Source: Xiphydria camelus
Taxonomy: Eukaryota > Arthropoda > Insecta > Hymenoptera > Xiphydriidae
DNA length: 64,000 bases
NCBI GenBank assembly: GCA_963678675.1
Contig: OY783194.1
Coordinates: forward strand, 21,368,278-21,432,277
Direction of reading: 5' to 3'
Shown here: positions 1-64,000 of the stretch, in pieces
How the letters are laid out: every line of letters begins with the position of its first letter
Numbering within the stretch: the stretch's first letter is position 1
Notes under the pieces: generated by a model
Databases searched by the model: none
Told to the model about the DNA's origin: nothing
The model's input: only the letters and a program-made list of their open reading frames with translations
Made by a program: the position numbers and the translations under genes

Positions 1-156
1 CACTAATTTAGAATTAATCCCATCATCGGTCACATAATGACAAGGCGAGCGGTCTGTTTCGGCTAATCCAGGCTGCTAATGAGTTCGCTGCAGTCCCGCA
101 CCTTCCCGGAAAGGGCTAATTGCTGGACGAGTCGGAATAGATCGTTTTCCGCATAC

Positions 157-871
157 TTAAGGGGGAACGCCACTGTGACGGCCCGAAAAATGACCGTTCT
201 TCGTGAATTTTTTTGAAAGGGTTAATAAATAGTTAAAGGGATGCGGTTTGTTGCATGCTATTACGTAGACTTTCAACTTCATTTATGTACATTTTTATTT
301 AAAAATATTGTAAATTGACAATGTTATTAACATGAATGTTACCCTCGAAAAAATGAACCGCCCTTGTCCCACGTGTTTCGGTATGAAGGATTATTATCTG
401 GAAAAAAAAATTTTTTTTTAAATATCTATAAGAATGTGGCTATCGTTGTACGTAGGGTTTTTTTTTCGCAAAATGCCGAAATATTGAAATTTTTCTTCGT
501 CATTTTCGCAGTTTTTCGTATTCTAGCAGCTTGAAAAAATAGTAAAAATCAAAATTTCAAAAAACCCCTACGTACAACGCGATAGCTATATACTTATAGA
601 TATTAAAATTTTTTTTCTTTTTTCAGATAATCCTTCATACCGAAATACGTGGGACAATGGGGAGGGCGGTTCATTTTTTCCGAGGGTAACATTCATGTTA
701 ATAACATTGTCAGTTTGGAATATTTTTAAATAAAAATGTTTACAAATGAAGCTGAAAGTTTACTTAATAGCATGCAACAAACCGCATCCCTTTAACTATT
801 TATTAACCCTTTCAAAAAAATTCACGAAAAACGGTCATTTTTCGGGCCGTCACAGTGGCGTTCCCCCTTAA
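157..871. mobile_element. TTAA-flanked foldback MITE-like element, unit 1 (reference description)
   Basis: TTAA at 157-160 and 868-871 bound a 707-bp inverted repeat starting GGGGGAACGCCACTGTGACG and ending with its exact reverse complement. The two arms (about 161-467 and 559-867) pair along nearly their whole length, roughly 90% by eye, around a ~90-bp AT-rich centre. No transposase ORF is present, so it is non-autonomous. TTAA duplications are typical of piggyBac-like elements, but the termini do not start with the usual CCC; a TA duplication (Tc1/mariner-like) would fit equally well. It contains AATAAA at 224-229 and 729-734 and the reverse signal at 294-299 and 799-804. This copy has the GATTATTATCT insertion form and CGTCATTTT. 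Confidence 0.8.
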
Positions 872-1115
872 TCTGATAGTTACCGCTATACTTAGAAATA
901 GTAAGTCTTCTTGTAGAGGGGAGAATGGCGAGTTCAAGAGATGACCGACCGGGGAAAGTTAATACCTGGCTTATCAGGTTTCGAGGATCGCTTCAACATT
1001 CCATGCAGCCTGAACCCTCGTTATGACTAAGGCCGAACAACGGTACCCTTGCCCGCTAGATCCGGGACGCGGAAAATACCCAACGTAATCCCTTGTTCTA
1101 ATACCAGTCACTCCT
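872..1115. other. Spacer between MITE-like element and promoter (all units)
   Basis: About 245 bp with no ORF, repeat or RNA gene seen. It holds a type marker near its end: GGGACGCGG in most units, GGGAAGCGG in units 3, 6, 11, 13, 17, 19 and 20. The ~156 bp before the MITE-like element (1-156 in unit 1) is likewise without recognisable content. The same description holds for the matching stretches of all other units. Confidence 0.6.
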
Positions 1116-1266
1116 AGCCAATCAGGGCGCATCGTGTAAGTTTACGTCATCCTCATCCAGCCAATCCGGGCGTACCGCGTCAGCGCACGCTACCCCCACC
1201 CACACACCGCCTTACAACTACTGTTAGATGTAAGATATATAAACCGCGACCAAATGCATGTTAGTC
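1116..1266 (+). promoter_or_regulatory. Polymerase II promoter of F-box copy 1 (reference description)
   Basis: Two CCAAT boxes (1118-1122 and 1161-1165) sit in a direct repeat AGCCAATCNGGGCG, 43 bp or about four helical turns apart, suggesting paired NF-Y sites. Between them is TTACGTCA (1142-1149), a CRE/ATF-like bZIP site. A TATA box, TATATAAA, lies at 1236-1243. An initiator-like TTAGTC at 1261-1266 would place the start near 1263, about 27 bp downstream; A1267 at 31 bp is an alternative. A perfect arthropod initiator TCAGTC also occurs at 1350-1355 without a clear TATA. ATGCAT flanks the start region on both sides. Positions are read directly; function is inferred from motif order and spacing. 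Confidence 0.7.
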
Positions 1267-1267
1267 A

Positions 1268-1471
1268 ATGCATAACCGAAGTGTATCGCCGACCGTACAC
1301 AGTGCAAGCGCTCTAGCTTTTATTCGGACGCTCATAATATCTCATACGCTCAGTCTCATATATTATCATCAGGGTAATCGATTCGCTGTACTTCGCGACT
1401 TCATCCAAAAGTGTGTTTGTGTGTATAACCAAGTGAACAGTGCTTCGTCCAGCATAGAGTATCCCCAGTGA
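1268..1471 (+). other. 67-codon upstream ORF in the 5' leader (present in every complete unit)
   Basis: An ORF starting MHNRSVSP lies between the predicted transcription start (~1263) and the main ATG at 1551, ending 79 bp before it in a different frame. It is intact in all 19 complete units, with one amino-acid change near the end (E or G before YPQ) that tracks unit type. No domain is recognised. If transcription starts at 1263 the ATG is only about 5 nt from the cap and would probably be skipped; an earlier start would make it a real uORF able to damp translation of the F-box gene. It may equally be an untranslated leader. Confidence 0.35.
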
Positions 1472-1550
1472 AGCACATTCAGAAACAAAATCACCGCCGG
1501 GCGATAGTGAGAGCTCTGTAGCACCAGGACGGCGCAGTCAACCAACGCCG

Positions 1551-2840
1551 ATGGAAATATCTCTACCCGCTAAGCCTGAGAGGGCTTTGACGAAACGACA
1601 ATTTCAGGCAGAGGCTGAACAGCGGCAATACTTCATGTTTTCCGACTACTACGCCTTGCTACGGATTTTCGAGTATCTCAACTTTCAGGACCTGCTGCGA
1701 GCGGCGAGAGTGTGTAGAAAGTGGCGTGATCTCGCCGTGCATCCCTCGCTGTGGAGGACGGTGCGGATGAAGGGTAAGTGCGAGGTGACCAATTGGGACG
1801 AATTTGCGGAGGCGTTGAAGAGGTGCGGCACGCGACACTTGGATCTGAGTGAGATGGTGGTCGAGGAGGCGGAGTCCGACGCTATCTCGGAGAAATTCGT
1901 ATCCGTAATATCAATGTTTACGAATCTCGTTAAGCTGGAGCTGTTCCAGTGCCCTGCAAACGTCATCGAAGAAGTGATCGAGAACTGCCCGCAGTTGGAG
2001 GTGTTGAGTGCAATGTCGATAGAGCCCTGCTCTTCTTTGAATTTGAGCTCCGCCGGAAATCTGAAACGCTGTCAGGAGCTAAAATTGAGGGCGATAAACT
2101 GGATGTCCTTGGAGACGGGTCTCTCATCTTTGCAGACGCTGGCTCAGTTAACTCATTTTAGTCTGACGACTGTGGAAGAACTCTACGGGTTTGAACTTGA
2201 CATTTTAGAATCGTTAACAACCCTGGAAACGCTTGAACTCGGAAAGTGTTCCTACCTTCATAAAGAATTCGGCACGCGGGTACTTCCGAAATTGCACAAT
2301 TTGAAACGTCTTAGACTGGAGAATGGATTATTCTTGTGCTGTACGTTCGAGATACTCGAGGGCGTGTCGAAGCTGAAAAATTTGAGTCAATTGGAATTAG
2401 TCAACTTCGAAGTGAAGAACGGCTTCGACAAATACTTGGCGAAATGCAAGAATATCAAAAGGCTACTGATAATACCGATTTATACATCGAATTATGCCAT
2501 GTCGAACAACATGATTCTCAGTGGCGTCATGGAGTTATCAAATAACTTAACGCACTTCGGCTGGGGTTTTGCCGACACGGGCGATTTTATACCGGTGTTA
2601 AAACCAATTCCGTACTTGAAGTCGATCGAGAATATAGAAGATGATAGTTTAGAGGAAGACGATCAGGTGCTACCGAACCTGACGGATTCGCAAGTATACA
2701 TTTTGCGATTGTCTCAACTGCGGAAGCTTCTCCTCACCGCGTTGCCAAAGACGCGGTTCGAAACCTTGGAAATTCCCTTCGACACCAAGTGGCAGCAGAT
2801 TATTTCAGATTCTACCGCTCTCTCAGTAACCAAGAGATAG
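1551..2840 (+). CDS. F-box/LRR protein, copy 1 (reference description)
   Basis: A 429-residue protein encoded without an intron. Residues 28-75 match an F-box, with the hallmark run LLRAARVCRKWRDLAVHPSLW-like at about 48-68 (key residues L48, L49, R50, R53, V54, C55, W58, L61, P65, W68). F-boxes bind Skp1 and recruit the protein to a Cullin-1 ubiquitin ligase. Residues 126-411 hold about twelve irregular leucine-rich segments (for example 126-134, 149-157, 225-233, 251-259, 278-286, 390-398), expected to form the substrate-binding surface. An acidic stretch lies at 359-372. No signal peptide or membrane segment is seen, so a cytosolic or nuclear protein is likely. The start is the first ATG after an in-frame TAG at 1455-1457; it has G at +4. 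This copy has A35, K57, N81, E84, E87, T94, E114, M122, T401. The stop is followed by ATAAAG. F-box/LRR assignment is firm; orthology and substrate are unknown. Confidence 0.9.
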   Translation: MEISLPAKPERALTKRQFQAEAEQRQYFMFSDYYALLRIFEYLNFQDLLRAARVCRKWRDLAVHPSLWRTVRMKGKCEVTNWDEFAEALKRCGTRHLDLSEMVVEEAESDAISEKFVSVISMFTNLVKLELFQCPANVIEEVIENCPQLEVLSAMSIEPCSSLNLSSAGNLKRCQELKLRAINWMSLETGLSSLQTLAQLTHFSLTTVEELYGFELDILESLTTLETLELGKCSYLHKEFGTRVLPKLHNLKRLRLENGLFLCCTFEILEGVSKLKNLSQLELVNFEVKNGFDKYLAKCKNIKRLLIIPIYTSNYAMSNNMILSGVMELSNNLTHFGWGFADTGDFIPVLKPIPYLKSIENIEDDSLEEDDQVLPNLTDSQVYILRLSQLRKLLLTALPKTRFETLEIPFDTKWQQIISDSTALSVTKR

Positions 2841-2906
2841 ATAAAGTAATCGCTAAAGAATTCAAGGAAGCGAACGATGCGAGATGATTAACATTTTCTT
2901 TTAATT

Positions 2907-3248
2907 TTATTCTGCCTCGTCATCGTCAAGGAGGTTCTTATCTAGTATATTCAACAAAAGTATCGTGTTTCCGTATATTATATTTATACACACGTCGATA
3001 TTGATGGCAGAAATAAGATCGTACGGTATTTGCATTCCCGACAGGAGCGACGCGATATCGCTAACGATTTGAGTCAATAAGTCTCTGGATATGACAATTC
3101 GTAAAACCTAGTCTCTCATTATTACACGTACATTAGCTGTCATCCGACACTTTACCATGTCCCTAAATATTACGACACTGCCATTTGGCGTAATTGTACG
3201 AAAAGGGGAAACAAAGATATCAAATTTCCTTAAAAAAATTGCTCCCTC
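2907..3248 (-). pseudogene. Antisense reading frame remnant in unit tail, unit 1 (reference description)
   Basis: On the minus strand, 3248 down to 2907 reads as one frame broken by a single TAG at 3108-3110. The first open stretch is 46 codons (3111-3248), the second 66 codons plus TAA (2907-3107). The second starts VLRIVISRD, is rich in I/L/D/N and ends in an acidic DDDEAE tail. It looks protein-like, but no family is recognised, and a chance open frame of this size is possible. A 48-bp GT...AG intron can be drawn (donor GTAAAG after the codons RDM, acceptor ending in the TAG) that would remove the stop in phase, but it lacks a pyrimidine tract. It could be the last exon of a convergent neighbour gene captured when the unit first duplicated. 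Confidence 0.3.
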
Positions 3249-3468
3249 TTACGGTGGACGAAATTTGACACAACGGTTCATACCGCTCGACATTATTGCT
3301 ATCTAAGTAAAGCACTAATTTAGAATTAATCCCATCATCGGTCACATAATGACAAGGCGAGCGGTCTGTTTCGGCTAATCCAGGCTGCTAATGAGTTCGC
3401 TGCAGTCCCGCACCTTCCCGGAAAGGGCTAATTGCTGGACGAGTCGGAATAGATCGTTTTCCGCATAC

Positions 3469-4183
3469 TTAAGGGGGAACGCCACTGTGACGGCCCGAAA
3501 AATGACCGTTCTTCGTGAATTTTTTTGAAAGGGTTAATAAATAGTTAAAGGGATGCGGTTTGTTGCATGCTATTACGTAGACTTTCAACTTCATTTATGT
3601 ACATTTTTATTTAAAAATATTGTAAATTGACAATGTTATTAACATGAATGTTACCCTCGAAAAAATGAACCGCCCTTGTCCCACGTGTTTCGGTATGAAG
3701 GATTATTATCTGGAAAAAAAAATTTTTTTTTAAATATCTATAAGAATGTGGCTATCGTTGTACGTAGGGTTTTTTTTTCGCAAAATGCCGAAATATTGAA
3801 ATTTTTCTTCGTCATTTTCGCAGTTTTTCGTATTCTAGCAGCTTGAAAAAATAGTAAAAATCAAAATTTCAAAAAACCCCTACGTACAACGCGATAGCTA
3901 TATACTTATAGATATTAAAATTTTTTTTCTTTTTTCAGATAATCCTTCATACCGAAATACGTGGGACAATGGGGAGGGCGGTTCATTTTTTCCGAGGGTA
4001 ACATTCATGTTAATAACATTGTCAGTTTGGAATATTTTTAAATAAAAATGTTTACAAATGAAGCTGAAAGTTTACTTAATAGCATGCAACAAACCGCATC
4101 CCTTTAACTATTTATTAACCCTTTCAAAAAAATTCACGAAAAACGGTCATTTTTCGGGCCGTCACAGTGGCGTTCCCCCTTAA
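3469..4183. mobile_element. Foldback MITE-like element, unit 2
   Basis: Same 715-bp form as unit 1, with TTAA at both ends. Confidence 0.8.
3536..3541 (+). terminator. First AATAAA downstream of F-box copy 1, inside the next unit's MITE-like element
   Basis: No AATAAA or ATTAAA occurs between the stop at 2840 and the end of unit 1. The first canonical poly(A) signal on the plus strand is in the left arm of the next MITE-like element, about 695 bp after the stop. The same arrangement holds for every copy. Use as the real 3' end is inferred. Confidence 0.4.
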
Positions 4184-4427
4184 TCTGATAGTTACCGCTA
4201 TACTTAGAAATAGTAAGTCTTCTTGTAGAGGGGAGAATGGCGAGTTCAAGAGATGACCGACCGGGGAAAGTTAATACCTGGCTTATCAGGTTTCGAGGAT
4301 CGCTTCAACATTCCATGCAGCCTGAACCCTCGTTATGACTAAGGCCGAACAACGGTACCCTTGCCCGCTAGATCCGGGACGCGGAAAATACCCAACGTAA
4401 TCCCTTGTTCTAATACCAGTCACTCCT

Positions 4428-4578
4428 AGCCAATCAGGGCGCATCGTGTAAGTTTACGTCATCCTCATCCAGCCAATCCGGGCGTACCGCGTCAGCGCAC
4501 GCTACCCCCACCCACACACCGCCTTACAACTACTGTTAGATGTAAGATATATAAACCGCGACCAAATGCATGTTAGTC
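4428..4578 (+). promoter_or_regulatory. Promoter of F-box copy 2
   Basis: Same motif order as copy 1; TATATAAA at 4548-4555. Upstream ORF at 4580-4783. Confidence 0.7.
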
Positions 4579-4862
4579 AATGCATAACCGAAGTGTATCG
4601 CCGACCGTACACAGTGCAAGCGCTCTAGCTTTTATTCGGACGCTCATAATATCTCATACGCTCAGTCTCATATATTATCATCAGGGTAATCGATTCGCTG
4701 TACTTCGCGACTTCATCCAAAAGTGTGTTTGTGTGTATAACCAAGTGAACAGTGCTTCGTCCAGCATAGAGTATCCCCAGTGAAGCACATTCAGAAACAA
4801 AATCACCGCCGGGCGATAGTGAGAGCTCTGTAGCACCAGGACGGCGCAGTCAACCAACGCCG

Positions 4863-6152
4863 ATGGAAATATCTCTACCCGCTAAGCCTGAGAGGGCTTT
4901 GACGAAACGACAATTTCAGGCAGAGGCTGAACAGCGGCAATACTTCATGTTTTCCGACTACTACGCCTTGCTACGGATTTTCGAGTATCTCAACTTTCAG
5001 GACCTGCTGCGAGCGGCGAGAGTGTGTAGAAAGTGGCGTGATCTCGCCGTGCATCCCTCGCTGTGGAGGACGGTGCGGATGAAGGGTAAGTGCGAGGTGA
5101 CCAATTGGGACGAATTTGCGGAGGCGTTGAAGAGGTGCGGCACGCGACACTTGGATCTGAGTGAGATGGTGGTCGAGGAGGCGGAGTCCGACGCTATCTC
5201 GGAGAAATTCGTATCCGTAATATCAATGTTTACGAATCTCGTTAAGCTGGAGCTGTTCCAGTGCCCTGCAAACGTCATCGAAGAAGTGATCGAGAACTGC
5301 CCGCAGTTGGAGGTGTTGAGTGCAATGTCGATAGAGCCCTGCTCTTCTTTGAATTTGAGCTCCGCCGGAAATCTGAAACGCTGTCAGGAGCTAAAATTGA
5401 GGGCGATAAACTGGATGTCCTTGGAGACGGGTCTCTCATCTTTGCAGACGCTGGCTCAGTTAACTCATTTTAGTCTGACGACTGTGGAAGAACTCTACGG
5501 GTTTGAACTTGACATTTTAGAATCGTTAACAACCCTGGAAACGCTTGAACTCGGAAAGTGTTCCTACCTTCATAAAGAATTCGGCACGCGGGTACTTCCG
5601 AAATTGCACAATTTGAAACGTCTTAGACTGGAGAATGGATTATTCTTGTGCTGTACGTTCGAGATACTCGAGGGCGTGTCGAAGCTGAAAAATTTGAGTC
5701 AATTGGAATTAGTCAACTTCGAAGTGAAGAACGGCTTCGACAAATACTTGGCGAAATGCAAGAATATCAAAAGGCTACTGATAATACCGATTTATACATC
5801 GAATTATGCCATGTCGAACAACATGATTCTCAGTGGCGTCATGGAGTTATCAAATAACTTAACGCACTTCGGCTGGGGTTTTGCCGACACGGGCGATTTT
5901 ATACCGGTGTTAAAACCAATTCCGTACTTGAAGTCGATCGAGAATATAGAAGATGATAGTTTAGAGGAAGACGATCAGGTGCTACCGAACCTGACGGATT
6001 CGCAAGTATACATTTTGCGATTGTCTCAACTGCGGAAGCTTCTCCTCACCGCGTTGCCAAAGACGCGGTTCGAAACCTTGGAAATTCCCTTCGACACCAA
6101 GTGGCAGCAGATTATTTCAGATTCTACCGCTCTCTCAGTAACCAAGAGATAG
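4863..6152 (+). CDS. F-box/LRR protein, copy 2
   Basis: Protein identical to copy 1 (A35, K57, N81, E84, E87, T94, E114, M122, T401). It differs from copy 1 just after the stop, where ATAGAG replaces ATAAAG. It lies in a 3,312-bp unit with the long form of the MITE-like element. Domain layout is as in copy 1. Confidence 0.9.
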   Translation: MEISLPAKPERALTKRQFQAEAEQRQYFMFSDYYALLRIFEYLNFQDLLRAARVCRKWRDLAVHPSLWRTVRMKGKCEVTNWDEFAEALKRCGTRHLDLSEMVVEEAESDAISEKFVSVISMFTNLVKLELFQCPANVIEEVIENCPQLEVLSAMSIEPCSSLNLSSAGNLKRCQELKLRAINWMSLETGLSSLQTLAQLTHFSLTTVEELYGFELDILESLTTLETLELGKCSYLHKEFGTRVLPKLHNLKRLRLENGLFLCCTFEILEGVSKLKNLSQLELVNFEVKNGFDKYLAKCKNIKRLLIIPIYTSNYAMSNNMILSGVMELSNNLTHFGWGFADTGDFIPVLKPIPYLKSIENIEDDSLEEDDQVLPNLTDSQVYILRLSQLRKLLLTALPKTRFETLEIPFDTKWQQIISDSTALSVTKR

Positions 6153-6218
6153 ATAGAGTAATCGCTAAAGAATTCAAGGAAGCGAACGATGCGAGATGAT
6201 TAACATTTTCTTTTAATT

Positions 6219-6560
6219 TTATTCTGCCTCGTCATCGTCAAGGAGGTTCTTATCTAGTATATTCAACAAAAGTATCGTGTTTCCGTATATTATATTTATA
6301 CACACGTCGATATTGATGGCAGAAATAAGATCGTACGGTATTTGCATTCCCGACAGGAGCGACGCGATATCGCTAACGATTTGAGTCAATAAGTCTCTGG
6401 ATATGACAATTCGTAAAACCTAGTCTCTCATTATTACACGTACATTAGCTGTCATCCGACACTTTACCATGTCCCTAAATATTACGACACTGCCATTTGG
6501 CGTAATTGTACGAAAAGGGGAAACAAAGATATCAAATTTCCTTAAAAAAATTGCTCCCTC
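6219..6560 (-). pseudogene. Antisense frame remnant, unit 2
   Basis: Same broken frame as in unit 1; no difference noticed. Confidence 0.3.
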
Positions 6561-6780
6561 TTACGGTGGACGAAATTTGACACAACGGTTCATACCGCTC
6601 GACATTATTGCTATCTAAGTAAAGCACTAATTTAGAATTAATCCCATCATCGGTCACATAATGACAAGGCGAGCGGTCTGTTTCGGCTAATCCAGGCTGC
6701 TAATGAGTTCGCTGCAGTCCCGCACCTTCCCGGAAAGGGCTAATTGCTGGACGAGTCGGAATAGATCGTTTTCCGCATAC

Positions 6781-7491
6781 TTAAGGGGGAACGCCACTGT
6801 GACGGCCCGAAAAATGACCGTTCTTCGTGAATTTTTTTGAAAGGGTTAATAAATAGTTAAAGGGATGCGGTTTGTTGCATGCTATTACGTAGACTTTCAA
6901 CTTCATTTATGTACATTTTTATTTAAAAATATTGTAAATTGACAATGTTATTAACATGAATGTTACCCTCGAAAAAATGAACCGCCCTTGTCCCACGTGT
7001 TTCGGTATGAAGGATTATCTGGAAAAAAAAATTTTTTTTTAAATATCTATAAGAATGTGGCTATCGTTGTACGTAGGGTTTTTTTTCGCAAAATGCCGAA
7101 ATATTGAAATTTTTCTTCGTTATTTTCGCAGTTTTTCGTATTCTAGCAGCTTGAAAAAATAGTAAAAATCAAAATTTCAAAAAACCCCTACGTACAACGC
7201 GATAGCTATATACTTATAGATATTAAAATTTTTTTTCTTTTTTCAGATAATCCTTCATACCGAAATACGTGGGACAATGGGGAGGGCGGTTCATTTTTTC
7301 CGAGGGTAACATTCATGTTAATAACATTGTCAGTTTGGAATATTTTTAAATAAAAATGTTTACAAATGAAGCTGAAAGTTTACTTAATAGCATGCAACAA
7401 ACCGCATCCCTTTAACTATTTATTAACCCTTTCAAAAAAATTCACGAAAAACGGTCATTTTTTGGGCCGTCACAGTGGCGTTCCCCCTTAA
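6781..7491. mobile_element. Foldback MITE-like element, unit 3 (short form)
   Basis: 711-bp form: GATTATCT instead of GATTATTATCT, one T fewer in a homopolymer, CGTTATTTT, and TTTTTTGGGCC near the right end. The GATTATCT form matches the right arm, so it is probably ancestral. Confidence 0.8.
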
Positions 7492-7735
7492 TCTGATAGT
7501 TACCGCTATACTTAGAAATAGTAAGTCTTCTTGTAGAGGGGAGAATGGCGAGTTCAAGAGATGACCGACCGGGGAAAGTTAATACCTGGCTTATCAGGTT
7601 TCGAGGATCGCTTCAACATTCCATGCAGCCTGAACCCTCGTTATGACTAAGGCCGAACAACGGTACCCTTGCCCGCTAGATCCGGGAAGCGGAAAATACC
7701 CAACGTAATCCCTTGTTCTAATACCAGTCACTCCT

Positions 7736-7886
7736 AGCCAATCAGGGCGCATCGTGTAAGTTTACGTCATCCTCATCCAGCCAATCCGGGCGTACCGCGT
7801 CAGCGCACGCTACCCCCACCCACACACCGCCTTACAACTACTGTTAGATGTAAGATATATAAACCGCGACCAAATGCATGTTAGTC
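7736..7886 (+). promoter_or_regulatory. Promoter of F-box copy 3
   Basis: Same motif order; TATATAAA at 7856-7863. Upstream ORF at 7888-8091, ending GYPQ. Confidence 0.7.
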
Positions 7887-8170
7887 AATGCATAACCGAA
7901 GTGTATCGCCGACCGTACACAGTGCAAGCGCTCTAGCTTTTATTCGGACGCTCATAATATCTCATACGCTCAGTCTCATATATTATCATCAGGGTAATCG
8001 ATTCGCTGTACTTCGCGACTTCATCCAAAAGTGTGTTTGTGTGTATAACCAAGTGAACAGTGCTTCGTCCAGCATAGGGTATCCCCAGTGAAGCACATTC
8101 AGAAACAAAATCACCGCCGGGCGATAGTGAGAGCTCTGTAGCACCAGGACGGCGCAGTCAACCAACGCCG

Positions 8171-9460
8171 ATGGAAATATCTCTACCCGCTAAGCCTGAG
8201 AGGGCTTTGACGAAACGACAATTTCAGGCAGAGGCTGAACAGCGGCAATACTTCATGTTTTCCGACTACTACTCCTTGCTACGGATTTTCGAGTATCTCA
8301 ACTTTCAGGACCTGCTGCGAGCGGCGAGAGTGTGTAGAATGTGGCGTGATCTCGCCGTGCATCCCTCGCTGTGGAGGACGGTGCGGATGAAGGGTAAGTG
8401 CGAGGTGACCAATTGGGACGAATTTGCGGAGGCGTTGAAGAGGTGCGGCACGCGACACTTGGATCTGAGTGAGATGGTGGTCGAGGAGGCGGAGTCCGAC
8501 GCTATCTCGGAGAAATTCGTATCCGTAATATCAATGTTTACGAATCTCGTTAAGCTGGAGCTGTTCCAGTGCCCTGCAAACGTCATCGAAGAAGTGATCG
8601 AGAACTGCCCGCAGTTGGAGGTGTTGAGTGCAATGTCGATAGAGCCCTGCTCTTCTTTGAATTTGAGCTCCGCCGGAAATCTGAAACGCTGTCAGGAGCT
8701 AAAATTGAGGGCGATAAACTGGATGTCCTTGGAGACGGGTCTCTCATCTTTGCAGACGCTGGCTCAGTTAACTCATTTTAGTCTGACGACTGTGGAAGAA
8801 CTCTACGGGTTTGAACTTGACATTTTAGAATCGTTAACAACCCTGGAAACGCTTGAACTCGGAAAGTGTTCCTACCTTCATAAAGAATTCGGCACGCGGG
8901 TACTTCCGAAATTGCACAATTTGAAACGTCTTAGACTGGAGAATGGATTATTCTTGTGCTGTACGTTCGAGATACTCGAGGGCGTGTCGAAGCTGAAAAA
9001 TTTGAGTCAATTGGAATTAGTCAACTTCGAAGTGAAGAACGGCTTCGACAAATACTTGGCGAAATGCAAGAATATCAAAAGGCTACTGATAATACCGATT
9101 TATACATCGAATTATGCCATGTCGAACAACATGATTCTCAGTGGCGTCATGGAGTTATCAAATAACTTAACGCACTTCGGCTGGGGTTTTGCCGACACGG
9201 GCGATTTTATACCGGTGTTAAAACCAATTCCGTACTTGAAGTCGATCGAGAATATAGAAGATGATAGTTTAGAGGAAGACGATCAGGTGCTACCGAACCT
9301 GACGGATTCGCAAGTATACATTTTGCGATTGTCTCAACTGCGGAAGCTTCTCCTCACCGCGTTGCCAAAGACGCGGTTCGAAACCTTGGAAATTCCCTTC
9401 GACACCAAGTGGCAGCAGATTATTTCAGATTCTACCGCTCTCTCAGTAACCAAGAGATAG
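8171..9460 (+). CDS. F-box/LRR protein, copy 3 (S35/M57 variant)
   Basis: Full-length copy with two changes inside the F-box: S35 (TCC for GCC) and M57 (ATG for AAG). The usual F-box pattern has a basic residue near position 57, so M57 may alter the Skp1 contact; this is inference. Other variable residues are N81, E84, E87, T94, E114, M122, T401. It lies in a 3,308-bp unit whose upstream ORF ends GYPQ rather than EYPQ and whose spacer reads GGGAAGCGG. The stop is followed by ATAGAG, unlike the two other S35 copies (6 and 11), which have ATAAAG. Confidence 0.9.
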   Translation: MEISLPAKPERALTKRQFQAEAEQRQYFMFSDYYSLLRIFEYLNFQDLLRAARVCRMWRDLAVHPSLWRTVRMKGKCEVTNWDEFAEALKRCGTRHLDLSEMVVEEAESDAISEKFVSVISMFTNLVKLELFQCPANVIEEVIENCPQLEVLSAMSIEPCSSLNLSSAGNLKRCQELKLRAINWMSLETGLSSLQTLAQLTHFSLTTVEELYGFELDILESLTTLETLELGKCSYLHKEFGTRVLPKLHNLKRLRLENGLFLCCTFEILEGVSKLKNLSQLELVNFEVKNGFDKYLAKCKNIKRLLIIPIYTSNYAMSNNMILSGVMELSNNLTHFGWGFADTGDFIPVLKPIPYLKSIENIEDDSLEEDDQVLPNLTDSQVYILRLSQLRKLLLTALPKTRFETLEIPFDTKWQQIISDSTALSVTKR

Positions 9461-9526
9461 ATAGAGTAATCGCTAAAGAATTCAAGGAAGCGAACGATGC
9501 GAGATGATTAACATTTTCTTTTAATT

Positions 9527-9868
9527 TTATTCTGCCTCGTCATCGTCAAGGAGGTTCTTATCTAGTATATTCAACAAAAGTATCGTGTTTCCGTATATTA
9601 TATTTATACACACGTCGATATTGATGGCAGAAATAAGATCGTACGGTATTTGCATTCCCGACAGGAGCGACGCGATATCGCTAACGATTTGAGTCAATAA
9701 GTCTCTGGATATGACAATTCGTAAAACCTAGTCTCTCATTATTACACGTACATTAGCTGTCATCCGACACTTTACCATGTCCCTAAATATTACGACACTG
9801 CCATTTGGCGTAATTGTACGAAAAGGGGAAACAAAGATATCAAATTTCCTTAAAAAAATTGCTCCCTC
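9527..9868 (-). pseudogene. Antisense frame remnant, unit 3
   Basis: Same broken frame as in unit 1; no difference noticed. Confidence 0.3.
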
Positions 9869-10088
9869 TTACGGTGGACGAAATTTGACACAACGGTTCA
9901 TACCGCTCGACATTATTGCTATCTAAGTAAAGCACTAATTTAGAATTAATCCCATCATCGGTCACATAATGACAAGGCGAGCGGTCTGTTTCGGCTAATC
10001 CAGGCTGCTAATGAGTTCGCTGCAGTCCCGCACCTTCCCGGAAAGGGCTAATTGCTGGACGAGTCGGAATAGATCGTTTTCCGCATAC

Positions 10089-10803
10089 TTAAGGGGGAAC
10101 GCCACTGTGACGGCCCGAAAAATGACCGTTCTTCGTGAATTTTTTTGAAAGGGTTAATAAATAGTTAAAGGGATGCGGTTTGTTGCATGCTATTACGTAG
10201 ACTTTCAACTTCATTTATGTACATTTTTATTTAAAAATATTGTAAATTGACAATGTTATTAACATGAATGTTACCCTCGAAAAAATGAACCGCCCTTGTC
10301 CCACGTGTTTCGGTATGAAGGATTATTATCTGGAAAAAAAAATTTTTTTTTAAATATCTATAAGAATGTGGCTATCGTTGTACGTAGGGTTTTTTTTTCG
10401 CAAAATGCCGAAATATTGAAATTTTTCTTCGTCATTTTCGCAGTTTTTCGTATTCTAGCAGCTTGAAAAAATAGTAAAAATCAAAATTTCAAAAAACCCC
10501 TACGTACAACGCGATAGCTATATACTTATAGATATTAAAATTTTTTTTCTTTTTTCAGATAATCCTTCATACCGAAATACGTGGGACAATGGGGAGGGCG
10601 GTTCATTTTTTCCGAGGGTAACATTCATGTTAATAACATTGTCAGTTTGGAATATTTTTAAATAAAAATGTTTACAAATGAAGCTGAAAGTTTACTTAAT
10701 AGCATGCAACAAACCGCATCCCTTTAACTATTTATTAACCCTTTCAAAAAAATTCACGAAAAACGGTCATTTTTCGGGCCGTCACAGTGGCGTTCCCCCT
10801 TAA
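10089..10803. mobile_element. Foldback MITE-like element, unit 4
   Basis: 715-bp form as in units 1 and 2. Confidence 0.8.
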
Positions 10804-11047
10804 TCTGATAGTTACCGCTATACTTAGAAATAGTAAGTCTTCTTGTAGAGGGGAGAATGGCGAGTTCAAGAGATGACCGACCGGGGAAAGTTAATACCTG
10901 GCTTATCAGGTTTCGAGGATCGCTTCAACATTCCATGCAGCCTGAACCCTCGTTATGACTAAGGCCGAACAACGGTACCCTTGCCCGCTAGATCCGGGAC
11001 GCGGAAAATACCCAACGTAATCCCTTGTTCTAATACCAGTCACTCCT

Positions 11048-11198
11048 AGCCAATCAGGGCGCATCGTGTAAGTTTACGTCATCCTCATCCAGCCAATCCG
11101 GGCGTACCGCGTCAGCGCACGCTACCCCCACCCACACACCGCCTTACAACTACTGTTAGATGTAAGATATATAAACCGCGACCAAATGCATGTTAGTC
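11048..11198 (+). promoter_or_regulatory. Promoter of F-box copy 4
   Basis: Same motif order; TATATAAA at 11168-11175. Upstream ORF at 11200-11403. Confidence 0.7.
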
Positions 11199-11482
11199 AA
11201 TGCATAACCGAAGTGTATCGCCGACCGTACACAGTGCAAGCGCTCTAGCTTTTATTCGGACGCTCATAATATCTCATACGCTCAGTCTCATATATTATCA
11301 TCAGGGTAATCGATTCGCTGTACTTCGCGACTTCATCCAAAAGTGTGTTTGTGTGTATAACCAAGTGAACAGTGCTTCGTCCAGCATAGAGTATCCCCAG
11401 TGAAGCACATTCAGAAACAAAATCACCGCCGGGCGATAGTGAGAGCTCTGTAGCACCAGGACGGCGCAGTCAACCAACGCCG

Positions 11483-12772
11483 ATGGAAATATCTCTACCC
11501 GCTAAGCCTGAGAGGGCTTTGACGAAACGACAATTTCAGGCAGAGGCTGAACAGCGGCAATACTTCATGTTTTCCGACTACTACGCCTTGCTACGGATTT
11601 TCGAGTATCTCAACTTTCAGGACCTGCTGCGAGCGGCGAGAGTGTGTAGAAAGTGGCGTGATCTCGCCGTGCATCCCTCGCTGTGGAGGACGGTGCGGAT
11701 GAAGGGTAAGTGCGAGGTGACCAATTGGGACGAATTTGCGGAGGCGTTGAAGAGGTGCGGCACGCGACACTTGGATCTGAGTGAGATGGTGGTCGAGGAG
11801 GCGGAGTCCGACGCTATCTCGGAGAAATTCGTATCCGTAATATCAATGTTTACGAATCTCGTTAAGCTGGAGCTGTTCCAGTGCCCTGCAAACGTCATCG
11901 AAGAAGTGATCGAGAACTGCCCGCAGTTGGAGGTGTTGAGTGCAATGTCGATAGAGCCCTGCTCTTCTTTGAATTTGAGCTCCGCCGGAAATCTGAAACG
12001 CTGTCAGGAGCTAAAATTGAGGGCGATAAACTGGATGTCCTTGGAGACGGGTCTCTCATCTTTGCAGACGCTGGCTCAGTTAACTCATTTTAGTCTGACG
12101 ACTGTGGAAGAACTCTACGGGTTTGAACTTGACATTTTAGAATCGTTAACAACCCTGGAAACGCTTGAACTCGGAAAGTGTTCCTACCTTCATAAAGAAT
12201 TCGGCACGCGGGTACTTCCGAAATTGCACAATTTGAAACGTCTTAGACTGGAGAATGGATTATTCTTGTGCTGTACGTTCGAGATACTCGAGGGCGTGTC
12301 GAAGCTGAAAAATTTGAGTCAATTGGAATTAGTCAACTTCGAAGTGAAGAACGGCTTCGACAAATACTTGGCGAAATGCAAGAATATCAAAAGGCTACTG
12401 ATAATACCGATTTATACATCGAATTATGCCATGTCGAACAACATGATTCTCAGTGGCGTCATGGAGTTATCAAATAACTTAACGCACTTCGGCTGGGGTT
12501 TTGCCGACACGGGCGATTTTATACCGGTGTTAAAACCAATTCCGTACTTGAAGTCGATCGAGAATATAGAAGATGATAGTTTAGAGGAAGACGATCAGGT
12601 GCTACCGAACCTGACGGATTCGCAAGTATACATTTTGCGATTGTCTCAACTGCGGAAGCTTCTCCTCACCGCGTTGCCAAAGACGCGGTTCGAAACCTTG
12701 GAAATTCCCTTCGACACCAAGTGGCAGCAGATTATTTCAGATTCTACCGCTCTCTCAGTAACCAAGAGATAG
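11483..12772 (+). CDS. F-box/LRR protein, copy 4
   Basis: Protein identical to copy 1 (A35, K57). Its unit is 3,312 bp, and the stop is followed by ATAAAG as in copy 1. Copies 4-6 thus resemble a second round of the copy 1-3 block. Confidence 0.9.
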   Translation: MEISLPAKPERALTKRQFQAEAEQRQYFMFSDYYALLRIFEYLNFQDLLRAARVCRKWRDLAVHPSLWRTVRMKGKCEVTNWDEFAEALKRCGTRHLDLSEMVVEEAESDAISEKFVSVISMFTNLVKLELFQCPANVIEEVIENCPQLEVLSAMSIEPCSSLNLSSAGNLKRCQELKLRAINWMSLETGLSSLQTLAQLTHFSLTTVEELYGFELDILESLTTLETLELGKCSYLHKEFGTRVLPKLHNLKRLRLENGLFLCCTFEILEGVSKLKNLSQLELVNFEVKNGFDKYLAKCKNIKRLLIIPIYTSNYAMSNNMILSGVMELSNNLTHFGWGFADTGDFIPVLKPIPYLKSIENIEDDSLEEDDQVLPNLTDSQVYILRLSQLRKLLLTALPKTRFETLEIPFDTKWQQIISDSTALSVTKR

Positions 12773-12838
12773 ATAAAGTAATCGCTAAAGAATTCAAGGA
12801 AGCGAACGATGCGAGATGATTAACATTTTCTTTTAATT

Positions 12839-13180
12839 TTATTCTGCCTCGTCATCGTCAAGGAGGTTCTTATCTAGTATATTCAACAAAAGTATCGTGT
12901 TTCCGTATATTATATTTATACACACGTCGATATTGATGGCAGAAATAAGATCGTACGGTATTTGCATTCCCGACAGGAGCGACGCGATATCGCTAACGAT
13001 TTGAGTCAATAAGTCTCTGGATATGACAATTCGTAAAACCTAGTCTCTCATTATTACACGTACATTAGCTGTCATCCGACACTTTACCATGTCCCTAAAT
13101 ATTACGACACTGCCATTTGGCGTAATTGTACGAAAAGGGGAAACAAAGATATCAAATTTCCTTAAAAAAATTGCTCCCTC
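12839..13180 (-). pseudogene. Antisense frame remnant, unit 4
   Basis: Same broken frame as in unit 1; no difference noticed. Confidence 0.3.
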
Positions 13181-13400
13181 TTACGGTGGACGAAATTTGA
13201 CACAACGGTTCATACCGCTCGACATTATTGCTATCTAAGTAAAGCACTAATTTAGAATTAATCCCATCATCGGTCACATAATGACAAGGCGAGCGGTCTG
13301 TTTCGGCTAATCCAGGCTGCTAATGAGTTCGCTGCAGTCCCGCACCTTCCCGGAAAGGGCTAATTGCTGGACGAGTCGGAATAGATCGTTTTCCGCATAC

Positions 13401-14115
13401 TTAAGGGGGAACGCCACTGTGACGGCCCGAAAAATGACCGTTCTTCGTGAATTTTTTTGAAAGGGTTAATAAATAGTTAAAGGGATGCGGTTTGTTGCAT
13501 GCTATTACGTAGACTTTCAACTTCATTTATGTACATTTTTATTTAAAAATATTGTAAATTGACAATGTTATTAACATGAATGTTACCCTCGAAAAAATGA
13601 ACCGCCCTTGTCCCACGTGTTTCGGTATGAAGGATTATTATCTGGAAAAAAAAATTTTTTTTTAAATATCTATAAGAATGTGGCTATCGTTGTACGTAGG
13701 GTTTTTTTTTCGCAAAATGCCGAAATATTGAAATTTTTCTTCGTCATTTTCGCAGTTTTTCGTATTCTAGCAGCTTGAAAAAATAGTAAAAATCAAAATT
13801 TCAAAAAACCCCTACGTACAACGCGATAGCTATATACTTATAGATATTAAAATTTTTTTTCTTTTTTCAGATAATCCTTCATACCGAAATACGTGGGACA
13901 ATGGGGAGGGCGGTTCATTTTTTCCGAGGGTAACATTCATGTTAATAACATTGTCAGTTTGGAATATTTTTAAATAAAAATGTTTACAAATGAAGCTGAA
14001 AGTTTACTTAATAGCATGCAACAAACCGCATCCCTTTAACTATTTATTAACCCTTTCAAAAAAATTCACGAAAAACGGTCATTTTTCGGGCCGTCACAGT
14101 GGCGTTCCCCCTTAA
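13401..14115. mobile_element. Foldback MITE-like element, unit 5
   Basis: 715-bp form as in units 1, 2 and 4. Confidence 0.8.
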
Positions 14116-14359
14116 TCTGATAGTTACCGCTATACTTAGAAATAGTAAGTCTTCTTGTAGAGGGGAGAATGGCGAGTTCAAGAGATGACCGACCGGGGAA
14201 AGTTAATACCTGGCTTATCAGGTTTCGAGGATCGCTTCAACATTCCATGCAGCCTGAACCCTCGTTATGACTAAGGCCGAACAACGGTACCCTTGCCCGC
14301 TAGATCCGGGACGCGGAAAATACCCAACGTAATCCCTTGTTCTAATACCAGTCACTCCT

Positions 14360-14510
14360 AGCCAATCAGGGCGCATCGTGTAAGTTTACGTCATCCTCAT
14401 CCAGCCAATCCGGGCGTACCGCGTCAGCGCACGCTACCCCCACCCACACACCGCCTTACAACTACTGTTAGATGTAAGATATATAAACCGCGACCAAATG
14501 CATGTTAGTC
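14360..14510 (+). promoter_or_regulatory. Promoter of F-box copy 5
   Basis: Same motif order; TATATAAA at 14480-14487. Upstream ORF at 14512-14715. Confidence 0.7.
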
Positions 14511-14794
14511 AATGCATAACCGAAGTGTATCGCCGACCGTACACAGTGCAAGCGCTCTAGCTTTTATTCGGACGCTCATAATATCTCATACGCTCAGTCT
14601 CATATATTATCATCAGGGTAATCGATTCGCTGTACTTCGCGACTTCATCCAAAAGTGTGTTTGTGTGTATAACCAAGTGAACAGTGCTTCGTCCAGCATA
14701 GAGTATCCCCAGTGAAGCACATTCAGAAACAAAATCACCGCCGGGCGATAGTGAGAGCTCTGTAGCACCAGGACGGCGCAGTCAACCAACGCCG

Positions 14795-16084
14795 ATGGAA
14801 ATATCTCTACCCGCTAAGCCTGAGAGGGCTTTGACGAAACGACAATTTCAGGCAGAGGCTGAACAGCGGCAATACTTCATGTTTTCCGACTACTACGCCT
14901 TGCTACGGATTTTCGAGTATCTCAACTTTCAGGACCTGCTGCGAGCGGCGAGAGTGTGTAGAAAGTGGCGTGATCTCGCCGTGCATCCCTCGCTGTGGAG
15001 GACGGTGCGGATGAAGGGTAAGTGCGAGGTGACCAATTGGGACGAATTTGCGGAGGCGTTGAAGAGGTGCGGCACGCGACACTTGGATCTGAGTGAGATG
15101 GTGGTCGAGGAGGCGGAGTCCGACGCTATCTCGGAGAAATTCGTATCCGTAATATCAATGTTTACGAATCTCGTTAAGCTGGAGCTGTTCCAGTGCCCTG
15201 CAAACGTCATCGAAGAAGTGATCGAGAACTGCCCGCAGTTGGAGGTGTTGAGTGCAATGTCGATAGAGCCCTGCTCTTCTTTGAATTTGAGCTCCGCCGG
15301 AAATCTGAAACGCTGTCAGGAGCTAAAATTGAGGGCGATAAACTGGATGTCCTTGGAGACGGGTCTCTCATCTTTGCAGACGCTGGCTCAGTTAACTCAT
15401 TTTAGTCTGACGACTGTGGAAGAACTCTACGGGTTTGAACTTGACATTTTAGAATCGTTAACAACCCTGGAAACGCTTGAACTCGGAAAGTGTTCCTACC
15501 TTCATAAAGAATTCGGCACGCGGGTACTTCCGAAATTGCACAATTTGAAACGTCTTAGACTGGAGAATGGATTATTCTTGTGCTGTACGTTCGAGATACT
15601 CGAGGGCGTGTCGAAGCTGAAAAATTTGAGTCAATTGGAATTAGTCAACTTCGAAGTGAAGAACGGCTTCGACAAATACTTGGCGAAATGCAAGAATATC
15701 AAAAGGCTACTGATAATACCGATTTATACATCGAATTATGCCATGTCGAACAACATGATTCTCAGTGGCGTCATGGAGTTATCAAATAACTTAACGCACT
15801 TCGGCTGGGGTTTTGCCGACACGGGCGATTTTATACCGGTGTTAAAACCAATTCCGTACTTGAAGTCGATCGAGAATATAGAAGATGATAGTTTAGAGGA
15901 AGACGATCAGGTGCTACCGAACCTGACGGATTCGCAAGTATACATTTTGCGATTGTCTCAACTGCGGAAGCTTCTCCTCACCGCGTTGCCAAAGACGCGG
16001 TTCGAAACCTTGGAAATTCCCTTCGACACCAAGTGGCAGCAGATTATTTCAGATTCTACCGCTCTCTCAGTAACCAAGAGATAG
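14795..16084 (+). CDS. F-box/LRR protein, copy 5
   Basis: Protein identical to copy 1 (A35, K57). The stop is followed by ATAGAG, matching copy 2, the second member of the first three-unit block. The unit is 3,312 bp. Confidence 0.9.
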   Translation: MEISLPAKPERALTKRQFQAEAEQRQYFMFSDYYALLRIFEYLNFQDLLRAARVCRKWRDLAVHPSLWRTVRMKGKCEVTNWDEFAEALKRCGTRHLDLSEMVVEEAESDAISEKFVSVISMFTNLVKLELFQCPANVIEEVIENCPQLEVLSAMSIEPCSSLNLSSAGNLKRCQELKLRAINWMSLETGLSSLQTLAQLTHFSLTTVEELYGFELDILESLTTLETLELGKCSYLHKEFGTRVLPKLHNLKRLRLENGLFLCCTFEILEGVSKLKNLSQLELVNFEVKNGFDKYLAKCKNIKRLLIIPIYTSNYAMSNNMILSGVMELSNNLTHFGWGFADTGDFIPVLKPIPYLKSIENIEDDSLEEDDQVLPNLTDSQVYILRLSQLRKLLLTALPKTRFETLEIPFDTKWQQIISDSTALSVTKR

Positions 16085-16150
16085 ATAGAGTAATCGCTAA
16101 AGAATTCAAGGAAGCGAACGATGCGAGATGATTAACATTTTCTTTTAATT

Positions 16151-16492
16151 TTATTCTGCCTCGTCATCGTCAAGGAGGTTCTTATCTAGTATATTCAACA
16201 AAAGTATCGTGTTTCCGTATATTATATTTATACACACGTCGATATTGATGGCAGAAATAAGATCGTACGGTATTTGCATTCCCGACAGGAGCGACGCGAT
16301 ATCGCTAACGATTTGAGTCAATAAGTCTCTGGATATGACAATTCGTAAAACCTAGTCTCTCATTATTACACGTACATTAGCTGTCATCCGACACTTTACC
16401 ATGTCCCTAAATATTACGACACTGCCATTTGGCGTAATTGTACGAAAAGGGGAAACAAAGATATCAAATTTCCTTAAAAAAATTGCTCCCTC
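16151..16492 (-). pseudogene. Antisense frame remnant, unit 5
   Basis: Same broken frame as in unit 1; no difference noticed. Confidence 0.3.
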
Positions 16493-16712
16493 TTACGGTG
16501 GACGAAATTTGACACAACGGTTCATACCGCTCGACATTATTGCTATCTAAGTAAAGCACTAATTTAGAATTAATCCCATCATCGGTCACATAATGACAAG
16601 GCGAGCGGTCTGTTTCGGCTAATCCAGGCTGCTAATGAGTTCGCTGCAGTCCCGCACCTTCCCGGAAAGGGCTAATTGCTGGACGAGTCGGAATAGATCG
16701 TTTTCCGCATAC

Positions 16713-17423
16713 TTAAGGGGGAACGCCACTGTGACGGCCCGAAAAATGACCGTTCTTCGTGAATTTTTTTGAAAGGGTTAATAAATAGTTAAAGGGATGC
16801 GGTTTGTTGCATGCTATTACGTAGACTTTCAACTTCATTTATGTACATTTTTATTTAAAAATATTGTAAATTGACAATGTTATTAACATGAATGTTACCC
16901 TCGAAAAAATGAACCGCCCTTGTCCCACGTGTTTCGGTATGAAGGATTATCTGGAAAAAAAAATTTTTTTTTAAATATCTATAAGAATGTGGCTATCGTT
17001 GTACGTAGGGTTTTTTTTCGCAAAATGCCGAAATATTGAAATTTTTCTTCGTTATTTTCGCAGTTTTTCGTATTCTAGCAGCTTGAAAAAATAGTAAAAA
17101 TCAAAATTTCAAAAAACCCCTACGTACAACGCGATAGCTATATACTTATAGATATTAAAATTTTTTTTCTTTTTTCAGATAATCCTTCATACCGAAATAC
17201 GTGGGACAATGGGGAGGGCGGTTCATTTTTTCCGAGGGTAACATTCATGTTAATAACATTGTCAGTTTGGAATATTTTTAAATAAAAATGTTTACAAATG
17301 AAGCTGAAAGTTTACTTAATAGCATGCAACAAACCGCATCCCTTTAACTATTTATTAACCCTTTCAAAAAAATTCACGAAAAACGGTCATTTTTTGGGCC
17401 GTCACAGTGGCGTTCCCCCTTAA
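16713..17423. mobile_element. Foldback MITE-like element, unit 6 (short form)
   Basis: 711-bp form with GATTATCT and TTTTTTGGGCC, as in unit 3. Confidence 0.8.
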
Positions 17424-17667
17424 TCTGATAGTTACCGCTATACTTAGAAATAGTAAGTCTTCTTGTAGAGGGGAGAATGGCGAGTTCAAGAGATGACCGA
17501 CCGGGGAAAGTTAATACCTGGCTTATCAGGTTTCGAGGATCGCTTCAACATTCCATGCAGCCTGAACCCTCGTTATGACTAAGGCCGAACAACGGTACCC
17601 TTGCCCGCTAGATCCGGGAAGCGGAAAATACCCAACGTAATCCCTTGTTCTAATACCAGTCACTCCT

Positions 17668-17818
17668 AGCCAATCAGGGCGCATCGTGTAAGTTTACGTC
17701 ATCCTCATCCAGCCAATCCGGGCGTACCGCGTCAGCGCACGCTACCCCCACCCACACACCGCCTTACAACTACTGTTAGATGTAAGATATATAAACCGCG
17801 ACCAAATGCATGTTAGTC
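17668..17818 (+). promoter_or_regulatory. Promoter of F-box copy 6
   Basis: Same motif order; TATATAAA at 17788-17795. Upstream ORF at 17820-18023, ending GYPQ. Confidence 0.7.
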
Positions 17819-18102
17819 AATGCATAACCGAAGTGTATCGCCGACCGTACACAGTGCAAGCGCTCTAGCTTTTATTCGGACGCTCATAATATCTCATACG
17901 CTCAGTCTCATATATTATCATCAGGGTAATCGATTCGCTGTACTTCGCGACTTCATCCAAAAGTGTGTTTGTGTGTATAACCAAGTGAACAGTGCTTCGT
18001 CCAGCATAGGGTATCCCCAGTGAAGCACATTCAGAAACAAAATCACCGCCGGGCGATAGTGAGAGCTCTGTAGCACCAGGACGGCGCAGTCAACCAACGC
18101 CG

Positions 18103-19392
18103 ATGGAAATATCTCTACCCGCTAAGCCTGAGAGGGCTTTGACGAAACGACAATTTCAGGCAGAGGCTGAACAGCGGCAATACTTCATGTTTTCCGACTA
18201 CTACTCCTTGCTACGGATTTTCGAGTATCTCAACTTTCAGGACCTGCTGCGAGCGGCGAGAGTGTGTAGAATGTGGCGTGATCTCGCCGTGCATCCCTCG
18301 CTGTGGAGGACGGTGCGGATGAAGGGTAAGTGCGAGGTGACCAATTGGGACGAATTTGCGGAGGCGTTGAAGAGGTGCGGCACGCGACACTTGGATCTGA
18401 GTGAGATGGTGGTCGAGGAGGCGGAGTCCGACGCTATCTCGGAGAAATTCGTATCCGTAATATCAATGTTTACGAATCTCGTTAAGCTGGAGCTGTTCCA
18501 GTGCCCTGCAAACGTCATCGAAGAAGTGATCGAGAACTGCCCGCAGTTGGAGGTGTTGAGTGCAATGTCGATAGAGCCCTGCTCTTCTTTGAATTTGAGC
18601 TCCGCCGGAAATCTGAAACGCTGTCAGGAGCTAAAATTGAGGGCGATAAACTGGATGTCCTTGGAGACGGGTCTCTCATCTTTGCAGACGCTGGCTCAGT
18701 TAACTCATTTTAGTCTGACGACTGTGGAAGAACTCTACGGGTTTGAACTTGACATTTTAGAATCGTTAACAACCCTGGAAACGCTTGAACTCGGAAAGTG
18801 TTCCTACCTTCATAAAGAATTCGGCACGCGGGTACTTCCGAAATTGCACAATTTGAAACGTCTTAGACTGGAGAATGGATTATTCTTGTGCTGTACGTTC
18901 GAGATACTCGAGGGCGTGTCGAAGCTGAAAAATTTGAGTCAATTGGAATTAGTCAACTTCGAAGTGAAGAACGGCTTCGACAAATACTTGGCGAAATGCA
19001 AGAATATCAAAAGGCTACTGATAATACCGATTTATACATCGAATTATGCCATGTCGAACAACATGATTCTCAGTGGCGTCATGGAGTTATCAAATAACTT
19101 AACGCACTTCGGCTGGGGTTTTGCCGACACGGGCGATTTTATACCGGTGTTAAAACCAATTCCGTACTTGAAGTCGATCGAGAATATAGAAGATGATAGT
19201 TTAGAGGAAGACGATCAGGTGCTACCGAACCTGACGGATTCGCAAGTATACATTTTGCGATTGTCTCAACTGCGGAAGCTTCTCCTCACCGCGTTGCCAA
19301 AGACGCGGTTCGAAACCTTGGAAATTCCCTTCGACACCAAGTGGCAGCAGATTATTTCAGATTCTACCGCTCTCTCAGTAACCAAGAGATAG
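18103..19392 (+). CDS. F-box/LRR protein, copy 6 (S35/M57 variant)
   Basis: Same protein as copy 3 (S35, M57, otherwise as copy 1). It lies in a 3,308-bp unit with the GYPQ upstream ORF. It differs from copy 3 after the stop, which is followed by ATAAAG. It forms a pair with copy 7 that recurs as copies 11-12. Confidence 0.9.
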   Translation: MEISLPAKPERALTKRQFQAEAEQRQYFMFSDYYSLLRIFEYLNFQDLLRAARVCRMWRDLAVHPSLWRTVRMKGKCEVTNWDEFAEALKRCGTRHLDLSEMVVEEAESDAISEKFVSVISMFTNLVKLELFQCPANVIEEVIENCPQLEVLSAMSIEPCSSLNLSSAGNLKRCQELKLRAINWMSLETGLSSLQTLAQLTHFSLTTVEELYGFELDILESLTTLETLELGKCSYLHKEFGTRVLPKLHNLKRLRLENGLFLCCTFEILEGVSKLKNLSQLELVNFEVKNGFDKYLAKCKNIKRLLIIPIYTSNYAMSNNMILSGVMELSNNLTHFGWGFADTGDFIPVLKPIPYLKSIENIEDDSLEEDDQVLPNLTDSQVYILRLSQLRKLLLTALPKTRFETLEIPFDTKWQQIISDSTALSVTKR

Positions 19393-19458
19393 ATAAAGTA
19401 ATCGCTAAAGAATTCAAGGAAGCGAACGATGCGAGATGATTAACATTTTCTTTTAATT

Positions 19459-19800
19459 TTATTCTGCCTCGTCATCGTCAAGGAGGTTCTTATCTAGTAT
19501 ATTCAACAAAAGTATCGTGTTTCCGTATATTATATTTATACACACGTCGATATTGATGGCAGAAATAAGATCGTACGGTATTTGCATTCCCGACAGGAGC
19601 GACGCGATATCGCTAACGATTTGAGTCAATAAGTCTCTGGATATGACAATTCGTAAAACCTAGTCTCTCATTATTACACGTACATTAGCTGTCATCCGAC
19701 ACTTTACCATGTCCCTAAATATTACGACACTGCCATTTGGCGTAATTGTACGAAAAGGGGAAACAAAGATATCAAATTTCCTTAAAAAAATTGCTCCCTC
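19459..19800 (-). pseudogene. Antisense frame remnant, unit 6
   Basis: Same broken frame as in unit 1; no difference noticed. Confidence 0.3.
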
Positions 19801-20020
19801 TTACGGTGGACGAAATTTGACACAACGGTTCATACCGCTCGACATTATTGCTATCTAAGTAAAGCACTAATTTAGAATTAATCCCATCATCGGTCACATA
19901 ATGACAAGGCGAGCGGTCTGTTTCGGCTAATCCAGGCTGCTAATGAGTTCGCTGCAGTCCCGCACCTTCCCGGAAAGGGCTAATTGCTGGACGAGTCGGA
20001 ATAGATCGTTTTCCGCATAC

Positions 20021-20734
20021 TTAAGGGGGAACGCCACTGTGACGGCCCGAAAAATGACCGTTCTTCGTGAATTTTTTTGAAAGGATTAATAAATAGTTAA
20101 AGGGATGCGGTTTGTTGCATGCTATTACGTAGACTTTCAACTTCATTTATGTACATTTTTATTTAAAAATATTGTAAATTGACAATGTTATTAACATGAA
20201 TGTTACCCTCGAAAAAATGAACCGCCCTTGTCCCACGTGTTTCGGTATGAAGGATTATTATCTGGAAAAAAAATTTTTTTTTTAAATATCTATAAGAATA
20301 TGGCTATCGTTGTACGTAGGGTTTTTTTTCGCAAAATGCCGAAATATTGAAATTTTTCTTCGTTATTTTCGCAGTTTTTCGTATTCTAGCAGCTTTAAAA
20401 AATAGTAAAAATCAAAATTTCAAAAAACCCCTACGTACAACGCGATAGCTATATACTTATAGATATTAAAATTTTTTTTCTTTTTTCAGATAATCCTTCA
20501 TACCGAAATACGTGGGACAATGGGGAGGGCGGTTCATTTTTTCCGAGGGTAACATTCATGTTAATAACATTGTCAGTTTGGAATATTTTTAAATAAAAAT
20601 GTTTACAAATGAAGCTGAAAGTTTACTTAATAGCATGCAACAAACCGCATCCCTTTAACTATTTATTAACCCTTTCAAAAAAATTCACGAAAAACGGTCA
20701 TTTTTCGGGCCGTCACAGTGGCGTTCCCCCTTAA
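20021..20734. mobile_element. Foldback MITE-like element, unit 7 (GGATTAAT variant)
   Basis: 714-bp form with GGATTAATAAA, AAGAATATGG and AGCTTTAAAA, shared with units 12, 14 and 18. Confidence 0.8.
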
Positions 20735-20978
20735 TCTGATAGTTACCGCTATACTTAGAAATAGTAAGTCTTCTTGTAGAGGGGAGAATGGCGAGTTCAA
20801 GAGATGACCGACCGGGGAAAGTTAATACCTGGCTTATCAGGTTTCGAGGATCGCTTCAACATTCCATGCAGCCTGAACCCTCGTTATGACTAAGGCCGAA
20901 CAACGGTACCCTTGCCCGCTAGATCCGGGACGCGGAAAATACCCAACGTAATCCCTTGTTCTAATACCAGTCACTCCT

Positions 20979-21129
20979 AGCCAATCAGGGCGCATCGTGT
21001 AAGTTTACGTCATCCTCATCCAGCCAATCCGGGCGTACCGCGTCAGCGCACGCTACCCCCACCCACACACCGCCTTACAACTACTGTTAGATGTAAGATA
21101 TATAAACCGCGACCAAATGCATGTTAGTC
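20979..21129 (+). promoter_or_regulatory. Promoter of F-box copy 7
   Basis: Same motif order; TATATAAA at 21099-21106. Upstream ORF at 21131-21334. Confidence 0.7.
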
Positions 21130-21413
21130 AATGCATAACCGAAGTGTATCGCCGACCGTACACAGTGCAAGCGCTCTAGCTTTTATTCGGACGCTCATAA
21201 TATCTCATACGCTCAGTCTCATATATTATCATCAGGGTAATCGATTCGCTGTACTTCGCGACTTCATCCAAAAGTGTGTTTGTGTGTATAACCAAGTGAA
21301 CAGTGCTTCGTCCAGCATAGAGTATCCCCAGTGAAGCACATTCAGAAACAAAATCACCGCCGGGCGATAGTGAGAGCTCTGTAGCACCAGGACGGCGCAG
21401 TCAACCAACGCCG

Positions 21414-22703
21414 ATGGAAATATCTCTACCCGCTAAGCCTGAGAGGGCTTTGACGAAACGACAATTTCAGGCAGAGGCTGAACAGCGGCAATACTTCATG
21501 TTTTCCGACTACTACGCCTTGCTACGGATTTTCGAGTATCTCAACTTTCAGGACCTGCTGCGAGCGGCGAGAGTGTGTAGAATGTGGCGTGATCTCGCCG
21601 TGCATCCCTCGCTGTGGAGGACGGTGCGGATGAAGGGTAAGTGCGAGGTGACCAATTGGGACGAATTTGCGGAGGCGTTGAAGAGGTGCGGCACGCGACA
21701 CTTGGATCTGAGTGAGATGGTGGTCGAGGAGGCGGAGTCCGACGCTATCTCGGAGAAATTCGTATCCGTAATATCAATGTTTACGAATCTCGTTAAGCTG
21801 GAGCTGTTCCAGTGCCCTGCAAACGTCATCGAAGAAGTGATCGAGAACTGCCCGCAGTTGGAGGTGTTGAGTGCAATGTCGATAGAGCCCTGCTCTTCTT
21901 TGAATTTGAGCTCCGCCGGAAATCTGAAACGCTGTCAGGAGCTAAAATTGAGGGCGATAAACTGGATGTCCTTGGAGACGGGTCTCTCATCTTTGCAGAC
22001 GCTGGCTCAGTTAACTCATTTTAGTCTGACGACTGTGGAAGAACTCTACGGGTTTGAACTTGACATTTTAGAATCGTTAACAACCCTGGAAACGCTTGAA
22101 CTCGGAAAGTGTTCCTACCTTCATAAAGAATTCGGCACGCGGGTACTTCCGAAATTGCACAATTTGAAACGTCTTAGACTGGAGAATGGATTATTCTTGT
22201 GCTGTACGTTCGAGATACTCGAGGGCGTGTCGAAGCTGAAAAATTTGAGTCAATTGGAATTAGTCAACTTCGAAGTGAAGAACGGCTTCGACAAATACTT
22301 GGCGAAATGCAAGAATATCAAAAGGCTACTGATAATACCGATTTATACATCGAATTATGCCATGTCGAACAACATGATTCTCAGTGGCGTCATGGAGTTA
22401 TCAAATAACTTAACGCACTTCGGCTGGGGTTTTGCCGACACGGGCGATTTTATACCGGTGTTAAAACCAATTCCGTACTTGAAGTCGATCGAGAATATAG
22501 AAGATGATAGTTTAGAGGAAGACGATCAGGTGCTACCGAACCTGACGGATTCGCAAGTATACATTTTGCGATTGTCTCAACTGCGGAAGCTTCTCCTCAC
22601 CGCGTTGCCAAAGACGCGGTTCGAAACCTTGGAAATTCCCTTCGACACCAAGTGGCAGCAGATTATTTCAGATTCTACCGCTCTCTCAGTAACCAAGAGA
22701 TAG
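21414..22703 (+). CDS. F-box/LRR protein, copy 7 (A35/M57 variant)
   Basis: Full-length copy with A35 and M57 and the common residues N81, E84, E87, T94, E114, M122, T401. Its 3,311-bp unit has a distinct MITE-like variant (GGATTAATAAA, AAGAATATGG, AGCTTTAAAA) shared with copies 12, 14 and 18. The stop is followed by ATAGAG. Confidence 0.9.
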   Translation: MEISLPAKPERALTKRQFQAEAEQRQYFMFSDYYALLRIFEYLNFQDLLRAARVCRMWRDLAVHPSLWRTVRMKGKCEVTNWDEFAEALKRCGTRHLDLSEMVVEEAESDAISEKFVSVISMFTNLVKLELFQCPANVIEEVIENCPQLEVLSAMSIEPCSSLNLSSAGNLKRCQELKLRAINWMSLETGLSSLQTLAQLTHFSLTTVEELYGFELDILESLTTLETLELGKCSYLHKEFGTRVLPKLHNLKRLRLENGLFLCCTFEILEGVSKLKNLSQLELVNFEVKNGFDKYLAKCKNIKRLLIIPIYTSNYAMSNNMILSGVMELSNNLTHFGWGFADTGDFIPVLKPIPYLKSIENIEDDSLEEDDQVLPNLTDSQVYILRLSQLRKLLLTALPKTRFETLEIPFDTKWQQIISDSTALSVTKR

Positions 22704-22769
22704 ATAGAGTAATCGCTAAAGAATTCAAGGAAGCGAACGATGCGAGATGATTAACATTTTCTTTTAATT

Positions 22770-23111
22770 TTATTCTGCCTCGTCATCGTCAAGGAGGTTC
22801 TTATCTAGTATATTCAACAAAAGTATCGTGTTTCCGTATATTATATTTATACACACGTCGATATTGATGGCAGAAATAAGATCGTACGGTATTTGCATTC
22901 CCGACAGGAGCGACGCGATATCGCTAACGATTTGAGTCAATAAGTCTCTGGATATGACAATTCGTAAAACCTAGTCTCTCATTATTACACGTACATTAGC
23001 TGTCATCCGACACTTTACCATGTCCCTAAATATTACGACACTGCCATTTGGCGTAATTGTACGAAAAGGGGAAACAAAGATATCAAATTTCCTTAAAAAA
23101 ATTGCTCCCTC
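22770..23111 (-). pseudogene. Antisense frame remnant, unit 7
   Basis: Same broken frame as in unit 1; no difference noticed. Confidence 0.3.
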
Positions 23112-23331
23112 TTACGGTGGACGAAATTTGACACAACGGTTCATACCGCTCGACATTATTGCTATCTAAGTAAAGCACTAATTTAGAATTAATCCCATCA
23201 TCGGTCACATAATGACAAGGCGAGCGGTCTGTTTCGGCTAATCCAGGCTGCTAATGAGTTCGCTGCAGTCCCGCACCTTCCCGGAAAGGGCTAATTGCTG
23301 GACGAGTCGGAATAGATCGTTTTCCGCATAC

Positions 23332-24042
23332 TTAAGGGGGAACGCCACTGTGACGGCCCGAAAAATGACCGTTCTTCGTGAATTTTTTTGAAAGGGTTAA
23401 TAAATAGTTAAAGGGATGCGGTTTGTTGCATGCTATTACGTAGACTTTCAACTTCATTTATGTACATTTTTATTTAAAAATATTGTAAATTGACAATGTT
23501 ATTAACATGAATGTTACCCTCGAAAAAATGAACCGCCCTTGTCCCACGTGTTTCGGTATGAAGGATTATCTGGAAAAAAAAATTTTTTTTTAAATATCTA
23601 TAAGAATGTGGCTATCGTTGTACGTAGGGTTTTTTTTCGCAAAATGCCGAAATATTGAAATTTTTCTTCGTTATTTTCGCAGTTTTTCGTATTCTAGCAG
23701 CTTGAAAAAATAGTAAAAATCAAAATTTCAAAAAACCCCTACGTACAACGCGATAGCTATATACTTATAGATATTAAAATTTTTTTTCTTTTTTCAGATA
23801 ATCCTTCATACCGAAATACGTGGGACAATGGGGAGGGCGGTTCATTTTTTCCGAGGGTAACATTCATGTTAATAACATTGTCAGTTTGGAATATTTTTAA
23901 ATAAAAATGTTTACAAATGAAGCTGAAAGTTTACTTAATAGCATGCAACAAACCGCATCCCTTTAACTATTTATTAACCCTTTCAAAAAAATTCACGAAA
24001 AACGGTCATTTTTCGGGCCGTCACAGTGGCGTTCCCCCTTAA
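23332..24042. mobile_element. Foldback MITE-like element, unit 8 (short form)
   Basis: 711-bp form with GATTATCT but TTTTTCGGGCC at the right end, a combination shared with unit 15. Confidence 0.8.
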
Positions 24043-24286
24043 TCTGATAGTTACCGCTATACTTAGAAATAGTAAGTCTTCTTGTAGAGGGGAGAATGGC
24101 GAGTTCAAGAGATGACCGACCGGGGAAAGTTAATACCTGGCTTATCAGGTTTCGAGGATCGCTTCAACATTCCATGCAGCCTGAACCCTCGTTATGACTA
24201 AGGCCGAACAACGGTACCCTTGCCCGCTAGATCCGGGACGCGGAAAATACCCAACGTAATCCCTTGTTCTAATACCAGTCACTCCT

Positions 24287-24437
24287 AGCCAATCAGGGCG
24301 CATCGTGTAAGTTTACGTCATCCTCATCCAGCCAATCCGGGCGTACCGCGTCAGCGCACGCTACCCCCACCCACACACCGCCTTACAACTACTGTTAGAT
24401 GTAAGATATATAAACCGCGACCAAATGCATGTTAGTC
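24287..24437 (+). promoter_or_regulatory. Promoter of F-box copy 8
   Basis: Same motif order; TATATAAA at 24407-24414. Upstream ORF at 24439-24642. Confidence 0.7.
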
Positions 24438-24721
24438 AATGCATAACCGAAGTGTATCGCCGACCGTACACAGTGCAAGCGCTCTAGCTTTTATTCGGAC
24501 GCTCATAATATCTCATACGCTCAGTCTCATATATTATCATCAGGGTAATCGATTCGCTGTACTTCGCGACTTCATCCAAAAGTGTGTTTGTGTGTATAAC
24601 CAAGTGAACAGTGCTTCGTCCAGCATAGAGTATCCCCAGTGAAGCACATTCAGAAACAAAATCACCGCCGGGCGATAGTGAGAGCTCTGTAGCACCAGGA
24701 CGGCGCAGTCAACCAACGCCG

Positions 24722-26011
24722 ATGGAAATATCTCTACCCGCTAAGCCTGAGAGGGCTTTGACGAAACGACAATTTCAGGCAGAGGCTGAACAGCGGCAAT
24801 ACTTCATGTTTTCCGACTACTACGCCTTGCTACGGATTTTCGAGTATCTCAACTTTCAGGACCTGCTGCGAGCGGCGAGAGTGTGTAGAATGTGGCGTGA
24901 TCTCGCCGTGCATCCCTCGCTGTGGAGGACGGTGCGGATGAAGGGTAAGTGCGAGGTGACCGATTGGGACGGATTTGCGAAGGCGTTGAAGAGGTGCGGC
25001 ACGCGACACTTGGATCTGAGTGAGATGGTGGTCGAGGAGGCGGAGTCCGACGCTATCTCGGATAAATTCGTATCCGTAATATCAAGGTTTACGAATCTCG
25101 TTAAGCTGGAGCTGTTCCAGTGCCCTGCAAACGTCATCGAAGAAGTGATCGAGAACTGCCCGCAGTTGGAGGTGTTGAGTGCAATGTCGATAGAGCCCTG
25201 CTCTTCTTTGAATTTGAGCTCCGCCGGAAATCTGAAACGCTGTCAGGAGCTAAAATTGAGGGCGATAAACTGGATGTCCTTGGAGACGGGTCTCTCATCT
25301 TTGCAGACGCTGGCTCAGTTAACTCATTTTAGTCTGACGACTGTGGAAGAACTCTACGGGTTTGAACTTGACATTTTAGAATCGTTAACAACCCTGGAAA
25401 CGCTTGAACTCGGAAAGTGTTCCTACCTTCATAAAGAATTCGGCACGCGGGTACTTCCGAAATTGCACAATTTGAAACGTCTTAGACTGGAGAATGGATT
25501 ATTCTTGTGCTGTACGTTCGAGATACTCGAGGGCGTGTCGAAGCTGAAAAATTTGAGTCAATTGGAATTAGTCAACTTCGAAGTGAAGAACGGCTTCGAC
25601 AAATACTTGGCGAAATGCAAGAATATCAAAAGGCTACTGATAATACCGATTTATACATCGAATTATGCCATGTCGAACAACATGATTCTCAGTGGCGTCA
25701 TGGAGTTATCAAATAACTTAACGCACTTCGGCTGGGGTTTTGCCGACACGGGCGATTTTATACCGGTGTTAAAACCAATTCCGTACTTGAAGTCGATCGA
25801 GAATATAGAAGATGATAGTTTAGAGGAAGACGATCAGGTGCTACCGAACCTGACGGATTCGCAAGTATACATTTTGCGATTGTCTCAACTGCGGAAGCTT
25901 CTCCTCACCGCGTTGCCAAAGACGCGGTTCGAAACCTTGGAAATTCCCTTCGACACCAAGTGGCAGCAGATTATTTCAGATTCTACCGCTCTCTCAGTAA
26001 CCAAGAGATAG
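24722..26011 (+). CDS. F-box/LRR protein, copy 8 (D81/G84/K87 haplotype with D114 and R122)
   Basis: The most diverged protein in the window: M57 plus N81D, E84G, E87K, E114D and M122R relative to copy 1. D114 occurs in no other copy. The changes sit in the segment linking the F-box to the first leucine-rich segments. The unit is 3,308 bp but has the EYPQ upstream ORF and GGGACGCGG spacer, unlike the S35-type short units. The stop is followed by ATAAAG. Confidence 0.9.
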   Translation: MEISLPAKPERALTKRQFQAEAEQRQYFMFSDYYALLRIFEYLNFQDLLRAARVCRMWRDLAVHPSLWRTVRMKGKCEVTDWDGFAKALKRCGTRHLDLSEMVVEEAESDAISDKFVSVISRFTNLVKLELFQCPANVIEEVIENCPQLEVLSAMSIEPCSSLNLSSAGNLKRCQELKLRAINWMSLETGLSSLQTLAQLTHFSLTTVEELYGFELDILESLTTLETLELGKCSYLHKEFGTRVLPKLHNLKRLRLENGLFLCCTFEILEGVSKLKNLSQLELVNFEVKNGFDKYLAKCKNIKRLLIIPIYTSNYAMSNNMILSGVMELSNNLTHFGWGFADTGDFIPVLKPIPYLKSIENIEDDSLEEDDQVLPNLTDSQVYILRLSQLRKLLLTALPKTRFETLEIPFDTKWQQIISDSTALSVTKR

Positions 26012-26077
26012 ATAAAGTAATCGCTAAAGAATTCAAGGAAGCGAACGATGCGAGATGATTAACATTTTCTTTTAATT

Positions 26078-26419
26078 TTATTCTGCCTCGTCATCGTCAA
26101 GGAGGTTCTTATCTAGTATATTCAACAAAAGTATCGTGTTTCCGTATATTATATTTATACACACGTCGATATTGATGGCAGAAATAAGATCGTACGGTAT
26201 TTGCATTCCCGACAGGAGCGACGCGATATCGCTAACGATTTGAGTCAATAAGTCTCTGGATATGACAATTCGTAAAACCTAGTCTCTCATTATTACACGT
26301 ACATTAGCTGTCATCCGACACTTTACCATGTCCCTAAATATTACGACACTGCCATTTGGCGTAATTGTACGAAAAGGGGAAACAAAGATATCAAATTTCC
26401 TTAAAAAAATTGCTCCCTC
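26078..26419 (-). pseudogene. Antisense frame remnant, unit 8
   Basis: Same broken frame as in unit 1; no difference noticed. Confidence 0.3.
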
Positions 26420-26639
26420 TTACGGTGGACGAAATTTGACACAACGGTTCATACCGCTCGACATTATTGCTATCTAAGTAAAGCACTAATTTAGAATTAA
26501 TCCCATCATCGGTCACATAATGACAAGGCGAGCGGTCTGTTTCGGCTAATCCAGGCTGCTAATGAGTTCGCTGCAGTCCCGCACCTTCCCGGAAAGGGCT
26601 AATTGCTGGACGAGTCGGAATAGATCGTTTTCCGCATAC

Positions 26640-27352
26640 TTAAGGGGGAACGCCACTGTGACGGCCCGAAAAATGACCGTTCTTCGTGAATTTTTTTGAA
26701 AGGGTTAATAAATAGTTAAAGGGATGCGGTTTGTTGCATGCTATTACGTAGACTTTCAACTTCATTTATGTACATTTTTATTTAAAAATATTGTAAATTG
26801 ACAATGTTATTAACATGAATGTTACCCTCGAAAAAATGAACCGCCCTTGTCCCACGTGTTTCGGTATGAAGGATTATTATCTGGAAAAAAAATTTTTTTT
26901 TAAATATCTATAAGAATGTGGCTATCGTTGTACGTAGGGTTTTTTTTCGCAAAATGCCGAAATATTGAAATTTTTCTTCGTTATTTTCGCAGTTTTTCGT
27001 ATTCTAGCAGCTTGAAAAAATAGTAAAAATCAAAATTTCAAAAAACCCCTACGTACAACGCGATAGCTATATACTTATAGATATTAAATTTTTTTTTCTT
27101 TTTTCAGATAATCCTTCATACCGAAATACGTGGGACAATGGGGAGGGCGGTTCATTTTTTCCGAGGGTAACATTCATGTTAATAACATTGTCAGTTTGGA
27201 ATATTTTTAAATAAAAATGTTTACAAATGAAGCTGAAAGTTTACTTAATAGCATGCAACAAACCGCATCCCTTTAACTATTTATTAACCCTTTCAAAAAA
27301 ATTCACGAAAAACGGTCATTTTTCGGGCCGTCACAGTGGCGTTCCCCCTTAA
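26640..27352. mobile_element. Foldback MITE-like element, unit 9
   Basis: 713-bp form with GATTATTATCT and shortened A/T runs; the right arm has ATTAAATTTT where other copies have ATTAAAATTT. Confidence 0.8.
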
Positions 27353-27596
27353 TCTGATAGTTACCGCTATACTTAAAAATAGTAAGTCTTCTTGTAGAGG
27401 GGAGAATGGCGAGTTCAAGAGATGACCGACCGGGGAAAGTTAATACCTGGCTTATCAGGTTTCGAGGATCGCTTCAACATTCCATGCAGCCTGAACCCTC
27501 GTTATGACTAAGGCCGAACAACGGTACCCTTGCCCGCTAGATCCGGGACGCGGAAAATACCCAACGTAATCCCTTGTTCTAATACCAGTCACTCCT

Positions 27597-27747
27597 AGCC
27601 AATCAGGGCGCATCGTGTAAGTTTACGTCATCCTCATCCAGCCAATCCGGGCGTACCGCGTCAGCGCACGCTACCCCCACCCACACACCGCCTTACAACT
27701 ACTGTTAGATGTAAGATATATAAACCGCGACCAAATGCATGTTAGTC
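27597..27747 (+). promoter_or_regulatory. Promoter of F-box copy 9
   Basis: Same motif order; TATATAAA at 27717-27724. Upstream ORF at 27749-27952. Confidence 0.7.
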
Positions 27748-28031
27748 AATGCATAACCGAAGTGTATCGCCGACCGTACACAGTGCAAGCGCTCTAGCTT
27801 TTATTCGGACGCTCATAATATCTCATACGCTCAGTCTCATATATTATCATCAGGGTAATCGATTCGCTGTACTTCGCGACTTCATCCAAAAGTGTGTTTG
27901 TGTGTATAACCAAGTGAACAGTGCTTCGTCCAGCATAGAGTATCCCCAGTGAAGCACATTCAGAAACAAAATCACCGCCGGGCGATAGTGAGAGCTCTGT
28001 AGCACCAGGACGGCGCAGTCAACCAACGCCG

Positions 28032-29321
28032 ATGGAAATATCTCTACCCGCTAAGCCTGAGAGGGCTTTGACGAAACGACAATTTCAGGCAGAGGCTGAA
28101 CAGCGGCAATACTTCATGTTTTCCGACTACTACGCCTTGCTACGGATTTTCGAGTATCTCAACTTTCAGGACCTGCTGCGAGCGGCGAGAGTGTGTAGAA
28201 AGTGGCGTGATCTCGCCGTGCATCCCTCGCTGTGGAGGACGGTGCGGATGAAGGGTAAGTGCGAGGTGACCAATTGGGACGAATTTGCGGAGGCGTTGAA
28301 GAGGTGCGGCATGCGACACTTGGATCTGAGTGAGATGGTGGTCGAGGAGGCGGAGTCCGACGCTATCTCGGAGAAATTCGTATCCGTAATATCAATGTTT
28401 ACGAATCTCGTTAAGCTGGAGCTGTTCCAGTGCCCTGCAAACGTCATCGAAGAAGTGATCGAGAACTGCCCGCAGTTGGAGGTGTTGAGTGCAATGTCGA
28501 TAGAGCCCTGCTCTTCTTTGAATTTGAGCTCCGCCGGAAATCTGAAACGCTGTCAGGAGCTAAAATTGAGGGCGATAAACTGGATGTCCTTGGAGACGGG
28601 TCTCTCATCTTTGCAGACGCTGGCTCAGTTAACTCATTTTAGTCTGACGACTGTGGAAGAACTCTACGGGTTTGAACTTGACATTTTAGAATCGTTAACA
28701 ACCCTGGAAACGCTTGAACTCGGAAAGTGTTCCTACCTTCATAAAGAATTCGGCACGCGGGTACTTCCGAAATTGCACAATTTGAAACGTCTTAGACTGG
28801 AGAATGGATTATTCTTGTGCTGTACGTTCGAGATACTCGAGGGCGTGTCGAAGCTGAAAAATTTGAGTCAATTGGAATTAGTCAACTTCGAAGTGAAGAA
28901 CGGCTTCGACAAATACTTGGCGAAATGCAAGAATATCAAAAGGCTACTGATAATACCGATTTATACATCGAATTATGCCATGTCGAACAACATGATTCTC
29001 AGTGGCGTCATGGAGTTATCAAATAACTTAACGCACTTCGGCTGGGGTTTTGCCGACACGGGCGATTTTATACCGGTGTTAAAACCAATTCCGTACTTGA
29101 AGTCGATCGAGAATATAGAAGATGATAGTTTAGAGGAAGACGATCAGGTGCTACCGAACCTGACGGATTCGCAAGTATACATTTTGCGATTGTCTCAACT
29201 GCGGAAGCTTCTCCTCACCGCGTTGCCAAAGACGCGGTTCGAAACCTTGGAAATTCCCTTCGACACCAAGTGGCAGCAGATTATTTCAGATTCTACCGCT
29301 CTCTCAGTAACCAAGAGATAG
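28032..29321 (+). CDS. F-box/LRR protein, copy 9 (T94M)
   Basis: A35/K57 protein with a private change T94M (ATG for ACG). The other variable residues are as in copy 1. The unit is 3,310 bp and has a private A at 27376, in the spacer after the MITE-like element. The stop is followed by ATAGAG. Confidence 0.9.
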   Translation: MEISLPAKPERALTKRQFQAEAEQRQYFMFSDYYALLRIFEYLNFQDLLRAARVCRKWRDLAVHPSLWRTVRMKGKCEVTNWDEFAEALKRCGMRHLDLSEMVVEEAESDAISEKFVSVISMFTNLVKLELFQCPANVIEEVIENCPQLEVLSAMSIEPCSSLNLSSAGNLKRCQELKLRAINWMSLETGLSSLQTLAQLTHFSLTTVEELYGFELDILESLTTLETLELGKCSYLHKEFGTRVLPKLHNLKRLRLENGLFLCCTFEILEGVSKLKNLSQLELVNFEVKNGFDKYLAKCKNIKRLLIIPIYTSNYAMSNNMILSGVMELSNNLTHFGWGFADTGDFIPVLKPIPYLKSIENIEDDSLEEDDQVLPNLTDSQVYILRLSQLRKLLLTALPKTRFETLEIPFDTKWQQIISDSTALSVTKR

Positions 29322-29387
29322 ATAGAGTAATCGCTAAAGAATTCAAGGAAGCGAACGATGCGAGATGATTAACATTTTCTTTTAATT

Positions 29388-29729
29388 TTATTCTGCCTCG
29401 TCATCGTCAAGGAGGTTCTTATCTAGTATATTCAACAAAAGTATCGTGTTTCCGTATATTATATTTATACACACGTCGATATTGATGGCAGAAATAAGAT
29501 CGTACGGTATTTGCATTCCCGACAGGAGCGACGCGATATCGCTAACGATTTGAGTCAATAAGTCTCTGGATATGACAATTCGTAAAACCTAGTCTCTCAT
29601 TATTACACGTACATTAGCTGTCATCCGACACTTTACCATGTCCCTAAATATTACGACACTGCCATTTGGCGTAATTGTACGAAAAGGGGAAACAAAGATA
29701 TCAAATTTCCTTAAAAAAATTGCTCCCTC
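29388..29729 (-). pseudogene. Antisense frame remnant, unit 9
   Basis: Same broken frame as in unit 1; no difference noticed. Confidence 0.3.
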
Positions 29730-29949
29730 TTACGGTGGACGAAATTTGACACAACGGTTCATACCGCTCGACATTATTGCTATCTAAGTAAAGCACTAAT
29801 TTAGAATTAATCCCATCATCGGTCACATAATGACAAGGCGAGCGGTCTGTTTCGGCTAATCCAGGCTGCTAATGAGTTCGCTGCAGTCCCGCACCTTCCC
29901 GGAAAGGGCTAATTGCTGGACGAGTCGGAATAGATCGTTTTCCGCATAC

Positions 29950-30662
29950 TTAAGGGGGAACGCCACTGTGACGGCCCGAAAAATGACCGTTCTTCGTGAA
30001 TTTTTTTGAAAGGGTTAATAAATAGTTAAAGAGATGCGGTTTGTTGCATGCTATTACGTAGACTTTCAACTTCATTTATGTACATTTTTATTTAAAAATA
30101 TTGTAAATTGACAATGTTATTAACATGAATGTTACCCTCGAAAAAATGAACCGCCCTTGTCCCACGTGTTTCGGTATGAAGGATTATTATCTGGAAAAAA
30201 AATTTTTTTTTTAATATCTATAAGAATGTGGCTATCGTTGTACGTAGGGTTTTTTTTCGCAAAATGCCGAAATATTGAAATTTTTCTTCGTTATTTTCGC
30301 AGTTTTTCGTATTCTAGCAGCTTGAAAAAATAGTAAAAATCAAAATTTCAAAAAACCCCTACGTACAACGCGATAGCTATATACTTATAGATATTAAAAT
30401 TTTTTTTCTTTTTTCAGATAATCCTTCATACCGAAATACGTGGGACAATGGGGAGGGCGGTTCATTTTTTCCGAGGGTAACATTCATGTTAATAACATTG
30501 TCAGTTTGGAATATTTTTAAATAAAAATGTTTACAAATGAAGCTGAAAGTTTACTTAATAGCATGCAACAAACCGCATCCCTTTAACTATTTATTAACCC
30601 TTTCAAAAAAATTCACGAAAAACGGTCATTTTTCGGGCCGTCACAGTGGCGTTCCCCCTTAA
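29950..30662. mobile_element. Foldback MITE-like element, unit 10
   Basis: 713-bp form with TTTAATATC after the homopolymer, shared with unit 16, and a private A at 30032. Confidence 0.8.
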
Positions 30663-30906
30663 TCTGATAGTTACCGCTATACTTAGAAATAGTAAGTCTT
30701 CTTGTAGAGGGGAGAATGGCGAGTTCAAGAGATGACCGACCGGGGAAAGTTAATACCTGGCTTATCAGGTTTCGAGGATCGCTTCAACATTCCATGCAGC
30801 CTGAACCCTCGTTATGACTAAGGCCGAACAACGGTACCCTTGCCCGCTAGATCCGGGACGCGGAAAATACCCAACGTAATCCCTTGTTCTAATACCAGTC
30901 ACTCCT

Positions 30907-31057
30907 AGCCAATCAGGGCGCATCGTGTAAGTTTACGTCATCCTCATCCAGCCAATCCGGGCGTACCGCGTCAGCGCACGCTACCCCCACCCACACACCG
31001 CCTTACAACTACTGTTAGATGTAAGATATATAAACCGCGACCAAATGCATGTTAGTC
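30907..31057 (+). promoter_or_regulatory. Promoter of F-box copy 10
   Basis: Same motif order; TATATAAA at 31027-31034. Upstream ORF at 31059-31262. Confidence 0.7.
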
Positions 31058-31341
31058 AATGCATAACCGAAGTGTATCGCCGACCGTACACAGTGCAAGC
31101 GCTCTAGCTTTTATTCGGACGCTCATAATATCTCATACGCTCAGTCTCATATATTATCATCAGGGTAATCGATTCGCTGTACTTCGCGACTTCATCCAAA
31201 AGTGTGTTTGTGTGTATAACCAAGTGAACAGTGCTTCGTCCAGCATAGAGTATCCCCAGTGAAGCACATTCAGAAACAAAATCACCGCCGGGCGATAGTG
31301 AGAGCTCTGTAGCACCAGGACGGCGCAGTCAACCAACGCCG

Positions 31342-32631
31342 ATGGAAATATCTCTACCCGCTAAGCCTGAGAGGGCTTTGACGAAACGACAATTTCAGGC
31401 AGAGGCTGAACAGCGGCAATACTTCATGTTTTCCGACTACTACGCCTTGCTACGGATTTTCGAGTATCTCAACTTTCAGGACCTGCTGCGAGCGGCGAGA
31501 GTGTGTAGAAAGTGGCGTGATCTCGCCGTGCATCCCTCGCTGTGGAGGACGGTGCGGATGAAGGGTAAGTGCGAGGTGACCAATTGGGACGAATTTGCGG
31601 AGGCGTTGAAGAGGTGCGGCACGCGACACTTGGATCTGAGTGAGATGGTGGTCGAGGAGGCGGAGTCCGACGCTATCTCGGAGAAATTCGTATCCGTAAT
31701 ATCAATGTTTACGAATCTCGTTAAGCTGGAGCTGTTCCAGTGCCCTGCAAACGTCATCGAAGAAGTGATCGAGAACTGCCCGCAGTTGGAGGTGTTGAGT
31801 GCAATGTCGATAGAGCCCTGCTCTTCTTTGAATTTGAGCTCCGCCGGAAATCTGAAACGCTGTCAGGAGCTAAAATTGAGGGCGATAAACTGGATGTCCT
31901 TGGAGACGGGTCTCTCATCTTTGCAGACGCTGGCTCAGTTAACTCATTTTAGTCTGACGACTGTGGAAGAACTCTACGGGTTTGAACTTGACATTTTAGA
32001 ATCGTTAACAACCCTGGAAACGCTTGAACTCGGAAAGTGTTCCTACCTTCATAAAGAATTCGGCACGCGGGTACTTCCGAAATTGCACAATTTGAAACGT
32101 CTTAGACTGGAGAATGGATTATTCTTGTGCTGTACGTTCGAGATACTCGAGGGCGTGTCGAAGCTGAAAAATTTGAGTCAATTGGAATTAGTCAACTTCG
32201 AAGTGAAGAACGGCTTCGACAAATACTTGGCGAAATGCAAGAATATCAAAAGGCTACTGATAATACCGATTTATACATCGAATTATGCCATGTCGAACAA
32301 CATGATTCTCAGTGGCGTCATGGAGTTATCAAATAACTTAACGCACTTCGGCTGGGGTTTTGCCGACACGGGCGATTTTATACCGGTGTTAAAACCAATT
32401 CCGTACTTGAAGTCGATCGAGAATATAGAAGATGATAGTTTAGAGGAAGACGATCAGGTGCTACCGAACCTGACGGATTCGCAAGTATACATTTTGCGAT
32501 TGTCTCAACTGCGGAAGCTTCTCCTCACCGCGTTGCCAAAGACGCGGTTCGAAACCTTGGAAATTCCCTTCGACACCAAGTGGCAGCAGATTATTTCAGA
32601 TTCTACCGCTCTCTCAGTAACCAAGAGATAG
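31342..32631 (+). CDS. F-box/LRR protein, copy 10
   Basis: Protein identical to copy 1 (A35, K57). The unit is 3,310 bp. Its MITE-like element has the TTTAATATC form shared only with copy 16 and a private A at 30032. The stop is followed by ATAGAG, so copies 9 and 10 are two long-type units in a row, breaking the short/long alternation. Confidence 0.9.
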   Translation: MEISLPAKPERALTKRQFQAEAEQRQYFMFSDYYALLRIFEYLNFQDLLRAARVCRKWRDLAVHPSLWRTVRMKGKCEVTNWDEFAEALKRCGTRHLDLSEMVVEEAESDAISEKFVSVISMFTNLVKLELFQCPANVIEEVIENCPQLEVLSAMSIEPCSSLNLSSAGNLKRCQELKLRAINWMSLETGLSSLQTLAQLTHFSLTTVEELYGFELDILESLTTLETLELGKCSYLHKEFGTRVLPKLHNLKRLRLENGLFLCCTFEILEGVSKLKNLSQLELVNFEVKNGFDKYLAKCKNIKRLLIIPIYTSNYAMSNNMILSGVMELSNNLTHFGWGFADTGDFIPVLKPIPYLKSIENIEDDSLEEDDQVLPNLTDSQVYILRLSQLRKLLLTALPKTRFETLEIPFDTKWQQIISDSTALSVTKR

Positions 32632-32697
32632 ATAGAGTAATCGCTAAAGAATTCAAGGAAGCGAACGATGCGAGATGATTAACATTTTCTTTTAATT

Positions 32698-33039
32698 TTA
32701 TTCTGCCTCGTCATCGTCAAGGAGGTTCTTATCTAGTATATTCAACAAAAGTATCGTGTTTCCGTATATTATATTTATACACACGTCGATATTGATGGCA
32801 GAAATAAGATCGTACGGTATTTGCATTCCCGACAGGAGCGACGCGATATCGCTAACGATTTGAGTCAATAAGTCTCTGGATATGACAATTCGTAAAACCT
32901 AGTCTCTCATTATTACACGTACATTAGCTGTCATCCGACACTTTACCATGTCCCTAAATATTACGACACTGCCATTTGGCGTAATTGTACGAAAAGGGGA
33001 AACAAAGATATCAAATTTCCTTAAAAAAATTGCTCCCTC
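32698..33039 (-). pseudogene. Antisense frame remnant, unit 10
   Basis: Same broken frame as in unit 1; no difference noticed. Confidence 0.3.
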
Positions 33040-33259
33040 TTACGGTGGACGAAATTTGACACAACGGTTCATACCGCTCGACATTATTGCTATCTAAGTA
33101 AAGCACTAATTTAGAATTAATCCCATCATCGGTCACATAATGACAAGGCGAGCGGTCTGTTTCGGCTAATCCAGGCTGCTAATGAGTTCGCTGCAGTCCC
33201 GCACCTTCCCGGAAAGGGCTAATTGCTGGACGAGTCGGAATAGATCGTTTTCCGCATAC

Positions 33260-33970
33260 TTAAGGGGGAACGCCACTGTGACGGCCCGAAAAATGACCGT
33301 TCTTCGTGAATTTTTTTGAAAGGGTTAATAAATAGTTAAAGGGATGCGGTTTGTTGCATGCTATTACGTAGACTTTCAACTTCATTTATGTACATTTTTA
33401 TTTAAAAATATTGTAAATTGACAATGTTATTAACATGAATGTTACCCTCGAAAAAATGAACCGCCCTTGTCCCACGTGTTTCGGTATGAAGGATTATCTG
33501 GAAAAAAAAATTTTTTTTTAAATATCTATAAGAATGTGGCTATCGTTGTACGTAGGGTTTTTTTTCGCAAAATGCCGAAATATTGAAATTTTTCTTCGTT
33601 ATTTTCGCAGTTTTTCGTATTCTAGCAGCTTGAAAAAATAGTAAAAATCAAAATTTCAAAAAACCCCTACGTACAACGCGATAGCTATATACTTATAGAT
33701 ATTAAAATTTTTTTTCTTTTTTCAGATAATCCTTCATACCGAAATACGTGGGACAATGGGGAGGGCGGTTCATTTTTTCCGAGGGTAACATTCATGTTAA
33801 TAACATTGTCAGTTTGGAATATTTTTAAATAAAAATGTTTACAAATGAAGCTGAAAGTTTACTTAATAGCATGCAACAAACCGCATCCCTTTAACTATTT
33901 ATTAACCCTTTCAAAAAAATTCACGAAAAACGGTCATTTTTTGGGCCGTCACAGTGGCGTTCCCCCTTAA
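33260..33970. mobile_element. Foldback MITE-like element, unit 11 (short form)
   Basis: 711-bp form as in units 3 and 6. Confidence 0.8.
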
Positions 33971-34214
33971 TCTGATAGTTACCGCTATACTTAGAAATAG
34001 TAAGTCTTCTTGTAGAGGGGAGAATGGCGAGTTCAAGAGATGACCGACCGGGGAAAGTTAATACCTGGCTTATCAGGTTTCGAGGATCGCTTCAACATTC
34101 CATGCAGCCTGAACCCTCGTTATGACTAAGGCCGAACAACGGTACCCTTGCCCGCTAGATCCGGGAAGCGGAAAATACCCAACGTAATCCCTTGTTCTAA
34201 TACCAGTCACTCCT

Positions 34215-34365
34215 AGCCAATCAGGGCGCATCGTGTAAGTTTACGTCATCCTCATCCAGCCAATCCGGGCGTACCGCGTCAGCGCACGCTACCCCCACCC
34301 ACACACCGCCTTACAACTACTGTTAGATGTAAGATATATAAACCGCGACCAAATGCATGTTAGTC
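34215..34365 (+). promoter_or_regulatory. Promoter of F-box copy 11
   Basis: Same motif order; TATATAAA at 34335-34342. Upstream ORF at 34367-34570, ending GYPQ. Confidence 0.7.
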
Positions 34366-34649
34366 AATGCATAACCGAAGTGTATCGCCGACCGTACACA
34401 GTGCAAGCGCTCTAGCTTTTATTCGGACGCTCATAATATCTCATACGCTCAGTCTCATATATTATCATCAGGGTAATCGATTCGCTGTACTTCGCGACTT
34501 CATCCAAAAGTGTGTTTGTGTGTATAACCAAGTGAACAGTGCTTCGTCCAGCATAGGGTATCCCCAGTGAAGCACATTCAGAAACAAAATCACCGCCGGG
34601 CGATAGTGAGAGCTCTGTAGCACCAGGACGGCGCAGTCAACCAACGCCG

Positions 34650-35939
34650 ATGGAAATATCTCTACCCGCTAAGCCTGAGAGGGCTTTGACGAAACGACAA
34701 TTTCAGGCAGAGGCTGAACAGCGGCAATACTTCATGTTTTCCGACTACTACTCCTTGCTACGGATTTTCGAGTATCTCAACTTTCAGGACCTGCTGCGAG
34801 CGGCGAGAGTGTGTAGAATGTGGCGTGATCTCGCCGTGCATCCCTCGCTGTGGAGGACGGTGCGGATGAAGGGTAAGTGCGAGGTGACCAATTGGGACGA
34901 ATTTGCGGAGGCGTTGAAGAGGTGCGGCACGCGACACTTGGATCTGAGTGAGATGGTGGTCGAGGAGGCGGAGTCCGACGCTATCTCGGAGAAATTCGTA
35001 TCCGTAATATCAATGTTTACGAATCTCGTTAAGCTGGAGCTGTTCCAGTGCCCTGCAAACGTCATCGAAGAAGTGATCGAGAACTGCCCGCAGTTGGAGG
35101 TGTTGAGTGCAATGTCGATAGAGCCCTGCTCTTCTTTGAATTTGAGCTCCGCCGGAAATCTGAAACGCTGTCAGGAGCTAAAATTGAGGGCGATAAACTG
35201 GATGTCCTTGGAGACGGGTCTCTCATCTTTGCAGACGCTGGCTCAGTTAACTCATTTTAGTCTGACGACTGTGGAAGAACTCTACGGGTTTGAACTTGAC
35301 ATTTTAGAATCGTTAACAACCCTGGAAACGCTTGAACTCGGAAAGTGTTCCTACCTTCATAAAGAATTCGGCACGCGGGTACTTCCGAAATTGCACAATT
35401 TGAAACGTCTTAGACTGGAGAATGGATTATTCTTGTGCTGTACGTTCGAGATACTCGAGGGCGTGTCGAAGCTGAAAAATTTGAGTCAATTGGAATTAGT
35501 CAACTTCGAAGTGAAGAACGGCTTCGACAAATACTTGGCGAAATGCAAGAATATCAAAAGGCTACTGATAATACCGATTTATACATCGAATTATGCCATG
35601 TCGAACAACATGATTCTCAGTGGCGTCATGGAGTTATCAAATAACTTAACGCACTTCGGCTGGGGTTTTGCCGACACGGGCGATTTTATACCGGTGTTAA
35701 AACCAATTCCGTACTTGAAGTCGATCGAGAATATAGAAGATGATAGTTTAGAGGAAGACGATCAGGTGCTACCGAACCTGACGGATTCGCAAGTATACAT
35801 TTTGCGATTGTCTCAACTGCGGAAGCTTCTCCTCACCGCGTTGCCAAAGACGCGGTTCGAAACCTTGGAAATTCCCTTCGACACCAAGTGGCAGCAGATT
35901 ATTTCAGATTCTACCGCTCTCTCAGTAACCAAGAGATAG
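34650..35939 (+). CDS. F-box/LRR protein, copy 11 (S35/M57 variant)
   Basis: Same protein as copies 3 and 6 (S35, M57). It lies in a 3,308-bp unit with the GYPQ upstream ORF, and the stop is followed by ATAAAG. The pair copy 11-copy 12 repeats the pair copy 6-copy 7, 16,547 bp downstream. Confidence 0.9.
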   Translation: MEISLPAKPERALTKRQFQAEAEQRQYFMFSDYYSLLRIFEYLNFQDLLRAARVCRMWRDLAVHPSLWRTVRMKGKCEVTNWDEFAEALKRCGTRHLDLSEMVVEEAESDAISEKFVSVISMFTNLVKLELFQCPANVIEEVIENCPQLEVLSAMSIEPCSSLNLSSAGNLKRCQELKLRAINWMSLETGLSSLQTLAQLTHFSLTTVEELYGFELDILESLTTLETLELGKCSYLHKEFGTRVLPKLHNLKRLRLENGLFLCCTFEILEGVSKLKNLSQLELVNFEVKNGFDKYLAKCKNIKRLLIIPIYTSNYAMSNNMILSGVMELSNNLTHFGWGFADTGDFIPVLKPIPYLKSIENIEDDSLEEDDQVLPNLTDSQVYILRLSQLRKLLLTALPKTRFETLEIPFDTKWQQIISDSTALSVTKR

Positions 35940-36005
35940 ATAAAGTAATCGCTAAAGAATTCAAGGAAGCGAACGATGCGAGATGATTAACATTTTCTTT
36001 TAATT

Positions 36006-36347
36006 TTATTCTGCCTCGTCATCGTCAAGGAGGTTCTTATCTAGTATATTCAACAAAAGTATCGTGTTTCCGTATATTATATTTATACACACGTCGATAT
36101 TGATGGCAGAAATAAGATCGTACGGTATTTGCATTCCCGACAGGAGCGACGCGATATCGCTAACGATTTGAGTCAATAAGTCTCTGGATATGACAATTCG
36201 TAAAACCTAGTCTCTCATTATTACACGTACATTAGCTGTCATCCGACACTTTACCATGTCCCTAAATATTACGACACTGCCATTTGGCGTAATTGTACGA
36301 AAAGGGGAAACAAAGATATCAAATTTCCTTAAAAAAATTGCTCCCTC
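36006..36347 (-). pseudogene. Antisense frame remnant, unit 11
   Basis: Same broken frame as in unit 1; no difference noticed. Confidence 0.3.
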
Positions 36348-36567
36348 TTACGGTGGACGAAATTTGACACAACGGTTCATACCGCTCGACATTATTGCTA
36401 TCTAAGTAAAGCACTAATTTAGAATTAATCCCATCATCGGTCACATAATGACAAGGCGAGCGGTCTGTTTCGGCTAATCCAGGCTGCTAATGAGTTCGCT
36501 GCAGTCCCGCACCTTCCCGGAAAGGGCTAATTGCTGGACGAGTCGGAATAGATCGTTTTCCGCATAC

Positions 36568-37281
36568 TTAAGGGGGAACGCCACTGTGACGGCCCGAAAA
36601 ATGACCGTTCTTCGTGAATTTTTTTGAAAGGATTAATAAATAGTTAAAGGGATGCGGTTTGTTGCATGCTATTACGTAGACTTTCAACTTCATTTATGTA
36701 CATTTTTATTTAAAAATATTGTAAATTGACAATGTTATTAACATGAATGTTATCCTCGAAAAAATGAACCGCCCTTGTCCCACGTGTTTCGGTATGAAGG
36801 ATTATTATCTGGAAAAAAAAATTTTTTTTTAAATATCTATAAGAATATGGCTATCGTTGTACGTAGGGTTTTTTTTCGCAAAATGCCGAAATATTGAAAT
36901 TTTTCTTCGTTATTTTCGCAGTTTTTCGTATTCTAGCAGCTTTAAAAAATAGTAAAAATCAAAATTTCAAAAAACCCCTACGTACAACGCGATAGCTATA
37001 TACTTATAGATATTAAAATTTTTTTTCTTTTTTCAGATAATCCTTCATACCGAAATACGTGGGACAATGGGGAGGGCGGTTCATTTTTTCCGAGGGTAAC
37101 ATTCATGTTAATAACATTGTCAGTTTGGAATATTTTTAAATAAAAATGTTTACAAATGAAGCTGAAAGTTTACTTAATAGCATGCAACAAACCGCATCCC
37201 TTTAACTATTTATTAACCCTTTCAAAAAAATTCACGAAAAACGGTCATTTTTCGGGCCGTCACAGTGGCGTTCCCCCTTAA
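36568..37281. mobile_element. Foldback MITE-like element, unit 12 (GGATTAAT variant)
   Basis: 714-bp form as in unit 7, with a private T at 36753. Confidence 0.8.
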
Positions 37282-37525
37282 TCTGATAGTTACCGCTATA
37301 CTTAGAAATAGTAAGTCTTCTTGTAGAGGGGAGAATGGCGAGTTCAAGAGATGACCGACCGGGGAAAGTTAATACCTGGCTTATCAGGTTTCGAGGATCG
37401 CTTCAACATTCCATGCAGCCTGAACCCTCGTTATGACTAAGGCCGAACAACGGTACCCTTGCCCGCTAGATCCGGGACGCGGAAAATACCCAACGTAATC
37501 CCTTGTTCTAATACCAGTCACTCCT

Positions 37526-37676
37526 AGCCAATCAGGGCGCATCGTGTAAGTTTACGTCATCCTCATCCAGCCAATCCGGGCGTACCGCGTCAGCGCACGC
37601 TACCCCCACCCACACACCGCCTTACAACTACTGTTAGATGTAAGATATATAAACCGCGACCAAATGCATGTTAGTC
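37526..37676 (+). promoter_or_regulatory. Promoter of F-box copy 12
   Basis: Same motif order; TATATAAA at 37646-37653. Upstream ORF at 37678-37881. Confidence 0.7.
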
Positions 37677-37960
37677 AATGCATAACCGAAGTGTATCGCC
37701 GACCGTACACAGTGCAAGCGCTCTAGCTTTTATTCGGACGCTCATAATATCTCATACGCTCAGTCTCATATATTATCATCAGGGTAATCGATTCGCTGTA
37801 CTTCGCGACTTCATCCAAAAGTGTGTTTGTGTGTATAACCAAGTGAACAGTGCTTCGTCCAGCATAGAGTATCCCCAGTGAAGCACATTCAGAAACAAAA
37901 TCACCGCCGGGCGATAGTGAGAGCTCTGTAGCACCAGGACGGCGCAGTCAACCAACGCCG

Positions 37961-39250
37961 ATGGAAATATCTCTACCCGCTAAGCCTGAGAGGGCTTTGA
38001 CGAAACGACAATTTCAGGCAGAGGCTGAACAGCGGCAATACTTCATGTTTTCCGACTACTACGCCTTGCTACGGATTTTCGAGTATCTCAACTTTCAGGA
38101 CCTGCTGCGAGCGGCGAGAGTGTGTAGAATGTGGCGTGATCTCGCCGTGCATCCCTCGCTGTGGAGGACGGTGCGGATGAAGGGTAAGTGCGAGGTGACC
38201 AATTGGGACGAATTTGCGGAGGCGTTGAAGAGGTGCGGCACGCGACACTTGGATCTGAGTGAGATGGTGGTCGAGGAGGCGGAGTCCGACGCTATCTCGG
38301 AGAAATTCGTATCCGTAATATCAATGTTTACGAATCTCGTTAAGCTGGAGCTGTTCCAGTGCCCTGCAAACGTCATCGAAGAAGTGATCGAGAACTGCCC
38401 GCAGTTGGAGGTGTTGAGTGCAATGTCGATAGAGCCCTGCTCTTCTTTGAATTTGAGCTCCGCCGGAAATCTGAAACGCTGTCAGGAGCTAAAATTGAGG
38501 GCGATAAACTGGATGTCCTTGGAGACGGGTCTCTCATCTTTGCAGACGCTGGCTCAGTTAACTCATTTTAGTCTGACGACTGTGGAAGAACTCTACGGGT
38601 TTGAACTTGACATTTTAGAATCGTTAACAACCCTGGAAACGCTTGAACTCGGAAAGTGTTCCTACCTTCATAAAGAATTCGGCACGCGGGTACTTCCGAA
38701 ATTGCACAATTTGAAACGTCTTAGACTGGAGAATGGATTATTCTTGTGCTGTACGTTCGAGATACTCGAGGGCGTGTCGAAGCTGAAAAATTTGAGTCAA
38801 TTGGAATTAGTCAACTTCGAAGTGAAGAACGGCTTCGACAAATACTTGGCGAAATGCAAGAATATCAAAAGGCTACTGATAATACCGATTTATACATCGA
38901 ATTATGCCATGTCGAACAACATGATTCTCAGTGGCGTCATGGAGTTATCAAATAACTTAACGCACTTCGGCTGGGGTTTTGCCGACACGGGCGATTTTAT
39001 ACCGGTGTTAAAACCAATTCCGTACTTGAAGTCGATCGAGAATATAGAAGATGATAGTTTAGAGGAAGACGATCAGGTGCTACCGAACCTGACGGATTCG
39101 CAAGTATACATTTTGCGATTGTCTCAACTGCGGAAGCTTCTCCTCACCGCGTTGCCAAAGACGCGGTTCGAAACCTTGGAAATTCCCTTCGACACCAAGT
39201 GGCAGCAGATTATTTCAGATTCTACCGCTCTCTCAGTAACCAAGAGATAG
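37961..39250 (+). CDS. F-box/LRR protein, copy 12 (A35/M57 variant)
   Basis: Same protein as copy 7 (A35, M57). Its 3,311-bp unit shares the copy 7 MITE-like variant and adds a private T at 36753. The stop is followed by ATAGAG. Confidence 0.9.
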   Translation: MEISLPAKPERALTKRQFQAEAEQRQYFMFSDYYALLRIFEYLNFQDLLRAARVCRMWRDLAVHPSLWRTVRMKGKCEVTNWDEFAEALKRCGTRHLDLSEMVVEEAESDAISEKFVSVISMFTNLVKLELFQCPANVIEEVIENCPQLEVLSAMSIEPCSSLNLSSAGNLKRCQELKLRAINWMSLETGLSSLQTLAQLTHFSLTTVEELYGFELDILESLTTLETLELGKCSYLHKEFGTRVLPKLHNLKRLRLENGLFLCCTFEILEGVSKLKNLSQLELVNFEVKNGFDKYLAKCKNIKRLLIIPIYTSNYAMSNNMILSGVMELSNNLTHFGWGFADTGDFIPVLKPIPYLKSIENIEDDSLEEDDQVLPNLTDSQVYILRLSQLRKLLLTALPKTRFETLEIPFDTKWQQIISDSTALSVTKR

Positions 39251-39316
39251 ATAGAGTAATCGCTAAAGAATTCAAGGAAGCGAACGATGCGAGATGATTA
39301 ACATTTTCTTTTAATT

Positions 39317-39658
39317 TTATTCTGCCTCGTCATCGTCAAGGAGGTTCTTATCTAGTATATTCAACAAAAGTATCGTGTTTCCGTATATTATATTTATACA
39401 CACGTCGATATTGATGGCAGAAATAAGATCGTACGGTATTTGCATTCCCGACAGGAGCGACGCGATATCGCTAACGATTTGAGTCAATAAGTCTCTGGAT
39501 ATGACAATTCGTAAAACCTAGTCTCTCATTATTACACGTACATTAGCTGTCATCCGACACTTTACCATGTCCCTAAATATTACGACACTGCCATTTGGCG
39601 TAATTGTACGAAAAGGGGAAACAAAGATATCAAATTTCCTTAAAAAAATTGCTCCCTC
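39317..39658 (-). pseudogene. Antisense frame remnant, unit 12
   Basis: Same broken frame as in unit 1; no difference noticed. Confidence 0.3.
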
Positions 39659-39878
39659 TTACGGTGGACGAAATTTGACACAACGGTTCATACCGCTCGA
39701 CATTATTGCTATCTAAGTAAAGCACTAATTTAGAATTAATCCCATCATCGGTCACATAATGACAAGGCGAGCGGTCTGTTTCGGCTAATCCAGGCTGCTA
39801 ATGAGTTCGCTGCAGTCCCGCACCTTCCCGGAAAGGGCTAATTGCTGGACGAGTCGGAATAGATCGTTTTCCGCATAC

Positions 39879-40589
39879 TTAAGGGGGAACGCCACTGTGA
39901 CGGCCCGAAAAATGACCGTTCTTCGTGAATTTTTTTGAAAGGGTTAATAAATAGTTAAAGGGATGCGGTTTGTTGCATGCTATTACGTAGACTTTCAACT
40001 TCATTTATGTACATTTTTATTTAAAAATATTGTAAATTGACAATGTTATTAACATGAATGTTACCCTCGAAAAAATGAACCGCCCTTGTCCCACGTGTTT
40101 CGGTATGAAGGATTATCTGGAAAAAAAAATTTTTTTTTAAATATCTATAAGAATGTGGCTATCGTTGTACGTAGGGTTTTTTTTCGCAAAATGCCGAAAT
40201 ATTGAAATTTTTCTTCGTTATTTTCGCAGTTTTTCGTATTCTAGCAGCTTGAAAAAATAGTACAAATCAAAATTTCAAAAAACCCCTACGTACAACGCGA
40301 TAGCTATATACTTATAGATATTAAAATTTTTTTTCTTTTTTCAGATAATCCTTCATACCGAAATACGTGGGACAATGGGGAGGGCGGTTCATTTTTTCCG
40401 AGGGTAACATTCATGTTAATAACATTGTCAGTTTGGAATATTTTTAAATAAAAATGTTTACAAATGAAGCTGAAAGTTTACTTAATAGCATGCAACAAAC
40501 CGCATCCCTTTAACTATTTATTAACCCTTTCAAAAAAATTCACGAAAAACGGTCATTTTTTGGGCCGTCACAGTGGCGTTCCCCCTTAA
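39879..40589. mobile_element. Foldback MITE-like element, unit 13 (short form)
   Basis: 711-bp form with TTTTTTGGGCC and the AGTACAAATC marker (C at 40263) shared only with unit 17. Confidence 0.8.
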
Positions 40590-40833
40590 TCTGATAGTTA
40601 CCGCTATACTTAGAAATAGTAAGTCTTCTTGTAGAGGGGAGAATGGCGAGTTCAAGAGATGACCGACCGGGGAAAGTTAATACCTGGCTTATCAGGTTTC
40701 GAGGATCGCTTCAACATTCCATGCAGCCTGAACCCTCGTTATGACTAAGGCCGAACAACGGTACCCTTGCCCGCTAGATCCGGGAAGCGGAAAATACCCA
40801 ACGTAATCCCTTGTTCTAATACCAGTCACTCCT

Positions 40834-40984
40834 AGCCAATCAGGGCGCATCGTGTAAGTTTACGTCATCCTCATCCAGCCAATCCGGGCGTACCGCGTCA
40901 GCGCACGCTACCCCCACCCACACACCGCCTTACAACTACTGTTAGATGTAAGATATATAAACCGCGACCAAATGCATGTTAGTC
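40834..40984 (+). promoter_or_regulatory. Promoter of F-box copy 13
   Basis: Same motif order; TATATAAA at 40954-40961. Upstream ORF at 40986-41189, ending GYPQ. The leader has C at 41209, shared with copy 17. Confidence 0.7.
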
Positions 40985-41268
40985 AATGCATAACCGAAGT
41001 GTATCGCCGACCGTACACAGTGCAAGCGCTCTAGCTTTTATTCGGACGCTCATAATATCTCATACGCTCAGTCTCATATATTATCATCAGGGTAATCGAT
41101 TCGCTGTACTTCGCGACTTCATCCAAAAGTGTGTTTGTGTGTATAACCAAGTGAACAGTGCTTCGTCCAGCATAGGGTATCCCCAGTGAAGCACATTCAG
41201 AAACAAAACCACCGCCGGGCGATAGTGAGAGCTCTGTAGCACCAGGACGGCGCAGTCAACCAACGCCG

Positions 41269-42558
41269 ATGGAAATATCTCTACCCGCTAAGCCTGAGAG
41301 GGCTTTGACGAAACGACAATTTCAGGCAGAGGCTGAACAGCGGCAATACTTCATGTTTTCCGACTACTACGCCTTGCTACGGATTTTCGAGTATCTCAAC
41401 TTTCAGGACCTGCTGCGAGCGGCGAGAGTGTGTAGAATGTGGCGTGATCTCGCCGTGCATCCCTCGCTGTGGAGGACGGTGCGGATGAAGGGTAAGTGCG
41501 AGGTGACCAATTGGGACGAATTTGCGGAGGCGTTGAAGAGGTGCGGCACGCGACACTTGGATCTGAGTGAGATGGTGGTCGAGGAGGCGGAGTCCGACGC
41601 TATCTCGGAGAAATTCGTATCCGTAATATCAATGTTTACGAATCTCGTTAAGCTGGAGCTGTTCCAGTGCCCTGCAAACGTCATCGAAGAAGTGATCGAG
41701 AACTGCCCGCAGTTGGAGGTGTTGAGTGCAATGTCGATAGAGCCCTGCTCTTCTTTGAATTTGAGCTCCGCCGGAAATCTGAAACGCTGTCAGGAGCTAA
41801 AATTGAGGGCGATAAACTGGATGTCCTTGGAGACGGGTCTCTCATCTTTGCAGACGCTGGCTCAGTTAACTCATTTTAGTCTGACGACTGTGGAAGAACT
41901 CTACGGGTTTGAACTTGACATTTTAGAATCGTTAACAACCCTGGAAACGCTTGAACTCGGAAAGTGTTCCTACCTTCATAAAGAATTCGGCACGCGGGTA
42001 CTTCCGAAATTGCACAATTTGAAACGTCTTAGACTGGAGAATGGATTATTCTTGTGCTGTACGTTCGAGATACTCGAGGGCGTGTCGAAGCTGAAAAATT
42101 TGAGTCAATTGGAATTAGTCAACTTCGAAGTGAAGAACGGCTTCGACAAATACTTGGCGAAATGCAAGAATATCAAAAGGCTACTGATAATACCGATTTA
42201 TACATCGAATTATGCCATGTCGAACAACATGATTCTCAGTGGCGTCATGGAGTTATCAAATAACTTAACGCACTTCGGCTGGGGTTTTGCCGACACGGGC
42301 GATTTTATACCGGTGTTAAAACCAATTCCGTACTTGAAGTCGATCGAGAATATAGAAGATGATAGTTTAGAGGAAGACGATCAGGTGCTACCGAACCTGA
42401 CGGATTCGCAAGTATACATTTTGCGATTGTCTCAACTGCGGAAGCTTCTCCTCACCGCGTTGCCAAAGACGCGGTTCGAAACCTTGGAAATTCCCTTCGA
42501 CACCAAGTGGCAGCAGATTATTTCAGATTCTACCGCTCTCTCAGTAACCAAGAGATAG
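41269..42558 (+). CDS. F-box/LRR protein, copy 13 (A35/M57 variant)
   Basis: A35/M57 protein with N81, E84, E87, T94, E114, M122, T401, the same protein as copy 7, but in a short 3,308-bp unit with the GYPQ upstream ORF. It carries two markers shared only with copy 17: C at 40263 in the MITE-like element and C at 41209 in the 5' leader. The stop is followed by ATAAAG. Confidence 0.9.
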   Translation: MEISLPAKPERALTKRQFQAEAEQRQYFMFSDYYALLRIFEYLNFQDLLRAARVCRMWRDLAVHPSLWRTVRMKGKCEVTNWDEFAEALKRCGTRHLDLSEMVVEEAESDAISEKFVSVISMFTNLVKLELFQCPANVIEEVIENCPQLEVLSAMSIEPCSSLNLSSAGNLKRCQELKLRAINWMSLETGLSSLQTLAQLTHFSLTTVEELYGFELDILESLTTLETLELGKCSYLHKEFGTRVLPKLHNLKRLRLENGLFLCCTFEILEGVSKLKNLSQLELVNFEVKNGFDKYLAKCKNIKRLLIIPIYTSNYAMSNNMILSGVMELSNNLTHFGWGFADTGDFIPVLKPIPYLKSIENIEDDSLEEDDQVLPNLTDSQVYILRLSQLRKLLLTALPKTRFETLEIPFDTKWQQIISDSTALSVTKR

Positions 42559-42624
42559 ATAAAGTAATCGCTAAAGAATTCAAGGAAGCGAACGATGCGA
42601 GATGATTAACATTTTCTTTTAATT

Positions 42625-42966
42625 TTATTCTGCCTCGTCATCGTCAAGGAGGTTCTTATCTAGTATATTCAACAAAAGTATCGTGTTTCCGTATATTATA
42701 TTTATACACACGTCGATATTGATGGCAGAAATAAGATCGTACGGTATTTGCATTCCCGACAGGAGCGACGCGATATCGCTAACGATTTGAGTCAATAAGT
42801 CTCTGGATATGACAATTCGTAAAACCTAGTCTCTCATTATTACACGTACATTAGCTGTCATCCGACACTTTACCATGTCCCTAAATATTACGACACTGCC
42901 ATTTGGCGTAATTGTACGAAAAGGGGAAACAAAGATATCAAATTTCCTTAAAAAAATTGCTCCCTC
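42625..42966 (-). pseudogene. Antisense frame remnant, unit 13
   Basis: Same broken frame as in unit 1; no difference noticed. Confidence 0.3.
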
Positions 42967-43186
42967 TTACGGTGGACGAAATTTGACACAACGGTTCATA
43001 CCGCTCGACATTATTGCTATCTAAGTAAAGCACTAATTTAGAATTAATCCCATCATCGGTCACATAATGACAAGGCGAGCGGTCTGTTTCGGCTAATCCA
43101 GGCTGCTAATGAGTTCGCTGCAGTCCCGCACCTTCCCGGAAAGGGCTAATTGCTGGACGAGTCGGAATAGATCGTTTTCCGCATAC

Positions 43187-43900
43187 TTAAGGGGGAACGC
43201 CACTGTGACGGCCCGAAAAATGACCGTTCTTCGTGAATTTTTTTGAAAGGATTAATAAATAGTTAAAGGGATGCGGTTTGTTGCATGCTATTACGTAGAC
43301 TTTCAACTTCATTTATGTACATTTTTATTTAAAAATATTGTAAATTGACAATGTTATTAACATGAATGTTACCCTCGAAAAAATGAACCGCCCTTGTCCC
43401 ACGTGTTTCGGTATGAAGGATTATTATCTGGAAAAAAAAATTTTTTTAAAAATATCTATAAGAATATGGCTATCGTTGTACGTAGGGTTTTTTTTCGCAA
43501 AATGCCGAAATATTGAAATTTTTCTTCGTTATTTTCGCAGTTTTTCGTATTCTAGCAGCTTTAAAAAATAGTAAAAATCAAAATTTCAAAAAACCCCTAC
43601 GTACAACGCGATAGCTATATACTTATAGATATTAAAATTTTTTTTCTTTTTTCAGATAATCCTTCATACCGAAATACGTGGGACAATGGGGAGGGCGGTT
43701 CATTTTTTCCGAGGGTAACATTCATGTTAATAACATTGTCAGTTTGGAATATTTTTAAATAAAAATGTTTACAAATGAAGCTGAAAGTTTACTTAATAGC
43801 ATGCAACAAACCGCATCCCTTTAACTATTTATTAACCCTTTCAAAAAAATTCACGAAAAACGGTCATTTTTCGGGCCGTCACAGTGGCGTTCCCCCTTAA
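43187..43900. mobile_element. Foldback MITE-like element, unit 14 (GGATTAAT variant)
   Basis: 714-bp form like unit 7 but with TTTTTTTAAAAATATC in the left arm, shared only with unit 18. The altered tract happens to open a 69-codon frame at 43362-43571, which is not considered a gene. Confidence 0.8.
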
Positions 43901-44144
43901 TCTGATAGTTACCGCTATACTTAGAAATAGTAAGTCTTCTTGTAGAGGGGAGAATGGCGAGTTCAAGAGATGACCGACCGGGGAAAGTTAATACCTGGCT
44001 TATCAGGTTTCGAGGATCGCTTCAACATTCCATGCAGCCTGAACCCTCGTTATGACTAAGGCCGAACAACGGTACCCTTGCCCGCTAGATCCGGGACGCG
44101 GAAAATACCCAACGTAATCCCTTGTTCTAATACCAGTCACTCCT

Positions 44145-44295
44145 AGCCAATCAGGGCGCATCGTGTAAGTTTACGTCATCCTCATCCAGCCAATCCGGGC
44201 GTACCGCGTCAGCGCACGCTACCCCCACCCACACACCGCCTTACAACTACTGTTAGATGTAAGATATATAAACCGCGACCAAATGCATGTTAGTC
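44145..44295 (+). promoter_or_regulatory. Promoter of F-box copy 14
   Basis: Same motif order; TATATAAA at 44265-44272. Upstream ORF at 44297-44500. Confidence 0.7.
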
Positions 44296-44579
44296 AATGC
44301 ATAACCGAAGTGTATCGCCGACCGTACACAGTGCAAGCGCTCTAGCTTTTATTCGGACGCTCATAATATCTCATACGCTCAGTCTCATATATTATCATCA
44401 GGGTAATCGATTCGCTGTACTTCGCGACTTCATCCAAAAGTGTGTTTGTGTGTATAACCAAGTGAACAGTGCTTCGTCCAGCATAGAGTATCCCCAGTGA
44501 AGCACATTCAGAAACAAAATCACCGCCGGGCGATAGTGAGAGCTCTGTAGCACCAGGACGGCGCAGTCAACCAACGCCG

Positions 44580-45869
44580 ATGGAAATATCTCTACCCGCT
44601 AAGCCTGAGAGGGCTTTGACGAAACGACAATTTCAGGCAGAGGCTGAACAGCGGCAATACTTCATGTTTTCCGACTACTACGCCTTGCTACGGATTTTCG
44701 AGTATCTCAACTTTCAGGACCTGCTGCGAGCGGCGAGAGTGTGTAGAATGTGGCGTGATCTCGCCGTGCATCCCTCGCTGTGGAGGACGGTGCGGATGAA
44801 GGGTAAGTGCGAGGTGACCGATTGGGACGGATTTGCGAAGGCGTTGAAGAGGTGCGGCACGCGACACTTGGATCTGAGTGAGATGGTGGTCGAGGAGGCG
44901 GAGTCCGACGCTATCTCGGAGAAATTCGTATCCGTAATATCAAGGTTTACGAATCTCGTTAAGCTGGAGCTGTTCCAGTGCCCTGCAAACGTCATCGAAG
45001 AAGTGATCGAGAACTGCCCGCAGTTGGAGGTGTTGAGTGCAATGTCGATAGAGCCCTGCTCTTCTTTGAATTTGAGCTCCGCCGGAAATCTGAAACGCTG
45101 TCAGGAGCTAAAATTGAGGGCGATAAACTGGATGTCCTTGGAGACGGGTCTCTCATCTTTGCAGACGCTGGCTCAGTTAACTCATTTTAGTCTGACGACT
45201 GTGGAAGAACTCTACGGGTTTGAACTTGACATTTTAGAATCGTTAACAACCCTGGAAACGCTTGAACTCGGAAAGTGTTCCTACCTTCATAAAGAATTCG
45301 GCACGCGGGTACTTCCGAAATTGCACAATTTGAAACGTCTTAGACTGGAGAATGGATTATTCTTGTGCTGTACGTTCGAGATACTCGAGGGCGTGTCGAA
45401 GCTGAAAAATTTGAGTCAATTGGAATTAGTCAACTTCGAAGTGAAGAACGGCTTCGACAAATACTTGGCGAAATGCAAGAATATCAAAAGGCTACTGATA
45501 ATACCGATTTATACATCGAATTATGCCATGTCGAACAACATGATTCTCAGTGGCGTCATGGAGTTATCAAATAACTTAACGCACTTCGGCTGGGGTTTTG
45601 CCGACACGGGCGATTTTATACCGGTGTTAAAACCAATTCCGTACTTGAAGTCGATCGAGAATATAGAAGATGATAGTTTAGAGGAAGACGATCAGGTGCT
45701 ACCGAACCTGACGGATTCGCAAGTATACATTTTGCGATTGTCTCAACTGCGGAAGCTTCTCCTCACCGCGTTGCCAAAGGCGCGGTTCGAAACCTTGGAA
45801 ATTCCCTTCGACACCAAGTGGCAGCAGATTATTTCAGATTCTACCGCTCTCTCAGTAACCAAGAGATAG
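44580..45869 (+). CDS. F-box/LRR protein, copy 14 (D81/G84/K87, R122, A401)
   Basis: M57 with N81D, E84G, E87K, M122R and T401A; E114 is retained. T401A is found only here and in copy 18. Upstream it has the copy 7/12-type MITE-like element (3,311-bp unit), so the unit joins one upstream type to another coding haplotype. The stop is followed by ATAGAG. Confidence 0.9.
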   Translation: MEISLPAKPERALTKRQFQAEAEQRQYFMFSDYYALLRIFEYLNFQDLLRAARVCRMWRDLAVHPSLWRTVRMKGKCEVTDWDGFAKALKRCGTRHLDLSEMVVEEAESDAISEKFVSVISRFTNLVKLELFQCPANVIEEVIENCPQLEVLSAMSIEPCSSLNLSSAGNLKRCQELKLRAINWMSLETGLSSLQTLAQLTHFSLTTVEELYGFELDILESLTTLETLELGKCSYLHKEFGTRVLPKLHNLKRLRLENGLFLCCTFEILEGVSKLKNLSQLELVNFEVKNGFDKYLAKCKNIKRLLIIPIYTSNYAMSNNMILSGVMELSNNLTHFGWGFADTGDFIPVLKPIPYLKSIENIEDDSLEEDDQVLPNLTDSQVYILRLSQLRKLLLTALPKARFETLEIPFDTKWQQIISDSTALSVTKR

Positions 45870-45935
45870 ATAGAGTAATCGCTAAAGAATTCAAGGAAGC
45901 GAACGATGCGAGATGATTAACATTTTCTTTTAATT

Positions 45936-46277
45936 TTATTCTGCCTCGTCATCGTCAAGGAGGTTCTTATCTAGTATATTCAACAAAAGTATCGTGTTTC
46001 CGTATATTATATTTATACACACGTCGATATTGATGGCAGAAATAAGATCGTACGGTATTTGCATTCCCGACAGGAGCGACGCGATATCGCTAACGATTTG
46101 AGTCAATAAGTCTCTGGATATGACAATTCGTAAAACCTAGTCTCTCATTATTACACGTACATTAGCTGTCATCCGACACTTTACCATGTCCCTAAATATT
46201 ACGACACTGCCATTTGGCGTAATTGTACGAAAAGGGGAAACAAAGATATCAAATTTCCTTAAAAAAATTGCTCCCTC
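45936..46277 (-). pseudogene. Antisense frame remnant, unit 14
   Basis: Same broken frame as in unit 1; no difference noticed. Confidence 0.3.
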
Positions 46278-46497
46278 TTACGGTGGACGAAATTTGACAC
46301 AACGGTTCATACCGCTCGACATTATTGCTATCTAAGTAAAGCACTAATTTAGAATTAATCCCATCATCGGTCACATAATGACAAGGCGAGCGGTCTGTTT
46401 CGGCTAATCCAGGCTGCTAATGAGTTCGCTGCAGTCCCGCACCTTCCCGGAAAGGGCTAATTGCTGGACGAGTCGGAATAGATCGTTTTCCGCATAC

Positions 46498-47208
46498 TTA
46501 AGGGGGAACGCCACTGTGACGGCCCGAAAAATGACCGTTCTTCGTGAATTTTTTTGAAAGGGTTAATAAATAGTTAAAGGGATGCGGTTTGTTGCATGCT
46601 ATTACGTAGACTTTCAACTTCATTTATGTACATTTTTATTTAAAAATATTGTAAATTGACAATGTTATTAACATGAATGTTACCCTCGAAAAAATGAACC
46701 GCCCTTGTCCCACGTGTTTCGGTATGAAGGATTATCTGGAAAAAAAAATTTTTTTTTAAATATCTATAAGAATGTGGCTATCGTTGTACGTAGGGTTTTT
46801 TTTCGCAAAATGCCGAAATATTGAAATTTTTCTTCGTTATTTTCGCAGTTTTTCGTATTCTAGCAGCTTGAAAAAATAGTAAAAATCAAAATTTCAAAAA
46901 ACCCCTACGTACAACGCGATAGCTATATACTTATAGATATTAAAATTTTTTTTCTTTTTTCAGATAATCCTTCATACCGAAATACGTGGGACAATGGGGA
47001 GGGCGGTTCATTTTTTCCGAGGGTAACATTCATGTTAATAACATTGTCAGTTTGGAATATTTTTAAATAAAAATGTTTACAAATGAAGCTGAAAGTTTAC
47101 TTAATAGCATGCAACAAACCGCATCCCTTTAACTATTTATTAACCCTTTCAAAAAAATTCACGAAAAACGGTCATTTTTCGGGCCGTCACAGTGGCGTTC
47201 CCCCTTAA
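46498..47208. mobile_element. Foldback MITE-like element, unit 15 (short form)
   Basis: 711-bp form as in unit 8, with TTTTTCGGGCC. Confidence 0.8.
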
Positions 47209-47452
47209 TCTGATAGTTACCGCTATACTTAGAAATAGTAAGTCTTCTTGTAGAGGGGAGAATGGCGAGTTCAAGAGATGACCGACCGGGGAAAGTTAAT
47301 ACCTGGCTTATCAGGTTTCGAGGATCGCTTCAACATTCCATGCAGCCTGAACCCTCGTTATGACTAAGGCCGAACAACGGTACCCTTGCCCGCTAGATCC
47401 GGGACGCGGAAAATACCCAACGTAATCCCTTGTTCTAATACCAGTCACTCCT

Positions 47453-47603
47453 AGCCAATCAGGGCGCATCGTGTAAGTTTACGTCATCCTCATCCAGCCA
47501 ATCCGGGCGTACCGCGTCAGCGCACGCTACCCCCACCCACACACCGCCTTACAACTACTGTTAGATGTAAGATATATAAACCGCGACCAAATGCATGTTA
47601 GTC
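47453..47603 (+). promoter_or_regulatory. Promoter of F-box copy 15
   Basis: Same motif order; TATATAAA at 47573-47580. Upstream ORF at 47605-47808. Confidence 0.7.
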
Positions 47604-47887
47604 AATGCATAACCGAAGTGTATCGCCGACCGTACACAGTGCAAGCGCTCTAGCTTTTATTCGGACGCTCATAATATCTCATACGCTCAGTCTCATATAT
47701 TATCATCAGGGTAATCGATTCGCTGTACTTCGCGACTTCATCCAAAAGTGTGTTTGTGTGTATAACCAAGTGAACAGTGCTTCGTCCAGCATAGAGTATC
47801 CCCAGTGAAGCACATTCAGAAACAAAATCACCGCCGGGCGATAGTGAGAGCTCTGTAGCACCAGGACGGCGCAGTCAACCAACGCCG

Positions 47888-49177
47888 ATGGAAATATCTC
47901 TACCCGCTAAGCCTGAGAGGGCTTTGACGAAACGACAATTTCAGGCAGAGGCTGAACAGCGGCAATACTTCATGTTTTCCGACTACTACGCCTTGCTACG
48001 GATTTTCGAGTATCTCAACTTTCAGGACCTGCTGCGAGCGGCGAGAGTGTGTAGAATGTGGCGTGATCTCGCCGTGCATCCCTCGCTGTGGAGGACGGTG
48101 CGGATGAAGGGTAAGTGCGAGGTGACCGATTGGGACGGATTTGCGAAGGCGTTGAAGAGGTGCGGCACGCGACACTTGGATCTGAGTGAGATGGTGGTCG
48201 AGGAGGCGGAGTCCGACGCTATCTCGGAGAAATTCGTATCCGTAATATCAAGGTTTACGAATCTCGTTAAGCTGGAGCTGTTCCAGTGCCCTGCAAACGT
48301 CATCGAAGAAGTGATCGAGAACTGCCCGCAGTTGGAGGTGTTGAGTGCAATGTCGATAGAGCCCTGCTCTTCTTTGAATTTGAGCTCCGCCGGAAATCTG
48401 AAACGCTGTCAGGAGCTAAAATTGAGGGCGATAAACTGGATGTCCTTGGAGACGGGTCTCTCATCTTTGCAGACGCTGGCTCAGTTAACTCATTTTAGTC
48501 TGACGACTGTGGAAGAACTCTACGGGTTTGAACTTGACATTTTAGAATCGTTAACAACCCTGGAAACGCTTGAACTCGGAAAGTGTTCCTACCTTCATAA
48601 AGAATTCGGCACGCGGGTACTTCCGAAATTGCACAATTTGAAACGTCTTAGACTGGAGAATGGATTATTCTTGTGCTGTACGTTCGAGATACTCGAGGGC
48701 GTGTCGAAGCTGAAAAATTTGAGTCAATTGGAATTAGTCAACTTCGAAGTGAAGAACGGCTTCGACAAATACTTGGCGAAATGCAAGAATATCAAAAGGC
48801 TACTGATAATACCGATTTATACATCGAATTATGCCATGTCGAACAACATGATTCTCAGTGGCGTCATGGAGTTATCAAATAACTTAACGCACTTCGGCTG
48901 GGGTTTTGCCGACACGGGCGATTTTATACCGGTGTTAAAACCAATTCCGTACTTGAAGTCGATCGAGAATATAGAAGATGATAGTTTAGAGGAAGACGAT
49001 CAGGTGCTACCGAACCTGACGGATTCGCAAGTATACATTTTGCGATTGTCTCAACTGCGGAAGCTTCTCCTCACCGCGTTGCCAAAGACGCGGTTCGAAA
49101 CCTTGGAAATTCCCTTCGACACCAAGTGGCAGCAGATTATTTCAGATTCTACCGCTCTCTCAGTAACCAAGAGATAG
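47888..49177 (+). CDS. F-box/LRR protein, copy 15 (D81/G84/K87, R122)
   Basis: M57 with N81D, E84G, E87K and M122R; E114 and T401 as in copy 1. It resembles copy 8 except for E114. The unit is 3,308 bp with the EYPQ upstream ORF, and the stop is followed by ATAAAG. A private A-to-T change at 49569 in the tail of this unit puts a stop into the antisense frame. Confidence 0.9.
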   Translation: MEISLPAKPERALTKRQFQAEAEQRQYFMFSDYYALLRIFEYLNFQDLLRAARVCRMWRDLAVHPSLWRTVRMKGKCEVTDWDGFAKALKRCGTRHLDLSEMVVEEAESDAISEKFVSVISRFTNLVKLELFQCPANVIEEVIENCPQLEVLSAMSIEPCSSLNLSSAGNLKRCQELKLRAINWMSLETGLSSLQTLAQLTHFSLTTVEELYGFELDILESLTTLETLELGKCSYLHKEFGTRVLPKLHNLKRLRLENGLFLCCTFEILEGVSKLKNLSQLELVNFEVKNGFDKYLAKCKNIKRLLIIPIYTSNYAMSNNMILSGVMELSNNLTHFGWGFADTGDFIPVLKPIPYLKSIENIEDDSLEEDDQVLPNLTDSQVYILRLSQLRKLLLTALPKTRFETLEIPFDTKWQQIISDSTALSVTKR

Positions 49178-49243
49178 ATAAAGTAATCGCTAAAGAATTC
49201 AAGGAAGCGAACGATGCGAGATGATTAACATTTTCTTTTAATT

Positions 49244-49585
49244 TTATTCTGCCTCGTCATCGTCAAGGAGGTTCTTATCTAGTATATTCAACAAAAGTAT
49301 CGTGTTTCCGTATATTATATTTATACACACGTCGATATTGATGGCAGAAATAAGATCGTACGGTATTTGCATTCCCGACAGGAGCGACGCGATATCGCTA
49401 ACGATTTGAGTCAATAAGTCTCTGGATATGACAATTCGTAAAACCTAGTCTCTCATTATTACACGTACATTAGCTGTCATCCGACACTTTACCATGTCCC
49501 TAAATATTACGACACTGCCATTTGGCGTAATTGTACGAAAAGGGGAAACAAAGATATCAAATTTCCTTTAAAAAATTGCTCCCTC
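49244..49585 (-). pseudogene. Antisense frame remnant, unit 15 (extra stop)
   Basis: A-to-T at 49569 turns a leucine TTA codon of the first open stretch into TAA, so this copy carries a second stop. This argues against the first stretch being under selection as coding sequence. Confidence 0.3.
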
Positions 49586-49805
49586 TTACGGTGGACGAAA
49601 TTTGACACAACGGTTCATACCGCTCGACATTATTGCTATCTAAGTAAAGCACTAATTTAGAATTAATCCCATCATCGGTCACATAATGACAAGGCGAGCG
49701 GTCTGTTTCGGCTAATCCAGGCTGCTAATGAGTTCGCTGCAGTCCCGCACCTTCCCGGAAAGGGCTAATTGCTGGACGAGTCGGAATAGATCGTTTTCCG
49801 CATAC

Positions 49806-50518
49806 TTAAGGGGGAACGCCACTGTGACGGCCCGAAAAATGACCGTTCTTCGTGAATTTTTTTGAAAGGGTTAATAAATAGTTAAAGGGATGCGGTTTGT
49901 TGCATGCTATTACGTAGACTTTCAACTTCATTTATGTACATTTTTATTTAAAAATATTGTAAATTGACAATGTTATTAACATGAATGTTACCCTCGAAAA
50001 AATGAACCGCCCTTGTCCCACGTGTTTCGGTATGAAGGATTATTATCTGGAAAAAAAATTTTTTTTTTAATATCTATAAGAATGTGGCTATCGTTGTACG
50101 TAGGGTTTTTTTTCGCAAAATGCCGAAATATTGAAATTTTTCTTCGTTATTTTCGCAGTTTTTCGTATTCTAGCAGCTTGAAAAAATAGTAAAAATCAAA
50201 ATTTCAAAAAACCCCTACGTACAACGCGATAGCTATATACTTATAGATATTAAAATTTTTTTTCTTTTTTCAGATAATCCTTCATACCGAAGTACGTGGG
50301 ACAATGGGGAGGGCGGTTCATTTTTTCCGAGGGTAACATTCATGTTAATAACATTGTCAGTTTGGAATATTTTTAAATAAAAATGTTTACAAATGAAGCT
50401 GAAAGTTTACTTAATAGCATGCAACAAACCGCATCCCTTTAACTATTTATTAACCCTTTCAAAAAAATTCACGAAAAACGGTCATTTTTCGGGCCGTCAC
50501 AGTGGCGTTCCCCCTTAA
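49806..50518. mobile_element. Foldback MITE-like element, unit 16
   Basis: 713-bp form as in unit 10 (TTTAATATC), with a private G at 50292. Confidence 0.8.
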
Positions 50519-50762
50519 TCTGATAGTTACCGCTATACTTAGAAATAGTAAGTCTTCTTGTAGAGGGGAGAATGGCGAGTTCAAGAGATGACCGACCGGG
50601 GAAAGTTAATACCTGGCTTATCAGGTTTCGAGGATCGCTTCAACATTCCATGCAGCCTGAACCCTCGTTATGACTAAGGCCGAACAACGGTACCCTTGCC
50701 CGCTAGATCCGGGACGCGGAAAATACCCAACGTAATCCCTTGTTCTAATACCAGTCACTCCT

Positions 50763-50913
50763 AGCCAATCAGGGCGCATCGTGTAAGTTTACGTCATCCT
50801 CATCCAGCCAATCCGGGCGTACCGCGTCAGCGCACGCTACCCCCACCCACACACCGCCTTACAACTACTGTTAGATGTAAGATATATAAACCGCGACCAA
50901 ATGCATGTTAGTC
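50763..50913 (+). promoter_or_regulatory. Promoter of F-box copy 16
   Basis: Same motif order; TATATAAA at 50883-50890. Upstream ORF at 50915-51118. Confidence 0.7.
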
Positions 50914-51197
50914 AATGCATAACCGAAGTGTATCGCCGACCGTACACAGTGCAAGCGCTCTAGCTTTTATTCGGACGCTCATAATATCTCATACGCTCAG
51001 TCTCATATATTATCATCAGGGTAATCGATTCGCTGTACTTCGCGACTTCATCCAAAAGTGTGTTTGTGTGTATAACCAAGTGAACAGTGCTTCGTCCAGC
51101 ATAGAGTATCCCCAGTGAAGCACATTCAGAAACAAAATCACCGCCGGGCGATAGTGAGAGCTCTGTAGCACCAGGACGGCGCAGTCAACCAACGCCG

Positions 51198-52487
51198 ATG
51201 GAAATATCTCTACCCGCTAAGCCTGAGAGGGCTTTGACGAAACGACAATTTCAGGCAGAGGCTGAACAGCGGCAATACTTCATGTTTTCCGACTACTACG
51301 CCTTGCTACGGATTTTCGAGTATCTCAACTTTCAGGACCTGCTGCGAGCGGCGAGAGTGTGTAGAATGTGGCGTGATCTCGCCGTGCATCCCTCGCTGTG
51401 GAGGACGGTGCGGATGAAGGGTAAGTGCGAGGTGACCGATTGGGACGGATTTGCGAAGGCGTTGAAGAGGTGCGGCACGCGACACTTGGATCTGAGTGAG
51501 ATGGTGGTCGAGGAGGCGGAGTCCGACGCTATCTCGGAGAAATTCGTATCCGTAATATCAATGTTTACGAATCTCGTTAAGCTGGAGCTGTTCCAGTGCC
51601 CTGCAAACGTCATCGAAGAAGTGATCGAGAACTGCCCGCAGTTGGAGGTGTTGAGTGCAATGTCGATAGAGCCCTGCTCTTCTTTGAATTTGAGCTCCGC
51701 CGGAAATCTGAAACGCTGTCAGGAGCTAAAATTGAGGGCGATAAACTGGATGTCCTTGGAGACGGGTCTCTCATCTTTGCAGACGCTGGCTCAGTTAACT
51801 CATTTTAGTCTGACGACTGTGGAAGAACTCTACGGGTTTGAACTTGACATTTTAGAATCGTTAACAACCCTGGAAACGCTTGAACTCGGAAAGTGTTCCT
51901 ACCTTCATAAAGAATTCGGCACGCGGGTACTTCCGAAATTGCACAATTTGAAACGTCTTAGACTGGAGAATGGATTATTCTTGTGCTGTACGTTCGAGAT
52001 ACTCGAGGGCGTGTCGAAGCTGAAAAATTTGAGTCAATTGGAATTAGTCAACTTCGAAGTGAAGAACGGCTTCGACAAATACTTGGCGAAATGCAAGAAT
52101 ATCAAAAGGCTACTGATAATACCGATTTATACATCGAATTATGCCATGTCGAACAACATGATTCTCAGTGGCGTCATGGAGTTATCAAATAACTTAACGC
52201 ACTTCGGCTGGGGTTTTGCCGACACGGGCGATTTTATACCGGTGTTAAAACCAATTCCGTACTTGAAGTCGATCGAGAATATAGAAGATGATAGTTTAGA
52301 GGAAGACGATCAGGTGCTACCGAACCTGACGGATTCGCAAGTCTACATTTTGCGATTGTCTCAACTGCGGAAGCTTCTCCTCACCGCGTTGCCAAAGACG
52401 CGGTTCGAAACCTTGGAAATTCCCTTCGACACCAAGTGGCAGCAGATTATTTCAGATTCTACCGCTCTCTCAGTAACCAAGAGATAG
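51198..52487 (+). CDS. F-box/LRR protein, copy 16 (D81/G84/K87 with M122; mosaic)
   Basis: M57 with N81D, E84G and E87K but the common M122, a combination seen nowhere else. The switch between haplotypes falls between codons 87 and 122. The unit is 3,310 bp with the copy 10-type element upstream and a private G at 50292. V382 uses GTC instead of GTA, the only synonymous coding change noticed in the array. The stop is followed by ATAGAG. Confidence 0.9.
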   Translation: MEISLPAKPERALTKRQFQAEAEQRQYFMFSDYYALLRIFEYLNFQDLLRAARVCRMWRDLAVHPSLWRTVRMKGKCEVTDWDGFAKALKRCGTRHLDLSEMVVEEAESDAISEKFVSVISMFTNLVKLELFQCPANVIEEVIENCPQLEVLSAMSIEPCSSLNLSSAGNLKRCQELKLRAINWMSLETGLSSLQTLAQLTHFSLTTVEELYGFELDILESLTTLETLELGKCSYLHKEFGTRVLPKLHNLKRLRLENGLFLCCTFEILEGVSKLKNLSQLELVNFEVKNGFDKYLAKCKNIKRLLIIPIYTSNYAMSNNMILSGVMELSNNLTHFGWGFADTGDFIPVLKPIPYLKSIENIEDDSLEEDDQVLPNLTDSQVYILRLSQLRKLLLTALPKTRFETLEIPFDTKWQQIISDSTALSVTKR

Positions 52488-52553
52488 ATAGAGTAATCGC
52501 TAAAGAATTCAAGGAAGCGAACGATGCGAGATGATTAACATTTTCTTTTAATT

Positions 52554-52895
52554 TTATTCTGCCTCGTCATCGTCAAGGAGGTTCTTATCTAGTATATTCA
52601 ACAAAAGTATCGTGTTTCCGTATATTATATTTATACACACGTCGATATTGATGGCAGAAATAAGATCGTACGGTATTTGCATTCCCGACAGGAGCGACGC
52701 GATATCGCTAACGATTTGAGTCAATAAGTCTCTGGATATGACAATTCGTAAAACCTAGTCTCTCATTATTACACGTACATTAGCTGTCATCCGACACTTT
52801 ACCATGTCCCTAAATATTACGACACTGCCATTTGGCGTAATTGTACGAAAAGGGGAAACAAAGATATCAAATTTCCTTAAAAAAATTGCTCCCTC
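52554..52895 (-). pseudogene. Antisense frame remnant, unit 16
   Basis: Same broken frame as in unit 1; no difference noticed. Confidence 0.3.
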
Positions 52896-53115
52896 TTACG
52901 GTGGACGAAATTTGACACAACGGTTCATACCGCTCGACATTATTGCTATCTAAGTAAAGCACTAATTTAGAATTAATCCCATCATCGGTCACATAATGAC
53001 AAGGCGAGCGGTCTGTTTCGGCTAATCCAGGCTGCTAATGAGTTCGCTGCAGTCCCGCACCTTCCCGGAAAGGGCTAATTGCTGGACGAGTCGGAATAGA
53101 TCGTTTTCCGCATAC

Positions 53116-53826
53116 TTAAGGGGGAACGCCACTGTGACGGCCCGAAAAATGACCGTTCTTCGTGAATTTTTTTGAAAGGGTTAATAAATAGTTAAAGGGA
53201 TGCGGTTTGTTGCATGCTATTACGTAGACTTTCAACTTCATTTATGTACATTTTTATTTAAAAATATTGTAAATTGACAATGTTATTAACATGAATGTTA
53301 CCCTCGAAAAAATGAACCGCCCTTGTCCCACGTGTTTCGGTATGAAGGATTATCTGGAAAAAAAAATTTTTTTTTAAATATCTATAAGAATGTGGCTATC
53401 GTTGTACGTAGGGTTTTTTTTCGCAAAATGCCGAAATATTGAAATTTTTCTTCGTTATTTTCGCAGTTTTTCGTATTCTAGCAGCTTGAAAAAATAGTAC
53501 AAATCAAAATTTCAAAAAACCCCTACGTACAACGCGATAGCTATATACTTATAGATATTAAAATTTTTTTTCTTTTTTCAGATAATCCTTCATACCGAAA
53601 TACGTGGGACAATGGGGAGGGCGGTTCATTTTTTCCGAGGGTAACATTCATGTTAATAACATTGTCAGTTTGGAATATTTTTAAATAAAAATGTTTACAA
53701 ATGAAGCTGAAAGTTTACTTAATAGCATGCAACAAACCGCATCCCTTTAACTATTTATTAACCCTTTCAAAAAAATTCACGAAAAACGGTCATTTTTTGG
53801 GCCGTCACAGTGGCGTTCCCCCTTAA
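53116..53826. mobile_element. Foldback MITE-like element, unit 17 (short form)
   Basis: 711-bp form carrying the AGTACAAATC marker (C at 53500) shared with unit 13. Confidence 0.8.
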
Positions 53827-54070
53827 TCTGATAGTTACCGCTATACTTAGAAATAGTAAGTCTTCTTGTAGAGGGGAGAATGGCGAGTTCAAGAGATGAC
53901 CGACCGGGGAAAGTTAATACCTGGCTTATCAGGTTTCGAGGATCGCTTTAACATTCCATGCAGCCTGAACCCTCGTTATGACTAAGGCCGAACAACGGTA
54001 CCCTTGCCCGCTAGATCCGGGAAGCGGAAAATACCCAACGTAATCCCTTGTTCTAATACCAGTCACTCCT

Positions 54071-54221
54071 AGCCAATCAGGGCGCATCGTGTAAGTTTAC
54101 GTCATCCTCATCCAGCCAATCCGGGCGTACCGCGTCAGCGCACGCTACCCCCACCCACACACCGCCTTACAACTACTGTTAGATGTAAGATATATAAACC
54201 GCGACCAAATGCATGTTAGTC
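54071..54221 (+). promoter_or_regulatory. Promoter of F-box copy 17
   Basis: Same motif order; TATATAAA at 54191-54198. Upstream ORF at 54223-54426, ending GYPQ. The leader has C at 54446, shared with copy 13. Confidence 0.7.
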
Positions 54222-54505
54222 AATGCATAACCGAAGTGTATCGCCGACCGTACACAGTGCAAGCGCTCTAGCTTTTATTCGGACGCTCATAATATCTCAT
54301 ACGCTCAGTCTCATATATTATCATCAGGGTAATCGATTCGCTGTACTTCGCGACTTCATCCAAAAGTGTGTTTGTGTGTATAACCAAGTGAACAGTGCTT
54401 CGTCCAGCATAGGGTATCCCCAGTGAAGCACATTCAGAAACAAAACCACCGCCGGGCGATAGTGAGAGCTCTGTAGCACCAGGACGGCGCAGTCAACCAA
54501 CGCCG

Positions 54506-55795
54506 ATGGAAATATCTCTACCCGCTAAGCCTGAGAGGGCTTTGACGAAACGACAATTTCAGGCAGAGGCTGAACAGCGGCAATACTTCATGTTTTCCGA
54601 CTACTACGCCTTGCTACGGATTTTCGAGTATCTCAACTTTCAGGACCTGCTGCGAGCGGCGAGAGTGTGTAGAATGTGGCGTGATCTCGCCGTGCATCCC
54701 TCGCTGTGGAGGACGGTGCGGATGAAGGGTAAGTGCGAGGTGACCAATTGGGACGAATTTGCGGAGGCGTTGAAGAGGTGCGGCACGCGACACTTGGATC
54801 TGAGTGAGATGGTGGTCGAGGAGGCGGAGTCCGACGCTATCTCGGAGAAATTCGTATCCGTAATATCAATGTTTACGAATCTCGTTAAGCTGGAGCTGTT
54901 CCAGTGCCCTGCAAACGTCATCGAAGAAGTGATCGAGAACTGCCCGCAGTTGGAGGTGTTGAGTGCAATGTCGATAGAGCCCTGCTCTTCTTTGAATTTG
55001 AGCTCCGCCGGAAATCTGAAACGCTGTCAGGAGCTAAAATTGAGGGCGATAAACTGGATGTCCTTGGAGACGGGTCTCTCATCTTTGCAGACGCTGGCTC
55101 AGTTAACTCATTTTAGTCTGACGACTGTGGAAGAACTCTACGGGTTTGAACTTGACATTTTAGAATCGTTAACAACCCTGGAAACGCTTGAACTCGGAAA
55201 GTGTTCCTACCTTCATAAAGAATTCGGCACGCGGGTACTTCCGAAATTGCACAATTTGAAACGTCTTAGACTGGAGAATGGATTATTCTTGTGCTGTACG
55301 TTCGAGATACTCGAGGGCGTGTCGAAGCTGAAAAATTTGAGTCAATTGGAATTAGTCAACTTCGAAGTGAAGAACGGCTTCGACAAATACTTGGCGAAAT
55401 GCAAGAATATCAAAAGGCTACTGATAATACCGATTTATACATCGAATTATGCCATGTCGAACAACATGATTCTCAGTGGCGTCATGGAGTTATCAAATAA
55501 CTTAACGCACTTCGGCTGGGGTTTTGCCGACACGGGCGATTTTATACCGGTGTTAAAACCAATTCCGTACTTGAAGTCGATCGAGAATATAGAAGATGAT
55601 AGTTTAGAGGAAGACGATCAGGTGCTACCGAACCTGACGGATTCGCAAGTATACATTTTGCGATTGTCTCAACTGCGGAAGCTTCTCCTCACCGCGTTGC
55701 CAAAGACGCGGTTCGAAACCTTGGAAATTCCCTTCGACACCAAGTGGCAGCAGATTATTTCAGATTCTACCGCTCTCTCAGTAACCAAGAGATAG
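54506..55795 (+). CDS. F-box/LRR protein, copy 17 (A35/M57 variant)
   Basis: Same protein as copy 13. It shares copy 13's private markers (C at 53500 and C at 54446), showing a common block origin, and adds a private T at 53949. The unit is 3,308 bp with the GYPQ upstream ORF; the stop is followed by ATAAAG. Confidence 0.9.
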   Translation: MEISLPAKPERALTKRQFQAEAEQRQYFMFSDYYALLRIFEYLNFQDLLRAARVCRMWRDLAVHPSLWRTVRMKGKCEVTNWDEFAEALKRCGTRHLDLSEMVVEEAESDAISEKFVSVISMFTNLVKLELFQCPANVIEEVIENCPQLEVLSAMSIEPCSSLNLSSAGNLKRCQELKLRAINWMSLETGLSSLQTLAQLTHFSLTTVEELYGFELDILESLTTLETLELGKCSYLHKEFGTRVLPKLHNLKRLRLENGLFLCCTFEILEGVSKLKNLSQLELVNFEVKNGFDKYLAKCKNIKRLLIIPIYTSNYAMSNNMILSGVMELSNNLTHFGWGFADTGDFIPVLKPIPYLKSIENIEDDSLEEDDQVLPNLTDSQVYILRLSQLRKLLLTALPKTRFETLEIPFDTKWQQIISDSTALSVTKR

Positions 55796-55861
55796 ATAAA
55801 GTAATCGCTAAAGAATTCAAGGAAGCGAACGATGCGAGATGATTAACATTTTCTTTTAATT

Positions 55862-56203
55862 TTATTCTGCCTCGTCATCGTCAAGGAGGTTCTTATCTAG
55901 TATATTCAACAAAAGTATCGTGTTTCCGTATATTATATTTATACACACGTCGATATTGATGGCAGAAATAAGATCGTACGGTATTTGCATTCCCGACAGG
56001 AGCGACGCGATATCGCTAACGATTTGAGTCAATAAGTCTCTGGATATGACAATTCGTAAAACCTAGTCTCTCATTATTACACGTACATTAGCTGTCATCC
56101 GACACTTTACCATGTCCCTAAATATTACGACACTGCCATTTGGCGTAATTGTACGAAAAGGGGAAACAAAGATATCAAATTTCCTTAAAAAAATTGCTCC
56201 CTC
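55862..56203 (-). pseudogene. Antisense frame remnant, unit 17
   Basis: Same broken frame as in unit 1; no difference noticed. Confidence 0.3.
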
Positions 56204-56423
56204 TTACGGTGGACGAAATTTGACACAACGGTTCATACCGCTCGACATTATTGCTATCTAAGTAAAGCACTAATTTAGAATTAATCCCATCATCGGTCAC
56301 ATAATGACAAGGCGAGCGGTCTGTTTCGGCTAATCCAGGCTGCTAATGAGTTCGCTGCAGTCCCGCACCTTCCCGGAAAGGGCTAATTGCTGGACGAGTC
56401 GGAATAGATCGTTTTCCGCATAC

Positions 56424-57137
56424 TTAAGGGGGAACGCCACTGTGACGGCCCGAAAAATGACCGTTCTTCGTGAATTTTTTTGAAAGGATTAATAAATAGT
56501 TAAAGGGATGCGGTTTGTTGCATGCTATTACGTAGACTTTCAACTTCATTTATGTACATTTTTATTTAAAAATATTGTAAATTGACAATGTTATTAACAT
56601 GAATGTTACCCTCGAAAAAATGAACCGCCCTTGTCCCACGTGTTTCGGTATGAAGGATTATTATCTGGAAAAAAAAATTTTTTTAAAAATATCTATAAGA
56701 ATATGGCTATCGTTGTACGTAGGGTTTTTTTTCGCAAAATGCCGAAATATTGAAATTTTTCTTCGTTATTTTCGCAGTTTTTCGTATTCTAGCAGCTTTA
56801 AAAAATAGTAAAAATCAAAATTTCAAAAAACCCCTACGTACAACGCGATAGCTATATACTTATAGATATTAAAATTTTTTTTCTTTTTTCAGATAATCCT
56901 TCATACCGAAATACGTGGGACAATGGGGAGGGCGGTTCATTTTTTCCGAGGGTAACATTCATGTTAATAACATTGTCAGTTTGGAATATTTTTAAATAAA
57001 AATGTTTACAAATGAAGCTGAAAGTTTACTTAATAGCATGCAACAAACCGCATCCCTTTAACTATTTATTAACCCTTTCAAAAAAATTCACGAAAAACGG
57101 TCATTTTTCGGGCCGTCACAGTGGCGTTCCCCCTTAA
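56424..57137. mobile_element. Foldback MITE-like element, unit 18 (GGATTAAT variant)
   Basis: 714-bp form matching unit 14, including its private A/T tract; it has the same spurious 69-codon frame at 56599-56808. Confidence 0.8.
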
Positions 57138-57381
57138 TCTGATAGTTACCGCTATACTTAGAAATAGTAAGTCTTCTTGTAGAGGGGAGAATGGCGAGTT
57201 CAAGAGATGACCGACCGGGGAAAGTTAATACCTGGCTTATCAGGTTTCGAGGATCGCTTCAACATTCCATGCAGCCTGAACCCTCGTTATGACTAAGGCC
57301 GAACAACGGTACCCTTGCCCGCTAGATCCGGGACGCGGAAAATACCCAACGTAATCCCTTGTTCTAATACCAGTCACTCCT

Positions 57382-57532
57382 AGCCAATCAGGGCGCATCG
57401 TGTAAGTTTACGTCATCCTCATCCAGCCAATCCGGGCGTACCGCGTCAGCGCACGCTACCCCCACCCACACACCGCCTTACAACTACTGTTAGATGTAAG
57501 ATATATAAACCGCGACCAAATGCATGTTAGTC
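57382..57532 (+). promoter_or_regulatory. Promoter of F-box copy 18
   Basis: Same motif order; TATATAAA at 57502-57509. Upstream ORF at 57534-57737. Confidence 0.7.
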
Positions 57533-57816
57533 AATGCATAACCGAAGTGTATCGCCGACCGTACACAGTGCAAGCGCTCTAGCTTTTATTCGGACGCTCA
57601 TAATATCTCATACGCTCAGTCTCATATATTATCATCAGGGTAATCGATTCGCTGTACTTCGCGACTTCATCCAAAAGTGTGTTTGTGTGTATAACCAAGT
57701 GAACAGTGCTTCGTCCAGCATAGAGTATCCCCAGTGAAGCACATTCAGAAACAAAATCACCGCCGGGCGATAGTGAGAGCTCTGTAGCACCAGGACGGCG
57801 CAGTCAACCAACGCCG

Positions 57817-59106
57817 ATGGAAATATCTCTACCCGCTAAGCCTGAGAGGGCTTTGACGAAACGACAATTTCAGGCAGAGGCTGAACAGCGGCAATACTTC
57901 ATGTTTTCCGACTACTACGCCTTGCTACGGATTTTCGAGTATCTCAACTTTCAGGACCTGCTGCGAGCGGCGAGAGTGTGTAGAATGTGGCGTGATCTCG
58001 CCGTGCATCCCTCGCTGTGGAGGACGGTGCGGATGAAGGGTAAGTGCGAGGTGACCGATTGGGACGGATTTGCGAAGGCGTTGAAGAGGTGCGGCACGCG
58101 ACACTTGGATCTGAGTGAGATGGTGGTCGAGGAGGCGGAGTCCGACGCTATCTCGGAGAAATTCGTATCCGTAATATCAAGGTTTACGAATCTCGTTAAG
58201 CTGGAGCTGTTCCAGTGCCCTGCAAACGTCATCGAAGAAGTGATCGAGAACTGCCCGCAGTTGGAGGTGTTGAGTGCAATGTCGATAGAGCCCTGCTCTT
58301 CTTTGAATTTGAGCTCCGCCGGAAATCTGAAACGCTGTCAGGAGCTAAAATTGAGGGCGATAAACTGGATGTCCTTGGAGACGGGTCTCTCATCTTTGCA
58401 GACGCTGGCTCAGTTAACTCATTTTAGTCTGACGACTGTGGAAGAACTCTACGGGTTTGAACTTGACATTTTAGAATCGTTAACAACCCTGGAAACGCTT
58501 GAACTCGGAAAGTGTTCCTACCTTCATAAAGAATTCGGCACGCGGGTACTTCCGAAATTGCACAATTTGAAACGTCTTAGACTGGAGAATGGATTATTCT
58601 TGTGCTGTACGTTCGAGATACTCGAGGGCGTGTCGAAGCTGAAAAATTTGAGTCAATTGGAATTAGTCAACTTCGAAGTGAAGAACGGCTTCGACAAATA
58701 CTTGGCGAAATGCAAGAATATCAAAAGGCTACTGATAATACCGATTTATACATCGAATTATGCCATGTCGAACAACATGATTCTCAGTGGCGTCATGGAG
58801 TTATCAAATAACTTAACGCACTTCGGCTGGGGTTTTGCCGACACGGGCGATTTTATACCGGTGTTAAAACCAATTCCGTACTTGAAGTCGATCGAGAATA
58901 TAGAAGATGATAGTTTAGAGGAAGACGATCAGGTGCTACCGAACCTGACGGATTCGCAAGTATACATTTTGCGATTGTCTCAACTGCGGAAGCTTCTCCT
59001 CACCGCGTTGCCAAAGGCGCGGTTCGAAACCTTGGAAATTCCCTTCGACACCAAGTGGCAGCAGATTATTTCAGATTCTACCGCTCTCTCAGTAACCAAG
59101 AGATAG
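57817..59106 (+). CDS. F-box/LRR protein, copy 18 (D81/G84/K87, R122, A401)
   Basis: Same protein as copy 14, including the rare A401, and the same MITE-like variant. It lies exactly 13,237 bp downstream of copy 14, the same spacing as copy 13 to copy 17. The stop is followed by ATAGAG. Confidence 0.9.
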   Translation: MEISLPAKPERALTKRQFQAEAEQRQYFMFSDYYALLRIFEYLNFQDLLRAARVCRMWRDLAVHPSLWRTVRMKGKCEVTDWDGFAKALKRCGTRHLDLSEMVVEEAESDAISEKFVSVISRFTNLVKLELFQCPANVIEEVIENCPQLEVLSAMSIEPCSSLNLSSAGNLKRCQELKLRAINWMSLETGLSSLQTLAQLTHFSLTTVEELYGFELDILESLTTLETLELGKCSYLHKEFGTRVLPKLHNLKRLRLENGLFLCCTFEILEGVSKLKNLSQLELVNFEVKNGFDKYLAKCKNIKRLLIIPIYTSNYAMSNNMILSGVMELSNNLTHFGWGFADTGDFIPVLKPIPYLKSIENIEDDSLEEDDQVLPNLTDSQVYILRLSQLRKLLLTALPKARFETLEIPFDTKWQQIISDSTALSVTKR

Positions 59107-59172
59107 ATAGAGTAATCGCTAAAGAATTCAAGGAAGCGAACGATGCGAGATGATTAACATTTTCTTTTAATT

Positions 59173-59514
59173 TTATTCTGCCTCGTCATCGTCAAGGAGG
59201 TTCTTATCTAGTATATTCAACAAAAGTATCGTGTTTCCGTATATTATATTTATACACACGTCGATATTGATGGCAGAAATAAGATCGTACGGTATTTGCA
59301 TTCCCGACAGGAGCGACGCGATATCGCTAACGATTTGAGTCAATAAGTCTCTGGATATGACAATTCGTAAAACCTAGTCTCTCATTATTACACGTACATT
59401 AGCTGTCATCCGACACTTTACCATGTCCCTAAATATTACGACACTGCCATTTGGCGTAATTGTACGAAAAGGGGAAACAAAGATATCAAATTTCCTTAAA
59501 AAAATTGCTCCCTC
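59173..59514 (-). pseudogene. Antisense frame remnant, unit 18
   Basis: Same broken frame as in unit 1; no difference noticed. Confidence 0.3.
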
Positions 59515-59734
59515 TTACGGTGGACGAAATTTGACACAACGGTTCATACCGCTCGACATTATTGCTATCTAAGTAAAGCACTAATTTAGAATTAATCCCA
59601 TCATCGGTCACATAATGACAAGGCGAGCGGTCTGTTTCGGCTAATCCAGGCTGCTAATGAGTTCGCTGCAGTCCCGCACCTTCCCGGAAAGGGCTAATTG
59701 CTGGACGAGTCGGAATAGATCGTTTTCCGCATAC

Positions 59735-60445
59735 TTAAGGGGGAACGCCACTGTGACGGCCCGAAAAATGACCGTTCTTCGTGAATTTTTTTGAAAGGGT
59801 TAATAAATAGTTAAAGGGATGCGGTTTGTTGCATGCTATTACGTAGACTTTCAACTTCATTTATGTACATTTTTATTTAAAAATATTGTAAATTGACAAT
59901 GTTATTAACATGAATGTTACCCTCGAAAAAATGAACCGCCCTTGTCCCACGTGTTTCGGTATGAAGGATTATCTGGAAAAAAAAATTTTTTTTTAAATAT
60001 CTATAAGAATGTGGCTATCGTTGTACGTAGGGTTTTTTTTCGCAAAATGCCGAAATATTGAAATTTTTCTTCGTTATTTTCGCAGTTTTTCGTATTCTAG
60101 CAGCTTGAAAAAATAGTAAAAATCAAAATTTCAAAAAACCCCTACGTACAACGCGATAGCTATATACTTATAGATATTAAAATTTTTTTTCTTTTTTCAG
60201 ATAATCCTTCATACCGAAATACGTGGGACAATGGGGAGGGCGGTTCATTTTTTCCGAGGGTAACATTCATGTTAATAACATTGTCAGTTTGGAATATTTT
60301 TAAATAAAAATGTTTACAAATGAAGCTGAAAGTTTACTTAATAGCATGCAACAAACCGCATCCCTTTAACTATTTATTAACCCTTTCAAAAAAATTCACG
60401 AAAAACGGTCATTTTTTGGGCCGTCACAGTGGCGTTCCCCCTTAA
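59735..60445. mobile_element. Foldback MITE-like element, unit 19 (short form)
   Basis: 711-bp form with TTTTTTGGGCC and without the C marker of units 13 and 17. Confidence 0.8.
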
Positions 60446-60689
60446 TCTGATAGTTACCGCTATACTTAGAAATAGTAAGTCTTCTTGTAGAGGGGAGAAT
60501 GGCGAGTTCAAGAGATGACCGACCGGGGAAAGTTAATACCTGGCTTATCAGGTTTCGAGGATCGCTTCAACATTCCATGCAGCCTGAACCCTCGTTATGA
60601 CTAAGGCCGAACAACGGTACCCTTGCCCGCTAGATCCGGGAAGCGGAAAATACCCAACGTAATCCCTTGTTCTAATACCAGTCACTCCT

Positions 60690-60840
60690 AGCCAATCAGG
60701 GCGCATCGTGTAAGTTTACGTCATCCTCATCCAGCCAATCCGGGCGTACCGCGTCAGCGCACGCTACCCCCACCCACACACCGCCTTACAACTACTGTTA
60801 GATGTAAGATATATAAACCGCGACCAAATGCATGTTAGTC
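60690..60840 (+). promoter_or_regulatory. Promoter of F-box copy 19
   Basis: Same motif order; TATATAAA at 60810-60817. Upstream ORF at 60842-61045, ending GYPQ. Confidence 0.7.
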
Positions 60841-61124
60841 AATGCATAACCGAAGTGTATCGCCGACCGTACACAGTGCAAGCGCTCTAGCTTTTATTCG
60901 GACGCTCATAATATCTCATACGCTCAGTCTCATATATTATCATCAGGGTAATCGATTCGCTGTACTTCGCGACTTCATCCAAAAGTGTGTTTGTGTGTAT
61001 AACCAAGTGAACAGTGCTTCGTCCAGCATAGGGTATCCCCAGTGAAGCACATTCAGAAACAAAATCACCGCCGGGCGATAGTGAGAGCTCTGTAGCACCA
61101 GGACGGCGCAGTCAACCAACGCCG

Positions 61125-62414
61125 ATGGAAATATCTCTACCCGCTAAGCCTGAGAGGGCTTTGACGAAACGACAATTTCAGGCAGAGGCTGAACAGCGGC
61201 AATACTTCATGTTTTCCGACTACTACGCCTTGCTACGGATTTTCGAGTATCTCAACTTTCAGGACCTGCTGCGAGCGGCGAGAGTGTGTAGAATGTGGCG
61301 TGATCTCGCCGTGCATCCCTCGCTGTGGAGGACGGTGCGGATGAAGGGTAAGTGCGAGGTGACCAATTGGGACGAATTTGCGGAGGCGTTGAAGAGGTGC
61401 GGCACGCGACACTTGGATCTGAGTGAGATGGTGGTCGAGGAGGCGGAGTCCGACGCTATCTCGGAGAAATTCGTATCCGTAATATCAATGTTTACGAATC
61501 TCGTTAAGCTGGAGCTGTTCCAGTGCCCTGCAAACGTCATCGAAGAAGTGATCGAGAACTGCCCGCAGTTGGAGGTGTTGAGTGCAATGTCGATAGAGCC
61601 CTGCTCTTCTTTGAATTTGAGCTCCGCCGGAAATCTGAAACGCTGTCAGGAGCTAAAATTGAGGGCGATAAACTGGATGTCCTTGGAGACGGGTCTCTCA
61701 TCTTTGCAGACGCTGGCTCAGTTAACTCATTTTAGTCTGACGACTGTGGAAGAACTCTACGGGTTTGAACTTGACATTTTAGAATCGTTAACAACCCTGG
61801 AAACGCTTGAACTCGGAAAGTGTTCCTACCTTCATAAAGAATTCGGCACGCGGGTACTTCCGAAATTGCACAATTTGAAACGTCTTAGACTGGAGAATGG
61901 ATTATTCTTGTGCTGTACGTTCGAGATACTCGAGGGCGTGTCGAAGCTGAAAAATTTGAGTCAATTGGAATTAGTCAACTTCGAAGTGAAGAACGGCTTC
62001 GACAAATACTTGGCGAAATGCAAGAATATCAAAAGGCTACTGATAATACCGATTTATACATCGAATTATGCCATGTCGAACAACATGATTCTCAGTGGCG
62101 TCATGGAGTTATCAAATAACTTAACGCACTTCGGCTGGGGTTTTGCCGACACGGGCGATTTTATACCGGTGTTAAAACCAATTCCGTACTTGAAGTCGAT
62201 CGAGAATATAGAAGATGATAGTTTAGAGGAAGACGATCAGGTGCTACCGAACCTGACGGATTCGCAAGTATACATTTTGCGATTGTCTCAACTGCGGAAG
62301 CTTCTCCTCACCGCGTTGCCAAAGACGCGGTTCGAAACCTTGGAAATTCCCTTCGACACCAAGTGGCAGCAGATTATTTCAGATTCTACCGCTCTCTCAG
62401 TAACCAAGAGATAG
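61125..62414 (+). CDS. F-box/LRR protein, copy 19 (A35/M57 variant)
   Basis: Same protein as copies 7, 12, 13 and 17 (A35, M57). The 3,308-bp unit has the GYPQ upstream ORF and GGGAAGCGG spacer but lacks the two private C markers of copies 13 and 17. The stop is followed by ATAAAG. The next, partial unit is also of the short type. Confidence 0.9.
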   Translation: MEISLPAKPERALTKRQFQAEAEQRQYFMFSDYYALLRIFEYLNFQDLLRAARVCRMWRDLAVHPSLWRTVRMKGKCEVTNWDEFAEALKRCGTRHLDLSEMVVEEAESDAISEKFVSVISMFTNLVKLELFQCPANVIEEVIENCPQLEVLSAMSIEPCSSLNLSSAGNLKRCQELKLRAINWMSLETGLSSLQTLAQLTHFSLTTVEELYGFELDILESLTTLETLELGKCSYLHKEFGTRVLPKLHNLKRLRLENGLFLCCTFEILEGVSKLKNLSQLELVNFEVKNGFDKYLAKCKNIKRLLIIPIYTSNYAMSNNMILSGVMELSNNLTHFGWGFADTGDFIPVLKPIPYLKSIENIEDDSLEEDDQVLPNLTDSQVYILRLSQLRKLLLTALPKTRFETLEIPFDTKWQQIISDSTALSVTKR

Positions 62415-62480
62415 ATAAAGTAATCGCTAAAGAATTCAAGGAAGCGAACGATGCGAGATGATTAACATTTTCTTTTAATT

Positions 62481-62822
62481 TTATTCTGCCTCGTCATCGT
62501 CAAGGAGGTTCTTATCTAGTATATTCAACAAAAGTATCGTGTTTCCGTATATTATATTTATACACACGTCGATATTGATGGCAGAAATAAGATCGTACGG
62601 TATTTGCATTCCCGACAGGAGCGACGCGATATCGCTAACGATTTGAGTCAATAAGTCTCTGGATATGACAATTCGTAAAACCTAGTCTCTCATTATTACA
62701 CGTACATTAGCTGTCATCCGACACTTTACCATGTCCCTAAATATTACGACACTGCCATTTGGCGTAATTGTACGAAAAGGGGAAACAAAGATATCAAATT
62801 TCCTTAAAAAAATTGCTCCCTC
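62481..62822 (-). pseudogene. Antisense frame remnant, unit 19
   Basis: Same broken frame as in unit 1; no difference noticed. Confidence 0.3.
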
Positions 62823-62886
62823 TTACGGTGGACGAAATTTGACACAACGGTTCATACCGCTCGACATTATTGCTATCTAAGTAAAG

Positions 62887-64000
62887 CACTAATTTAGAAT
62901 TAATCCCATCATCGGTCACATAATGACAAGGCGAGCGGTCTGTTTCGGCTAATCCAGGCTGCTAATGAGTTCGCTGCAGTCCCGCACCTTCCCGGAAAGG
63001 GCTAATTGCTGGACGAGTCGGAATAGATCGTTTTCCGCATACTTAAGGGGGAACGCCACTGTGACGGCCCGAAAAATGACCGTTCTTCGTGAATTTTTTT
63101 GAAAGGGTTAATAAATAGTTAAAGGGATGCGGTTTGTTGCATGCTATTACGTAGACTTTCAACTTCATTTATGTACATTTTTATTTAAAAATATTGTAAA
63201 TTGACAATGTTATTAACATGAATGTTACCCTCGAAAAAATGAACCGCCCTTGTCCCACGTGTTTCGGTATGAAGGATTATCTGGAAAAAAAAATTTTTTT
63301 TTAAATATCTATAAGAATGTGGCTATCGTTGTACGTAGGGTTTTTTTTCGCAAAATGCCGAAATATTGAAATTTTTCTTCGTTATTTTCGCAGTTTTTCG
63401 TATTCTAGCAGCTTGAAAAAATAGTAAAAATCAAAATTTCAAAAAACCCCTACGTACAACGCGATAGCTATATACTTATAGATATTAAAATTTTTTTTCT
63501 TTTTTCAGATAATCCTTCATACCGAAATACGTGGGACAATGGGGAGGGCGGTTCATTTTTTCCGAGGGTAACATTCATGTTAATAACATTGTCAGTTTGG
63601 AATATTTTTAAATAAAAATGTTTACAAATGAAGCTGAAAGTTTACTTAATAGCATGCAACAAACCGCATCCCTTTAACTATTTATTAACCCTTTCAAAAA
63701 AATTCACGAAAAACGGTCATTTTTTGGGCCGTCACAGTGGCGTTCCCCCTTAATCTGATAGTTACCGCTATACTTAGAAATAGTAAGTCTTCTTGTAGAG
63801 GGGAGAATGGCGAGTTCAAGAGATGACCGACCGGGGAAAGTTAATACCTGGCTTATCAGGTTTCGAGGATCGCTTCAACATTCCATGCAGCCTGAACCCT
63901 CGTTATGACTAAGGCCGAACAACGGTACCCTTGCCCGCTAGATCCGGGAAGCGGAAAATACCCAACGTAATCCCTTGTTCTAATACCAGTCACTCCTAGC
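62887..64000 (+). repeat. Partial unit 20, cut by window end
   Basis: Holds the unit start, a complete short-form MITE-like element and the spacer with GGGAAGCGG. The window ends just inside the first CCAAT box, so promoter and gene lie outside. It is a short-type unit directly after short-type unit 19, breaking the alternation. Confidence 0.95.
63043..63753. mobile_element. Foldback MITE-like element, unit 20 (short form)
   Basis: 711-bp form matching unit 19. It is complete although its unit is cut by the window end. Confidence 0.8.

Follow-up and report, generated by a model that had tools for sequence, protein, structure and literature searches.

A homogenised tandem array of a probable F-box/LRR retrogene in Xiphydria camelus

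What gene has been multiplied at this locus of Xiphydria camelus, where did it come from, and how have its copies come to be so alike? The window, i.e. the whole stretch of 64,000 bp that was analysed, consists of array sequence up to and including both of its ends and contains no non-array stretch.

The array and its product

Unit alignment resolves the window (positions 1–64,000, + strand) into 19 complete head-to-tail units of 3,308–3,312 bp and a partial unit of 1,114 bp, giving 20 unit starts, the first of which is base 1. Tandem Repeats Finder listed nothing, its maximum period of 500 placing units of ~3.3 kb beyond its reach. The 64,000 bases contain exactly 19 open reading frames (ORFs) of at least 150 aa; every one lies on the + strand, opens with ATG, encodes 429 aa and spans 1,290 bp including the stop. 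Copy 1 lies at 1551–2840; copies 2–10 start at 4863, 8171, 11483, 14795, 18103, 21414, 24722, 28032 and 31342, and copies 11–19 at 34650, 37961, 41269, 44580, 47888, 51198, 54506, 57817 and 61125. No internal stop was found in any of the 19, and the unit alignment shows no coding indel among these complete ORFs; the 'indel' labels in its coding rows come solely from the partial 20th unit. The tandem array is real, with chance ruled out, and the initial annotation, which described at least 19 near-identical intact F-box/LRR genes repeated head-to-tail at ~3.31 kb in one uninterrupted array, is borne out in copy number, continuity and period.

On copy 1, the only copy on which Pfam was run, PF12937 (F-box-like) scored 54.4 bits (E = 1e-14; cut-off 24.3) and PF00646 41.5 bits (cut-off 20.5), which identifies an F-box protein. 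The Pfam LRR models also matched copy 1, all under cut-off, and NCBIfam returned two weak LRR-protein matches far under cut-off. The predicted fold of the array protein (mean pLDDT 84.8) has an LRR solenoid after the F-box, and the TIR1, FBXL2, FBXL17 and SKP2 complexes were within the top 12 matches of a fold search; TM-scores were modest (about 0.4–0.5), and internalins and other LRR proteins also rank among the matches. Judged by the F-box score, the sub-cut-off LRR matches and the predicted fold, the array product is an F-box/LRR (FBXL) protein, the identity first assigned to it. A hydropathy scan, used instead of a dedicated predictor, showed no signal-peptide-like stretch, with the highest 12-residue value in the first 40 residues at 0.83.

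Divergence from the parent family and homogenisation of the copies

The parent family comprises long insect proteins with an MBD, an F-box and LRRs (e.g. Apis LOC412607 and Tribolium LOC664527), and PF01429 occurs together with PF00646/PF12937 in bees, ants, wasps, a sawfly and beetles (among the matches listed, 120 of 445). A protein search scored 7,994 candidates of about 236–750 aa, the closest match (P0001) being 61% identical. Compared with 22 parents that we chose from the aligned relatives, six of which were taken as hymenopteran by likeness, the array protein is 56–65% identical and homologous in its F-box and LRR blocks, and it lacks the MBD and most of the conserved parental VTLELLRVTELFVDQC stretch. 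It groups with Hymenoptera in the tree; AU tests rejected none of five finer placements (p 0.136–0.835), and N-terminal scores did not separate the groups.

The array protein has changed fast. Its end branch measures 0.85 vs 0.061–0.066 for Orussus, Neodiprion and lgn72, and a second tree gives a stem of 0.7; by these two trees its branch is about 11–13 times the length of the slowest parents' branches. At positions invariant in the 22 chosen parents, it kept 161 of 233, substituted 57 and deleted 15; any one parent breaks 0–7 of 233–240 in the same set. Residues 35–76 are substituted at 9 of 32 parent-invariant positions, and no concentration of change on the LRR strands was seen, the changed and kept invariant positions numbering 13/45 in strands, 14/39 in helices and 18/46 elsewhere. 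Simulated neutral drift to 64% identity produced a mean of 9.2 stops and not one stop-free run in 2,000, from which we infer that the open F-box/LRR frame was held by selection before amplification.

The copies themselves differ at only 31 SNP columns (pi 0.24%). Fifteen of the 19 units and eight proteins are distinct, 11 of the 31 SNPs are private to a single unit and 6 are present in two, and four unit pairs have identical SNPs. The units form a mosaic in which a 3-bp deletion at 390–392 alternates mostly every two units. Divergence does not clearly rise with distance along the array, neighbours being no more alike than distant copies, and 26 of 190 SNP pairs show all four combinations. Blocks of 9,463, 6,467 and 6,460 bp recur exactly at offsets of 3, 4 and 5 units, respectively, and repeats of this size (6.5–9.5 kb) indicate unequal exchange. 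Near-identical whole units accompanied by such signs of exchange characterise a homogenised array, and the low diversity, the flat relation to distance, the SNP combinations and the exact blocks together support the original proposal of recent or ongoing amplification with homogenisation.

Coding sequence is not spared from this variation. It holds 10 SNPs, 9 of them nonsynonymous, which hints at positive selection among copies, but the excess of amino-acid changes is not significant (p = 0.21). Lower diversity than in the flanking non-coding DNA was not found among the 19 copies (7.75 vs 5.36 SNPs/kb, p = 0.48), and 10 coding SNPs would leave all frames free of stops with a probability of 0.63. 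That no copy carries a stop or frameshift, as first noted, is true; as a sign of selection between copies it does not stand, because so few coding SNPs exist, nearly all of them are nonsynonymous and the coding region is no less diverse than non-coding DNA. Codons 35–122 contain 8 of the 10 coding SNPs (p = 9e-5), or 6 of 8 with codons 81, 84 and 87 counted as one event (p = 0.0014), for a cluster picked post hoc. Residue 84 is the parent-like G in 5 of the 19 copies and E in 14, and copy 8 (24722–26011, + strand) carries the commonest parent states 57M, 81D, 84G and 122R together with 87K and 114D.

The same coding and non-coding densities and the same chance of no stop would be expected if the array were selfish or non-coding DNA, newly amplified and possibly propelled by the palindromic element that every unit holds, with ORFs that are open only through youth and homogenisation. 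We regard this as unlikely, as the frame present before amplification outlived ~36% protein divergence, a distance that no neutral run crossed without a stop, and retains over two-thirds of the parent-invariant residues. Rather less probable is an amplified conflict gene, i.e. a Stellate-like driver, suppressor or germline dosage gene. High copy number and fast protein change would fit it, but Stellate is a CK2-beta-like gene and the array gene an F-box gene. What the two share is that both are protein-coding tandem repeats in which adjacent copies are no closer than separated ones, as described for the euchromatic Stellate cluster of one Drosophila melanogaster strain in the available text of the source (PMC12400953). 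That cluster, of one to about 198 copies, has a known effect in spermatocytes (PMC12400953), whereas the array gene is unrelated to Stellate and known from the sequence of one window. Just as doubtful is a domain-stripped rival of the parent, in which an MBD-less F-box/LRR fragment at high dosage would compete for SKP1 or parental substrates under germline conflict, with the derived residues K57, N81, E84 and M122 in mid-spread copy by copy.

Origin of the array gene

Parental exon junctions were inferred from predicted proteins rather than from parent DNA. At the first, the array reads LTHF/SLTTV unbroken (the slash marks the junction), while the homology of P0025, P0026 and P0035 starts at Q/SLTSV and P0031 leaves homology at L/VRIS, the pattern there resembling a splice acceptor and donor. 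The array is also unbroken near the second boundary, which reads NQK/G in P0026 and DPLK/GE in P0035. At the third place its join, at RALTKRQ, resembles that of the short forms (QLTKKQS in P0037 of Xylocopa, RLLTRKQN in P0042) and not that of the long form, which contains a cysteine-rich block (RLLTPKVQEPCSIRC in P0055 of Apis). Because the frame is unbroken at all three inferred junctions, i.e. free of parental introns at the protein level, and because the MBD is missing, the array gene is most likely a 5'-truncated retrogene of an MBD/F-box/LRR parent. Our confidence is slightly lowered by relatives that read straight through SLTSV, the main boundary, e.g. P0034 (whose contig may be RNA or DNA); P0025 reads through the second boundary, and intron content at these junctions may differ among insects. 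An in-frame stretch 5' of the ATG (1479–1550, + strand) was aligned by tblastn to the parental linker before the F-box of P0001, and this is suggestive only, since a shuffle test favours the homology in just 2 of 9 parents, before any correction.

Reading unit 1 by eye, we recognised neither a poly(A) remnant nor a target-site duplication. Decay or loss at unit formation might explain this, and it would also suit a parental duplicate made at the DNA level and stripped of introns and upstream exons without retrocopying. Such a duplicate is very unlikely, as it needs the traceless removal of two introns and one skipped block. An assembler's expansion of one or a few copies, to which the SNP-identical unit pairs and the exactly recurring 9.46-kb block would lend themselves, is less likely still, since a looped single unit should give exact copies and most units here are distinct, many SNPs being confined to one or two of them.

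The reading that we consider probable as a whole is a tandemly amplified, homogenised retrogene. Its first step, suggested by the unbroken junctions, would be the copying into DNA of a spliced short-isoform mRNA of the MBD, F-box and LRR gene, with the 5' part including the MBD missing. The copy would then have acquired a start codon and, at the level of motifs, a promoter, and its F-box/LRR frame would have stayed open under selection while diverging much faster than the parent. A 3.3-kb unit comprising the gene and the upstream palindromic transposon-like element now stands multiplied head-to-tail, by whatever route this may have come about. Unequal exchange of multi-unit blocks, with conversion or crossing over within units, would have kept the copies ~99.8% identical, and new amino-acid variants appear meanwhile to have spread through the array. 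With its retained F-box, the product would most likely dock on SKP1/CUL1 and offer an altered LRR surface to substrate, without the parental MBD. The very high dosage of one SCF substrate receptor that the initial annotation read from the array would be no more than a hypothetical consequence of its copy number.

Known counterparts and the remainder of the unit

Relative to its MBD, F-box and LRR parent, the array gene thus differs in domain content, in continuity across the inferred junctions and in its far faster change. The probable retrocopy origin, this fast change and the palindromic element in each unit are additions to the initial annotation. Its closest known case is primate ELOA3 (Elongin A3), a retrogene without introns that derives from a regulatory gene of several exons; its tandem repeats are nearly identical, one human assembly having 12 of them, and in each a transposon, HSMAR2, lies upstream of the exon that codes for the protein (PMC10664989). 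The accessible text of that source reports concerted evolution, intact ORFs in 93% of copies, modest purifying selection, and biochemical and cell data (PMC10664989). The probable intronless retrogene, the near-identical tandem units and the transposon-like element upstream in each are common to both. Unlike ELOA3, the array encodes an F-box/LRR protein rather than an elongation factor, carries another element, belongs to an insect rather than to primates, shows no measurable constraint among copies and is known from sequence alone. If the retrogene reading is true, the array would be an insect counterpart of ELOA3, in which a shortened retrogene was derived from a conserved gene and is now present as a large homogenised array. 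Since its copies include both parent-like and new amino acids, it could reveal how residues are replaced under concerted evolution, and whether by selection or by exchange alone; it may represent the homogenisation of genes caught in progress.

The SSGP-71 family of the Hessian fly is reportedly another large F-box/LRR expansion. Searches of open-access main articles returned no title on a hymenopteran array of this kind; closest to it was the F-box/LRR expansion of 232 genes in Aphidius ervi (PMC7257214). Both resemble the array in being large insect F-box/LRR expansions.

The palindromic, MITE-like element (157–871 in unit 1) is 715 bp long including its TTAA ends and occurs in 20 copies in the window. 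Its arms (157–353 and 675–871) are 94% complementary, and further arm pieces are present. Viral contigs gave no match when searched with a 21-base piece of the element or, by protein, with the array product. Rfam (bases 1–7000, E up to 1) and ARAGORN (bases 1–6700) returned nothing, and thus two units show no sign of a histone-type stem-loop or of an rRNA, snRNA or tRNA partner. On the reverse strand, a frame of 66 aa towards the 3' end of the unit looks gene-like, but it matched nothing in Pfam, PDB or a protein-database search covering proteins of similar length, and is probably due to chance. Candidate promoter elements, recognised as motif matches, are two CCAAT boxes at 1118 and 1161 (1118–1165, + strand; unit 1 only) and a TATA box, TATATAAA, at 1236–1243 (+ strand); the window contains this motif, extended by the bases after it, 19 times. 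About 30 bases 3' of the TATA motif, an ATG at 1268 opens a 67-aa upstream ORF that could hinder translation.

Layout of the array and its repeat unit

The initial annotation claimed at least 19 intact tandem copies of an F-box/LRR gene with a ~3.31-kb repeat and no stop or frameshift in any of them, and the ORF listing bears this out. With a 150-aa minimum, 19 ORFs were listed in the window, each 429 aa long and all on the + strand (copy 1 at 1551-2840), with internal stops in 0/19 copies and coding indels in 0/19. Twenty unit starts were located, the first at base 1; the units measure 3,308-3,312 bp and the final partial unit 1,114 bp. Since the units run from base 1 to the window end, the array fills the window and very likely continues on both sides, the 19 complete copies being a count within the 64-kb window only. 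We interpret the whole as tandem, homogenised copies of what is probably an F-box/LRR retrogene.

Upstream of every copy sits a palindromic element, which lies at 157-871 in unit 1, takes the corresponding position in the other units and is present 20 times in the window. It spans 715 bp including TTAA at both ends and could form a long hairpin if transcribed. Motif matching found the TATATAAA motif with its context 19 times in the window and two CCAAT boxes in unit 1. An upstream ORF of 67 aa (1268-1471) begins at an ATG at 1268, ~30 bases 3' of the TATA motif, and stops before the main ATG; it has no Pfam match, and its ATG calls for caution over translation of the array gene. A 66-codon frame on the minus strand (2907-3107) resembles a terminal exon and gave no database match.

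Relatives and probable retrogene origin

The F-box of the array gene scores far over the Pfam cut-off, and in the AlphaFold2 model (pLDDT 84.8; 36 aligned sequences) LRR-like strand-helix repeats come after an F-box. A fold comparison places TIR1, FBXL2, FBXL17 and SKP2 complexes in the top 12, with TM-scores of ~0.4-0.5 to the query, and other LRR proteins, e.g. internalins, are interspersed among them. Among the matches listed, relatives with a named organism are insects, one of the relatives (P0036) being a weak, distant match. Many of the best 120 of 445 matches are long proteins with an MBD (PF01429), an F-box and LRRs, which, among the matches listed, come from bees, ants, wasps, a sawfly and beetles. 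The tree separates Hymenoptera from beetles (support 100/100) and puts the array gene with the former, with no resolved position among them.

Comparison with these relatives suggests that the array gene is probably a retrogene, the exon boundaries being deduced from the relatives' proteins rather than from parental DNA. At the first boundary, Q precedes SLTSV in P0025, P0026 and P0035, and P0031 has L and then VRIS, patterns resembling those that splice acceptor and donor sites, respectively, would give. The array gene is unbroken there (LTHF/SLTTV, the slash marking the boundary) and also at the second boundary (NQK/G in P0026, DPLK/GE in P0035). At the third, a cysteine-rich block, which longer relatives carry and two beetle database entries label a PHD-type zinc finger, follows KRLLT in Apis P0055; P0042, almost the same protein as P0055, and Xylocopa P0037 skip it, and RALTKRQ in the array gene is of this short-form type. 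The array gene is without the MBD, and a shuffle test supports a possible in-frame extension of the homology by 72 bases 5' of its ATG for only 2/9 parents. Against a retrogene, however, P0034 reads straight through SLTSV and P0025 through the second boundary, and inspection of unit 1 by eye revealed no recognisable poly(A) remnant.

Signs of exchange between copies

Of the 31 SNP columns in the 19 full units, 10 are coding, 14 fall within the palindromic element and 7 are non-coding outside it; 5 more variable columns are indels, every one inside the element, where SNPs per base are also higher than elsewhere in the unit (p = 0.003). Units differ on average by 8.0 SNPs (pi 0.24%); 15/19 are distinct and encode 8 distinct proteins. 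Adjacent copies are no more alike than far-apart ones, the mean difference being 8.7 at lag 1, between 7.0 and 10.0 over lags 2-17 and 5.0 for the single pair at lag 18. Exact repeats of 9,463, 6,467 and 6,460 bp occur at offsets of 3, 4 and 5 units, respectively, and all four combinations are found in 26/190 informative SNP pairs. Such a lag pattern, block repeats and SNP combinations are what unequal exchange of multi-unit blocks, together with exchange inside units, would leave, and the amplification with homogenisation proposed initially agrees with them. The longest repeat pairs 1-9463 with 9933-19395; it starts at base 1 and may run further left.

The closest known case is ELOA3 of primates, described as a retrogene without introns whose near-identical tandem repeats undergo concerted evolution, with most ORFs intact and a transposon 5' of the coding exon (PMC10664989). 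The euchromatic Stellate cluster, as described, is similar in that neighbouring copies are not especially alike (PMC12400953). For Aphidius ervi, 232 F-box/LRR genes are reported, which fall into four groups (PMC7257214). Among the open-access literature titles listed, none concerned such an array in Hymenoptera.

Selection and divergence

Open frames alone do not establish selection since amplification, because the probability of no stop among 10 coding SNPs is 0.63, coding diversity is not reduced (7.75 SNPs per kb vs 5.36 in non-coding flanks, p = 0.48) and the share of amino-acid-changing coding SNPs (9/10 vs 73% expected, p = 0.21) is not significant. Neutral drift to 64% protein identity, simulated without indels, gave a mean of 9.2 stops and 0/2,000 runs stayed open; the frame was thus very likely kept by selection before amplification.

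The array branch measures 0.85 substitutions per site vs 0.061-0.066 for Orussus, Neodiprion and the relative lgn72, and its stem 0.7 in another tree. At 233 positions invariant in 22 chosen parents (insect MBD, F-box and LRR proteins), the array gene has 57 substituted and 15 deleted; the most that any single parent breaks is 7 positions invariant in the remaining parents. The changes are distributed across strands, helices and loops, and the conserved VTLELLRVTELFVDQC stretch is mostly lost. The parents' commonest state persists in part of the copies at residues 57 (M, 13/19), 81 (D, 5/19), 84 (G, 5/19) and 122 (R, 4/19), the other copies differing; the first three are invariant in 22/22 parents and 122 is R in 16/22. 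The array therefore holds old and new states together.

P0005 (429 aa) is a second short, fast-changing member, with an end branch of 1.15, and falls with chalcid parents at an open fork. It retains the stretch lost from the array gene and is possibly an independent offshoot.
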